This document shows positions 1 to 42,480 of a DNA stretch of 42,480 bases, one piece after another. The notes beneath the pieces were generated by a model, which was given only the letters and a program-made list of their open reading frames with translations, ran no database searches and was not told the DNA's origin. The first letter of the stretch is position 1; the number at the start of each line of letters is the position of its first letter. Source of the stretch: Sphaerochaeta sp. (GTDB lineage Bacteria > Spirochaetota > Spirochaetia > Sphaerochaetales > Sphaerochaetaceae); the NCBI GenBank assembly GCA_004294855.1, contig SHOI01000005.1:1-42480 (forward strand), given 5' to 3'. The translations under genes were made by a program, and so were the position numbers.

Positions 1-2
1 TT

Positions 3-443
3 GCCAAGAGCGATTCAAAAGAAAAACAATACGGAATCGTCGTGTTTGACGTGAACAGCCTCAAGCAAATCAATGATGACTACGGCCACGCCGAAGGAGA
101 CCTCGTTCTCAGAGAGATCGGCGAGCTTCTCACCTCGCTCTATGGAAGTTCCGCCAACATCTATCGAATCGGCGGGGATGAATTCGCCTTGATATGCGAG
201 CAATGCGGTCAGAAAAGGATGACGGAAATGGAACAATCGTTCACCGAGGCGATTGCGAAGAAGCCGTTTACCCTCGCGTTCGGATCCGCTTTATCATCGC
301 TTGACCGGTCCGACTCGAGCGATTCCCTCTACAAGCTTGCCGATCGACGAATGTATCAGCAAAAGAAGACGATGCAATACAAGACCTATCACAAATCCCC
401 ACAAAATCCGGCTTCAATTGACACGTCAGAGGGCACTCGGTAG
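3..443 (+). CDS. Diguanylate cyclase (GGDEF domain), C-terminal part
   Basis: The window opens inside this gene, so the N-terminal sensor part is not visible. The remaining ~146 residues are most of a GGDEF domain, which condenses two GTP into cyclic di-GMP. Visible motifs are FDVNSLKQIND, containing the first metal-binding aspartate, then NDDYGHAEGD and an intact RIGGDEF active-site loop, so the domain looks catalytically competent. I do not see an RxxD inhibitory site in the part present. The frame is open to the window edge. The stop codon at 441-443 forms the first three bases of the predicted argH -10 box. Confidence 0.9.
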   Translation, partial: AKSDSKEKQYGIVVFDVNSLKQINDDYGHAEGDLVLREIGELLTSLYGSSANIYRIGGDEFALICEQCGQKRMTEMEQSFTEAIAKKPFTLAFGSALSSLDRSDSSDSLYKLADRRMYQQKKTMQYKTYHKSPQNPASIDTSEGTR

Positions 444-446
444 ACT
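418..446 (+). promoter_or_regulatory. argH promoter
   Basis: A consensus -35 TTGACA (418-423) is separated by 17 bases from TAGACT (441-446). This predicts a start near 453 and a ~15-base leader with an AGAGG Shine-Dalgarno at 456-460. Confidence 0.6.
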
Positions 447-467
447 CGATTAAAAAGAGGAAACGGC

Positions 468-1835
468 ATGAGCAAGCTCTGGCAGAAAGATTATGACCTT
501 GATTCGCTGATGGAAACCTTTACCGTCGGTGATGATTACATCCTCGATCAACACCTTGTCATCGCTGATGCTCTTGGCTCGATCGCCCACGCCCGCGGGC
601 TTGAAAAACCGGGGATTCTTTCCGAGGAAGAAACAGCGGAACTCACCCAGGGGCTCATCGATATCATCGGCCTTCGTCTACAGGATGATTTCCCCATCCA
701 TAAGAGTGATGAGGACTGTCATACCGCAATTGAAGGATTTCTGGTGAAGCGGGTGGGGGAGGCGGGCAAGAAGATCCATACCGGCCGCTCGCGAAACGAC
801 CAGGTGCAGACCGCCCTCCGGCTCTGGATGCGGGAGTTCGCCTATAAGCTTGCCCATAAGGGCGCAGTGCTCGCCACGATGCTCTTCGATTTCGCTGAAA
901 AACATCGGGATGTACCGATGCCCGGGCGGACCCACATGCAGCTGGCGATGCCCTCTTCCGTCGGTCTGTGGGCTTCAGGCTACGCCGAAGAGCTCGCCGA
1001 TGAGTCCAAGCACCTTCTTTCGATCGCCGACCTGCTTGACCAGAGCCCGCTGGGATCCGCCGCTTCCTACGGCGTGCCGTTGGATCTCGACCGGAACTAC
1101 ACCTCCTCGTTGATGGGCTTTTCCCGGGTTCAAAACAACGTGCTCTACGCAAACAACAGTCGGGGGAAGTTCGAGGCGATTCTCTTGGACGGGTGTGATT
1201 ACCTTGGCTTGACCTTGAGTAAACTCGCCCAGGATCTCATGATCTTCACCCTCCCCGAAATCGGATACTTCTCCCTTCCCAAGGAACTGACCACCGGCAG
1301 CTCGATCATGCCGCAGAAGAAGAATCCCGACGGGCTTGAGCTGGCCCGCTCCCGCTCAAGCGTCATCTCCTCATGTGCATTTCGGGTCAAATCGATCATC
1401 CGTTCCCTTCCTTCGGGGTATAACCGGGACTTCCAGGACACCAAAGGAGCGCTCTTTGAAGGAACGAAAGCGACATGGCTTCTCTTGGAAATCTTTGAAG
1501 TGATGATCGAAGGCCTCATCGTCCACGAAGAAGCGTTGGTGAAGGGGTGCAAGCCGGAGCTGTATGCAACCGATCTCGTTCTCAAGCGCTCCCTTGCCGG
1601 CGAGAGCTTTCGGGATCTGTACAGGGAAGTCGGGCTTCATCTGGAAGAGGTTCTCCCCGGGGATCCGTATGAAGCGCTTCGGGAGCGGACAAGCGTCGGT
1701 ACTGCCGGCAATCTGAACATCGACCGTTCGCGTGCCGGCAAAGTCATTCGGGAAAGCGAAACCCGCTTGAAGGCGATCCAAGCGAGCTATGAAGCTCTCA
1801 GTGGTTTGAAGCAGCTCGAAGTTGTTTCTTTTTAA
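468..1835 (+). CDS. argH: Argininosuccinate lyase
   Basis: The enzyme cleaves argininosuccinate to arginine and fumarate, the last step of arginine synthesis, in the cytoplasm. At 455 residues it has the normal family length. It carries HTGRSRNDQ from residue 104 and the fumarase/lyase signature GSSIMPQKKNPD near residues 277-288, which holds the catalytic serine loop. The N-terminus (LWQKDYDLDSLMETFTVGDD) differs from the common LWGGRF start but aligns in position. Start is ATG with AGAGG seven bases upstream. No other arginine gene is nearby, so it appears to be transcribed alone. Its last four bases overlap the 3' end of the convergent transporter gene. Confidence 0.96.
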   Translation: MSKLWQKDYDLDSLMETFTVGDDYILDQHLVIADALGSIAHARGLEKPGILSEEETAELTQGLIDIIGLRLQDDFPIHKSDEDCHTAIEGFLVKRVGEAGKKIHTGRSRNDQVQTALRLWMREFAYKLAHKGAVLATMLFDFAEKHRDVPMPGRTHMQLAMPSSVGLWASGYAEELADESKHLLSIADLLDQSPLGSAASYGVPLDLDRNYTSSLMGFSRVQNNVLYANNSRGKFEAILLDGCDYLGLTLSKLAQDLMIFTLPEIGYFSLPKELTTGSSIMPQKKNPDGLELARSRSSVISSCAFRVKSIIRSLPSGYNRDFQDTKGALFEGTKATWLLLEIFEVMIEGLIVHEEALVKGCKPELYATDLVLKRSLAGESFRDLYREVGLHLEEVLPGDPYEALRERTSVGTAGNLNIDRSRAGKVIRESETRLKAIQASYEALSGLKQLEVVSF

Positions 1836-3571
1836 GCCGTTTCCACGATCCTTTGCGAACGCTTCTGCAATACCGGGGTGTGTTTCACCGCTTGGTGGTA
1901 CGCTTCGGCGATATTGGTGCAGTAATCGCCGATGTGCTCAAGGTGGCGGATCAGTTCAAGAATCAAAAGCTCTGCTTTTACATCTCCGACCCCTTCACTG
2001 AGGCGGTCTTGGACCTTGTTTCCCAGATCGGCTCGCAGGGCGTTGATCTGATCCTCATACTCGTTCGCCTTCTGCATCTCCGCTTTGGTGAGCGTGCGGT
2101 CCATCCGGTCGCGAACGTAATTCAGGAACTCCTGGACTATAAGATGGAACGTTTCCATCTCCTTCAAGATTTCATCCTCATAGTTCCATCCCATCTTGTA
2201 GCGCCGTTGACTGAGCCGCGCCAGGGCATAGCAGCTGTCGGTCACGCTCTCCAGTTCATCCATCACGCGGATGAGGGAGTTCAACGAGGAAGCATTGGTG
2301 GTGGTTTGGGAATCTTGGAGCAGGTGAACAATGAAGTTTGAAAGCTGTTCCTGCATCTGATCGGCATACTCCTCGTCCCGTCTCATCAAATCGACCAGAT
2401 CATCAATCGCATTGTTGGGACTGTCAAACATCGAACGATACCGAGCCAGCATGGTGCACGCAAGGTTAGCCATCTTTTTGATCTCATCTCGGATCGCCAA
2501 CATATAGATCTCGGGGCTGTCGATGAACGGTGCTCCGATATATCTGAAGTGATACGTTCCCTCTTCATACTCCGCCTTTTGCGGGAACAAACGTTCGATA
2601 AGCCGGGCGTATGGTGTTACGAAGGGGAACATGAGAATCGTTTTCGAGAGTGCGGCGACCGTTGCGAACATCGCAAGGAACACCGGCAATGCTTGAGCGA
2701 GGGCTTCACCGGTGAGGGCGAAGATATCCCCGGGAACGATCCAATTCACCAATGTCAGCAGCGGACGGAAGAAGATCAGAGCAAGAGAACTTCCAAGGAC
2801 ATTGAAGAGGATATGTGCCCAGGCGGCCTGTTTGGCGGTTGTGGAGGTTCCGATTGATGCCAAATACGCGGTGATCGTCGTTCCGATCATGGCCCCCAGA
2901 ATCATCGCCGCACCCTCTTCAACGCCGACCCAACCGTTGTATCCCATTGTAAGGATGATTGCCGTCGTCGCCGAGGATGATTGGATGATTACTGTGACCA
3001 CCAAGCCGACCAAGAGACAAAGAAAGTTGGTCCAAAGGGTATTTGCGTTGAAGGTGGCAAGAAAGGCGAGGGCTTGGGGGTTGTCCGAAAGGCTGGGAAT
3101 CGAGTTTGACATGGAGTTCAACCCGAGAAACAGAAGACCGAATCCCAACAGTACATCACTTTTGTCACGGTTTCGACTCCGCTTGCTGAACAACAGCGGA
3201 AGGGCAAACGCTATCGATGTAAGAGCAAGAAGGGATATATTCATCTTGAATCCCAGCAGTGCCACGATCCATCCGGTAACCGTGGTTCCGATATTTGCTC
3301 CCAGAATTACCCCGATTGCCTGGACCAATTCCATCAAGCCCGCGTTGACAAAACTGACGACCATCACGGTGGTCGCTGACGATGATTGAATGATGACGGT
3401 GATGATGACGCCGGTCATGATCGAAATGAACCGGTTTTTTGTCATCATGTTGAGAATGGCTTTCATCCGATTTCCGGCGGACTTCTGCAATCCCTCACTG
3501 AGGAGTTTCATTCCATACAGGAAAAGACCCAGACTTCCAATTATCTGGAAAAAGATCATGACTGCTTTCAT
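1832..3571 (-). CDS. Na+/phosphate cotransporter family protein with PhoU-like tail
   Basis: This 579-residue inner-membrane protein belongs to the NptA/YjbB branch of sodium-phosphate cotransporters. It contains the two inverted repeats typical of the family, each marked by QSSSATT (residues 62-68 and 197-203), with GANIGTT and GAMIGTT following. About eight membrane segments occupy residues 1-325. Residues ~350-560 are soluble and helical and resemble a PhoU domain, which in this family probably senses or regulates phosphate flux. No pst or pho gene is adjacent, so direction of transport (uptake or efflux) cannot be told from context. There is no Shine-Dalgarno before the ATG; the predicted promoter leaves a leader of only about 2-3 bases. 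Confidence 0.93.
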   Translation of the reverse strand: MKAVMIFFQIIGSLGLFLYGMKLLSEGLQKSAGNRMKAILNMMTKNRFISIMTGVIITVIIQSSSATTVMVVSFVNAGLMELVQAIGVILGANIGTTVTGWIVALLGFKMNISLLALTSIAFALPLLFSKRSRNRDKSDVLLGFGLLFLGLNSMSNSIPSLSDNPQALAFLATFNANTLWTNFLCLLVGLVVTVIIQSSSATTAIILTMGYNGWVGVEEGAAMILGAMIGTTITAYLASIGTSTTAKQAAWAHILFNVLGSSLALIFFRPLLTLVNWIVPGDIFALTGEALAQALPVFLAMFATVAALSKTILMFPFVTPYARLIERLFPQKAEYEEGTYHFRYIGAPFIDSPEIYMLAIRDEIKKMANLACTMLARYRSMFDSPNNAIDDLVDLMRRDEEYADQMQEQLSNFIVHLLQDSQTTTNASSLNSLIRVMDELESVTDSCYALARLSQRRYKMGWNYEDEILKEMETFHLIVQEFLNYVRDRMDRTLTKAEMQKANEYEDQINALRADLGNKVQDRLSEGVGDVKAELLILELIRHLEHIGDYCTNIAEAYHQAVKHTPVLQKRSQRIVETA

Positions 3572-3580
3572 ACCGGCTCA

Positions 3581-3609
3581 ACCCTAACAAGTTTAACCCA
3601 AGAGGTAAA
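3581..3609 (-). promoter_or_regulatory. Promoter of the phosphate transporter gene
   Basis: Read on the minus strand: TTTACC (3604-3609), 17 bases, TAGGGT (3581-3586), then 9 bases to the ATG at 3571. The mRNA would be nearly leaderless. A small palindrome ACCGT-CA-ACGGT (3617-3628) lies just upstream. Confidence 0.4.
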
Positions 3610-3638
3610 GTAGGAGACCGTCAACGGTTCAGTGTGGA

Positions 3639-3667
3639 TTGAACTTTAAAAGCCCTTGTTGTATGGT
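3639..3667 (+). promoter_or_regulatory. prs promoter, predicted leaderless
   Basis: TTGAAC (3639-3644), 17 bases, TATGGT (3662-3667), then 6 bases to the ATG at 3674. Transcription would begin at or next to the start codon. No Shine-Dalgarno is present. Confidence 0.55.
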
Positions 3668-3673
3668 TGGGCT

Positions 3674-4969
3674 ATGAGCATCATCAAACCGCAAAAGCTT
3701 GGAATCATATCGGGGCCGGGCTCGGAGTATTTTACCGGAAAAGTTGTCAAGCATCTTCGGAGGCTCTATTTGGAACGGTACTACAAGCTTTCCAGCGCTC
3801 TTGCCAAGCGGCACGGCATCAGCGAGGAGGAGATCCTTAAAACCGTCACCCTCACCGATGACCTTTCCAATAAACGGATTCCCCGCTCAAAGGCCCCCAC
3901 CACCTTCCAATGCCCCGATTTCACGATCAAGACGAAGTATGTGCGGTTTGCAAACGGTGAAGTGAAAGCCGAGATTCTCGATCCGGTGCGGGGTCTCAGG
4001 GTCTTCATCATCCATGACCTTTCGAACAATGAACCGGTGCGAGTCAGCGGATCCGACGAGCCCCTGAGGCTTACGATAAACGACCACTTGGTGTTTTTAT
4101 TGACCACGATCAATGCGCTCACTCTGGCCGGGGCGGATTCCGTAACGCTGGTCATTCCGACCTATCCCTATTCCCGCCAGCATAAAAAGAGCACGCGGGA
4201 AGCGCTGACCGCCTCGATGTTCGGCCGCATCTTCGAGATGCTTAAGGTCGAGCGGATCATCACGTTGGACATCCACTCCCGGGAGATCGAAAACTCCTTC
4301 GGACACCTTCATCTGGAGAACCTCCACGCGTCCTATCAGACGCTCATCGCTCTTCGCAAGCTCGTTGATTTCAGCGATCCGAATCTGGTGGTGGTCGCCC
4401 CGGATACGGGGGCGATCAGCCGGAACAAGTTCTACGCTCAGGCGCTCCACCGTCCGCTTGCGATGCTCTATAAGGAGCGCGATTACTCGGTGGTCAGCAA
4501 GGATGCCCGAAACTCCAACATCAAATCGATCAATCTGCTCGGAGATGTCAAAGGCAAGACCGTCCTGATCGCCGACGACATGCTGGCCACCGGCGGAACG
4601 ATGATCGTAGCGATGCGCGAGTTGACCAACCTCGGAGCGGAGAAGATCATCTGCATGGTCAGTCTTCCGTTTTTCAACGGAACCGCGGTGGAGGACTTCG
4701 ACCAAGCGTATAGAGAAGGCATCTTCTATCGGATCATCGGAACAAACGCCGTGACGCACGGCCGCGATCTGTTGGATAAAGAGTGGTACATCCAAGCGGA
4801 CATCACCGAGCTCTTTGCCCGGGTGATCAGCCGCCTTCATCACGGCCGCTCGATCAGCCCGCTGTTGGATAACCGCCGGTTCATCCAGATTCTCATCGAC
4901 AACACTCAAGCCAATCCAAAAGCTCCTCTTCCGGATGCTGCCGCTACCGACCCGGATCAAGAAGATTAA
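3674..4969 (+). CDS. prs: Ribose-phosphate pyrophosphokinase (PRPP synthetase), long form
   Basis: The enzyme makes PRPP from ribose 5-phosphate and ATP for nucleotide, histidine and tryptophan synthesis. It has 431 residues against about 310-320 for the usual enzyme. The extra length is mainly at the N-terminus: FANGE, equivalent to the ATP-site FxDGE normally near residue 35, is at 92-96. Further motifs are YPYSRQHKK (catalytic flexible loop, ~165-172), DIHSREIENSF (~199-209) and the PRPP-binding loop VLIADDMLATGGTM (297-310). I chose ATG 3674 over TTG 3656 because the predicted promoter ends six bases before it. A bulged hairpin spans the stop codon. The product PRPP is used by PyrE, encoded in this window. 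Confidence 0.9.
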   Translation: MSIIKPQKLGIISGPGSEYFTGKVVKHLRRLYLERYYKLSSALAKRHGISEEEILKTVTLTDDLSNKRIPRSKAPTTFQCPDFTIKTKYVRFANGEVKAEILDPVRGLRVFIIHDLSNNEPVRVSGSDEPLRLTINDHLVFLLTTINALTLAGADSVTLVIPTYPYSRQHKKSTREALTASMFGRIFEMLKVERIITLDIHSREIENSFGHLHLENLHASYQTLIALRKLVDFSDPNLVVVAPDTGAISRNKFYAQALHRPLAMLYKERDYSVVSKDARNSNIKSINLLGDVKGKTVLIADDMLATGGTMIVAMRELTNLGAEKIICMVSLPFFNGTAVEDFDQAYREGIFYRIIGTNAVTHGRDLLDKEWYIQADITELFARVISRLHHGRSISPLLDNRRFIQILIDNTQANPKAPLPDAAATDPDQED

Positions 4970-4983
4970 TCTTTGATCCGGGT
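4950..4983 (+). other. Hairpin spanning the prs stop codon
   Basis: ACCCGGATCAA (4950-4960) pairs perfectly with TTGATCCGGGT (4973-4983). The 12-base interior contains its own 10-base palindrome AGATTAATCT around the stop codon. No T-run follows, so it is not a standard terminator; it may stabilise the prs 3' end or reduce readthrough into the aminotransferase gene. Confidence 0.5.
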
Positions 4984-5037
4984 GAGTCAGCAGCCTCCCT
5001 TACGGGTGGTAACCATCATGCCATAGGAGTGACCATC

Positions 5038-6234
5038 ATGAAGATGTCCAACCGAATTTCATCATTTCAAGCTTCCCCGATCCGCCGGCTTTCGCCGTAT
5101 GCCCGTTCAGCCGTAAAGCGGGGGATCACCGTATATCACCTGAATATCGGCCAACCCGATATCAAGACTCCCCAAGTCGTTCTGGAAGCAATCCGGAGCT
5201 ACAACGAGCCGATCATCGCCTATGGATCCAGCGAAGGATATGAGCGCCTCCGGAACGCGCTTCCCGCCTATTACGCAACATATGGAGTGGATATCAAGCC
5301 GGAGGATATTTTGATTACCACCGGCGGGAGCGAAGCACTGCTCTTTACGCTGATGACACTCTGCGATCCGGGCGACCAGGTGATCATCCCCGAACCCTTT
5401 TATACGAACGTCTCCTCCTTTGCCCACTCGGCGATGGTTGAGCTTGTTCCGGTGACCAGCCGTCTGGAGGACGTATTCGCCCTTCCGCCGATGAATGATC
5501 TCGAGAAGCTCATCAACCCCAAGACAAAAGCGATTCTTCTGTGCAGTCCGAACAACCCGACCGGTCATGTGTATTCCAAAGAAGATCTGGAGCGAACTCT
5601 CCAACTCTGCAAGAAGCACGACATCTTTCTGGTCGTTGATGAAGTCTATCGGGAATTCTGCTATGACGGGGAACGGTTCACCTCGATCCTGACCTTTGAA
5701 GAGTACGCCGATCGGGTCGTTTGCGTCGATTCATTCTCCAAACGCTACTCGATGTGCGGAGCCCGGGTAGGGATGTTGGTGAGCCGAAACAAGCAGTTTC
5801 TTACCGATACGCTCAAACTCTCCCAAGCCCGGCTGTGTCCGCCGGATATCGAGCAGGTCGCCGCAACGGCGGCGTTGACCACCGATCCCTCCTATCTGGT
5901 CGAAGTCAAAAAGGAGTATGAAAGCAGGCGTAACTTCCTCATCAAGGCGCTCAAGAAGGTCGAAGGGGTGAAGACCACCAAGCCCAAGGGGGCGTTTTAC
6001 ATCATCGCCGAGCTTCCCGTTGAGGACGCCGAGGATTTCGCCACGTTCCTCCTCAGGGATTTCGATCTCAACGGAGAGACGGTGATGCTCGCCCCGGCGG
6101 AGGATTTCTATGCGACGAAAGGGATCGGTCGAAGGCAGGTGCGGATTGCGTATGTATTGAATAAAGAAGACCTCGGCAAGGCGGTTGCATGCCTCGCCGC
6201 CGGCTTGAAAGCATATGCTGAGAGAGGCGCTTAA
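5038..6234 (+). CDS. Class I aminotransferase (aspartate aminotransferase family)
   Basis: This is a PLP-dependent fold-type I aminotransferase of 398 residues. It carries CSPNNPTG (169-176), the PLP-ring aspartate in VVDEVYREF (D201), the Schiff-base lysine in [14 protein letters not shown] (K235) and a phosphate-binding arginine (R243). [10 protein letters not shown] near the C-terminus supplies the arginine that usually binds the substrate carboxylate. The family covers aspartate and aromatic amino acid aminotransferases; the donor cannot be set from sequence alone. ATG 5038 is preferred because AGGAG lies eight bases upstream; GTG 5029 and ATG 5044 are alternatives. It follows prs by 68 bases and may share its transcript. 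Its last four bases overlap yjbQ. Confidence 0.9.
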
Positions 6235-6650
6235 GAGCCGATGATCTTGATCAAGACTCGTTTATCGCGCAGTCCGTCAAATTCGTAATAGAAGATTTGC
6301 TCCCATGGGCCGAGGTCCAGTTTTCCACCGGTGATAGCGACGACTGTTTCCCGGCCCATGATCGTTCGCTTCAGGTGCGCATCAGCGTTCTTCTCCTTTT
6401 CCGTATTGTGCCGATAGCGCTCGTAGGGGAGCTCGGGGGCAAGTTCTTCAAGCCATTTTTCAAAATCTTCGTGGAGGCCTTCCTCCACGGAGTTGATGAA
6501 TACACTCGCTGTGATATTCATCGCATTGGCCAGAACAAGCCCTTCCTTGATTCCGCTTTCAGTGACCGCCTCACTAATCGCCTCGGTGATGTTGACCAGA
6601 CCTCGGCGTTTATTGAGGTGAAACCAAAGCTCTTTTCGATATGTCACCAT
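6231..6650 (-). CDS. YjbQ family protein (UPF0047)
   Basis: The 139-residue protein matches the small YjbQ/UPF0047 family: N-terminal [12 protein letters not shown], central [18 protein letters not shown], then [13 protein letters not shown] and the family hallmark [39 protein letters not shown] region. The family is conserved and has been linked to weak thiamin-phosphate synthase activity and metal or heme binding in some members; the physiological role is not settled. The start is ATG 6650 with AAGGAGG five bases upstream; a longer reading to 6839 is possible but lacks a Shine-Dalgarno and would run into the neighbouring promoter. It is divergent from the acidic protein gene. Confidence 0.88.
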
Positions 6651-6672
6651 ACAGGCCTCCTTCTGTACATCC

Positions 6673-6681
6673 AGTATATCA
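6673..6681 (-). promoter_or_regulatory. yjbQ promoter (extended -10)
   Basis: On the minus strand the extended -10 reads TG-A-TATACT, giving a ~15-base leader with AAGGAGG. Its upstream contacts must overlap the -35 box of the divergent gene at 6688-6693. Confidence 0.45.
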
Positions 6682-6687
6682 TGGAGT

Positions 6688-6716
6688 TTGTCACAAAACC
6701 TCAGGTATGCTATGCT
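6688..6716 (+). promoter_or_regulatory. Promoter of the acidic protein gene
   Basis: TTGTCA (6688-6693), 17 bases, TATGCT (6711-6716). Transcription near 6723 would give a 13-base leader made up mostly of the AGGAG Shine-Dalgarno (6724-6728) before GTG 6736. Confidence 0.5.
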
Positions 6717-6735
6717 TGGATTCAGGAGAGAAGGC

Positions 6736-9474
6736 GTGAAAACAAACGAGAGTTGGGATCTTAGTTCCGTTGGCGATATTTCAGCCCAAAAGATCCAACG
6801 GAACCTTCGCGAGCTCGCGGTTTTTTCAGCAAATTCCATTCGTTCCCTGAAAGAGACGGCGTTTCGATATGAGCCGATCGCATTGATGGAGCAAGCTCTT
6901 GAGCACTACCACCGAACCGTCATCAGGGAATGGAAAGGCGATGGTGAAGCGATTCGAATCTCAAAGGCGCTTATCTCCTATCTTGCGAATCTTCTACAGT
7001 CTTTTTCAAAGCCGCTTTCAAAGAACAGGCAGGTCAAACAAAAGGATTGGAAAGATATCGTTCGACTCTTTGATGACATTGTCCGCAAATCGATCCGCAT
7101 CGTGGATAATACCGCTCTTGCCCTGAAGGCGGATGGAACGCTGACCGATCCGATCCTGCTTGAGCGCTTTCAAAAGGAGGCGAGCGCATGGGTGCTGCCT
7201 CCGTTGGTCGATGAAGAGCTCTTGAAACGGCACCATCGCTCTCTGCTCTATCAGCTTCAACCCTACAACGCCCTGATCAGTGAAGTGTTTCCATCTCACC
7301 TCGACGGAGTGCTTCAGGCATTGTCGACCCTGATCGAAACGGACGAGCATGACCTGTTGAACCATACCGCGCTCAGTGAAGCGGATGCCAAGGTGCTGGC
7401 TCGTCCGATCGCAAGCGAAGAGTTTCGAGTCGACAACCATCGCCTCACGCAGTTCCAACAATCCTCGCTCAAGCCCTTCATACTCATCAACGGCTCCTAT
7501 TACTGCTTCGATCCCGAACGAGTCCTCATCGAAGGCTATGGAATCATCAAAGGGGCGGTGACCACCTCAAGCGGCGAGCGTAAAGAGGCGTGGGAGAGGA
7601 TTGAGAAAGAGAAGCGGAGCCTGCTTTCGGTCACCTTCTTCACCGCAATGCTTTCTTCGATGCACTACACGAGAAAGGTGGAGTATAAGGACGGTTTTCT
7701 GGACGCCCTCTTCGAAGATGGGAAGAAGGAGCTGGTGATCCAGATTCCCGCCGCCCACACCGTCTTTCCCGAGGATCCGATCCAAGAAAGCGCTGCCTAT
7801 GCTCGGGCGTTGATCGAAGAACAGAAGGCGATCGACTTGGCGAAAACCCATCCCGCCCCCTCGGTCATCATCGATTTGAGGGCAATCAAGAGCTATCCGG
7901 TAACATTGATTGATAACGCGCTCACCCTTTCCTTCCTTCAGGTGGCGGCGTTGGCGACAACGTGGGAGGGGGCCAACGAGATCAAAGGTGAGCTGGGCCT
8001 GCTGCCGCTTGGTGATCTTACGCCGCCTCCCCGCGATAAAGAGCCGGAAGAACAATTGGAAGCTGAACAGCCGAAAGCCGGGCAAACAGATGATGAACAT
8101 GATCCGATGAAGGAGTTTGACGAGCATCTGGAAGACGAGCTGGAATGGGAAGAAGAGGAAGATGAAGATTCCTTTGACGATGATGAAATCCTGGAAGAAG
8201 AGCTCAGCGCGATCGATGAGGAAGATGAGTACGAAGATGATCTTGAAGAGTTTGAAGGTGATGAGCAGGATGAATATACCGCGATCTTTGAGGATGATGA
8301 ATACGAAGGCGAAGCTCCCGAACCGGTAGAGGAAGGAAAGGAGGAGCCGGAATTCACCTTGGAAGCGGAAGTCGATTCCTCCTGGCAGCGTTTTGATCAA
8401 GGGTTCACTCTGGGAATCAAGGATCCCCGGATCATCGAAGGGGAATACCTCGACTACGCAGATGAAGAAGGCGAGGAAGAGGAGGATGACTGGGCGTACA
8501 GCGGATCATCCTACTTTACTTCCGCAAACCCCTTGGAAGACTATCTGGGTGAAGACGAGTACGAGACCGCCGATGAACTGTTCAGCCAAAGCGAACAGCC
8601 GGTTCTCTTCGACGTGGAGGATGAACGGATGTTCGATCCTTTTTATCGCACCGACCTTGAGCGGCAAGCCGTTGAAGAGGATTACGAAAGCGAAGCCATC
8701 GGGCTTTTTGAGTATGAAAGCGAAGAGAGCGGATATGACGAAGAGGAGGTTCTTGTACCGTCATCATTTGTCCTTGCCGATGAAGAGATGGAGGAAGGCA
8801 AGGAAGACCTGCTTCGCTACCACACCCAGTATGTCGAGGATGACGATGGAGACGAATTCGGTTTCTTGGATCAGATCCAAAGGAGCGCCGAACAGCAAAA
8901 ACGCCCCTCTTCCCGTTTCACTTTGATCAACGCGGTCGAACATGCGAAACATCAACCCCCTCCTCAAGAGGAAGAAGATAAAAAAGCTCCTCCAGCCCCA
9001 CCGCCGGCAGCAAAACAGGCTTCCGTTGAACCGTTTGAGTTGGATCTGCCGCCGAACCTCAGTGAAATCTTCACCCTTCTTGCAAAAAAGAATCAGTGGT
9101 CCTTCAATACCTACCTCAAAGAAAGCATGGCTCATGAGATCGATTCACTGGAGCGAATGCTCCAACAGATTCGGGACACGACTCTCGAACCGGGGCAGGA
9201 TCGGATGTTCACGATCGTCCCCATGGAGCTGACCATTATTGTTTTGGCGGCGAAAGGGGATCCGCTCAGCACGTGGACGCGAAAAGTAAACGTTGCCGCC
9301 CTGATGCACGCCAACAAAAAACGCTCCTGGCGCGCCCTTTCGATCGGATACGACCGAAAGAGAAATTTGGTGTTTGCCGATGATTGCCCGATCAGGCGGG
9401 AAGATTTTACAGCAACGGATTGGAAGTTTGTAATCAATGCGGCGAATCGGCTGCGGGATAAAAAGCGAGTATAG
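6736..9474 (+). CDS. Large acidic protein of unknown function
   Basis: I do not recognise this 912-residue protein. It has three parts. Residues 1-430 are globular and mostly helical. Within them E316-Y-K-D-G-F-L-D323-ALF followed by ELVIQIPA resembles the central strands of PD-(D/E)XK nuclease folds, but QIP stands where ExK is expected, so a relationship would mean an inactive site; this is inference. Residues ~435-720 form a very acidic, Glu/Asp-rich, low-complexity stretch with recurrent aromatic residues, probably disordered. After a short Pro/Gln/Lys linker, residues ~745-912 form a second globular domain. No signal peptide or membrane segment is visible. The GTG start is chosen because AGGAG lies seven bases upstream. 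The inositol-phosphatase gene starts eight bases after the stop, so they are probably cotranscribed. Confidence 0.85.
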
Positions 9475-9481
9475 AGAGCAT

Positions 9482-10258
9482 ATGAAGACCCACTTGGATG
9501 TTGCCCTTCAGGCAGCTCGCAGAGCAGGCTCCTACGCCTTGGGAGCGGAGCGGAACGGAGCGATCTCCGTTCGGATGAAAGAGGCGAACGATTACGTCAC
9601 CGATGTCGATATCCAGATCGAACAGCTGATCAAAGACACGATCCGGCTATCCTTTCCTCATGATGGAATATTCGGTGAAGAAGGCGGTGAAAGCGGAAAC
9701 CTTCAATCCAACCGCTGGGTGATCGATCCGATCGACGGAACGACGAATTTCTTTCGGGGGATGCCCAACTACACGATCTCAATCGCATGGGAGGAGGAAC
9801 CATTCCACCCGCTGGTCGGGGTCGTCTTCAACCCCCGTCACAATGAATTGTTCTGGGCGGCAAAAGGGCAGGGAGCGTTTCTGAACGGGCAGAAGATCAC
9901 CGTCTCCTCCGTCCGGGAGCTGAATCAGGCGATCGTGGTGCTGGTTCCGCCTCACCGCAGGCGCGACCTCGCCGATTCCTACTTTGAAACGATGAACACG
10001 ATCTTCAAAGCCACCAGCGATATCCGCTCCTTCGGATCCTGCGCCTTGGAGCTTTCCTACATCGCAAGCGGACGGGTCGACGGATACTATGAACGGGCGC
10101 TGGGCTACTACGATATGGCAGCGGGGATGATCATTCTTCAGGAAGCGGGGGGAATCGTCACCCCGGCGTTTGAAGATGCTCCTTTCAGCGACCACTCTTG
10201 TGACATCCTCGCTTCAAACGGGCACCTTCATCGAGCTTTGAGCTCCTTGATCGCTTGA
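9482..10258 (+). CDS. Inositol-monophosphatase family protein
   Basis: The 258-residue protein has the Mg-dependent sugar-phosphatase fold. Metal ligands are visible in GEEGGE (E66/E67), WVIDPIDGTTNF (D82, D85, with G86-T88) and GYYDMAAG (D211). Family members hydrolyse inositol 1-phosphate, fructose 1,6-bisphosphate, PAP or related compounds, and SuhB also acts in rRNA transcription complexes; the sequence alone does not choose among these. ATG 9482 lies eight bases beyond the stop of the acidic protein gene, with only a weak AGAG before it, which suggests translational coupling. A reading from 9437 would overlap the upstream gene and add a non-homologous tail. Confidence 0.9.
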   Translation: MKTHLDVALQAARRAGSYALGAERNGAISVRMKEANDYVTDVDIQIEQLIKDTIRLSFPHDGIFGEEGGESGNLQSNRWVIDPIDGTTNFFRGMPNYTISIAWEEEPFHPLVGVVFNPRHNELFWAAKGQGAFLNGQKITVSSVRELNQAIVVLVPPHRRRDLADSYFETMNTIFKATSDIRSFGSCALELSYIASGRVDGYYERALGYYDMAAGMIILQEAGGIVTPAFEDAPFSDHSCDILASNGHLHRALSSLIA

Positions 10259-10283
10259 TGAAACCGTTTCTTTCCCGTAGGGT
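10255..10283 (+). promoter_or_regulatory. HAD gene promoter, predicted leaderless
   Basis: TTGATG (10255-10260), 17 bases, TAGGGT (10278-10283), then 6 bases to ATG 10290. There is no Shine-Dalgarno. The -35 overlaps the stop codon of the upstream gene. Confidence 0.5.
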
Positions 10284-10289
10284 CTTTGC

Positions 10290-10931
10290 ATGAAGTTCAA
10301 GCTGGCCATCTTTGATTTCGACGGGACGATCATGGATACCTCCCCGGGTATCTTCGCAACCGCGAATGCGACGATTGAAAGCCTCGGGTTGGAGCCGGAG
10401 AAGGATCCCTCGGTCCTCGCCCGGTTCGTCGGCCCGCCGATCCGCGAGTCCTTCGTCGCGGTGTACAACCTCGATGAATCCCTCCTTGATGAGGCGGTTA
10501 CGCGATATCGGGCGATCTACGACCGGACGGGACGCTTCGGAGCCGAACTGTATCCGGGTATCAACCGGATGCTCGCCGCGCTGAAGGCTGCCGGCTACCG
10601 CCTCGCGGTCGCGACCCTGAAGTCGGAACCGGTGGTGAAGCAGATGACCGACCACTTCGGTCTCACCCCCTATTTCGATTCGATCCGCGGCAGCGATCCG
10701 ATCCATAAAAGGAGCAAGGCGGCGGTCATCCATCAGGTCTTGGAGGATTTGCAAATAAAAGCGGAAGAAGCGGTCCTCATCGGAGACACCCCACACGATG
10801 AGGAGGGAGCCGGGGAAGCGGGCAGCGCCTTCATCGCCGTCGATTGGGGATTCGGCTTTCCCAAAGGATATCGAGCATCATCGACCATGGTAGCTGAAAG
10901 CCCGCTTAATGTATTAACGTTCCTCTTGTAA
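10290..10931 (+). CDS. HAD-superfamily hydrolase, phosphoglycolate phosphatase-like
   Basis: This 213-residue protein is a HAD phosphatase with an alpha-helical cap of the Gph/PgmB type. Motif I is FDFDGTIMD (nucleophile D9, acid/base D11), motif II is ATLKSE near residue 110, a lysine for motif III follows in IHKRSKAAV, and motif IV is LIGDTPHDEEGA. It resembles phosphoglycolate phosphatases, but substrate prediction in this family is weak. The start is an ATG six bases after a predicted -10, without a Shine-Dalgarno. A second HAD protein of the same class is encoded at 26988. Confidence 0.88.
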   Translation: MKFKLAIFDFDGTIMDTSPGIFATANATIESLGLEPEKDPSVLARFVGPPIRESFVAVYNLDESLLDEAVTRYRAIYDRTGRFGAELYPGINRMLAALKAAGYRLAVATLKSEPVVKQMTDHFGLTPYFDSIRGSDPIHKRSKAAVIHQVLEDLQIKAEEAVLIGDTPHDEEGAGEAGSAFIAVDWGFGFPKGYRASSTMVAESPLNVLTFLL

Positions 10932-10954
10932 GAGGCTTTGGGCCTCGATATGGT
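10926..10954 (+). promoter_or_regulatory. ridA-gcvT operon promoter
   Basis: TTGTAA (10926-10931), 17 bases, TATGGT (10949-10954). The predicted start near 10961 leaves a 15-base leader that begins with AAGGAG (10962-10967). Confidence 0.5.
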
Positions 10955-10975
10955 AGAGGTTAAGGAGATTATGTA

Positions 10976-11371
10976 ATGTCGTTTCAAGTAACAAAGAGTG
11001 AAGTTGCCACCCCGAACGCCCCGAAAGCGATCGGACCGTACAGTCAGGCGGTCAGTGCCGGATCCTTCGTATTCACCAGCGGAGTGCTGCCGGTCGACCC
11101 GAAAACCGGCAAGCTCGTGGAGGGCGGAATCGTCGAACACACCAAACAGGTGTTCGAGAACCTCAAAGCGATCCTAAAGGAGGCGGGTACGAGTCTCTCC
11201 AATGCGGTAAAGACCACGGTCTTCATCGCCAGCATGAAGGATTTCGCAGCGATGAATGAAGTCTACGCCTCCTATCTGGGAGACGGGGTGAAGCCGAGCC
11301 GATCAACGGTGGAAATTCCAAACCTCGCCCTCGGTGCATTGGTCGAAATCGAGATGATCGTGCTCCGGTAG
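10976..11371 (+). CDS. ridA: RidA family enamine/imine deaminase
   Basis: RidA hydrolyses reactive enamine and imine intermediates, such as 2-aminoacrylate, released by PLP enzymes. The 131-residue protein is of normal length and shows APKAIGPYSQAV, FTSGVLPVDP, the NLKAILKEAG helix, and PSRSTVEI with the conserved arginine that binds the substrate carboxylate. AAGGAG precedes the ATG by eight bases. It heads an operon with gcvT nine bases downstream. That pairing is sensible: the glycine/serine metabolism served by GcvT is a source and target of aminoacrylate damage. This last link is inference. Confidence 0.94.
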   Translation: MSFQVTKSEVATPNAPKAIGPYSQAVSAGSFVFTSGVLPVDPKTGKLVEGGIVEHTKQVFENLKAILKEAGTSLSNAVKTTVFIASMKDFAAMNEVYASYLGDGVKPSRSTVEIPNLALGALVEIEMIVLR

Positions 11372-11380
11372 GAGGGAAAG

Positions 11381-12466
11381 ATGAACCGGACTCCGCTTTT
11401 TGAGCACTATGGCGAACACGCCAAACTTGTTGATTTCGGCGGGTGGGAGATGCCCCTCCACTTTGAGGGGGGGATTCTCGCCGAGCATGAGGCGGTGCGA
11501 AAAGCCGCCGGCCTGTTTGACGTTTCCCACATGGGCGAATGCGTCGTCACCGGCGAGGAAGCCGGTGCGTACCTGGATTGGCTGCTGACCAATCGGGTCA
11601 GCGACATGGAGGTCGGGCAGTGCAGGTATACGATGATGTGCTATCCCGACGGAACCGTCGTGGATGACATCCTCGTCTACCGCAGGCACAGTGAATCCTA
11701 CATGCTGGTGCTCAATGCGGCGAATACGAAAAAAGACATCGATTGGATCACCAAGGACAATCCCAAGGCCGACCGTGCTCCGTTCGTCGTGGATATCAGC
11801 GCTTCAACCGCCCTTTTGGCCCTGCAAGGCCCTCAAGCGGCCGGGATCTTGAGCCGGTTCATCGGCGACATCGATGAGGTGGAAAGCTTTACCTTCCGGA
11901 GTCAATGCACGATCGGTTCGATTCTCTGTCTCGTCAGCCGGACCGGGTATACCGGGGAAGACGGCTTTGAAATCTACTGTGACCGGGATGATGGACCGAA
12001 GCTGTGGAGCCTGCTGATCGGAGAAGGGGCGGTTCCCTGCGGATTGGGAGCGCGGGACACCCTCCGTCTGGAAGCGAAGCTGCCGCTCTACGGTCAGGAG
12101 ATCAGCGATTCGATCACTCCTTTGGAGGCGAACCTCGGAGCCTTCGTGAAATTCGAGAAGGAAGACTTTTGCGGAAAAGCCGCCCTGTTGGAGCAGAAGA
12201 ACAAAGGGGTGCCCCGGACGCTCCGGGGTATCGAGATGATCGACAAATCGGTTCCCCGCACCGGCTATCCGGTGTTCCGGGATGGGAAGGAGATCGGATA
12301 CGTTACCAGCGGAATGAAGAGTCCAAGCATGGATATCTTCTTTGCGCTGGTCTTGATCGACCGCGAACCGGCCTTGAAGTTCGGCGATGAGCTTGAGGTG
12401 GAAATCCATAGGAAATTAAAGAAGGCCCGATTGATTCGGACTCCGATCTATCAGAGAAGTCATTGA
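11381..12466 (+). CDS. gcvT: Aminomethyltransferase (glycine cleavage system T protein)
   Basis: The T protein transfers the methylene unit from aminomethyl-lipoyl H protein to tetrahydrofolate and releases ammonia. The 361-residue protein starts with TPLFEHYGEHAKLVDFGGWEMPLHF and has FDVSHMGE, the folate-site region RTGYTGEDGFEIY, GARDTLRLEAKLPLYGQE and the C-terminal barrel domain. AGGAGGG precedes the ATG. The genes for P, H and L proteins are not in the window, so the system must be completed elsewhere, or this copy acts in a related C1 reaction. Its stop is followed immediately by the GTG of the next gene. Confidence 0.95.
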   Translation: MNRTPLFEHYGEHAKLVDFGGWEMPLHFEGGILAEHEAVRKAAGLFDVSHMGECVVTGEEAGAYLDWLLTNRVSDMEVGQCRYTMMCYPDGTVVDDILVYRRHSESYMLVLNAANTKKDIDWITKDNPKADRAPFVVDISASTALLALQGPQAAGILSRFIGDIDEVESFTFRSQCTIGSILCLVSRTGYTGEDGFEIYCDRDDGPKLWSLLIGEGAVPCGLGARDTLRLEAKLPLYGQEISDSITPLEANLGAFVKFEKEDFCGKAALLEQKNKGVPRTLRGIEMIDKSVPRTGYPVFRDGKEIGYVTSGMKSPSMDIFFALVLIDREPALKFGDELEVEIHRKLKKARLIRTPIYQRSH

Positions 12467-12467
12467 T

Positions 12468-13766
12468 GTGCTGAAGATTGAAACTCGCGTTCCCGAAGGG
12501 TTCATCGCCCTCGACAACTCCGCCCTGATCTATCCTCCAACGGAGGCGGCGTTCAATGCGAATACGTTTCGAATCTCGATCGATCTGAAGGAAGCGATTG
12601 AGCCCGAGCGCCTCAAGCAGGCGTTCAGGGATCTTTTGAAGCGCTGTCCCTATGTCAACGTAACGATGAAGAAGGGGTTCTTCTGGTATTACCTGACTCC
12701 CAATCCGAAGGATCCGATCATTCATCCCGAGGGTTCCTACCCCGCCGGGCGCTTTCTGTTCAGGGAGAATAACGGCTATCTGATTCGAGTCCTCCATGCA
12801 AGCCATCGGATCGCCTTGGAGTGTTTCCATGCGCTCAGCGATGGAATCGGAGTTCTCGAGCTGTTGAAGCTTCTGGTGGAGCGCTATCTCGCTTCCGGTG
12901 GGAGAGAGGTGTCATTTCAGGGCGATCTTTCGTTCGATGAACCTGCTCAAGCATGGGAGAGCAGCGATCCTTTTCAAACACTGTACGACCCGAGGTTGTC
13001 CGGCTATCCCTCCTACCCGAGAGCGTATCACTACAAAGGGTCCGGTTCATACGACGAGCGGGTGAAAGTCATCAGCGCCAGGATGAAGAGCTCCGATCTC
13101 AAGGGCGCGGCGAAGCTCCATGATCTGACGATCGGCCAATACCTTGGCGCCGTATTCATCCACTCCCTTCAGGAGCTTCAGCTCAAAGAGGGGAGGAAGA
13201 TGAGAAGGCGAAAACCGATTCGCATCTCCGTCCCGATGAACCTGAGACGCCTGTTCGATCTGAAGACGATGCGAAACTTCACGCTTTTCGCGGTAGTGGG
13301 GATCGAACCGAACCGAGGATATTACTCCTTTGAGGAGATCGCCCGCCATGTCCGGCTCCAAACGGCTCTTGCACAGGATAAGAAGGCGTTGCTCAGTCAA
13401 ATCCGACGCAATGTCGCCGGCGAGCACGCCTTGGCGTTGCGGTTCGTTCCGACGATGTTGAAGAATCCGTTTTTCAAACTGCTCAGCGACCATCTCGGGG
13501 ATCAGCAATACAGCGGGGTTATCAGCAATCTCGGGCATGTGGCCCTTCCGGGGCTCTTGGAAGAGCTTGTCGAGCGAATGGATTTCCACCTCAGTCCCGG
13601 ATTGCTCAATAAAGTCGTTCTTTCCGTAATCGGATATAAGGATGAAGTGGTGTTGAACTTTTCCTCCTTCTTTACTACCGATACCGAATTGGAGCGAATC
13701 TACTGTGAACGCCTGATTCATGATCATGTACCTGTTCATATAGCGTCCAACCGAGGAGGTCTCTGA
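12468..13766 (+). CDS. Condensation-fold acyltransferase-like protein
   Basis: The 432-residue protein has the catalytic signature of the condensation/alcohol acetyltransferase/BAHD superfamily: H121-ALS-D125-G126 (HxxxDG), preceded by two strands and followed by an amphipathic helix. The second half contains PIRISVPMNLRRLF and NLGHV segments placed as in the second chloramphenicol-acetyltransferase-like lobe. It probably moves an acyl group from a CoA or carrier donor to an alcohol or amine, but the acceptor is unknown. It begins with GTG one base after the gcvT stop and overlaps the next gene by one base (TGATG), so the three are translationally linked. I recall this protein beside the same zinc-ribbon membrane partner in Firmicutes. 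Confidence 0.8.
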   Translation: MLKIETRVPEGFIALDNSALIYPPTEAAFNANTFRISIDLKEAIEPERLKQAFRDLLKRCPYVNVTMKKGFFWYYLTPNPKDPIIHPEGSYPAGRFLFRENNGYLIRVLHASHRIALECFHALSDGIGVLELLKLLVERYLASGGREVSFQGDLSFDEPAQAWESSDPFQTLYDPRLSGYPSYPRAYHYKGSGSYDERVKVISARMKSSDLKGAAKLHDLTIGQYLGAVFIHSLQELQLKEGRKMRRRKPIRISVPMNLRRLFDLKTMRNFTLFAVVGIEPNRGYYSFEEIARHVRLQTALAQDKKALLSQIRRNVAGEHALALRFVPTMLKNPFFKLLSDHLGDQQYSGVISNLGHVALPGLLEELVERMDFHLSPGLLNKVVLSVIGYKDEVVLNFSSFFTTDTELERIYCERLIHDHVPVHIASNRGGL

Positions 13767-14653
13767 TGGCTTATTGCGTCCGTTGCGGTGTGCAGCTGGC
13801 CGGTGGCAGCAAACGCTGTCCGCTCTGTGACACACCGGTTCTTTTGCCTGACGGGTTCATCGAAGAGATCGAACGCCCCTTGTTTTCCAAGCCCCTCGAG
13901 CGAGCGCAAAAGGGTGGCTTGAGCAAGGCTCGAAAAGGCATTTTGGAGCTGATGATCGCCCTCGGCGTCGTCGCGTTCATCAGTGTCGGCCTGGCTCTCG
14001 GTCTTTCCGGCCATCGCGACATTGTGTTGATCCCGCTGGTCGCAATCGTCGTCTCCCTTGTTTCGCTCTCGTATGTGCTGATGGGTCGACAAACCTACGT
14101 TGCTCAATCGACTGTTCATTTAACCTTGTCGGCAGTGCTGCTCATCGTCATCGACGGTACGCTCGGGCGGATCTCCTGGTCATTGATCGCCACATTTTCG
14201 ATCGCCCTTTTCTGGGTTCTGTGGGTAATTCCTTTCATGAAGCACCCCGAATTGAGCCTCCCTCGGAAGTTGGCGACCTCAATGGCGGCGGTTCTGTTCT
14301 ACCTCGGCGGACTCAATCGAGTGCTTGATGGCAAGTTCACTTGGTTCGTTCCGATCGCCCTGCCGCTTTGGAGCTTCACGGTGACCGCCACGGTGGTCTT
14401 GCTTACGAGCTTCGCTGCCCGCAGAGGGCGAACCGTCACGATCACCGAGCTGGTGCTCTCGACGCTTTTCATCGTCTTTCTCGCCCTTACCGGGCTGGAT
14501 CTTTTGCAGAATCATTACAGAAACGGAGCATGGGCTTTGCGGTGGTCCGCTCCGCTTTTGATCGGCGCGGCGGTTCTTCTCGTGGTGCTGCTTGCCTACG
14601 TGCTTTCCCTTCGGGTCCGCCGCTACTTTACCAGCAGTCGGACTCCTAGGTGA
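13766..14653 (+). CDS. Zinc-ribbon integral membrane protein (DUF6320-like)
   Basis: The 295-residue protein opens with a zinc ribbon, C4-x2-C7 and C18-x2-C21, followed by a linker and about eight hydrophobic segments between residues 58 and 278. This architecture matches my recollection of DUF6320 proteins, found next to alcohol acetyltransferase-like genes. No enzymatic motif is visible. A reasonable inference is that it anchors the upstream acyltransferase at the membrane or handles its substrate. GAGGAGG precedes the ATG, which overlaps the preceding stop. The 3' end overlaps the convergent ybaK gene by eight bases. Confidence 0.75.
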   Translation: MAYCVRCGVQLAGGSKRCPLCDTPVLLPDGFIEEIERPLFSKPLERAQKGGLSKARKGILELMIALGVVAFISVGLALGLSGHRDIVLIPLVAIVVSLVSLSYVLMGRQTYVAQSTVHLTLSAVLLIVIDGTLGRISWSLIATFSIALFWVLWVIPFMKHPELSLPRKLATSMAAVLFYLGGLNRVLDGKFTWFVPIALPLWSFTVTATVVLLTSFAARRGRTVTITELVLSTLFIVFLALTGLDLLQNHYRNGAWALRWSAPLLIGAAVLLVVLLAYVLSLRVRRYFTSSRTPR

Positions 14654-15110
14654 AATCCGCCCGTTCTCCGTCGACGGAACGAAGCAGATCGGTCGGATCG
14701 AGCCGGACCTGCATTCCCCGTTTGCCGGCGCTGACGTAGATGAAGGGAAGGCTGAACGCCGCCTCTTCGATGAAGGTGGGAAAGGGGCGTTTCATCCCGA
14801 TCGGGGAACAGCCGCCGCGCAGGTATCCGGTGACGTTCTGAATCTCGGTGAGCTTCACCAGCTCCAAAGCTTTGCTGCCGGTGAGGGAGCGGGCTTTTTT
14901 CATGTTTATCGATCGATCCGCCGGAAGGCAGAATACCCAATACTGCTTCCGTTCATTGACGAGGACAATCGTTTTAAACACCGTTTTCGGGTCCAAGCCC
15001 ACGGTCTGGGCGGCATGAATCGCATCAAGCGCTTCCTCATCAAAGCGGTAGGAAACAAGTTCAAAGGGAATCTTCCCAGCCTCCAGGATTCTCATTGCAT
15101 TTGTTTTCAT
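14646..15110 (-). CDS. ybaK: YbaK/EbsC family aminoacyl-tRNA deacylase
   Basis: This 154-residue protein is a stand-alone editing domain related to the ProRS INS domain; YbaK hydrolyses Cys-tRNA(Pro). It begins MKTNAMRILEAGKIPFELVSY as in the family and has VFKTIVLVNERKQYWVFCLPADRSINMKKA, which contains the conserved lysine region, and GYLRGGCSPIGMKRPFPTFIEE with the GxSPxG substrate loop. The ATG has no Shine-Dalgarno; it stands six bases after a predicted -10. A long dyad covers the promoter. Its 3' end overlaps the convergent membrane protein gene. Confidence 0.93.
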   Translation of the reverse strand: MKTNAMRILEAGKIPFELVSYRFDEEALDAIHAAQTVGLDPKTVFKTIVLVNERKQYWVFCLPADRSINMKKARSLTGSKALELVKLTEIQNVTGYLRGGCSPIGMKRPFPTFIEEAAFSLPFIYVSAGKRGMQVRLDPTDLLRSVDGERADFT

Positions 15111-15116
15111 GCTAGC

Positions 15117-15145
15117 ATCCTAGCCGGGAAGCCGCTTCGAATCAA
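15117..15145 (-). promoter_or_regulatory. ybaK promoter, predicted leaderless
   Basis: Minus strand: TTGATT (15140-15145), 17 bases, TAGGAT (15117-15122), then 6 bases to the ATG at 15110. No Shine-Dalgarno. Confidence 0.55.
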
Positions 15146-15163
15146 GAAACCGATTGAAGCGGC
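15131..15163. repeat. Inverted repeat overlapping the ybaK promoter
   Basis: GCCGCTTC (15131-15138) is the exact complement of GAAGCGGC (15156-15163). The stem continues with AATC/GATT after one unpaired G, leaving an 8-base loop. It covers the -35 and much of the spacer of the ybaK promoter. It is upstream of both predicted starts in this gap, which favours a DNA operator over an RNA hairpin, though it could also act on plus-strand readthrough. Confidence 0.5.
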
Positions 15164-15221
15164 CCCCATGGTGAAATACTTGTAACCGGATCCATGTTTC
15201 GGGTGTTTTATCTTAGAGGTC

Positions 15222-15251
15222 TTGAGTTTGGAGTGACCGTGGTGCTATACT
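15222..15251 (+). promoter_or_regulatory. Promoter of the polysaccharide export pair
   Basis: TTGAGT (15222-15227), 18 bases, TATACT (15246-15251). The predicted start near 15258 leaves a ~28-base leader with GGAGGTG (15270-15276). Confidence 0.5.
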
Positions 15252-15285
15252 ACGAAAACTCAACGTCTTGGAGGTGTGGCAAACG

Positions 15286-16875
15286 ATGAGGAACGCAAAG
15301 CGGTGTGCCCTTGTTTTATTGATTATAATAGCTATTGTTCATGGAGCCCTGATCGCTCAGGATAACGGTCTGGTCATCCGTTCGCCGCTCTATGGATCTT
15401 CCACAAAGGATCTTGTCGGCACGACGATACAGATACAATCATATGCCGAGCAGCTGGGCCTTGCTGTAACCTCGACGATACCGACCGGGGATGAGCGGCT
15501 CCTCAATGCGATCAGCGAGCCTTCCTATCCCGTAACCCCGGGAGACACCTACCGGGTCATCTATCTTGACGGATTGAAAACGGTAACGCTGGATTTGCAG
15601 GTCAATGAAGCATATCAGGTGGTGCTGCCCGGTCTTGGCCGCGTCAACGGGCAAGGGCTTACCTTTCAGCAAATGAGTCAAAAGATCACCGATCTCATCG
15701 AAGCGTATCACAGCTACTCCAACCCCCAAGTGGTCTTCACCGGGGTTGGTTCTTTCTATGTCTCGGTGATCGGGGAGGTTACCGGCTCGCGGACCGTCCA
15801 GGCATGGGGCCTTACCCGGCTCTCACAAGTCGTCGGTGCGGCCACCCCCTACACCTCGACCCGTACGATCACCATCACCCACGCCGACGGAAGCCGGAAC
15901 ACCTATGATCTCTACCTCGCTCTCCGCAAAGGAGTTCTTACAGAAGACCCGTTGCTTAAAAGCGGAGATGTCGTGAGCCTTGGCCGGGCCGAACGGCTGG
16001 TCCACATCGACGGTCATGTGTATCGAACGGGAAGCTATCAGCTTCAGGAGGGAGAGAACCTCTCTTCGTTGATCACCGACTACGCCGGAGGCGTCCTCTC
16101 GGGCGGCGATATCCAGCGGATCCGGATCCAGCGGTTCGACGAGGAGCTGAACGACTGGACGATTCTGTACGCGGATCTGCTGAAGGACCAACAGTTTGAA
16201 GTGCGGCACCTTGACAAGGTATACGTCGACCTGCTCGGGCCGATGCCGCAATCAATTCTCATCGAGGGGGCGATCTCCTCGACCGAGGCGGCGAACACCC
16301 TCAGCTCTTCATCGTTGACCGGGTATGTTTCGGGTCGGATCTTCTATCAGCTCTACCCGGGCGAGACGATCAAGCACGTCTTTGAAACCCTGAGCGGCCG
16401 GCTACTTTCGATCAGCGATCTCGAGCGGGCGTATATCCTTCGTGACGGACAGCGAATCAACCTCGACCTGCAGCGGATTCTCTATGGGCAGGACCCGAAC
16501 TCGACCCGTACTCTTGAAAACGGCGATGCGATCATGATTCCGTTCAGCCAACGCTTCGTCTCCGTTACCGGCGGGGTGGTGCGCTCGGGAATGTACGCGT
16601 ATGCACCGAACAAGAGTTCCAGCTACTATATCGCGCTGGCCGGCGGCTACAGCGATGACGCTTCCTTCCCCCTGTCGGTGAAAGTCCAAGGTGAGGACGG
16701 CAGGAAAATCGCCAAAACCGAAGAAGAAGTCCCCCCGAGCTCGACGATCATCGTCAAGAAGAACACCTTTACGAAAGATATCGCACCGACTGTAGCCATT
16801 GTCGGACTGGTTGCCGCAATATTGGGAATCGTGTCCACAACGTTGAGCATCATCAAAGATGTGCGGTCCCTATAG
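15286..16875 (+). CDS. Wza-like polysaccharide export protein (SLBB domains)
   Basis: The 529-residue protein begins with a signal peptide (basic MRNAKR, then a hydrophobic core, likely cleaved after ALIAQ). It then shows the polysaccharide export domain (PVTPGDTYRVIYLDG..., VVLPGLGRVNGQGLT, SYSNPQVVFTGVGSFYVSVIGEV) and at least two SLBB-like repeats (VHIDGHVYRTGSYQL, FVSVTGGVVRSGMYAY). The C-terminus has a hydrophobic helix (IAPTVAIVGLVAAILGIV), as in Wza-type channels. It should carry polymer across the outer envelope with the kinase encoded next. GGAGGTG is nine bases before the ATG. No lipobox cysteine is seen at the signal cleavage site. Confidence 0.87.
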   Translation: MRNAKRCALVLLIIIAIVHGALIAQDNGLVIRSPLYGSSTKDLVGTTIQIQSYAEQLGLAVTSTIPTGDERLLNAISEPSYPVTPGDTYRVIYLDGLKTVTLDLQVNEAYQVVLPGLGRVNGQGLTFQQMSQKITDLIEAYHSYSNPQVVFTGVGSFYVSVIGEVTGSRTVQAWGLTRLSQVVGAATPYTSTRTITITHADGSRNTYDLYLALRKGVLTEDPLLKSGDVVSLGRAERLVHIDGHVYRTGSYQLQEGENLSSLITDYAGGVLSGGDIQRIRIQRFDEELNDWTILYADLLKDQQFEVRHLDKVYVDLLGPMPQSILIEGAISSTEAANTLSSSSLTGYVSGRIFYQLYPGETIKHVFETLSGRLLSISDLERAYILRDGQRINLDLQRILYGQDPNSTRTLENGDAIMIPFSQRFVSVTGGVVRSGMYAYAPNKSSSYYIALAGGYSDDASFPLSVKVQGEDGRKIAKTEEEVPPSSTIIVKKNTFTKDIAPTVAIVGLVAAILGIVSTTLSIIKDVRSL

Positions 16876-16884
16876 GAGCAGCGA

Positions 16885-19452
16885 ATGAATCAGGCATATG
16901 ATGACCAATATACAGTTCACCAACAATTCGATGAAGAAGGAATGACGATCAGAGAGCTTCTCTCGATCTTCCGCAAGCGGTTCTTCTGGTTTCTTCTCGG
17001 CCTCGTGCTGGTAAGCGGCGCGGCGGTCGGGTATCTCTTCTGGGCGACTCCCCTGTATGAATCTCAGGTTTCCGTCCTCGTCAATCCGATTCAAAACTCC
17101 TCATCGATCGATTCGCTGCTCAGCGTCACCTCCTCGGGAGCGAAGATCGCGACCGAAGTCGAGCTCATCACCTCCCGCAGCAACATCAACGAGGCTTTGG
17201 CGCGGCTTGATCTCACCCGGTATGAAAACGACGAAGGTGAATCCTATGCGATGAACATCGCGTTTCCCAACTCGGTGAAGGAGAAGATCTCCGTCACCAC
17301 GGTGAAGGACACCAACATCGTCCGCATCAGCGTCACCGACGCAAACCGCTTCTTTGCCCGGGATTTTGCCAATGTTCTGGCTGAGAGCTATGACAGTATG
17401 CTCACCTCCATTGCCCGGAACTCGAAGACCGCTCAGCGGACCTTCATCGAGAGCCAGATCCCGATCAACGATCAGGCCCTCAGAGAGGCGAACGACCGAC
17501 TTGGAGATTTCAAGGAGCGAAGCGAGATCATCCAGCTTTCCGACAAGAGCTCACTGCTGGTAAACCAGATATCCTACTACGACCTTCGACTCGAGCCTCT
17601 TAAGCTTCAGCTTGAAGAAGCGTATATCGGCTTCCGCTCCCACGAACCTTTCATCGCCGCCAGCGGCACCACCTCCGATCAACTGCTGACAATGATCAGA
17701 AGCGATGAGGAGATTTCAAAGAAGCTCAGTGAGCTTGAATCGTGGCTGCTGGAGCTGGCGATGTACGAGTCGCTACCGACAAACCTCGGTCAAGGAGCCC
17801 TTTCCGAAGGAACGCTTGCCCGGATTTTCACCATCAACAACGCGATCGATACAACGAAGAAGAGTCTTCTGAATCGGGTTCGAAAGCTTATCGAATGCTG
17901 CTACATTGATTCACTGGCCCAGAACATCGCCCAGATTCTCACGACCAGCGTGTCGATCGATATTCTTCAGGGCCGAGCCGAGGTGTTTGAAGAAGAGCTT
18001 TCCCGCCTGCCCCTTCTGGAGCGTACCCTTTCCGAACTGCTTCGGGATGTTCAGATCAGCGAAGCGATCGGATTGAAGCTTCGGGAGATGCTTGAGGAGA
18101 TCAAGCTCTTGGAAGCTTCAGTCAGCGGAAACGTGAAAGTGATCGACATGGCGAACTTGCCGCTCAGGCCGGTCAGTCCCAACTCCCTCCTGATCCTGGC
18201 GGTAGCCCTGCTTTTGGGTTCGGCGATCGGACTGCTGCTCGCCCTGTTGGTGGAGTCCTTGGATACATCGATCCAGAATGAGGAACAGGTTCAACGGATC
18301 GTCGGTCGAAACGCCCCGATGCTGGGGTGGGTTCCGATCATGAAAACATATCAAAAGGATGTGTATCCGATGTTCATGGTTCGTACCCATCCGAACTCGT
18401 TTGAAGCGGAACGCCTCAAGCTCATCGCGAACATGATCTATTCGATGGACGGAAAAAAAGTCTTCTCGATCACCAGCAGTTCGATGGCCGAGGGAAAGAG
18501 CATGATCGTGGCGAACATTTCCCTCGCTTTGGCCCAACTGGGCAACAAGGTATTGGTCGTCGACGGAGACTTGCGCCTGCCGAGCATGGAACGCTTCTTC
18601 CGCCTTGAACACCAGAGTGTCGGGTTGGTCGACGCGGTTACCAGCGGAGTTTCCTTGGAGGATTGCATCGTCCAACCGCTTGAAGACGTAAGCACCCTCC
18701 ACCTGCTTCCCGCCGGATCGTCACCCTTGGTGCCGGCGGCGATTTTCTCCAACCCAAGATATATATCCTGGACGAAAATGCTTTCCAATATCTACGATTA
18801 CATCATCATCGACGCTCCTCCGCTCGATGCGGCGAGCGAGCTGCTTGCAATCGCCAAACACGTTGACGGCTTGATCATCACCGTCCGGGCGGGAGTGACC
18901 AGCCGTATCGCTCTGCGCGACCTTCTGGAAAGCCTGATCAACGCGAATGTTCAGCTCGCCGGCTTCGTCTTCAACGGAGTGATGCCTTCAAAGCACAGCC
19001 GCTATGGAACATATGGCTACTCGGTTTCCTATAAAATGGGAAAGACCGAACGAAAGTTCGGGCGGAAATATCGCTATCTCCCCAGAAGGCGAACCGCTTC
19101 ATGGTATCGCAAACGGTACAAACAGGACGTCAAGATCCGCGGAAAACTGCCGGCGCTCTTCACTCCGGTTCGGGCGTTCGGTCCGCACGCTCCCTACATG
19201 AACCTGAAGGAAATGGAGGAGAAGAACAATGGAAACGGCGAAGAGAAACTGATCTTCAAGCCGGTTGTTTCCGGAGATGCAGGTAGCAGATCGAAGGAAC
19301 TGGCTGAGAAGCGTGATGAAACCGGCGAAGAGAAACCGGTCTTCACCCCGGCCGCTTTCAAAGATACCCCGAAACACCCCATGACCGAGGATAAGGTGAT
19401 TGACTTTCTTTCCGCGATCGAGGGAGACGAAGCGGCGCGCGGGAAAAAATAG
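16885..19452 (+). CDS. Wzc-like chain-length regulator fused to BY-type tyrosine kinase
   Basis: The 855-residue inner-membrane protein joins a Wzz domain to a bacterial tyrosine kinase. Transmembrane helices are near residues 32-54 and 433-457, with a long periplasmic coiled-coil region between. The kinase has Walker A SSSMAEGKS (531-539), Walker A' VLVVDGDLR (D560, D562) and Walker B YIIIDAPP (D643). A tyrosine cluster follows near SRYGTYGYSVSY, the likely autophosphorylation site, but unlike usual enzymes the protein then continues for ~130 residues. That basic, then charged, tail contains a duplicated unit, GEEKLIFKP (785-793) and GEEKPVFTP (814-822). It partners the upstream exporter. 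No polymerase, flippase or glycosyltransferase genes are present. Confidence 0.9.
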   Translation: MNQAYDDQYTVHQQFDEEGMTIRELLSIFRKRFFWFLLGLVLVSGAAVGYLFWATPLYESQVSVLVNPIQNSSSIDSLLSVTSSGAKIATEVELITSRSNINEALARLDLTRYENDEGESYAMNIAFPNSVKEKISVTTVKDTNIVRISVTDANRFFARDFANVLAESYDSMLTSIARNSKTAQRTFIESQIPINDQALREANDRLGDFKERSEIIQLSDKSSLLVNQISYYDLRLEPLKLQLEEAYIGFRSHEPFIAASGTTSDQLLTMIRSDEEISKKLSELESWLLELAMYESLPTNLGQGALSEGTLARIFTINNAIDTTKKSLLNRVRKLIECCYIDSLAQNIAQILTTSVSIDILQGRAEVFEEELSRLPLLERTLSELLRDVQISEAIGLKLREMLEEIKLLEASVSGNVKVIDMANLPLRPVSPNSLLILAVALLLGSAIGLLLALLVESLDTSIQNEEQVQRIVGRNAPMLGWVPIMKTYQKDVYPMFMVRTHPNSFEAERLKLIANMIYSMDGKKVFSITSSSMAEGKSMIVANISLALAQLGNKVLVVDGDLRLPSMERFFRLEHQSVGLVDAVTSGVSLEDCIVQPLEDVSTLHLLPAGSSPLVPAAIFSNPRYISWTKMLSNIYDYIIIDAPPLDAASELLAIAKHVDGLIITVRAGVTSRIALRDLLESLINANVQLAGFVFNGVMPSKHSRYGTYGYSVSYKMGKTERKFGRKYRYLPRRRTASWYRKRYKQDVKIRGKLPALFTPVRAFGPHAPYMNLKEMEEKNNGNGEEKLIFKPVVSGDAGSRSKELAEKRDETGEEKPVFTPAAFKDTPKHPMTEDKVIDFLSAIEGDEAARGKK

Positions 19453-19463
19453 GCGGCATCGGA

Positions 19464-19492
19464 TAGACAGAGTCGCTCCTCTTTGATATTGT
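19464..19492 (+). promoter_or_regulatory. pyr operon promoter
   Basis: TAGACA (19464-19469), 17 bases, TATTGT (19487-19492). Initiation near 19499 would place the leader peptide ATG about 20 bases into the transcript. Confidence 0.5.
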
Positions 19493-19518
19493 ACAGAACA
19501 GAAATGAGGAGGCTTCAG

Positions 19519-19587
19519 ATGAAGGCACATGCACTCTACCGTGTTCGGAAATCTGAATCCAATGTTGTTGCACACAGTCGGCTTTAG
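19519..19587 (+). CDS. pyrBI leader peptide (22 residues)
   Basis: A short frame with its own GAGGAGG Shine-Dalgarno (19506-19512), six bases before ATG 19519, encodes a basic 22-residue peptide beginning MKAHALYRVRK. Its TAG stop at 19585-19587 lies in the loop of the terminator hairpin immediately before pyrBI. A ribosome translating to the end would cover the left arm and stop the terminator from forming. This is the arrangement of enterobacterial pyrBI attenuation, where low UTP slows RNA polymerase so that the ribosome stays close. The peptide sequence itself need not matter. No U-rich pause tract as strong as in E. coli is visible. Confidence 0.65.
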   Translation: MKAHALYRVRKSESNVVAHSRL

Positions 19588-19602
19588 GGCCGGCTTTTTT
19601 TT
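19576..19602 (+). terminator. pyrBI attenuator (intrinsic terminator)
   Basis: AGTCGGC (19576-19582) pairs over seven base pairs, with one T-G wobble, with GCCGGCT (19589-19595). The loop is six bases and eight T residues follow (19595-19602). It lies between the leader peptide and the pyrBI Shine-Dalgarno (GGGAGGAG), so it must be bypassed for operon expression. Confidence 0.8.
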
Positions 19603-19618
19603 ATTCGGGAGGAGAACG

Positions 19619-21205
19619 ATGGGTACGTTTTATGGCCGATCACTGTGCGTGATCGACGATCTTTCACAAGAAGAACGGCTGTACCTCTTTGAGCACGCGC
19701 GGATTCTCAAATCCGCGTTCGAGACTCAAGACGAAGCCGTGCTGAACCGATATCGAATCGATGATCCGGACTTCGGAATCTATGAGGTGTTTCTGGAAGA
19801 TTCGACGAGGACGAAGGAATCCTTTCGCAACGCTGCGAAGTTCCATCACGCAAAGGTCTCGGATCTCAACAGCGGTTCCTCCTCCTTCAACAAAGGGGAA
19901 AGTTACGCGGACACGTTCTATACCCTCAGCGGTTACTCCAATACGATTTTCATCGTCCGGAGCAAAGTCGAGGGAGTATGCACCTATCTGGAGGAGAGCC
20001 TCACCTCCTACGCCAGACGAAACGGCTTGAAGCGAAAACCGGCGTTCATCAACGCCGGTGACGGCAAACACGAGCACCCCACCCAAGAGCTGCTTGATGA
20101 GTTCACGTTCCTGGAGGATAACAACTGGTCGACGGAAACCCTTCACCTCGCCCTGGTCGGAGATCTGTATCACGGGCGAACGGTCCACTCCAAAGCGGAC
20201 GGCTTGAAGATCTTTAAGAACGTCACTGTAGACCTGATTGCACCGCCCGAGCTGGCGATGCCTGAAACATACCTCCACAAGATGAAAGACCACGGGTTCA
20301 CCGTGCGAACCTTCGACTCGATCGATGCCTACCTCAAAGAAACGGTAATCGCCCCAAAGTGGTATTTTACCCGTCCTCAGCTGGAACGGATGGGTGACAA
20401 GGTCCTGAAGAAGGAAGCGGAGCTGAGGCGGGCGATCACCTTCCGGGAAGAGCTGATTCCCCTTCTGCCTCTGAATACGAAGTTCTATCATCCGCTTCCC
20501 CGCCATAAGGCGCACCCGACGATTCCCACCTTTCTGGATGAAACGCCGCTGAACGGATGGGAGCGGCAGAGCATCAACGGGATGTATGTCCGAATCGTTC
20601 TCCTTGCCCTGATCGCAGGAAAGATCGGGGGTGAGTTTGTCTCGGCAAGGCCTCCGGTCGTCGAAGAGGAGGATTACATCAAGGAAGTGAACCTCGAGGA
20701 CCGAGTCCCCCAAGAGAAGCGGATCAGCGAAGGAGTGCAGCCGATTCACGATGGAATCGTTATCGACCACATCCTCCGCGGGTATGAGATCGGTGAGATC
20801 CGCGACCATATGCGCCTGATCAGCAGCGTATTGGAACTGGATCGAGGAAAGGGAGGGGAGTGGGTTTCCAGCGGACAGCAAGGGATCCATAAAGGGATCA
20901 TCTTCCGCCCCGGCTCCTATGAGCTCGATCGCAAGCACCTCAAGCGCTTGGCGGCCGTCGCCCCGGGCTCCACGTTGAATCTCATCAAAGACGGAAAGGT
21001 TCAGCGCAAGTTCCGCCTCTCGTTGCCGCCGAGAATCTACAACTTTGAAGATCTCGGGTGCACGAACGAGGCGTGCATCAGCCATCCCAGCCAGGAGGAA
21101 GGGGTCATGGCCCGCTTTTATCGAACGCAGGAAAACACCTTTGCCTGCGCCTACTGCGGCAAAGAGCATGGGTTCAAAGAAATATGGAAGCGCAGCAGGA
21201 AATAG
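19619..21205 (+). CDS. pyrBI: Aspartate carbamoyltransferase, fused catalytic and regulatory chains (PyrB-PyrI)
   Basis: The enzyme joins carbamoyl phosphate and aspartate in the committed step of pyrimidine synthesis. The 528-residue chain starts with a complete PyrB: DSTRT (61-65) for carbamoyl phosphate, HPTQ (153-156) and HPLPR (291-295). From about residue 380 it continues as PyrI, with an allosteric domain (VIDHILRGYEIGEI...) and a zinc domain whose four cysteines are C481, C486, C510 and C513. Fused PyrBI proteins are known from Thermotoga and treponemes. Fusion fixes a 1:1 chain ratio and keeps CTP/ATP feedback possible. GGGAGGAG precedes ATG 19619; a longer reading from 19529 would cross the terminator. 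It leads the pyrimidine operon. Confidence 0.95.
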   Translation: MGTFYGRSLCVIDDLSQEERLYLFEHARILKSAFETQDEAVLNRYRIDDPDFGIYEVFLEDSTRTKESFRNAAKFHHAKVSDLNSGSSSFNKGESYADTFYTLSGYSNTIFIVRSKVEGVCTYLEESLTSYARRNGLKRKPAFINAGDGKHEHPTQELLDEFTFLEDNNWSTETLHLALVGDLYHGRTVHSKADGLKIFKNVTVDLIAPPELAMPETYLHKMKDHGFTVRTFDSIDAYLKETVIAPKWYFTRPQLERMGDKVLKKEAELRRAITFREELIPLLPLNTKFYHPLPRHKAHPTIPTFLDETPLNGWERQSINGMYVRIVLLALIAGKIGGEFVSARPPVVEEEDYIKEVNLEDRVPQEKRISEGVQPIHDGIVIDHILRGYEIGEIRDHMRLISSVLELDRGKGGEWVSSGQQGIHKGIIFRPGSYELDRKHLKRLAAVAPGSTLNLIKDGKVQRKFRLSLPPRIYNFEDLGCTNEACISHPSQEEGVMARFYRTQENTFACAYCGKEHGFKEIWKRSRK

Positions 21206-21222
21206 GATAGAGTTAAGAAGCT

Positions 21223-21921
21223 ATGAACAACCTCAAAAAAATTACTCAAGCATATGGGCCGAAAATCGCCCGGGTGGCGTTCGAGCTCGGGGCGATTCGC
21301 CTCAACGTCACCGATCCCTTCCGGTGGGTCAGCGGCTACCGGATGCCGATCTACAACGACAACCGACGCCTGCTCGCTTCCGGCAAAGTTCGGGCGCTCG
21401 TCGCCGAAGGGTTTGAAGCGATTCTGAACGCGTTGGAGTACGATCCCGATTCGATCGCCGGAACAGCGACGGCGGGAATTCCCCACGCAACCACCTTGGC
21501 CGATCGATTGGGAAAACCCCTTTCGTATGTCCGTTCCTCAAGCAAAGGGCACGGCCTCGGAAACCGGATCGAGGGGCTGGCGAAAGGCGGAACGTATGAG
21601 AACACCCATGTCCTTTTGATCGAAGATCTGATCTCCACCGGTCTTTCATCGACGAGCGCCGTCGAAGCGATCGTCGCGGCCAAGGGGCAGTGCCCCTATA
21701 CGCTGGCGATCTTCACCTATGGGTTTGCGGCAGCCGAAGAAGCGTTCGCCGCATTGAACCCGAAAGCGGCATTTCATACGATTCTCACCTATGAAGTGAT
21801 GCTCTCAAGCGCCCTGAAAGAAGGGTATATCTCACGATCCGAGGCGGAAAGCCTCGAGGCATGGAGCAGCGATCCCTTCGGATGGGGAATAGAGCGGGGC
21901 TTCATGAGGGAGGAAGGATGA
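21223..21921 (+). CDS. pyrE: Orotate phosphoribosyltransferase
   Basis: PyrE transfers the phosphoribosyl group of PRPP to orotate to form OMP. The 232-residue protein has the type I phosphoribosyltransferase fold: RWVSGYRMPIYNDNR near the N-terminus, GTATAGIPHAT, YVRSSSKGHGLGNRIEG with the flexible-loop lysine, and the PRPP loop VLLIEDLISTG (130-140). It begins 17 bases after pyrBI with AAGAAG upstream and ends in an ATGA overlap with pyrF. Its substrate PRPP comes from prs, also in this window. Confidence 0.95.
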   Translation: MNNLKKITQAYGPKIARVAFELGAIRLNVTDPFRWVSGYRMPIYNDNRRLLASGKVRALVAEGFEAILNALEYDPDSIAGTATAGIPHATTLADRLGKPLSYVRSSSKGHGLGNRIEGLAKGGTYENTHVLLIEDLISTGLSSTSAVEAIVAAKGQCPYTLAIFTYGFAAAEEAFAALNPKAAFHTILTYEVMLSSALKEGYISRSEAESLEAWSSDPFGWGIERGFMREEG

Positions 21922-22784
21922 CGTACAGGGAATTGCTTGAAACAAGTGCAAAGCAGGTCGGAAACGTGGTGTGTATGGGCTTGGATGTGAAGCCGGAGCT
22001 TCTTCCCCATGCTGAACAGGGAATCCGCCACCGGCTGAACACCTACTTCCAACAGCTCTTTCGGCGGATGAATCTTTCGGGCCTCCTGCCGGCTGCGTTC
22101 AAGCCGAATATCGGCTACTATGCTGTGCTGGACAATCCCCGGGAGGAGGAGTTCTCAGGTTCGCTCGCCCTGGCCGATCTCTTCGATCTCTTGGAAAACT
22201 TCTTTCCCAATATTCCAATCATCCTCGATTCAAAGCGTGGTGACATTGCGACAAGCAGCCGGAACTACGCCGATGAAGCGTTCAAACGGTGGAGAGCGAA
22301 CGCGATCACCGTCGCCCCCTATATGGGCAGCGACTCCGTCGGACCGTTCATTCAGGATTCCACGTTTGGAACATACATTCTCAATCGAACGAGCAATCCC
22401 GGGGGGAAGGATCTGCAGAACCTCATCCTGCACAGCGAGATTCCGCTCTATGAAGCGGTGGCCAAGCAGATCATCGCCTACAATGCCGGGAAGGGGCATG
22501 TCGGAGCGGTGGTCGGGGCAACCAATCCGGAGGAGCTGAAAGCAATCGCCAAAACATATGCCGAGCAGTCGATTCCGCTGTTGATTCCGGGAGTGGGAAG
22601 CCAGGGAGGCTCCGCAACCGATGTGATGAGGATCCTCCGCGAGGTGAACTATCCCTTGCCATTGGTTCGGATCAACAGCTCCAGCGCCTTGACCCATCCG
22701 TGGAAAAAGGGCCCGGCGCCGGATGACTGGCTCGATCAATGCGAGGGTTCTCTGCGAACTCTCATCGAGGAGTGCTCGCTATGA
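21918..22784 (+). CDS. pyrF: Orotidine 5'-phosphate decarboxylase (type 2)
   Basis: PyrF decarboxylates OMP to UMP. The 288-residue length and sequence fit the longer type 2 subfamily: VCMGLDVKPEL, FKPNIGYY, the catalytic D104-x-K106-x-x-D109 (DSKRGD) and VVGATNPEEL, with PLLIPGVGSQGG for the phosphate. The ATG at 21918 overlaps the pyrE stop (ATGA) and the Shine-Dalgarno is GGGAGGAAGG just upstream. The stop overlaps the pyrDK start in the same way. A longer start at 21861 would lie inside pyrE. Confidence 0.95.
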   Translation: MTYRELLETSAKQVGNVVCMGLDVKPELLPHAEQGIRHRLNTYFQQLFRRMNLSGLLPAAFKPNIGYYAVLDNPREEEFSGSLALADLFDLLENFFPNIPIILDSKRGDIATSSRNYADEAFKRWRANAITVAPYMGSDSVGPFIQDSTFGTYILNRTSNPGGKDLQNLILHSEIPLYEAVAKQIIAYNAGKGHVGAVVGATNPEELKAIAKTYAEQSIPLLIPGVGSQGGSATDVMRILREVNYPLPLVRINSSSALTHPWKKGPAPDDWLDQCEGSLRTLIEECSL

Positions 22785-24493
22785 GTGATGTGCTTCAACG
22801 CTTGATGAATCAAGAGGTTCTTCTTGCCACCGTCAGCGGGGTGGGTTCCACAAAAGCGGAACTGATCCGCTACTTCGATGAGTCGGTGGAGGCGATCGAT
22901 CTCATCACCACCAAGAGCTTCCAGAACGAACCGAACCCGGGGAACCGCGAACCGATCATCTGCGAAGTGGAGAAAGGAACGTTCGGAAACTCGGTAGGGC
23001 TGAGAAATCCCGGGCTGGAGGTGGCCCTCCATGAACTTCGAGAGCTCAGGAAAACCCACTCCTTCCGAGCTCTGTTGAATGTGTCGCTCTCCGCCTCCAC
23101 GCCCGAAGACTTCGTAACACTCGTCAAAGCGTTTGATGAAGTCGCCGATCTTGTGGAACTGAACTTCTCCTGCCCGCACGCCGAGCCGGGGTACGGCTCG
23201 ACGATCGGGGAGAACCTTAAGCTTGCCGCCCATTACGTGCGCTTCATCAAGGCGAACACCGTCGAATGCGAGGCGCCCCTGTTTGTGAAATTGACGCCGA
23301 ACGTCGAAGATATCGCCTCGATCGCCAAAGCGGTCGTCGAAGCGGGGGCGGACGGGATCGTCGCGATCAATACGGTCGGACCGCTCCTCTACATCGATCC
23401 TGCATCCAGAAAGCCGATTCTCCAGAACAGGCTCGGCGGAAAGGGCGGGCAAAGCGGAAAAGCGGTCTTTCCGATCGCCCTCAAGGCGATAAAAGAGATT
23501 CGGGAAGCGCTCGGGACGGGGATCCCGATCATCGGAATGGGCGGGGTCGATTCAGGGGCGGATGCGGCGAAGCTCATTGAAGCGGGGGCGAACGTCGTCG
23601 GCATCGGATCCGCTCTCGGCACGGTGGACCAACGCTCCTGGCCCCGATACCTTCGGGCGATCAAAGAGGAGGCGGATCATCTCCTCTATAGCGGAAAAAA
23701 GCCTGCGGTCTCTTCCGCTTCCTTCATCAAGACCCATCGCCAGATGGAGTATCGAAAGCACATCGTGCTTGAGAATGAACCCTACGGCAGTGACACGGCG
23801 ATTCTTCGGCTCGACGGCAGGCTTCCCACCAAAGCCGGGCAATTCGCCTTTTTATGGCTGCCGCAGATCGGGGAAAAACCCTTCTCGGTAGCCCACAACG
23901 ATCCGTTGACCTTCGTGATCAAGCGAAGGGGGCCGTTCAGTGATGCACTATGCTCCTTGCGGAAGGGTGACGAAGTGTATATCCGCGGTCTCTATGGCCA
24001 GGGCTTCGATCCTCCGGAAACGAAGAAAGCCCTGCTCATCGGAGGCGGCACGGGCGTGGCGGTGCTGCCCGCCCTGGCCGAGCAGTTGTCCAAACGAGGA
24101 ACAGAGGTCGAGATCCTGGTCGGAACCAGCGAAGCGGTTGAAACGACCGCTCTGCTGGAAGAGAAGCTTTCCTCCTACGGATCATTCGTCTGCGTAGCGG
24201 ATGAAGGAAAACCGGGGCGGGTGCTGGATCTGCTCGATGGACGAACGTTTGATGGGGAGACGGCGTGTTATCTGGTCGGCCCTCAAGTCTTCATGGCGCT
24301 TGCCGCCCGGACGGTACTCAGTGGGGGAGTGAAGGAAGAGATGCTCTATCTTTCGCAGGAGCTGATGACATTATGCGGAATCGGGATGTGCGGGGAGTGC
24401 GTCTGCGGAGATCGGCTGACGTGCCGGTGGGGGACGTTCATGGAGTACCGGTATCTGAAAGAGCATGCTCCCTCCCTGATCGCCTATGATTGA
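22781..24493 (+). CDS. pyrD: Dihydroorotate dehydrogenase class 1B fused to its electron-transfer subunit (PyrD-PyrK)
   Basis: The protein oxidises dihydroorotate to orotate and passes electrons to NAD. In most bacteria class 1B enzymes are two proteins; here one 570-residue chain holds both. Residues 1-~310 are the FMN barrel (NFSCPH with catalytic C131; NTVGPLLYIDPASRKPIL; GIPIIGMGGVDSGADA). Residues ~318-570 are PyrK: an FAD-binding barrel (AGQFAFLWLP, KPFSVAH), an NAD-binding part with GGGTGVAVL, and a 2Fe-2S site with C532, C537, C540 and C548. There is no stop or frame change between the halves. ATGA overlap links it to pyrF, and it overlaps pyrC by eight bases. Confidence 0.94.
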   Translation: MSDVLQRLMNQEVLLATVSGVGSTKAELIRYFDESVEAIDLITTKSFQNEPNPGNREPIICEVEKGTFGNSVGLRNPGLEVALHELRELRKTHSFRALLNVSLSASTPEDFVTLVKAFDEVADLVELNFSCPHAEPGYGSTIGENLKLAAHYVRFIKANTVECEAPLFVKLTPNVEDIASIAKAVVEAGADGIVAINTVGPLLYIDPASRKPILQNRLGGKGGQSGKAVFPIALKAIKEIREALGTGIPIIGMGGVDSGADAAKLIEAGANVVGIGSALGTVDQRSWPRYLRAIKEEADHLLYSGKKPAVSSASFIKTHRQMEYRKHIVLENEPYGSDTAILRLDGRLPTKAGQFAFLWLPQIGEKPFSVAHNDPLTFVIKRRGPFSDALCSLRKGDEVYIRGLYGQGFDPPETKKALLIGGGTGVAVLPALAEQLSKRGTEVEILVGTSEAVETTALLEEKLSSYGSFVCVADEGKPGRVLDLLDGRTFDGETACYLVGPQVFMALAARTVLSGGVKEEMLYLSQELMTLCGIGMCGECVCGDRLTCRWGTFMEYRYLKEHAPSLIAYD

Positions 24494-25532
24494 TCCGCAC
24501 GTCCACCTTCGAGATTGGAACCTCAGCGCAAAGGAAACGCTTGCCCACGGGCTTCTCGTGGCTGAAAGAAGCGGGTTCACCGCAGTCATCGATATGCCCA
24601 ACACCGATCCGCCGTTGACGACAAAAGCGCGGATCATCAAGCGGATCGAAGCCGCAAACAGGACAAAGAGAAACGTTTCCTATCATCTCTGGGCAGGGGT
24701 GACAGGCGACCCCGCTCAGATCGACGAGGTTGTCAAAAGCTGCGAAGAGCTCTTTCCTTCCGTAGTCGGATTAAAGCTCTTCGCCGGACACTCCACCGGC
24801 AACATGGGCCTTGTCGAAGAGGAGATCCAAGGGCGGGTCTACCGCCATCTGGCGAGGCGAAACTACACCGGCGTCGTTGCGATTCATTGCGAAAAAGAAG
24901 CGCTACTGCGCCCCGAGCTGTATGACAATGCCGATCTTTCAACCCAATCCTTGGCCCGGCCTCCCGAGGCGGAGGTCGCTTCGATCCGGGATCAGCTCTC
25001 CTTCAGCAAGGAGGCGGGCTTCGCCGGTCACCTGCACATCGCCCACCTGTCCACGATCGAAGGGCTTTTGCTTGTGGAAGAAGCCAAGAGGGAGGGAAGG
25101 AGAATCAGCTGCGGCGTAACTCCTCATCATCTCCTATTGAACCGGGACATGGCGAAAGATCGAAGGCTCTATGCGAAGATGAATCCGCCGCTGCGGGATG
25201 AGGAAACACGTAAAAAGCTCTTTGAAGCCCTGCTTGAAGGGCGGATCGACTGGATTGAGAGCGATCATGCCCCCCATACGATCGCCGACAAGGAAACGGG
25301 GGCAAGCGGCATTCCCGGGTTCAGCGGGATGCTCCTCCTCTTGAAGGTGTTGTATGAACATGGTCTCTCAAGAGGCATGATGCAAAGCCTCTTTGGGGGC
25401 AACGTCCAACGAACGCTGAAGCTTCCTCCCCGAGAGATCGTCCTGCCCTCCTATGAGGCACTGCCCCCTCTGATCGCAGCGGCCTCCGGGGAATACCCCT
25501 ACGACAGCTTCAGAGGCCTATTTCAGAGCTGA
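24486..25532 (+). CDS. pyrC: Dihydroorotase
   Basis: The zinc amidohydrolase closes carbamoyl aspartate to dihydroorotate. The 348-residue protein begins MIDPHVHLRD, so the metal-binding H5-x-H7 lies almost at the N-terminus. The small beta-sandwich part that precedes it in longer type I dihydroorotases is largely missing. Other marks are DMPNTDPPLT, GLKLFAGHSTGNMG (metal-bridging lysine), HCEKE, HIAHLST, CGVTPHHLLL, and ESDHAPHT with the catalytic aspartate. The ATG lies eight bases inside pyrDK, so expression is coupled. This completes PyrB, C, D, E and F in one operon; carA and carB are absent here. The 3' end overlaps the convergent HD gene by 23 bases. Confidence 0.93.
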   Translation: MIDPHVHLRDWNLSAKETLAHGLLVAERSGFTAVIDMPNTDPPLTTKARIIKRIEAANRTKRNVSYHLWAGVTGDPAQIDEVVKSCEELFPSVVGLKLFAGHSTGNMGLVEEEIQGRVYRHLARRNYTGVVAIHCEKEALLRPELYDNADLSTQSLARPPEAEVASIRDQLSFSKEAGFAGHLHIAHLSTIEGLLLVEEAKREGRRISCGVTPHHLLLNRDMAKDRRLYAKMNPPLRDEETRKKLFEALLEGRIDWIESDHAPHTIADKETGASGIPGFSGMLLLLKVLYEHGLSRGMMQSLFGGNVQRTLKLPPREIVLPSYEALPPLIAAASGEYPYDSFRGLFQS

Positions 25533-26061
25533 TCTCCCCCATAGCTTCGATCGTCCGGGCGATGATGTCATTGAGTTCAAGACCGAGCAGCTCCGCTCCT
25601 TTTGCGATGACTTCACGGTTCACCCCCTTGGCGAAGGAGGGGCTGGACCATTTTTTTCTGACGCTCTTCACACTCATCCCTTTCATCCGCTCCGGCCTCA
25701 TCAGGGCGTTCGCGTAGATCAACCCGGTGAGCTCATCAATCGTGTAGAGCACCTTTTCCATGAAATGGACCGGTTCAACATCACTGCAAAGACCCCATCC
25801 ATGGCTTACCACCGCTCGGATGAACGCTTCATCGACGTCGATCTCGGAGAGGAGCTTCGGAGCGACTTGGCAGTGTCGGTCGGAATAGAGGGCATAATCG
25901 ATGTCGTGAAGAAGTCCGACCAACGACCAGTAGGTCTCATCATATCCATAATGCCGAGCGAAGCTTTTCATCGTCGCTTCCACGCAATAGGCGTGGTGGA
26001 GATGAGCCTCATCGGGGGTGTATTTTTTCAAAAGAGCAAGCGCTTCACTTCGGGTGACCAT
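25510..26061 (-). CDS. HD domain phosphohydrolase-like protein
   Basis: The 183-residue soluble protein has the HD-fold metal pattern: H22/H23 in HLHHAYCVEATM, H52-D53 in GLLHDIDYALYSDRH, then a later histidine in AVVSHGWG and an aspartate in TIDELTGLI. Such small HD proteins hydrolyse phosphoesters, often of nucleotides, but this group has no assigned substrate that I can name. AAGGAGG stands before ATG 26061; the frame stays open further upstream without another Shine-Dalgarno. It is divergent from the cysteine-cluster gene. Confidence 0.82.
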   Translation of the reverse strand: MVTRSEALALLKKYTPDEAHLHHAYCVEATMKSFARHYGYDETYWSLVGLLHDIDYALYSDRHCQVAPKLLSEIDVDEAFIRAVVSHGWGLCSDVEPVHFMEKVLYTIDELTGLIYANALMRPERMKGMSVKSVRKKWSSPSFAKGVNREVIAKGAELLGLELNDIIARTIEAMGEISSEIGL

Positions 26062-26080
26062 GGTGTCCTCCTTTTGGCGA

Positions 26081-26109
26081 AGTATAGTAGGATATAAAAA
26101 AAGAGAAAA
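26081..26109 (-). promoter_or_regulatory. HD gene promoter
   Basis: Minus strand: TTTTCT (26104-26109), 17 bases, TATACT (26081-26086). The leader is short and contains AAGGAGG. The -35 match is weak. Confidence 0.4.
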
Positions 26110-26120
26110 GAGAAATCTCC

Positions 26121-26150
26121 TTGATATACTGCTGCATTTGGTGATATATT
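26121..26150 (+). promoter_or_regulatory. Promoter of the cysteine-cluster gene
   Basis: TTGATA (26121-26126), 18 bases, TATATT (26145-26150), then 11 bases to ATG 26162. The leader would be about 4-5 bases, too short for a Shine-Dalgarno. Confidence 0.45.
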
Positions 26151-26161
26151 CGCTCAGAATC

Positions 26162-26764
26162 ATGAATATACCCGCATGCACCGGAACCTACATCGAAGAA
26201 GTAATTGCTTCCCTAACTGAACTTTACACTGATGTCGAGAATGCAACCCATGCATTTGCCTCCCGCTATGGCATCGCCTGCCCGCCGGGGTGCGGATCGT
26301 GCTGCGAACACTTCATTCCCGATATCACCCACAGTGAGGCTGCCTACATCGCCGCCTATCTGCTCTTTGAACTCAAAGATGAAGAAATGATCGAAAGAGT
26401 TTATCGGCACAGCGGAGCGGGATGCCCGCTGTATCGGGCGGATACGCCCTTCCATTGCTCGGTGTATCCGGCACGGCCGCTCATCTGCCGATTGTACGCA
26501 TCCAGCGCCTACCATGACAAATACGGCAAAGCGCTCTTTCGATCCTGCAAATATGAGGAAACCAACACGATGCCCAAACATCTTTCCTTTGACGAACGGG
26601 TCGTAACGATGCAGGATTTTGCCTACCGCCTGCGCTCCCTTGATCGTGACCGGGGCCGGCTTTCGCTTCTTTCCGAGCTGCTCCCCAAGCTTTTGGAGCA
26701 GCTCCAATTCATCGCAGCGCTTGTTCCTGCTCAAGATGGCCCTGAAGAGCCATTGGCGGGGTAG
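26162..26764 (+). CDS. YkgJ-type cysteine-cluster protein
   Basis: The 200-residue protein carries the cysteine pattern of the YkgJ/UPF0153 family: C40-PPG-C44-GS-C47-C48, then C88, C99 in FHCSVYPARP and C109 in RPLICRLY. These are thought to bind zinc or an Fe-S cluster; the biological role is not established. The rest is helical and charged. ATG 26162 fits a promoter that ends 11 bases upstream; an in-frame reading from 26018 overlaps the divergent gene and its promoter and is unlikely. Confidence 0.82.
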   Translation: MNIPACTGTYIEEVIASLTELYTDVENATHAFASRYGIACPPGCGSCCEHFIPDITHSEAAYIAAYLLFELKDEEMIERVYRHSGAGCPLYRADTPFHCSVYPARPLICRLYASSAYHDKYGKALFRSCKYEETNTMPKHLSFDERVVTMQDFAYRLRSLDRDRGRLSLLSELLPKLLEQLQFIAALVPAQDGPEEPLAG

Positions 26765-26776
26765 GCTGTCCAAAAG

Positions 26777-26805
26777 TTAAAAAGATACATTTACAGGGGT
26801 ATAAT
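26777..26805 (+). promoter_or_regulatory. Orphan promoter with perfect -10
   Basis: TTAAAA (26777-26782), 17 bases, TATAAT (26800-26805). The next substantial gene starts 183 bases later and has its own promoter. The 15-codon frame starting at 26809 is too close to the -10 and has no Shine-Dalgarno. Confidence 0.4.
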
Positions 26806-26811
26806 AGCATG

Positions 26812-26890
26812 CAATTCCCAGAGTTCCGCAGCCAAAAGCGCGAAAGAGGCTTCTAACTCATTGCACCATTGGCAATTAATCTGAAGCTTC
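26812..26890 (+). ncRNA. Possible small structured RNA
   Basis: Downstream of the orphan promoter, GAGGCTTC (26846-26853) can pair with GAAGCTTC (26883-26890) with one G-T pair. It encloses a hairpin ATTGC/GCAAT (26860-26864 / 26872-26876). The gap is AT-richer than neighbouring genes. No terminator follows, so the 3' end is unknown and the call is weak. Nothing else was seen in the gap 26765-26951. Confidence 0.2.
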
Positions 26891-26951
26891 CAGCCATAAC
26901 ATCCGCTCAATTGTAGTATATCAATAACTGTCCTTCCTCTTGCTTTGTTTG

Positions 26952-26981
26952 TTGACTATGAGCGCACGGGTCATCAATAAT
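26952..26981 (+). promoter_or_regulatory. HAD-pgm operon promoter, predicted leaderless
   Basis: TTGACT (26952-26957), 18 bases, AATAAT (26976-26981), then 6 bases to ATG 26988. Confidence 0.5.
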
Positions 26982-26987
26982 AGCCGT

Positions 26988-27656
26988 ATGGCTACAAAGA
27001 TTAAAGCAATACTGTTTGATTTGGATGGGACGCTCATCGATACGATTGAAGACATCGCTGCGGCGTTCAGCGCCGCAATCGCCAAGGACGGGTTGGAGCC
27101 GGCTACGGTAGAGGAAACAAAACTCGTAGTGGGGCGGGGATTGGTAAACGCGTTGAAAGGGTTGCTGGAGATTCGTAATCATCCTGTGAGCGAAGAACGC
27201 TTTACCGAACTGTTTCACGTTTTGTACACCTATTATGAAGAACATCCGGTGGTATATTCAAAACCGTTCGATGGGATGATTGAATTGGTCAGCGGTTTGC
27301 AGGATACTTACCAACTGGGAGTCATCTCCAACAAAGACCATGAGCTGACCCTCAGGATCGTATCGGAATTGATGGGCGATGTCCCGTGGAGCGTCATTCG
27401 GGGGATGAACGACGAATATCCCCGAAAACCCGATGTTGGTGCATTCACTCCTTTTGTGAAAAAGATGGATTTGGGGCTTGAAGAAATGTTGCTCATCGGT
27501 GACAGTGAAGTAGATTACCAAAGTGCGAGGGGGGCGAACATGGATGTAATCCTTGTTTCGTGGGGATTCAGACCGCGCGAAGCCCTTGTTGCTCTTGAAG
27601 GGGCTTGTGTTGTTGATTCGGTTGAAGAGCTGAAGGAGGCGATTTATGCGTTATAA
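26988..27656 (+). CDS. HAD-superfamily hydrolase, phosphoglycolate phosphatase-like
   Basis: The 222-residue protein is another Gph/PgmB-type HAD phosphatase: motif I LFDLDGTLIDT (D11, D13), motif II VISNKDHE, a lysine in YPRKPDVGAF for motif III, and motif IV LIGDSEVDYQSARGANM. It lies directly upstream of a phosphohexomutase gene that starts inside its last eleven bases. That suggests a sugar-phosphate substrate rather than strictly phosphoglycolate; this is inference. ATG 26988 was chosen over an in-frame ATG at 26940 because the latter lies before the promoter. Confidence 0.88.
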   Translation: MATKIKAILFDLDGTLIDTIEDIAAAFSAAIAKDGLEPATVEETKLVVGRGLVNALKGLLEIRNHPVSEERFTELFHVLYTYYEEHPVVYSKPFDGMIELVSGLQDTYQLGVISNKDHELTLRIVSELMGDVPWSVIRGMNDEYPRKPDVGAFTPFVKKMDLGLEEMLLIGDSEVDYQSARGANMDVILVSWGFRPREALVALEGACVVDSVEELKEAIYAL

Positions 27657-29352
27657 TGAAAAGGACTTGAGACAAAAAGCGACTCTCTACCTTGAAGTAG
27701 AAACCGAAGAAGCGTTTCGAACTGAAGTAGAGACGGAATTGGAAAACGGCCAGTGGGCGGAGCTCTATGAGCGCTTCTATACCACCCTTTCTTTTGGAAC
27801 CGCCGGAATACGGGGCCTGCTTGGTGGCGGGACCAACCGGATGAATACATTCATGGTCCGAAAAGTCACTCAAGGGCTTGCTGACTACCTGAAAACCCAA
27901 TCGGATCATCCTTCGGTGGTGATCGGCTATGACAGTCGACACTACAGCGACGTGTTTGCCAAAGAGGCCGCCCTTGTCCTTGCCGCGAACGGCATCTCGG
28001 TCTATCTCTTTCCCGAGCTGAGGCCGGTGCCCATGATCAGCTACGCGGTACGGAATCTCAAAACCACCGCCGGAATCGCGATCACCGCCAGCCACAACCC
28101 CTCCGCCTACAACGGGTTCAAAGCGTACTGGAGGGATGGCGCGCAAGTGACCCCTCCGCACGATTTCCAAATCGCCGATCGGGCCAATGCGGTGTTGCCG
28201 AAACAGATTCGAACGATTACCGAAGAAAAAGCCCGCTCCAACGGCTTGCTTGTTCGGGTTCCGGATAAAGTGGAAGAAAGCTACTACAATGAGGTTCTTT
28301 CTTCCATTCGCAACATGGACATCATCAAAACGAGCAAAACCCTCGTTGCGTATACTCCCCTGCACGGCTCGGGCCTCAAGCCGGTTACCCGGCTCTTCGA
28401 TGAGGTGGGAATCGATTATGTCACCGTCAAGGAACAGGAAGAACCGGATGGATCGTTCCCGACGGTGAAGCTACCCAACCCCGAAGATCATGATGCGATG
28501 GCGTTGGTGTTGCGCCTTGCAAAGAAGAAGGGGGCGGATATTGTTCTGGGTACCGATCCGGATGCGGACCGCCTCGGAATCGCCATCCCGCTGAGTGATG
28601 AAAAGAAAGAATATCAGCTCTTGACGGGCAATCAGATCGCAGTCCTTCTAGCCGACTATCTGATGATGACCACCGGGCACCGGACGAAACAACCGGTCGT
28701 GGTGAAGTCGATCGTCACTACGGATCTGGTAAAAGCGATCGTCGAGAAGCGGGGCGGGGTCTGCAAGGATGTATTGACCGGATTCAAGTACATCGCCAAC
28801 GAGATGACACTCCTCGAAGGCCCGAAAGGGGAGGAGCAGTATTTTCTCTTCGGCTGTGAGGAAAGCTACGGTTACTTGACGATCAACATCGTCCGGGACA
28901 AGGATGCGGTTTCCACCGCCTTGGTCGCCGTTGAGATGCTCAGCTACTGGAAAGACCGGGGCAAGACGTTGATCGATCGCCTCGGAGAGATCTATCAGGA
29001 GTTCGGGTATTACACGGAGCGAGTCATCTCCGTTGATTTTGAAGGCGCCGCCGGGCAAGAAAAGATGGTCAAGGTCATGCAGTCCTTCCGCGACCTGACG
29101 GCGGGTGAGGAGCTGGTCGGGCGTAAGATCTTGCAGATCGAGGACTTGATGAACCCTCAAGAGGGCGGGCTTCCTCCGAGCGATGTGGTGATTTTCCATC
29201 TGGAAGGAGGTGAACGGGTGATTGTACGCCCCAGCGGAACCGAACCGAAGATCAAGTATTATCTTTTCTTTTCCACCGAAGCGGTGAACCGTGAAGCGTT
29301 CGATGCACACCTTGAGAGTCGAGTCAAGGAGATGAGGGAGGGACTTTTGTGA
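27646..29352 (+). CDS. pgm: Phosphoglucomutase/phosphomannomutase
   Basis: The 568-residue cytoplasmic enzyme interconverts hexose 1- and 6-phosphates through a phosphoserine. It has all four domains of the alpha-phosphohexomutase family: TAGIRGLLGGGTNRMN, the active serine S149 in TASHNPSAYNG, the metal loop GTDPDADRLG (302-311), the sugar-binding CEESYG and the phosphate-binding RPSGTEPKIKYY. Its length matches PgcA-type bifunctional glucose/mannose enzymes. Together with the Wza/Wzc pair it could supply precursors for envelope polysaccharide, but the genes are far apart. AAGGAGG precedes the ATG by seven bases; both ends overlap neighbouring genes. Confidence 0.95.
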   Translation: MRYNEKDLRQKATLYLEVETEEAFRTEVETELENGQWAELYERFYTTLSFGTAGIRGLLGGGTNRMNTFMVRKVTQGLADYLKTQSDHPSVVIGYDSRHYSDVFAKEAALVLAANGISVYLFPELRPVPMISYAVRNLKTTAGIAITASHNPSAYNGFKAYWRDGAQVTPPHDFQIADRANAVLPKQIRTITEEKARSNGLLVRVPDKVEESYYNEVLSSIRNMDIIKTSKTLVAYTPLHGSGLKPVTRLFDEVGIDYVTVKEQEEPDGSFPTVKLPNPEDHDAMALVLRLAKKKGADIVLGTDPDADRLGIAIPLSDEKKEYQLLTGNQIAVLLADYLMMTTGHRTKQPVVVKSIVTTDLVKAIVEKRGGVCKDVLTGFKYIANEMTLLEGPKGEEQYFLFGCEESYGYLTINIVRDKDAVSTALVAVEMLSYWKDRGKTLIDRLGEIYQEFGYYTERVISVDFEGAAGQEKMVKVMQSFRDLTAGEELVGRKILQIEDLMNPQEGGLPPSDVVIFHLEGGERVIVRPSGTEPKIKYYLFFSTEAVNREAFDAHLESRVKEMREGLL

Positions 29353-30095
29353 TCGAGTGCTATACGTTTGTCCGATACAATAAACCGGTATTGACGTTGA
29401 CCCCCTTTCTCCGGGAAGGGCATGACCTTCTTGGAGAGCAGGTGGTGATGTATGCCGGCGGAATGCTGAACGCCCAGCAAAAAGATCAGGCGACCTTCTC
29501 CCTCTTCAGCCAGATCGACTTTGCCGTTGACCGGTGGATTCAGGACAAACGGTATGTTCCCCGTCTCTTATTCAGTGCGCTCGCTTTCATGGTGAGCTAT
29601 CTCTTCTTCTCGCTGGTTGTGCGCGATCCGCTTCCGATGATCGATGAGCTCCTCATCTCCAGTGGGTGGGCGATCGTCGTATGGATTACCCTCTCCCGTC
29701 GAGATACCCGCTCGATCTTGGCTCAGGAGAACCGCCAGCGTTTGAAGATGATCGGGGGGAAGCGGAGTGAGCAAATCCAAGAGAACCTCTTTTCGATTGA
29801 AGAGTATCTTGATGTCTGTGCCAAAGCCGATACCAAGGAGCTTGCCAAGCAGCTTGTCGAGGGAACGCTCCCCCGCTGGACACACACCATCGAGGCAAGC
29901 GAGCGAAGCCTTCTTCGCACGCTGCTCGATCGGTATCTTGCGGTGTATGAAAAGCCGACCGCCCGTTGGATTCAGCGGCTGGATCGGTCGAGGGGGAAAG
30001 ACCTTGCTACGAAACTCTATCTTCAAGGTTCCGAGGGTTCGGTGGATCTCAGTCTGCTCGCCCTGAGGTGCGCTCTGAAGCAAAGCGAGGAATGA
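29349..30095 (+). CDS. Membrane-associated protein of unknown function
   Basis: I do not recognise this 248-residue protein. An N-terminal soluble part of ~70 residues is followed by two close hydrophobic segments (about residues 72-89 and 98-114) that would form a hairpin in the inner membrane. A charged, helical C-terminal domain of ~130 residues then lies on the same side as the N-terminus. No catalytic motif or signal peptide is visible. The GTG start overlaps the pgm stop (GTGA), and comEC follows after 15 bases, so it belongs to the HAD-pgm-comEC-rsmA transcript. Confidence 0.75.
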   Translation: MIECYTFVRYNKPVLTLTPFLREGHDLLGEQVVMYAGGMLNAQQKDQATFSLFSQIDFAVDRWIQDKRYVPRLLFSALAFMVSYLFFSLVVRDPLPMIDELLISSGWAIVVWITLSRRDTRSILAQENRQRLKMIGGKRSEQIQENLFSIEEYLDVCAKADTKELAKQLVEGTLPRWTHTIEASERSLLRTLLDRYLAVYEKPTARWIQRLDRSRGKDLATKLYLQGSEGSVDLSLLALRCALKQSEE

Positions 30096-30110
30096 CGCCC
30101 CTTAGGGGGC

Positions 30111-31646
30111 ATGGGCCTTCCTGTTCTGTGCATCCTCTTTTGCTATCTTTCGTATTCGCTCAGCCCCCTCTTTGATTACCGGTACCTTGCAGGGGGGCTG
30201 TTTTTGGGTTCATTGGGCCTTTTTCTCAGATGGGGCTCTTGGAGAAGATACGCCCTGTGCTCCTATTCGCTCATCATCTTCCTGCTCTACCTGCTCTTTG
30301 GCCGGGCGGTTCATCTCACCCGTTTCACCTGCGGATTGGAAACGAAGAGAATCACCGCTCTTGAAGGTGTTCTCTTGGAAGATTCGCTCCTGACCAAGAG
30401 CGCGAACCAACTGCTGCGCATCAAGGTGGCGTGGTGTGAAGCAGCGGATGGATCGGGCGCTTCGGCATCCGGGGTGTGCAGCGCTCTCGGTTCAAGTGAT
30501 GAGATCCTCTTCGCCTCCTCGACGATCCGGGTGGTCGGCGCCTTCCATGAGGAATCTTCCCTTTTCATCGCCGAGGATCTTCAGGTCCGTGACATCCCTT
30601 CATTTGCTCGATGGCGGCGTTCCGCTCTGGAATGGATTCGACGGAGGCTGGAGAAATCAGTCTCCGATGAAAAAGCCCGATCCCTTGCTTTCATGCTTCT
30701 CCTCGGTCAAAGCGACAGCAGCGCCTTTCCCCTCAAGGAGCTGGCTCGGAGAACCGGTCTTTCCCATCTGCTCGCCCTTTCAGGGATGCATCTTTCAGTG
30801 TTTCTGGGTCTCAATACGGCTCTTTGTTCCCTGTTTCTCGGTTCCTACCGGGCGAAGCGGGCGGGGCTGGTCCTTCCCTGTCTGTTTGTGCTCATCGCCG
30901 GTCCCAAACCTTCCTTGATTCGAGCTCTTGGGTTGGCTCTCTGCTCCCTGATTCCTTTCGGCTCTCATGGCAGACGCTATTCCTACCTGCTTGCCCTTTC
31001 CTTGCAGCTTCTTTGGTTTCCGTACAGCGTGGGATCGCTGGCGTTTCTCTTCAGCTGGGTGGCGTATACGATGATATATATCGCCCCGATGCTTCCCGCG
31101 TTTCCGTGGAAAACCGGAACGTTGGCGGTATTGGCGATCGCCCCCGCCACGCTTCTCCTTGAGGGTAGCTGGAATGCCGGAGGAATATTCCTGACGCCGG
31201 TCGCCGGATTGCTGATCAACCTGTCGATGATCTCCTCCCTCCTTGTTCTGATCGGCGGTTCGTCCTTCGCCCGAGTGCTTCTTCGGTGTGATGGATTGCT
31301 CAATGACCTGCTTCTTTGGGGCGCCTCATCAAACCTTGTTTTTGGCTGGAAAGGGTACGCAATCGCGCTCGCTTTCGTGTTGACCCTCTTCTTTGCTCTC
31401 ATCTATGCTAAAAGGAACCTATTGAAGCAGGAGACCCATGAGCTGGACCTTTCCCTACGATTCACCCAACGCGATCACCGCCCTTCTGGAGGAGGAGGGG
31501 CTGGCGATGAGCAAGAAGTTTGGACAAAACTTCCTCATCTCGAACTCGAGCCGGAGCAGGATCGTCGATCTGCTCGATGTGCAGGGGGGATCGAAGGTCT
31601 GGGAAGTGGGGCCGGGGATCGGTGCGATCACCGCCCTTCTTCTTGA
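30111..31646 (+). CDS. comEC: ComEC/Rec2-type membrane protein
   Basis: ComEC forms the inner-membrane channel for single-stranded DNA in natural transformation. The 511-residue frame has N-terminal membrane segments, a soluble OB-like part (~80-165) and the competence domain with LSHLLALSGMHLSVFLG (LSGMH at 223-227), followed by several membrane helices to about residue 430. The C-terminal metallo-beta-lactamase domain of long ComEC proteins is absent. From residue 443 the frame runs for 209 bases inside rsmA and yields a polar Gly/Arg/Glu-rich tail unlike the rest. This may be a lost stop codon or a sequencing indel. No other competence genes are in the window. Confidence 0.82.
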   Translation: MGLPVLCILFCYLSYSLSPLFDYRYLAGGLFLGSLGLFLRWGSWRRYALCSYSLIIFLLYLLFGRAVHLTRFTCGLETKRITALEGVLLEDSLLTKSANQLLRIKVAWCEAADGSGASASGVCSALGSSDEILFASSTIRVVGAFHEESSLFIAEDLQVRDIPSFARWRRSALEWIRRRLEKSVSDEKARSLAFMLLLGQSDSSAFPLKELARRTGLSHLLALSGMHLSVFLGLNTALCSLFLGSYRAKRAGLVLPCLFVLIAGPKPSLIRALGLALCSLIPFGSHGRRYSYLLALSLQLLWFPYSVGSLAFLFSWVAYTMIYIAPMLPAFPWKTGTLAVLAIAPATLLLEGSWNAGGIFLTPVAGLLINLSMISSLLVLIGGSSFARVLLRCDGLLNDLLLWGASSNLVFGWKGYAIALAFVLTLFFALIYAKRNLLKQETHELDLSLRFTQRDHRPSGGGGAGDEQEVWTKLPHLELEPEQDRRSARCAGGIEGLGSGAGDRCDHRPSS

Positions 31647-32343
31647 ACGGGGGGTCCGCCTGACCGCCTTTGAACTGGATCACGGGTTTTGCCGGATTCT
31701 TCGCACCCGAGCGTTCGGTGATGAACCTCATTTTACGCTCATCGAAGGGGATGCCTTGAAGACGCTTTTTACAGCCCTGAGAGAAAAGGGCACCCCCGAG
31801 CGTCTCTGCGGAAACCTTCCCTATAATATCGGCTCGATTCTGGTTGCCCGGCTTCTTGAAGGAGAAAGCCGGCCCAACCGGATGGTCTTCACCGTTCAGA
31901 AGGAAGTGGCGGAGCGGATATGCGCCGGTGAAGGATCGAAGAATTGGTCCTCCTTCTCACTGCTTGCCCAGGCGGACTATGATGTGGGGATCGGATTCGA
32001 TATTTCCCCCGGTTCCTTCTATCCCCCGCCGAAGGTCACCTCCTCGGTGGTCGTGTTTCAGCTTCGATCAGTGAGTCGGATTCCACAGGCGGATCGTCAT
32101 GCATTCTACCTCCTTGTGCGCGAACTTTTCGGGCAGCGGCGGAAAACGCTTCGGAACAATCTGCTTCAATCGAAGGTGGGGGCTCGAATCGGCAAGGAGG
32201 GGGTTGATGGGCTTCTCTTTCAAAGCGGGATAGAGCCTTCAAGACGGCCCGAGACGCTCCTCTGGGCGGAGATCCTCTCCCTCAGTGCACATCTGAGCTC
32301 GATTCCAGCCACCCGTAGCGAAGGAACATCGCAAGGCCGATGA
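31438..32343 (+). CDS. rsmA: 16S rRNA (adenine1518/1519-N6)-dimethyltransferase
   Basis: RsmA (KsgA) dimethylates two adjacent adenosines in helix 45 of 16S rRNA during 30S assembly. The 301-residue protein has KKFGQNFLIS (26-34), the SAM motif VWEVGPGIGAITALLLE and the catalytic NLPY (126-129), followed by the helical C-terminal domain. The first 23 residues (YDSPNAITALLEEEGLAM) look like the extension found in spirochaete homologues. That, and CAGGAG upstream, supports ATG 31438 over ATG 31507. The 5' end overlaps the comEC frame by 209 bases and the 3' end overlaps the convergent MATE gene by 62 bases. Confidence 0.93.
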   Translation: MSWTFPYDSPNAITALLEEEGLAMSKKFGQNFLISNSSRSRIVDLLDVQGGSKVWEVGPGIGAITALLLERGVRLTAFELDHGFCRILRTRAFGDEPHFTLIEGDALKTLFTALREKGTPERLCGNLPYNIGSILVARLLEGESRPNRMVFTVQKEVAERICAGEGSKNWSSFSLLAQADYDVGIGFDISPGSFYPPPKVTSSVVVFQLRSVSRIPQADRHAFYLLVRELFGQRRKTLRNNLLQSKVGARIGKEGVDGLLFQSGIEPSRRPETLLWAEILSLSAHLSSIPATRSEGTSQGR

Positions 32344-33664
32344 TTCCCCTCAGCAGGAGGTCGGAGGCCATGCCGATCCAGATTCCCACCAGGCCGAGGG
32401 AGGTGTAGCGAACCATGAAGAGTGCCAGAGGCAGCCTGACCACCCACATCCCGGCGATCGAGATATAGAAGGGACGGCGGGTGTCCCCCGAACCGCGGAA
32501 CACTCCGAAGACGAGCATCGAGAGACCGAACGCCGGTTCGACGAACGCTTCGATCCGCAGGATCGTGGTTCCCAAAGCGATGACGTTCTGATCCCGGGTG
32601 AAGAATCCCATCAGGTAGGGAGCGGTGAAATAGAGCACCACGCCCATCGTGGTCATCAGGAGCGTTCCGATCAGGGTCGTCGCGTTTCCGAAGCGCTTTG
32701 CCAATGTCTTGTCTCCCCGGCCGAGCGACTGGGCGACGAGGGTCGTCGCCGCAGTGGAGACTCCGCTTGCGGGCAGATAGGTCATCGCTTCGGCGGTGTT
32801 TGCCAAAAAGTGGGCCGCCAGCGCGGTCGTGCCCAGCGATCCGACGATTTTGGTCAGAACGATCTGTCCGAAGGAGAGGGTGGAGCGCTCAAGCCCCACG
32901 GGAAGCCCGAGGCGAAACGCATTTTTTTGAATTTCCCTGTTCAGTGCGAATGATTGATTCAGCTCCAGCTGAATGATCGAAGGCCGAGTCAGCCAGATGA
33001 TGAAGAGGAGAATCGCCGTAATCGTCACCGCCAAGCTTGTCGCGATCGCAGCTCCTTTCACCCCCAGACCCAGCCCATGAATCGTGATCGGGCCGAGATC
33101 CACTTCACCGAAAATGAAGAACATATTGAGGATAATGTTCAGTATATTGTTGAGGGTGTTCAGAAGAAGCGGGGTTCGGGTATCGCCGCTGAGGCGCATC
33201 AACGAACTGATCGTGATCATCAGGAGGTTCGGAAGGTAGGCGAGGGCGATGACGGTGTAATAGCCGCGGGCGAGGGTTTGGACGTGTTCTTCCGCTCCGA
33301 TCCACTTTGGAAGCACTTGGGCGATGAGGGTGAAGACGGTCGAGAGAATAGCTCCGAAGATCAGGGCTGTCACCAGAACTTGGCGGGTGATCATTCTTGC
33401 CCGCTCAAATCGGCGCCCTCCGATGTTGCGCGCCATCAAGACCGCGTACCCGATCGCAAACGCATTCATCCATCCGTTGACGAGCCAGATCGTCGAGGTG
33501 GGGACGCTGACTGCGGCGGTGGCCGCTGCTCCCAGAGAGCCGACCATCGCCGAGTCGACATACGTGACGGAAACCTGAAGGATCTGCTCCAGGATCGCCG
33601 GCCATGCAAGAGTCCAGATGATCAGGCCGATCGATTTTTCCTGATCGAGCAGTCCCTCGGTCAT
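32282..33664 (-). CDS. MATE family multidrug/cation efflux protein
   Basis: The 460-residue inner-membrane protein has twelve hydrophobic segments in two homologous halves, as in MATE exporters that expel drugs or metabolites in exchange for Na+ or H+. Typical features are WPAILEQILQVSVTYVDSAMVGSLG at the N-terminus and the equivalent GLPVGLERSTLSFGQIVLTKIVGSLG in the second half, each with the xNPx-like region of the fold. AGGAG lies a few bases before the ATG. It starts six bases after the pta stop and is probably cotranscribed with pta. Its substrate is not predictable. The 3' end overlaps rsmA. Confidence 0.92.
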   Translation of the reverse strand: MTEGLLDQEKSIGLIIWTLAWPAILEQILQVSVTYVDSAMVGSLGAAATAAVSVPTSTIWLVNGWMNAFAIGYAVLMARNIGGRRFERARMITRQVLVTALIFGAILSTVFTLIAQVLPKWIGAEEHVQTLARGYYTVIALAYLPNLLMITISSLMRLSGDTRTPLLLNTLNNILNIILNMFFIFGEVDLGPITIHGLGLGVKGAAIATSLAVTITAILLFIIWLTRPSIIQLELNQSFALNREIQKNAFRLGLPVGLERSTLSFGQIVLTKIVGSLGTTALAAHFLANTAEAMTYLPASGVSTAATTLVAQSLGRGDKTLAKRFGNATTLIGTLLMTTMGVVLYFTAPYLMGFFTRDQNVIALGTTILRIEAFVEPAFGLSMLVFGVFRGSGDTRRPFYISIAGMWVVRLPLALFMVRYTSLGLVGIWIGMASDLLLRGIIGLAMFLRYGWLESSSDVH

Positions 33665-33670
33665 ATGCTC

Positions 33671-34669
33671 CTACTTGGCGGCCTGGGCGAGGGTGATGGC
33701 GCTGGTGACGACGATGTCCTCAACGGAACAGCCCCTGGAAAGGTCGCTGATCGGTTTGGCGAATCCCTGAAGGATCGGGCCGTACGCCTCCGCGCCCGCA
33801 AGGCGCTGAACAAGCTTGTAGCCGATGTTGCCCGCCTGAAGATCGGGGAAGATCAGGGTGTTCGCCTTTCCTGCGACCTTGGAGTTCGGCGCTTTGGATG
33901 CGGCCACGGAAGGAACGATCGCAGCATCCAGCTGCAGCTCGCCTTCGATCGCCAAGGAGGGGTTCTTTTCCCGAACGATCTTCGTCGCTTCGACCACTTT
34001 TTCGACGAGCTCACCGCTTGCCGAGCCGAGGGTGGAGTAGCTGAGCATGCCGACTTTCGGTTCCACGCCGAGGAAGGTGGAACAGCTGACCGCTGAAGCG
34101 AGGGCGATTTCGGCGAGCTGTTCGGCTGTCGGGTTGGGAATCGTTGCACAGTCGGCAAAGATGAACGAGCCGTCGGCTCCATACTCCTTCTTGTCGGTAG
34201 CCATCACGAAGCACGAAGAAGCAAAACTGATGCCGGGGGCGGTTTTGATGATGTTGAACGCGGCCACAAGTACCGCTGCGGTGGTGTTCTCCGCTCCGGC
34301 GACCATCGCATCACCGGCTCCGAGACGAACCATCATCGCCCCAAACCGAAGAGGATTGGCGATGTCTTCAAAAGCCTGCTCTTCGGTCATCCCCTTGTGC
34401 TTGCGCAGTTCATAGAACTCCGTCGCGTATTGCTTGCGCCGATCGCTCGTTGCGGGATCGACGAGTGTCAGCCCTTCGAGCGAGGTGGAGGATGCGCTTG
34501 CCGCTTTTTCGATCTCCGCCTTGGATCCGATGAGGATCACCTCGCTGGCCAAGTGCTCGTCAGCGATGATCCGAGCGGCTTTGATCGTTCGCTCTTCACT
34601 TCCTTCCGCCAGGACAAGCCGTTTTTGAGCAGCTTTTGCCTGAGCCTTCATCTTCTCTGCAAATAACAT
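33671..34669 (-). CDS. pta: Phosphate acetyltransferase
   Basis: Pta converts acetyl-CoA and phosphate to acetyl phosphate, the first step of fermentative acetate production. The 332 residues correspond to the short, catalytic-domain-only form. Recognisable stretches are KRLVLAEGSEERTIKAA, NPLRFGAMMVRLGAGDAMVAGA, FIFADCATIPNPTAEQLAEIA, LSYSTLGSASGE, and KVAGKANTLIFPDLQAGNIGYKLVQRLAGAEAYGPILQG near the C-terminus. AGGAG stands eight bases before ATG 34669. Acetate kinase is not adjacent, which is common. It is divergent from the prephenate dehydrogenase-like gene. Confidence 0.95.
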   Translation of the reverse strand: MLFAEKMKAQAKAAQKRLVLAEGSEERTIKAARIIADEHLASEVILIGSKAEIEKAASASSTSLEGLTLVDPATSDRRKQYATEFYELRKHKGMTEEQAFEDIANPLRFGAMMVRLGAGDAMVAGAENTTAAVLVAAFNIIKTAPGISFASSCFVMATDKKEYGADGSFIFADCATIPNPTAEQLAEIALASAVSCSTFLGVEPKVGMLSYSTLGSASGELVEKVVEATKIVREKNPSLAIEGELQLDAAIVPSVAASKAPNSKVAGKANTLIFPDLQAGNIGYKLVQRLAGAEAYGPILQGFAKPISDLSRGCSVEDIVVTSAITLAQAAK

Positions 34670-34706
34670 AATTCATGCTCCTAAAATGTGGTATCGATGC
34701 TCAATT

Positions 34707-34715
34707 AGTGTACCA
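34707..34715 (-). promoter_or_regulatory. pta promoter (extended -10)
   Basis: Minus strand TG-G-TACACT with a poor -35 (TTCTCC at 17 bases). Predicted leader is about 30 bases and includes AGGAG. An inverted repeat GTGGTA (34688-34693) / TACCAC (34711-34716) overlaps this -10. Confidence 0.35.
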
Positions 34716-34727
34716 CGTCCGGCAATC

Positions 34728-34756
34728 TTGGAGAAGACTCGTGAATTCTGTACAAT
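34728..34756 (+). promoter_or_regulatory. tyrA-like gene promoter, predicted leaderless
   Basis: TTGGAG (34728-34733), 17 bases, TACAAT (34751-34756), then 7 bases to ATG 34764. Confidence 0.55.
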
Positions 34757-34763
34757 ACCCTTC

Positions 34764-35513
34764 ATGAGTGAAAAGAATCGGGTTGGAGTATATGGTCTTG
34801 GGCGCTTCGGGCTCTTTTGGGCGACCCGGCTTGCCGAGAAGGGGTTTGAGGTCGTCGGCTGCAGCCGGCGGACCGTGGAGCTGCCGCCGAATGTCCGCCA
34901 AGTGAGCGTCGAAGAGGTGTTGGATTCTCCGACCGTTTTTTATTGTGTCTCGATCAGCGCGTTCGAAGAGGTTCTTGCCAACAGCTTGCCCTATCTGAAG
35001 GAAGGGGCGGTCGTCATGGACACCTGTTCGGTAAAGCTGTATCCCGCCTTCGTGATGAAGCGCCTCCTGCCTCCGACGATCCAGGCGATCGCGACCCACC
35101 CGATGTTCGGTCCGGATTCGGGAAAGGACGGACTGGAAGGACTGCCCTTCGTCATGGACAATGTCAGTGCTCACGAAGAGACCTGGCGATGGTGGGTGGA
35201 TGAGTTCACCTCGTGGAAGATGGATGTGCTTATGATGAGCTGTGACCAGCACGACCGTGAAGCGGCGTGGAGCCAGGGAATCACCCACTTCATCGGCCGA
35301 ACGCTTGCCGAGCTGAATCTGGGATCGACCCGCTTGGCGACCAAAGGGTACCAGACCCTCATGGGGGTGGTGGAGCAGACGTGCAACGACCCCTTGCAGC
35401 TCTTTTATGATCTGCAGCGGTACAATCCCTACACGAAGCAGATGCGGATGGGCCTGCGGGGAGCGCTGGTGACGACGATGGAGGCGCTGAAGGAGCAGGA
35501 GGAGATCCTTTGA
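34764..35513 (+). CDS. Prephenate/arogenate dehydrogenase-like protein
   Basis: The 249-residue protein has an N-terminal NAD(P)-binding Rossmann fold (VYGLGRFGLFWA, residues 9-20) and the family signature THPMFGPDSG (H112). It then has an all-helical C-terminal domain (HDREAAWSQGITHFIGRTL). Prephenate dehydrogenase makes 4-hydroxyphenylpyruvate for tyrosine. No chorismate mutase or ACT domain is present, so it is shorter than many TyrA proteins, and its exact substrate could be arogenate. ATG 34764 follows from the promoter. It overlaps mtaB by four bases (TTGA). Confidence 0.85.
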   Translation: MSEKNRVGVYGLGRFGLFWATRLAEKGFEVVGCSRRTVELPPNVRQVSVEEVLDSPTVFYCVSISAFEEVLANSLPYLKEGAVVMDTCSVKLYPAFVMKRLLPPTIQAIATHPMFGPDSGKDGLEGLPFVMDNVSAHEETWRWWVDEFTSWKMDVLMMSCDQHDREAAWSQGITHFIGRTLAELNLGSTRLATKGYQTLMGVVEQTCNDPLQLFYDLQRYNPYTKQMRMGLRGALVTTMEALKEQEEIL

Positions 35514-36811
35514 GGGTCTGCGTCTATACCCTGGGATGCCGGCTGAATCAGTGTGAAAGCGAAGCGATCGCCGACTCCTTCGCCCGCGAAGGGTTTGAAA
35601 TCGTCGGTGAACAGGACGGCGCCGATCTCTATATCGTCAACACCTGCACCGTCACCTCGAAAGCGGAGCAGAAAGCCCGGCGGATGATCCGGCGATTCGC
35701 TCAAAGCTCACCGACATTGGTCACCGGCTGCTATGCCCAGCTGAACCGAGAGGAGCTTGAGAGCCTCGGCAAAGAGGTGCTGGTCGTTCCGCTGGACAGG
35801 AAGGCCCGACTCCTGAAACTTGCTTCGCATCTTCGAGTGGCGATGGAGAGTTCATTCTCCCTCTTCGAAGGGATGAAGAGTTTCACCGGTGAAGACGCGA
35901 CGGTCTTCGATTACGCTGCCGCCACCTTTTCCTACCACAGCCGGGCGTACCTGAAGATCCAGGACGGGTGCGACAACAGCTGCGCATACTGCCGGGTCCA
36001 TGTCGCCCGGGGCAAGGCGCAAAGCCTCGATCGGAGGATTGTCATCGAGCGGGCGAAAGCCCTTGAAGAGGCGGGCTTCAACGAGATCATGCTCACCGGG
36101 GTGAACCTCACGATGTACGATCATCGAAACGAGGGACTCGGCGGGCTGCTGGAAGCGCTCCTGAGAGAACTCGGCAATCTTCGGATCAGGCTCTCCTCGA
36201 TGGAGCCGGATCATATCGACGAACGCCTGCTTGGGGCATTGGAAGATCCCCGGATGCAGCCGCACTTTCACATTCCCGTGCAAAGCGGATCGGATTCCGT
36301 CCTGAAGCGGGTAGGCAGGAAGTACACGATCGCCGAGCTGACTGCGATCCTCACCCGGTTGAAAACCGTCAAGGACGATCCCTTTCTGGCTGCGGACGTG
36401 ATCACCGGCCTTCCGAGCGAAGGGGAGCGGGAGTTCGAGGAAACCTACATGTTTCTTAAAGAAATCGGCTTCAGCGCCCTCCATGTCTTTCCCTTCTCTC
36501 CCCGGCCCGATACGCCGCTCTTCAACGCGAAGGACCGGGTGCCGGAGTCGGTCCGGGATGAACGGGCGAAAATTCTCCGAACATTGAGCGCCGAGCTCAC
36601 CGATGCCTACCTGCGCCGGCAGGAGGGGAAACAAGGCGAGGTCATCGTCCAGGGGCGGAAAGGCGGCTTCTGGTGCGGGGTGACGGGCAATTACGTGGAT
36701 GTAAGAATCGTGAATCCGCCGCTCTTTGCCCAGCGGGGAATGCTCCTTGAGGGCGTGTTCGGCAAGAAGGCCGATCGCTTCGTGGAGTTCATCGTCACTG
36801 AGACTTCTTGA
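35510..36811 (+). CDS. mtaB: tRNA t6A37 methylthiotransferase MtaB
   Basis: MtaB inserts a methylthio group at C2 of t6A37 in tRNAs reading ANN codons. The 433-residue protein has the three domains of the family: an N-terminal UPF0004 domain with cluster cysteines C10, C46 and C74; a radical SAM domain with C154-x3-C158-x2-C161 (DGCDNSCAYCR); and a C-terminal TRAM domain after residue 370 (GKQGEVIVQGRKGGFW). CVYTLGCRLNQCES and the YCRVHVARG variant favour MtaB over MiaB or RimO. The TTG start lies in a TTGA overlap with the upstream stop, with CAGGAGGAG well placed. The 3' end overlaps cysE by 17 bases. Confidence 0.92.
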   Translation: MRVCVYTLGCRLNQCESEAIADSFAREGFEIVGEQDGADLYIVNTCTVTSKAEQKARRMIRRFAQSSPTLVTGCYAQLNREELESLGKEVLVVPLDRKARLLKLASHLRVAMESSFSLFEGMKSFTGEDATVFDYAAATFSYHSRAYLKIQDGCDNSCAYCRVHVARGKAQSLDRRIVIERAKALEEAGFNEIMLTGVNLTMYDHRNEGLGGLLEALLRELGNLRIRLSSMEPDHIDERLLGALEDPRMQPHFHIPVQSGSDSVLKRVGRKYTIAELTAILTRLKTVKDDPFLAADVITGLPSEGEREFEETYMFLKEIGFSALHVFPFSPRPDTPLFNAKDRVPESVRDERAKILRTLSAELTDAYLRRQEGKQGEVIVQGRKGGFWCGVTGNYVDVRIVNPPLFAQRGMLLEGVFGKKADRFVEFIVTETS

Positions 36812-37712
36812 TCTCCCGCTTGCGGATCTCCGGCTCGCCGATCGTTACCAAGGTATTGGGAGCGACCGATTCCTTGATCCACACGTTCGATCCGATCGTC
36901 GTTCCCCGCCCAATCGTGATGTCCCCGAGAACCGTGGCGTTGGCGTAGATCGTTACATCGTCTTCAATCGTCGGGTGGCGCTTCGCCCCCTTGATCAGAG
37001 CCCCGCACGCATCACGGGGGAAGGAGAGCGCTCCGAGGGTCACCCCCTGATAGATTTTCACGTTGCTTCCGATGACCGTCGTCTCGCCGATGACCGTTCC
37101 CGTGCCGTGGTCGATGAAGAAGGAGGAACCGATTTGGGCTCCGGGGTGGATGTCGATTCCCGTTTGCGCATGGGCGTATTCACTCATCATCCGCGGAATG
37201 ATCGGGACGTCGAGGCGGTAGAGCTCATGGGCAACCCGGTGGATCGTCAGGCTTTTGATGCACGGGTAGGAGAGGATGACCTCCCGGATGTTTCGGGCGG
37301 CCGGGTCGCCTTCGTAGGCGGCCTGAGCATCGGCTTTCAGGCTGAGCCGGATCGAGGGGAAGCGGGAAGCGACGCTTCGAACCGCCCGGTCGCTTCTCTC
37401 CTCCGCCGCTTCAGAGCCGAGCGTTTCATCATCGTAGCGGAAGGCGAGGTAGAGCTGGCCTTTGAGGTGGCTGGTGACCACATCCATCTGATAGGCCAGA
37501 TATTCCTCCAAATCCATTCTGGCCTGCTCCCTTCCGCACCGTCCCGGGAAGAAGAGTTCCAGCAATTCGTCGCAGAGCTGGCCGACGATTTCCATTCGCG
37601 GCAGCGGCTTCAGGCCGTGAAAGTTCGCCTTCCCGGCGATCCGGTCGAAGGTCTTCAGAAATGAAGGGATGAATACGGTTGAGTCAAACGGATGATCTTT
37701 GCATGGTTCCAT
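36795..37712 (-). CDS. cysE: Serine O-acetyltransferase
   Basis: The enzyme acetylates L-serine with acetyl-CoA to give O-acetylserine for cysteine synthesis. The 305-residue protein has the helical N-terminal domain (RNIREVILSYPCIKSLTIHRVAHELY) followed by a left-handed beta-helix of hexapeptide repeats: GIDIHPGAQIGSSFFIDHGTGTVIGET with the catalytic histidine, then VKIYQGVTLGALSFP and HPTIEDDVTIYANATVLGDITIG. The extended form resembles EpsC-type serine acetyltransferases. ATG 37712 is taken because a promoter ends seven bases upstream; the longer frame to 37889 runs through bioY. No cysteine synthase is nearby. Confidence 0.92.
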   Translation of the reverse strand: MEPCKDHPFDSTVFIPSFLKTFDRIAGKANFHGLKPLPRMEIVGQLCDELLELFFPGRCGREQARMDLEEYLAYQMDVVTSHLKGQLYLAFRYDDETLGSEAAEERSDRAVRSVASRFPSIRLSLKADAQAAYEGDPAARNIREVILSYPCIKSLTIHRVAHELYRLDVPIIPRMMSEYAHAQTGIDIHPGAQIGSSFFIDHGTGTVIGETTVIGSNVKIYQGVTLGALSFPRDACGALIKGAKRHPTIEDDVTIYANATVLGDITIGRGTTIGSNVWIKESVAPNTLVTIGEPEIRKREIKKSQ

Positions 37713-37719
37713 GACCAAC

Positions 37720-37749
37720 AGCTTACGGGTTCTCGCTCCCTTTAGGCAA
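37720..37749 (-). promoter_or_regulatory. cysE promoter, predicted leaderless
   Basis: Minus strand: TTGCCT (37744-37749), 18 bases, TAAGCT (37720-37725), then 7 bases to ATG 37712. The -35 lies inside the end of bioY. Confidence 0.45.
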
Positions 37750-37758
37750 GAAGGGAGC
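37735..37758 (-). other. Hairpin over the bioY stop codon
   Basis: Two perfect 8-base arms (37735-37742 and 37751-37758; GCTCCCTT and AAGGGAGC) flank an 8-base loop. The bioY stop lies across the loop and one arm, and the cysE -35 in the loop and arm. No T-run follows on the minus strand, so it is not a classical terminator; it may mark the bioY 3' end. Confidence 0.45.
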
Positions 37759-38257
37759 GCACCCGTTCTGAAAAACGCCGAGCGAGGGCGATCGCCAATC
37801 CCAGCTTGATCCCGTCCCCGACCAGGAAGGGAAGCATTCCCACTGCAATTGCCTGAGAAAGGGAGATCGAGAGAAGATGCTTGAGCCACGATACTCCCCC
37901 GAGATAGATCACGGCTGTTGCCAGCAGGCCAAAGAGGACCATCCTCCAGATCCGCTTAAAGCCCCCGAAGCCGGCAATCAGGGCTGCGGGAAGCAGCGCA
38001 AGGAGGTAGCCTCCGGTCGGCCCGAACAGCAGGGCGAAACCGCCGCCGCCGCTGAAGACCGGCAGGCCGATCGCACCGAGGAAAAGATAGATGCCGACGC
38101 TCATGAGGGCGACCTCTGGTCCTCCCATATACCCGGCAAGCAGCACGAAGAGGGTCTGCAGGGTGATCGGAACCGGCGGAAGCGGAATCCGGATAAAGGA
38201 TCCGACGATGATGAGGGCGGTGAAAAAGGCGACAAGGAGGATTCGGCGTTCGTTCAT
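37742..38257 (-). CDS. bioY: Biotin transporter substrate-binding component BioY
   Basis: BioY is the S component of the biotin ECF transporter, able to take up biotin with or without an energising module. The 171-residue protein has six membrane helices and the family marks IRIPLPPVPITLQTLFVLLAGYMGG and GLPVFSGGGGFALLFGPTGGYLLAL. No bioM/bioN genes are adjacent. ATG 38257 lies six bases after a predicted -10; a longer frame to 38323 would cross the operator. It is divergent from birA, and a BirA-like dyad lies between them, which fits control of uptake by the biotin ligase. Confidence 0.93.
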   Translation of the reverse strand: MNERRILLVAFFTALIIVGSFIRIPLPPVPITLQTLFVLLAGYMGGPEVALMSVGIYLFLGAIGLPVFSGGGGFALLFGPTGGYLLALLPAALIAGFGGFKRIWRMVLFGLLATAVIYLGGVSWLKHLLSISLSQAIAVGMLPFLVGDGIKLGLAIALARRFSERVRSLLA

Positions 38258-38263
38258 GGCGGG

Positions 38264-38293
38264 ACGATAGCACAAAGACCGGCAGGTTGTAAA
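38264..38293 (-). promoter_or_regulatory. bioY promoter, predicted leaderless
   Basis: Minus strand: TTTACA (38288-38293), 18 bases, TATCGT (38264-38269), then 6 bases to ATG 38257. The -35 is inside the left arm of the BirA-like dyad. Confidence 0.5.
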
Positions 38294-38311
38294 CCATAAC
38301 AAGGTTGACAA
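38287..38311. promoter_or_regulatory. Probable BirA operator between bioY and birA
   Basis: TTGTAAACC (38287-38295) and GGTTGACAA (38303-38311) are inverted halves differing at one position. Each resembles the half-site TTGTAAACC of known BirA operators. The spacer is seven bases, whereas the operators I know have about 14-16. The dyad contains the -35 of both divergent genes, so one bound repressor could silence both. Confidence 0.6.
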
Positions 38312-38333
38312 TGGTACAATCACTTTTTATGCT
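38305..38333 (+). promoter_or_regulatory. birA promoter, predicted leaderless
   Basis: Consensus TTGACA (38305-38310), 17 bases, TATGCT (38328-38333), then 6 bases to ATG 38340. No Shine-Dalgarno. Confidence 0.65.
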
Positions 38334-38339
38334 CATCGT

Positions 38340-39296
38340 ATGAGCAGAAAAACAGAGGTGCTTGCCCGTCTCCAACAAGCTTTGAATCCGGTATCGGGGG
38401 AGAGGATCGCCTCCGATCTGTCAATCTCCCGAGCTGCGGTGTGGAAAGCGATTGAGGGTCTGAGAAAGGATGGATATCTCATCGAGGGTGTTCCCAATCA
38501 GGGGTATCGGCTTTCTTCGGTTCAACCGCTGCTTAACCAATCCAAGCTCTTCTCCCTTCTGCCTTCCTATCGAATTGAGGGAGTCGATATGATCGATTCG
38601 ACCAACAGCGAGCTGAAGCGGCAAAACCCCAGAGTGAAGACCCTCCTCTTCGCCAACACACAAAGCGGCGGACGGGGAAGGCTCGGCAGGTCGTTCTTCT
38701 CTCCGCGGGGAGGGGTGTATTTCAGTCTGGCTCTTCCCTTGAACGTGAGCATCGATTCCGCATTGCTCGTCACCTCGATCGCTGCGGTGGCCACAGCGGA
38801 GGCATTGAGCGAAATTGCTCATGTCGAGACCTCGATCAAATGGGTGAACGATCTGTATCTGGGGGACAAAAAACTCTGTGGCATCCTGACCGAAGGGATC
38901 ATCTCGATGGAAACGAAGACGCTTGCGACGGTGATCATCGGCATCGGGATAAACCTTCATCTGCCGATCGATCAATTCCCTGCCGAGCTGCAGGCGATCG
39001 CTACCAGCGCCTTTGACGGCGGACGGCCGCTCTCGATCGACCCGAACCGTCTTGTGCAGGGAATCGTCACCAACATTGAACGATTGATTGAAGACCTGCC
39101 CGATCGTTCCTTTCTGGAGATCTACCGAAGAAGAAGCAACCTCATCGGAAAAACCGTTCAGGTCCATGAAGGCGTTCATTCCCATCCGGCCCGGGTTCTT
39201 GGAATCGATGATGACGCCCATCTGCTGATCGCCGATGAAACGGGAAGGACCCGCAGCCTTTCAAGCGGAGAAGTCAGCATTCGCCTTGAAGGGTAG
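38340..39296 (+). CDS. birA: Bifunctional biotin-protein ligase / biotin operon repressor
   Basis: BirA attaches biotin to carboxylase carrier domains, and its biotinyl-AMP form represses transcription. The 318-residue protein starts with a winged helix (GERIASDLSISRAAVWKAIEGLRKDGY, 20-46; GYRLSS wing). The catalytic domain has IDSTNSE, SGGRGRLGRSFFSPRGG (GGRGR at 110-114) and KWVNDLYLGDKKLCGILTE with the active lysine; an SH3-like C-terminal domain follows (GKTVQVHEG, LSSGEVSIR). The DNA-binding domain makes it a group II ligase, matching the dyad beside its promoter. The start is leaderless by prediction. argS follows after 39 bases with its own promoter. Confidence 0.95.
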   Translation: MSRKTEVLARLQQALNPVSGERIASDLSISRAAVWKAIEGLRKDGYLIEGVPNQGYRLSSVQPLLNQSKLFSLLPSYRIEGVDMIDSTNSELKRQNPRVKTLLFANTQSGGRGRLGRSFFSPRGGVYFSLALPLNVSIDSALLVTSIAAVATAEALSEIAHVETSIKWVNDLYLGDKKLCGILTEGIISMETKTLATVIIGIGINLHLPIDQFPAELQAIATSAFDGGRPLSIDPNRLVQGIVTNIERLIEDLPDRSFLEIYRRRSNLIGKTVQVHEGVHSHPARVLGIDDDAHLLIADETGRTRSLSSGEVSIRLEG

Positions 39297-39315
39297 GGAG
39301 CCTTTATTGTAGGAT
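39286..39315 (+). promoter_or_regulatory. argS promoter
   Basis: TTGAAG (39286-39291), 18 bases, TAGGAT (39310-39315). The predicted leader of about 14 bases carries AGAAGGAAG before ATG 39336. The -35 lies in the last codons of birA. Confidence 0.45.
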
Positions 39316-39335
39316 GCTTCCAGAAGGAAGATACG

Positions 39336-41063
39336 ATGCTCAGAGCAATACGCGCGGGTTGGAAAGCCCGCATTGAAGAAGAATTATACAAGATTGCTGA
39401 AACGAACGGGAAGGTGAGCCTTCCCGAACTGATCGTTCAGACGCCCCCCAAGGTTGAACTCGGGGATATCGCGTTTCCCCTTTTCGCCCAGGCGAAGGTC
39501 TTGGGGATGAGCCCGCCGGCGCTGGCAAATGAACTGAAGAACCGCTTGGATGCCCAAGAACTCCTCGTTTCCGGTCCGTACCTCAACGTCCGAATCGACA
39601 TGAACGCCCTTGCCCTCGATCTGACGAAGGCGATCAGGAAAGAAGGTGATGCCTACGGTCACAACAGAACGCTCGGTGGAAAGCGAATAGTCGTCGAGTT
39701 CTCCTGTCCCAACACGAACAAACCGCTCCACCTCGGGCATCTGCGCAACGACTCGATCGGCGAGTCGATCTCGGCGATTCTCAAGGCGAACGGAGCGGAG
39801 GTTCGGAAGGTCAATTTGATCAACAACCGCGGGGTGCACATCTGCAAGTCGATGCTTGCCTATCAGAAGTTCGGCAACGGGGAGACCCCCGAGTCCACCG
39901 GGAAAAAGGGCGATCACTTCGTCGGAGACTACTACGTCCTCTACAACCGGAAGGCCGAAGAAGATCCTTCGCTGGAGGGGCAGGCTCAGGCGATGCTCAA
40001 GGCATGGGAGGACGGGGATGAAGAGGTCGTTGCTCTTTGGGAGAAGATGAACCGATGGACGCTGGAAGGCCTTTCCCAAAGCTATGAGCGGATGAGGGTG
40101 AGCTTCGACCACTACTACTATGAATCGGAAACCTATCGCTACGGCAGGGATGAGGTCCTCAAAGGGGTCGAGCAGGGGGTCTTCTATCGGGAAGCCGACA
40201 ACTCGGTGTGGGTGGACTTGGAAGCGATCGGTCTGGATAAGAAAGTGCTGCTTCGCAGTGACGGCACGTCATTGTATATGACTCAGGATCTGGGGACGGC
40301 GATCCGGCGATATGAGGATTGGTTCTTCGACTCGATGATCTACGTTGTCGCCAGCGAGCAGCAGTACCATTTCAAAGTCCTCTTCCATGCCCTCGGCCTG
40401 CTTGGCTATCCGTGGGCGAAGGATTTGCACCATCTCTCCTACGGGATGGTGAACCTGCCCGACGGGAAGATGAAGAGCCGGGAAGGGAAGGTAGTCGACG
40501 GGGATGATTTGGTTGAAGAGCTTACCCTCCTGGCAAAGGAGGAGATCATCGCCAAGGAACGGGAGGAGCTTGTCGGCGATCTTGAAGAAACGAGTCTCTC
40601 GATCGCCCTCGGAGCCTTGAACTACTATCTGCTCCAAGTCTCTCCCACGAAGGACATGATCTTCAATCCCGCCGAATCGATCTCCTTCAACGGGAATACC
40701 GGTCCCTATCTCCAATACATGGGGGCTCGGATCAGCAGCATGCTTGCCAAGTATGAGCAGGAGATTCCCGCCTCCTTCGACGCGAGCGTCCTCACCTTGG
40801 AGGATGAGCGCTCCCTGATCCGCCAGCTTGCGCTCTTCGGCGAGGTGGTCGAGCGCGCCGCCGAGGGGTATGATCCCTCCCAGATCACCGCCTATCTCTA
40901 CGAACTGAGTAGGACGTTCAGCCGGTGGTACCATGACAATCCGGTGCTCAAGGCGTCCACGCCCGCCCTTGTCGAAGCGCGGGTGGTTCTCTCTTCAAAT
41001 GTCCTTCAGGTCCTGAAAAACGCGTTTGCTTTGGTCGGAATCCCCTTCCTCGCTGCTATGTAG
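39336..41063 (+). CDS. argS: Arginyl-tRNA synthetase
   Basis: ArgRS charges tRNA(Arg). The 575-residue class I enzyme has the N-terminal Add-1 domain (GWKARIEEELYKIA...LGDIAFPLFAQAKVLG), the HIGH motif as HLGH (132-135) in CPNTNKPLHLGHLRND, and the KMSKS equivalent KMKSREGK (378-385). The C-terminal DALR anticodon-binding domain (YLYELSRTFSRWYHDNPVL) is complete. A clear AAGGAAG precedes the ATG. The final eight bases overlap the convergent tetR gene. Confidence 0.95.
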   Translation: MLRAIRAGWKARIEEELYKIAETNGKVSLPELIVQTPPKVELGDIAFPLFAQAKVLGMSPPALANELKNRLDAQELLVSGPYLNVRIDMNALALDLTKAIRKEGDAYGHNRTLGGKRIVVEFSCPNTNKPLHLGHLRNDSIGESISAILKANGAEVRKVNLINNRGVHICKSMLAYQKFGNGETPESTGKKGDHFVGDYYVLYNRKAEEDPSLEGQAQAMLKAWEDGDEEVVALWEKMNRWTLEGLSQSYERMRVSFDHYYYESETYRYGRDEVLKGVEQGVFYREADNSVWVDLEAIGLDKKVLLRSDGTSLYMTQDLGTAIRRYEDWFFDSMIYVVASEQQYHFKVLFHALGLLGYPWAKDLHHLSYGMVNLPDGKMKSREGKVVDGDDLVEELTLLAKEEIIAKEREELVGDLEETSLSIALGALNYYLLQVSPTKDMIFNPAESISFNGNTGPYLQYMGARISSMLAKYEQEIPASFDASVLTLEDERSLIRQLALFGEVVERAAEGYDPSQITAYLYELSRTFSRWYHDNPVLKASTPALVEARVVLSSNVLQVLKNAFALVGIPFLAAM

Positions 41064-41613
41064 GGGCATAGTGGGTACAGAAACGACGAATGAATCGCTC
41101 GGCTTGGTAGCGAATCTCTTCATCGGTAAGGAGCGTTCGAACCAGATGTCGAGCGATTGTTGCACTGAATGTTTCAATCGCCAATTCAAGATCGTCGATC
41201 CGGAGCTTTCCCCGCTCTTCAAGATGTTCGATCAGCACGGAGCTTTGGGCGATGAGCATCTCATCGAAGGTCTGCTTGATCGTCCGTGCCTGCCCGTTTG
41301 TCCATGATTCCTGTTCGACGATCCGGTAGAAGGAGGAGAGCGGCTCGGTTTCATAGAGCTCGCTCCAGTGGTCGAGGGCTCGAAGAAGGACTTCTTCGAC
41401 GCTTCCCTCCAGATCGATCGTCCTCATCCGTTTCAGCGCCAGGCGATGGCAATAGGCGAATACCTCTTCGATCAGATGGGCTCGGCCGGTGAAGTGGTGG
41501 AAGATCGTCGCTTTGCTGATTCCATTTTCATTTGCCAGCCGACTCAAGCTGACATTGCCAAGTCCCTGCTCACTGGCCAGAGAAAGCATGCTGAGAATCA
41601 ATTGTTCCTTCAC
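41056..41613 (-). CDS. TetR/AcrR family transcriptional regulator
   Basis: The 185-residue protein has the TetR N-terminal helix-turn-helix (VSLSRLANENGISKATIFHHF, about residues 21-41) and a helical ligand-binding and dimerisation domain. The GTG start has no Shine-Dalgarno and stands six bases after the -10. A palindrome in its promoter predicts self-repression. The divergent rplU gene is a housekeeping ribosomal operon, so the regulator's other target is probably elsewhere. The 3' end overlaps argS. Confidence 0.88.
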   Translation of the reverse strand: MKEQLILSMLSLASEQGLGNVSLSRLANENGISKATIFHHFTGRAHLIEEVFAYCHRLALKRMRTIDLEGSVEEVLLRALDHWSELYETEPLSSFYRIVEQESWTNGQARTIKQTFDEMLIAQSSVLIEHLEERGKLRIDDLELAIETFSATIARHLVRTLLTDEEIRYQAERFIRRFCTHYAPT

Positions 41614-41619
41614 AGGCGC

Positions 41620-41649
41620 ATATTAACCGACCGTTCGGTAGGGAGTCAA
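41620..41649 (-). promoter_or_regulatory. tetR promoter, predicted leaderless
   Basis: Minus strand: TTGACT (41644-41649), 18 bases, TAATAT (41620-41625), then 6 bases to GTG 41613. The palindrome at 41626-41639 fills most of the spacer. Confidence 0.5.
41626..41639. promoter_or_regulatory. Probable TetR operator
   Basis: ACCGACCGTTCGGT is a 14-base palindrome with one mismatched pair and looks like typical TetR/AcrR operators (ACCGA...TCGGT). It occupies the -10/-35 spacer of the regulator's own promoter, so binding should block RNA polymerase. Confidence 0.65.
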
Positions 41650-41691
41650 GAGGCTTTTCTTTAGAAATACAAGAGTTATTTAGAAAATCAC

Positions 41692-41721
41692 TTGCATTTT
41701 TACTTGTAATCATGGTACATA
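41692..41721 (+). promoter_or_regulatory. rplU-rpmA-obgE promoter
   Basis: TTGCAT (41692-41697), 18 bases, TACATA (41716-41721), in an AT-rich stretch. The predicted leader is about 29 bases and ends with AAGGAAG (41742-41748) before ATG 41757. Confidence 0.4.
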
Positions 41722-41756
41722 AAGGTTCGACAATCACTGGTAAGGAAGAAAGCGAA

Positions 41757-42071
41757 ATGTACGCACTAGTAGAAATTCTCGGAAAGCAGTACAAAGCGAT
41801 CGAAGGCGAGACGGTCCAAGTTGATTATATCAGCAAGCAGGAAGTCGGCAGCGCCATTGAGTACGCGACGGTACTTGCAGTCGTTGATGAGAAGAATGCC
41901 CGCTTTGGAACTCCGTATGTTGAGAACGCCAAGGTCAAAGTGACCCTCGTTGAAAACATTAAGGGGGATAAAATCAGGGTGTTCAAGAAGAAGCGCCGGA
42001 AGGGCTATCGCAAGACCCAGGGACACCGTCAATGGTATTCCCTCGTGACGATCGACAAGATCATTGCATAA
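41757..42071 (+). CDS. rplU: 50S ribosomal protein L21
   Basis: The 104-residue protein has the full L21 sequence pattern: MYALVEILGKQYKAIEGETVQVDYI, RFGTPYVENAKVKVTLVENIKGDKIRVFKKKRRKGYRKTQGHRQ region and the C-terminal YSLVTIDKI. The start is ATG 41757 with AAGGAAG upstream; the in-frame ATG at 41712 would add 15 non-conserved residues and lies within the -35/-10 spacer of the promoter. It begins the rplU-rpmA-obgE cluster common in bacteria. The small ysxB-type protease gene found between rplU and rpmA in Firmicutes is absent. Confidence 0.97.
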   Translation: MYALVEILGKQYKAIEGETVQVDYISKQEVGSAIEYATVLAVVDEKNARFGTPYVENAKVKVTLVENIKGDKIRVFKKKRRKGYRKTQGHRQWYSLVTIDKIIA

Positions 42072-42083
42072 GGAGGACTGAAG

Positions 42084-42335
42084 ATGGCATCAAAGAAAGG
42101 TGGCGGTTCAACCCGCAACGGACGCGACAGCAAAGCGAAGCGGCTTGGTGTAAAGCGCTATGGCGGCCAGTTGGTCAAAGCCGGTGAAGTCCTCGTACGT
42201 CAACGAGGAACGAAGTTCCACCCCGGCGAGAACGTCGGCTTAGGCTCTGACTATACCTTGTTTGCGAAGGAGGCGGGACACGTCCTCTTCCACAGCAGAC
42301 GAAACAGAAAATATGTGAGCATCGTAACGGAGTAA
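42084..42335 (+). CDS. rpmA: 50S ribosomal protein L27
   Basis: The 83-residue protein has the L27 pattern [50 protein letters not shown] and [15 protein letters not shown]. The N-terminus, which reaches the peptidyl transferase centre, begins directly with MASKKGGGS and so has no cleavable extension of the Firmicutes kind. AAGGAGG lies before the ATG, 12 bases after rplU. Confidence 0.97.

Positions 42336-42480
<145 letters not shown>

Follow-up and report, generated by a model that had tools for sequence, protein, structure and literature searches.

The window, by which we mean the whole stretch of 42,480 nucleotides analysed here, comes from a Sphaerochaeta-genus MAG. It carries prs, two HAD hydrolase genes, ybaK, bioY, birA, tetR, a tyrA-like gene and a cysE-like gene, and immediately upstream of each of these nine genes there is a sigma-70-type -35 and -10 pair (Table 1). 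The pairs had been listed in a preliminary description of this DNA and all nine were located, with spacers of 17 or 18 bases and with the -10 ending six bases before the start codon in seven genes and seven bases before it in the other two. Both promoters of bioY and birA lie inside the 82-base intergenic region between these genes. The -35 of the HAD gene at 10290 overlaps the end of the upstream gene, and that of the cysE-like gene overlaps the end of bioY. The -10 of the HAD gene at 26988 is weaker, and many relatives have GATAAT instead. Rfam searches at gathering thresholds gave no match anywhere in the window.

Table 1. Promoter elements and start codons of the genes in the window. Distances are counted from the end of the -10 to the start codon.
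Gene	Span	Strand	-35	-10	-10 to start (bases)	Start codon
prs	3639..3676	+	TTGAAC 3639-3644	TATGGT 3662-3667	6	ATG 3674
HAD hydrolase	10255..10292	+	TTGATG 10255-10260	TAGGGT 10278-10283	6	ATG 10290
ybaK (tRNA_edit domain)	15108..15145	-	TTGATT 15140-15145	TAGGAT 15117-15122	6	ATG 15110
second HAD hydrolase	26952..26990	+	TTGACT 26952-26957	AATAAT 26976-26981	6	ATG 26988
tyrA-like (PDH_N)	34728..34766	+	TTGGAG 34728-34733	TACAAT 34751-34756	7	ATG 34764
cysE-like (Hexapep)	37710..37749	-	TTGCCT 37744-37749	TAAGCT 37720-37725	7	ATG 37712
bioY	38255..38293	-	TTTACA 38288-38293	TATCGT 38264-38269	6	ATG 38257
birA	38305..38342	+	TTGACA 38305-38310	TATGCT 38328-38333	6	ATG 38340
tetR	41611..41649	-	TTGACT 41644-41649	TAATAT 41620-41625	6	GTG 41613
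argH, leadered	418..470	+	418-423	441-446	21, containing AGAGGAAAC	ATG 468
gene 6736, leadered	6688..6738	+	6688-6693	6711-6716	19, with AGGAG	GTG 6736
ridA, leadered	10926..10978	+	10926-10931	10949-10954	21, with AAGGAG	ATG 10976
argS, leadered	39286..39338	+	39286-39291	39310-39315	20, with AAGGAA	ATG 39336
nptA-like	3569..3609	-	TTTACC 3604-3609	TAGGGT 3581-3586	9 (predicted leader 2-3)	ATG 3571

The nine genes had been described as having no Shine-Dalgarno (SD) sequence. None was seen apart from the -10 elements themselves, and the description needs qualifying for ybaK, whose -10 holds AGGA at SD distance. Scoring of 32 starts in the window (the nine and 23 others, with 5 of 37 frames left out) gave a promoter score of at least 8 at six or seven bases for nine starts, which were precisely the nine named genes. 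In 500 dinucleotide-preserving shuffles of the upstream DNA, the mean number of starts reaching this score at these spacings was 0.07 and the maximum was two, and the claim of an excess over shuffled DNA was upheld. A first spacing profile of the window only, with mechanically called starts, had too small a sample to decide.

A second class of genes, with a short leader and an SD, had also been proposed. This class was found at argH, gene 6736, ridA and argS, where an SD-like stretch lies between the -10 and the start codon. It was not recovered as a promoter class for the wza-like gene, pyr (21223), rplU, HD and pta, for which the promoter scorer returned nothing of 8 or more at 0-21 bases (the best was pyr, 6.9 at nine bases); an SD-like stretch was visible by eye at the wza-like gene, rplU and pta. 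The very short leader proposed for the nptA-like gene agreed with the position of its -10.

Spacing profiles and conservation in the genus and phylum

Counts of the distance from the -10 to the start codon across genomes produced the sharp peak at six to seven bases that had been anticipated. With the full score and with candidate starts competing, 26 of 133 unit-first-like genes in G000 had a promoter at this spacing, as did 40 of 365 in the complete relative G002 (41 counts). The expected values were 2.5 and 5.1, respectively, based on neighbouring spacings, and 5.7 and 11.8 based on spacings of 18-40 bases. The placement was a property of genes having a promoter of their own, as operon-internal genes had no such peak (1/108 in G000, 2/232 in G002). 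Neither class included genes separated by 20-39 bases from a neighbour on the same strand, and genes were left out if they had no called upstream neighbour or lay less than 110 bases (full score) or 70 bases (TANNNT alone) from the end of a stretch.

The full score gave 0/109 in E. coli and just 2/82 in the positive control, D. deserti, and is not general because of the latter result. Scoring TANNNT alone, with N-masked contigs left out, gave 9/82 in D. deserti (expected 0.4-0.9), 23/133 in G000 (4.6-6.6), 32/365 in G002 (9.4-14.7) and 1/109 in E. coli (2.6-4.9). Under the full score the peak of the sister-genus genome G022 was weak (9/199, expected 2.4-3.5); with TANNNT alone it had nine genes for an expected 5.6-9.3, no peak above the far background.

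For the window's own genome, 14 of the 40 stretches had been picked because their contigs carried pattern hits, and the window itself had been picked by the preliminary description. Stretches free of that choice gave 3/23, and the chosen stretches gave 10/85 after removal of seven pattern-hit genes. The even-step sampling of G002 is the less biased estimate. Two of its 40 candidates are the same in length and in upstream DNA, as expected of duplicate copies of an IS66-type transposase gene.

SD-like tetramers were rare among the leaderless candidates (3/26 in G000, 1/40 in G002). A pyrimidine at -1, as expected at a start site, was modestly enriched, occurring in 59 of 66 candidates versus 132 of 174 SD genes (P 0.02 pooled; in the single genomes not significant, P 0.11 and 0.18). 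ATG was the start codon in 63/66 candidates and 158/174 SD genes. With mechanical starts, 63 of the 133 unit-first-like genes in G000 and 195 of the 365 in G002 had neither a start-adjacent promoter nor a strict SD tetramer, so the leaderless and SD classes do not account for everything.

Orthologues of the nine genes were compared after removing rows with duplicate upstream DNA, no start codon, or an alignment starting after residue 25 (40 for nptA). The -10 lay at six or seven bases in 149 of 174 distinct genus rows, compared to 1, 8, 6 and 2 rows for four control spacing pairs, and in 169 when tetR at five bases was added. The conserved upstream columns across the genus were the -35 (about -36 to -31) and the -10. 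The tyrA and cysE sets lacked the window's own copy, which was counted in the other seven. Rows at six or seven bases numbered 22/22 for both prs and the HAD gene at 10290, 21/22 for ybaK, 20/22 for the HAD gene at 26988 (seven of its rows also scored at 9-10 bases), 21/21 for bioY and 19/21 for birA, while all ten tyrA-like rows had seven bases. For tetR the distance was five bases in 20/23 rows, which fails the strict rule, and six in 3/23. For the nptA-like gene the scoring spacings included eight or nine bases in all 20 rows, own copy counted, and 11 rows scored at another spacing too. Within the genus 11/11 cysE rows had six or seven bases; outside it, 4/13 were leaderless-like and 7/13 had an SD and no such promoter.

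The template TTG-N20-TANNNT-N6-ATG occurred 1994 times in the genus versus 570 times with N12, and was the more frequent in 26/26 genomes. A backward-read pattern was too lenient as a control (in G202 backward matches outnumbered forward ones, 30 vs 8) and shifted spacings were added. Over these, the template was enriched 2.7-fold in 120 Spirochaetota genomes, although not in every family.

Predicted leaderless mRNAs and competing readings

Transcription usually initiates about seven bases downstream of the -10, and the ribosomes that start on leaderless mRNA are 70S ribosomes with initiator tRNA. The best explanation for the placement of the motifs, their excess over chance, their conservation and the absence of SD sequences is, with a probability of about 0.88, that the nine genes are expressed from sigma-70-type promoters as predicted leaderless mRNAs. 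These would be ordinary promoters positioned so that the initiation point falls on or beside the first base of the start codon. The first nucleotides of the mRNAs would be the start codon itself, 5'-AUG (or GUG), leaving no SD, and initiation would take place directly at the exposed 5' end by 70S ribosomes carrying initiator tRNA. That the RNA 5' ends lie at the start codons and that translation is leaderless is what we infer from the sequences. The mode would serve roughly a tenth of the unit-first-like genes in Sphaerochaeta, next to the leadered class, and the upstream sequences support two classes of promoter placement in this genus, one start-adjacent and the other further upstream with an SD between promoter and start.

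It is unlikely that the nine genes are chiefly served by promoters further upstream, giving leadered mRNAs that lack an SD, with the start-adjacent promoters minor. The sequence of every one of the nine is compatible with such an arrangement, but the columns conserved in the genus are those of the start-adjacent -35 and -10, and the short bioY-birA gap already holds both promoters.

Less probable still is that the promoters are real and the start codons were misjudged, such that a later in-frame start would give an ordinary leader inside the called frame. The mechanical caller placed ybaK at 15095 and birA at 38439, so later in-frame starts do exist for these genes, and the orthologue alignments begin at residue 18-19 in many birA rows and at residue 4-6 in most rows of the HAD gene at 26988. 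However, Pfam matches to HAD_2 already start at residues 7 (HAD 10290) and 8, and that to HTH_11 at residue 3 of BirA, and alignments run from residue 1 or 2 in most prs, HAD 10290 and ybaK rows and in the best cysE, bioY and tetR rows. For HAD 10290, ybaK, birA and tetR, no earlier start is possible in the frame than the codon called. The window copy of tetR has a GTG start and its nearest relative an ATG start, and in 10 of the 22 rows listed the chosen codon is five codons earlier, with the -10 immediately before it.

We consider it very improbable that TANNNT is an AT-rich or SD-like translation element directly before the start rather than a -10. The elements TAGGAT and TAGGGT do resemble weak SDs at the proper distance, as at ybaK, where in 10/22 rows a tetramer resembling an SD stands at the appropriate distance and overlaps the -10 at least in part, and an AT-rich bias before starts has been discussed as possibly related to S1 in the part of PMC5397173 available. 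A translation element would not account for the -35 hexamer conserved alongside at a spacing of 17-18 bases, and operon-internal genes, which need translation signals and no promoter, are without the peak. Chance occurrence of such motifs in AT-rich upstream DNA, for which the small window and the picking of cases by the preliminary description might speak, is practically negligible given the shuffling result, the sharp spacing peak and the conservation.

Leaderless expression in other bacteria and the genes involved

The preliminary description had treated bulk leaderless initiation as not known to be described in organisms of this type, a view contradicted by predictions for Spirochaetes in 2011 (PMC3160421) and start-site mapping in Leptospira in 2017 (PMC5243855). 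The in silico survey of Zheng (2011) covered 18 Spirochaetes genomes and predicted leaderless genes for 6 of them, with a mean of 3.9% (1.8-6.9); it used RefSeq of 2010 and, in the portion of the paper available, gives per-genome percentages with neither Spirochaetes genus names nor orthologue conservation (PMC3160421). The dRNA-seq study of L. interrogans, as far as its available portion goes, counted about 440 genes whose primary start site lies at most 10 nt from the start codon, with the start site exactly at the start codon in 184 genes at 30 C and 170 at 37 C, and with energy and defence classes underrepresented (PMC5243855). In this distantly related member of the same phylum start sites were mapped, whereas the Sphaerochaeta leaderless starts are predicted from sequence, and sigma-54 was the sole promoter motif identified there, whereas a clear -35 and -10 mark the Sphaerochaeta class (PMC5243855).

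Deinococcus-Thermus is similar in that a TANNNT -10 precedes the ORF by a few bases and the mRNA is leaderless (PMC12340547). It differs, according to the available portion of the same source, in that about 30% of ORFs on average are concerned, as opposed to about a tenth of unit-first-like genes in Sphaerochaeta, and in that the -10 alone is sufficient and the -35 enhances, while the Sphaerochaeta class is recognised with its -35 (PMC12340547). GeneMarkS-2, as reported in PMC9581028, predicted leaderless transcription for 21.6% of bacterial species; the main text of that report, in the form available, has no word starting with "spiroch". Leaderless starts are a known minority mode of bacterial gene expression and appear to be unreported for Sphaerochaeta, for which the open-licence PMC papers searched yielded no study of leaderless genes.

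We would give even odds to a wider reading, in which leaderless expression is an old mode shared by the Spirochaetota and not a Leptospira curiosity. The gene-specific distance from -10 to start (5-6 bases for tetR, 6 for prs, 7 for tyrA, 8-9 for the nptA-like gene) would then be under selection, some genes, cysE among them, would have switched between leaderless and SD-led expression across genera, and some families would have lost the template. Several units would fit an operator, the two divergent -35s and the two start codons within less than 100 bases, and a single element would thus serve both the control of transcription and the start of translation. For a spirochaete genus that includes named strains, the predictions made here supply a sharp list of candidate leaderless genes that can be tested, and the spacing of each can be traced through evolution. 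They raise the questions of why prs, bioY/birA, HAD and ybaK retain this mode, how genes such as cysE change between leaderless and SD-led starts and why the template is missing in some spirochaete clades. For annotation, gene finders that depend on SD sequences can misplace such starts.

The preliminary description also held that the leaderless set is made up mostly of regulators and small metabolic genes and that translation genes have leaders. In G002, Pfam searches (E 1e-8) covering 30 of its 40 candidates for leaderless expression and 20 of its 130 SD-led genes, a small sample, revealed no such bias: there was one regulator in each group (GntR and FUR, respectively), and five leaderless and two SD-led genes had no Pfam match. 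Protein lengths did not differ between leaderless and SD-led genes (median 289.5 vs 303 residues, P 0.95). A modest functional bias may be compatible with samples this small. Translation genes were present on both sides, with a tRNA-synt_2-domain protein and an S30AE protein in the leaderless sample and a GlnRS/GluRS-type synthetase and an RF-1 family protein in the SD-led sample.

Promoters adjoining start codons in the window and genome-wide

All nine of the -35/-10 promoters previously claimed to give leaderless mRNAs (Table) were found in the window, which belongs to the incomplete MAG G000 (2.2 Mb, 87% complete). Their -10 ended 6 bases before the start codon in seven genes and 7 bases before it in two, with -35/-10 spacers of 17 or 18. 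Among the 32 starts scored (the nine claimed and 23 others, out of 37 frames in the window), a full promoter score of at least 8 at 6 or 7 bases was obtained for precisely the nine claimed. By comparison, when these upstream sequences were dinucleotide-shuffled 500 times, 0.07 starts on average, and never more than 2, reached score 8 at those distances. The companion class of leadered genes was retained in part: in argH, 6736, ridA and argS the -10 of a good promoter ended 19-21 bases 5' of the start, and a Shine-Dalgarno (SD)-like stretch lay in between; for wza-like, pyr, rplU, HD and pta the scan within 21 bases of the start identified no promoter scoring 8 or more.

The preliminary description had also proposed a genome-wide count of -10-to-start distances, and this revealed a spike at 6-7 bases for unit-first-like genes in G000 and in G002, a complete congeneric genome. 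We sampled stretches of G000, 800 kb of G002 and 400 kb of G022 (sister genus); the controls were 200 kb of E. coli and 150 kb of a D. deserti plasmid. Genes were called by script, and nothing but coding content and the start codon guided the choice of starts. TANNNT was at 6-7 bases in 23/133 unit-first-like genes of G000 (4.6-6.6 expected from other spacings), 32/365 of G002 (9.4-14.7 expected) and 9/82 D. deserti genes (0.4-0.9 expected). There was no such spike in E. coli (1/109 vs 2.6-4.9 expected) and no clear one in G022 (9/199 vs 5.6-9.3 expected).

Under a stricter score, in which a -35 was required and any candidate start within 45 bases was allowed to compete, the counts at 6-7 bases were 26/133 in G000 (vs 2.5 from neighbouring spacings and 5.7 from spacings 18-40), 41/365 in G002 (vs 5.1 and 11.8, respectively), 9/199 in G022 (vs 2.4-3.5), just 2/82 in D. 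deserti and 0/109 in E. coli. Operon-internal genes gave 1/108 (G000) and 2/232 (G002). Forty distinct genes lay behind the 41 counts of G002, two sharing identical upstream DNA and equal length; the one of this pair that was scanned encodes an IS66 transposase. Promoters were few at about 8-13 bases and commoner from about 15-19 bases on. Because the choice of G000 stretches was biased, we took our estimate from G002, in which leaderless-type genes would make up about one tenth of unit-first-like genes. Under strict rules, 63/133 (G000) and 195/365 (G002) of these genes had neither a leaderless-type promoter nor an SD.

Conservation and start codons

The promoter placements recurred in orthologues, counted as distinct genus rows (the window's own copy is included in seven sets).

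Promoter placements and nearby sites in the window
Feature	Coordinates	Description	Genus rows
prs		promoter at 6 or 7 bases	22/22
HAD 10290		promoter at 6 or 7 bases	22/22
ybaK		promoter at 6 or 7 bases	21/22
HAD 26988		promoter at 6 or 7 bases	20/22
tyrA-like		promoter at 6 or 7 bases (all 7)	10/10
cysE	37720-37760 (promoter and hairpin)	promoter at 6 or 7 bases; overlaps bioY end	11/11
bioY		promoter at 6 or 7 bases	21/21
birA		promoter at 6 or 7 bases	19/21
tetR		promoter at 6 or 7 bases (other 20 rows at 5)	3/23
nptA-like	3569-3609	third placement, -10 8-9 bases before start; predicted 2-3 base leader	20/20
bioY-birA intergenic region	38258-38339 (82 bases)	two divergent leaderless-type promoters	
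TTGTAAAC/GTTGACAA	38287-38294/38304-38311	inverted pair, gap 9 bases	
ACCGACCGTTCGGT	41626-41639	near-palindrome in tetR promoter spacer	

Pooled over the nine genes, 149/174 rows had the promoter at 6 or 7 bases (169/174 with tetR at 5), compared with 1, 8, 6 and 2 at control spacings 3-4, 9-10, 11-12 and 13-14. Mean identity had two peaks, one over the -35, about -36 to -31, the other over the -10, -12 to -7, and was low mid-spacer and at -5 to -2. The spacing is gene-specific: it was 7 in every tyrA row, and in all 20 nptA-like rows the spacings that scored included 8 or 9. In 10 of the 22 tetR rows listed the start was five codons earlier than in the window gene, with the -10 directly before that ATG.

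Outside the genus, promoters were at 5-7 bases in 5/9 tyrA, 4/13 cysE, 4/6 bioY, 7/9 birA and 5/5 tetR rows. As 7/13 of the cysE rows had an SD without a start-adjacent promoter, cysE appears to have switched between a leaderless-type and an SD-led start.

It is unlikely that the called start codons were misjudged, the real ones lying later in frame, a reading in whose favour orthologue alignments began only at residue 18-19 of birA in many rows and at residue 4-6 of HAD 26988 in most. Against it, the HAD_2 match began at residue 7 in HAD 10290 and residue 8 in HAD 26988, and the BirA HTH_11 match at residue 3. The called codon was the earliest possible start of the frame in HAD 10290, ybaK, birA and tetR; in the other five an earlier in-frame start codon exists, upstream of or inside the promoter.

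Sigma-70 promoters usually start transcription about 7 bases past the -10. With the called codons, the RNA would begin at the first base of the start codon, or, where the gap is 7 bases, one base earlier. Of the leaderless candidates, 59/66 had a pyrimidine at -1, vs 132/174 SD-led genes, an excess weakly consistent with this start site; it was significant when the two genomes were pooled (P 0.02) but in neither taken singly. Leaderless mRNAs are translated by 70S ribosomes, which, as proposed, would translate the nine predicted here.

Distribution and functional classes

We assign the window, a 42,480-base contig, to Sphaerochaeta (Spirochaetota). Its argS product shares 94% identity with the one encoded by a 'Spirochaetales bacterium' MAG and about 70% with entries under the name Sphaerochaeta, and of 100 family genomes searched, 17 others were congeneric with the window. 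TTG-N20-TANNNT-N6-ATG had 1994 matches in 26 genus genomes and its N12 control 570, N6 exceeding N12 in all 26. In 120 phylum genomes, TTGACA-N17/18-TANNNT-N6-ATG had 907 matches vs 335 per spacing for N10-14, and 100 genomes exceeded their own N10-14 control. Several families among the 120 had no excess of the N6 template, including f5, f22, f24, f33 and f37; f5 (three small genomes, 1.0-1.5 Mb) had 0 N6 matches vs 14 summed across five control spacings. In family f14, 17 genomes yielded 227 matches, and many of the listed ones were near-consensus TTGACA/TATAAT 6 bases before ATG.

Two papers show that leaderless genes are already known in Spirochaetes, contrary to the initial view that bulk leaderless initiation was not known to be described in such organisms: they were predicted in 6/18 genomes (PMC3160421) and mapped in Leptospira (PMC5243855). 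Among open-licence PMC papers, none was found that contains both 'leaderless' and 'Sphaerochaeta'. Deinococcus-Thermus has, as described in PMC12340547, the same architecture at higher frequency. The comparative support is now stronger than for the original nine-gene finding alone.

The suggestion that leaderless genes are mainly regulators and small metabolic genes, with translation genes leadered, was not borne out by small domain samples of G002 (match cut-off 1e-8) and by gene lengths. Thirty of 40 leaderless candidates included one regulator (GntR), two translation-type entries (an S30AE protein and a tRNA-synt_2-domain protein), many enzymes and transporters, MutL, RNase H and the IS66 transposase, five having no match. 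Twenty of 130 SD-led genes included one regulator (FUR), a GlnRS/GluRS-type synthetase and an RF-1 family protein, two having no match. Median lengths of leaderless and SD-led genes did not differ significantly (289.5 vs 303 residues in G002, 313 vs 359 in G000).

Candidate compact regulatory sites

The bioY and birA -35s lie within TTGTAAAC and GTTGACAA, which look like a putative BirA operator; the BirA operators known from other bacteria have a longer gap. By eye, similar inverted pairs were present in several relatives. ACCGACCGTTCGGT is likely the autoregulatory operator of tetR; similar sequences were seen by eye in many relatives. By eye, a GCTCCCTT/AAGGGAGC hairpin holds the cysE -35 in its loop; the hairpin is shared by the window and its nearest relative and absent from the other rows listed. 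A further compact divergent pair was observed in G002 (L206:15282-18120), where the leaderless-type promoters of a LonB-like AAA + Lon_C gene and of a second, divergent gene overlap, the two starts lying 52 bases apart.

Follow-up and report, generated by a model that had tools for sequence, protein, structure and literature searches.

The closest described system is the pyrBI operon of Escherichia coli, in which the leader frame pyrL links UTP supply to termination. When UTP is low the polymerase pauses, the ribosome on the leader is close to it, the terminator hairpin is blocked and transcription reads through (PMC10135430). In the same organism the ribosome almost completely represses a terminator lying a few bases past a stop codon; this repression fades over ~30 bp and is abolished when translation is uncoupled (PMC4824070). 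Here we analysed a window of 42,480 nucleotides from a Sphaerochaeta-group genome, in which a short leader frame runs into an intrinsic terminator ahead of a pyr operon. Comparison with related genomes makes it likely that ribosome-coupled attenuation of the E. coli pyrBI kind, probably sensitive to UTP, controls this operon, the leader being shorter and ending at the hairpin.

Two MAGs labelled Spirochaetales supply the nearest pyrBI relatives of the window, at 95% identity; further relatives from the same genus, a number of them named Sphaerochaeta, share ~69-76% identity. The operon runs in the order pyrBI(fused)-pyrE-pyrF-pyrDK(fused)-pyrC (Table 1). The preliminary description had placed a fused PyrBI downstream of the attenuator, and this was borne out by a match to profile NF009916 (E 1e-239, 796.4 bits against a cut-off of 800). 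A strong terminator on the + strand, at 25617-25649 and ~85 nt past pyrC, is probably the operon end. A carA match was absent from the window genome (G000) and from two further Sphaerochaeta genomes (G004 and G007), which may reflect MAG incompleteness; the window does contain the remainder of the pyr pathway.

Table 1. Features of the pyr leader and operon in the window.
Feature	Coordinates	Strand	Remarks
Promoter: -35 TAGACA, 17-nt spacer, extended -10 (TGATATTGT)	19464..19492	+	-35 TAGACA at 19464-19469; extended -10 TG-A-TATTGT, 19487-19492
Leader-frame Shine-Dalgarno GAGGAGG	19506..19512	+	Kept in relatives
Leader reading frame MKAHALYRVRKSESNVVAHSRL, 22 codons + TAG	19519..19587	+	ATG at 19519, TAG at 19585-19587
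Segment at -16 to -27 relative to the hairpin	19549..19560	+	Relatives carry a pyrimidine-rich tract here, presumably a pause site for RNA polymerase; degenerate in the window
Intrinsic terminator	19576..19602	+	8-bp stem, 4-nt loop with leader stop, T8
pyrBI Shine-Dalgarno GGGAGGAG	19607..19614	+	pyrBI ATG at 19619
pyrBI, fused aspartate carbamoyltransferase catalytic and regulatory chains	19619..21205	+	528 aa, stop excluded
pyrE	21223..21921	+	
pyrF	21918..22784	+	TIGR02127 above cut-off
pyrD fused to electron-transfer subunit PyrK	22781..24493	+	Single protein
pyrC	24486..25532	+	

The elements named in the preliminary description, from the promoter through the loop stop codon and T8 tail to the pyrBI Shine-Dalgarno, were all found in place, as was a leader of half the E. 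coli length (22 against 44 codons). The terminator hairpin, AGTCGGCT-TTAG-GGCCGGCT at 19576-19595, has a predicted folding energy of -11.5 kcal/mol (z -3.26) and is followed by the T8 tail at 19595-19602. The TAG of the leader fills all but the first of the four loop bases (19584-19587). The promoter form T(A/G)GACA-17-TGnTAnnnT is common to nearly all Sphaerochaeta leaders, and the mean best promoter score was 8.8 compared with 7.1 for shuffled sequences (n=49 leaders).

We gathered the pyrBI upstream regions from 90 genomes of the class Spirochaetia. In 77 of these genomes the pyrBI start had a strong terminator no more than 85 nt away, and 61 leaders were kept after near-duplicates were dropped. 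Leader starts were picked by Shine-Dalgarno and start codon alone, blind to the frame; such a start lay 40-110 nt ahead of the hairpin in 50 of the 61 leaders, while the rule used gave none in the remaining 11. The leader frame ran without a stop to a point 15 nt or less from the hairpin in 46/50, compared with 15/50 for each of the +1 and +2 frames and 18.6±3.1 in dinucleotide shuffles (maximum 27 in 200 shuffles). Two of the four failures (L012 and L081) have an alternative Shine-Dalgarno-led start that yields a frame ending at the hairpin, and are attributed to a poorly chosen start. By eye, the frame also ends at the hairpin in three leaders scored without a Shine-Dalgarno start (L090, L099, and L138), so the frame count is conservative. 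In L092, L099, and L108 the leader start lies a few bases past a -10-like box with no Shine-Dalgarno, which suggests that these leaders may be translated leaderless.

The positions of the stop codons point the same way. The leader stop fell within -12 to +12 of the stem start in 37/50 leaders, leaving ~13/50 that do not stop at the hairpin; shuffles gave 11.2±2.5 for a slightly wider class (-15 to the loop). At 35 of 47 pyrBI-leader terminators a Shine-Dalgarno-led frame stopped somewhere from 15 nt ahead of the stem to the loop, compared with 0 of 23 other terminators at the same loci, the 23 within the studied loci being the basis of the background rate. Codon differences within Sphaerochaeta groups were nearly all nonsynonymous (76 against 6 synonymous in the largest group, where pairs are not independent), and the L002 leader differs from that of the window by a 3-nt insertion that preserves the frame. 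Selection seems to maintain translation as far as the hairpin and not the peptide product. A conserved short frame overlapping the terminator with a drifting peptide is what the preliminary description had anticipated among relatives, and retention of the terminator with loss of the short frame or its Shine-Dalgarno was not the pattern seen across the Spirochaetia leaders. The attenuator layout was absent upstream of carA and of the uracil-permease family in a partial check, in which several loci were taken from the incorrect strand or sat at the end of a contig. In L146, L148, L149, and L151 the region upstream of carA instead carries TGTTGCAT-A/T-rich elements in repeated copies, possibly boxes like those of an arginine repressor.

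Since the leader frame runs into the terminator, the ribosome reading the leader probably decides whether the operon is expressed. Transcription from the promoter would soon meet the 22-codon frame and then the terminator before the pyr genes. If the polymerase were slowed ahead of the hairpin, as we infer happens at low UTP in pyrimidine-rich sequence, the leading ribosome would catch up; at the stop codon in the hairpin loop it would cover the 5' arm, the hairpin would be blocked and pyrBI-pyrC would be transcribed. With an unslowed polymerase the hairpin would fold ahead of the ribosome and transcription would terminate. The leader peptide itself would be of no consequence. The spirochaete stop codons are close enough to the hairpin for a ribosome sitting on one of them to overlap part of its 5' arm. 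Frame conservation and stop clustering across Spirochaetia support the ribosome-coupled, pyrBI-type reading offered in the preliminary description. The sequence comparison shows the terminator, a translated-looking frame, the position of the stop, the absence of an antiterminator and the pyrimidine tract in relatives. Polymerase pausing, UTP as the signal and blocking of the hairpin by the ribosome in vivo are presumed, pausing and the UTP signal least securely for the window itself.

With the leaders aligned on the hairpin, the C+T content at -16 to -27 was 0.69 compared with 0.53 in shuffles (z 9.6), and G was depleted. For the motif CTGTTT, 12 leaders had it against an expectation of 1.8, and for TTTCC the figures were 21 and 4.9; the E. 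coli tract, TTTTTCTTCCCG, occupies -17 to -28 from its own hairpin. The window and its two closest relatives, L002 and L003, lack the tract, their best 9-nt stretch containing 6 pyrimidines, near the shuffle mean of 6.7, yet they keep the frame, the stop and the terminator. The stop in L003 lies 1 nt ahead of the stem. The weakness of the U-rich tract noted at the outset is thus true of the window but is an exception of its small clade, as most relatives carry the tract at the E. coli position. Because the tract is missing from this clade, the presumed UTP-sensing step is least visible there. It is conceivable, though unlikely, that spirochaetes evolved a pyrBI attenuation of their own, in which a short leader ends within the hairpin or shortly ahead of it and the terminating ribosome is the blocker, the window clade having lost the tract and another cue, such as a different pause, CTP or translation speed, setting the timing. 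We think it improbable that the terminator, at least in the window clade, is ribosome-coupled with no nucleotide sensing, so that readthrough is fixed or growth-rate-dependent and UTP is not the signal. The three leaders that keep their layout without the tract would fit such an arrangement, but across the family the E. coli position shows strong enrichment of the tract, and a pyrimidine operon is the target.

Attenuation of the trp/his type, with stalling at leader codons such as an Arg/Lys-rich start switching between antiterminator and terminator, is very improbable. Early basic codons (RKRYR, KKRNS) do occur in many Sphaerochaeta leaders, but they are missing from the clade of L010, L012, and L018 and from other genera, and they lie more than 50 nt ahead of the hairpin. 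Such switching also calls for an antiterminator, and the 5' arm of the terminator finds poorer pairing in the leader than in shuffled versions of it (mean z +0.60, t 5.1), which argues that there is none and agrees with the preliminary description, where no obvious one had been seen. As for a pause hairpin, eight segments ahead of the terminator hairpin were folded and none was significant (best t -1.9). In work on E. coli pyrL, NusA assays together with mutants likewise spoke against a pause stabilised by a hairpin at the site examined there (PMC9291695).

Control by a protein or ligand, through PyrR or an unknown RNA element, is also highly doubtful. PyrR attenuates pyr operons elsewhere, but the PyrR RNA element RF00515 was found in 0/60 genomes and no PyrR protein scored above cut-off in Sphaerochaetaceae, in keeping with the earlier impression that the leader has no PyrR-type binding element. 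An Rfam search of the window at gathering and permissive thresholds gave nothing above threshold, the weak look-alikes being to terminator-ending sRNAs alone, and overall leader folding was close to that of shuffles. A predicted hairpin at 19511-19560 of the window, in which TTCAGAT at the leader start pairs with a downstream ATCTGAA, is common to the window, L002, and L003, and among these three sequences L003 retains it through one compensatory change, T-A to C-G. Such a hairpin could be taken for a regulatory element; its folding energy in the window was no better than that of shuffles. PyrR exceeded the family cut-off in 2/60 genomes (G124 and G126), both outside Sphaerochaetaceae, and these two match fused PyrBI weakly, which suggests that PyrR and the pyrBI-type attenuator may replace each other.

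Two further readings are scarcely credible, namely a frame that arose by chance at an ordinary terminator and a gene for a functional micropeptide that has a terminator of its own. Short frames are common in any sequence, but this one stays open about three times as often as its alternatives, its layout is found at none of the background terminators and its peptide is not conserved.

The attenuator layout is present across much of the spirochaete class. A literature search returned no account of spirochaete pyr attenuation; the main review, by Turnbough and Switzer, lay outside that search and may hold an earlier mention. If the UTP-sensitive, ribosome-coupled reading is true, nucleotide attenuation of the kind worked out in E. 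coli extends to a distant phylum, and it yields a prediction of how pyrimidine synthesis may be regulated in a class that mostly lacks PyrR. Dozens of natural variants, differing in where the leader stops, how long it is and what pause tract it carries, can be used to probe the timing of ribosome and polymerase in termination.

Compared with known systems, the spirochaete leaders share with Bacillus PyrR-controlled attenuators a terminator before the pyr operon, and differ in having no family PyrR above cut-off, no PyrR RNA site and no antiterminator. Unlike trp/his-type attenuators, they offer no alternative antiterminator involving the 5' arm of the terminator. The E. coli rph-pyrE attenuator has a complete gene, rph, as its upstream frame, whereas the window has a 22-codon leader. 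The relation to E. coli pyrBI is closer: in both, a promoter stands near a leader frame (predicted to be translated in the spirochaetes), an intrinsic terminator with T8 precedes the aspartate carbamoyltransferase gene, there is no antiterminator and, in most spirochaete relatives, a pyrimidine-rich tract lies ~16-28 nt ahead of the hairpin. The differences are that the spirochaetes are a separate lineage in which the catalytic and regulatory chains are fused and head a five-gene pyr operon, that the tract is weak in the window clade, that UTP control is presumptive in the spirochaetes, that the leaders have as a rule 18-33 codons and not 44, and that the frame stops at the hairpin, in the loop in the case of the window, where the E. 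coli frame continues beyond it. We call this a variant of E. coli pyrBI attenuation on account of its short leader and the stop at the hairpin.
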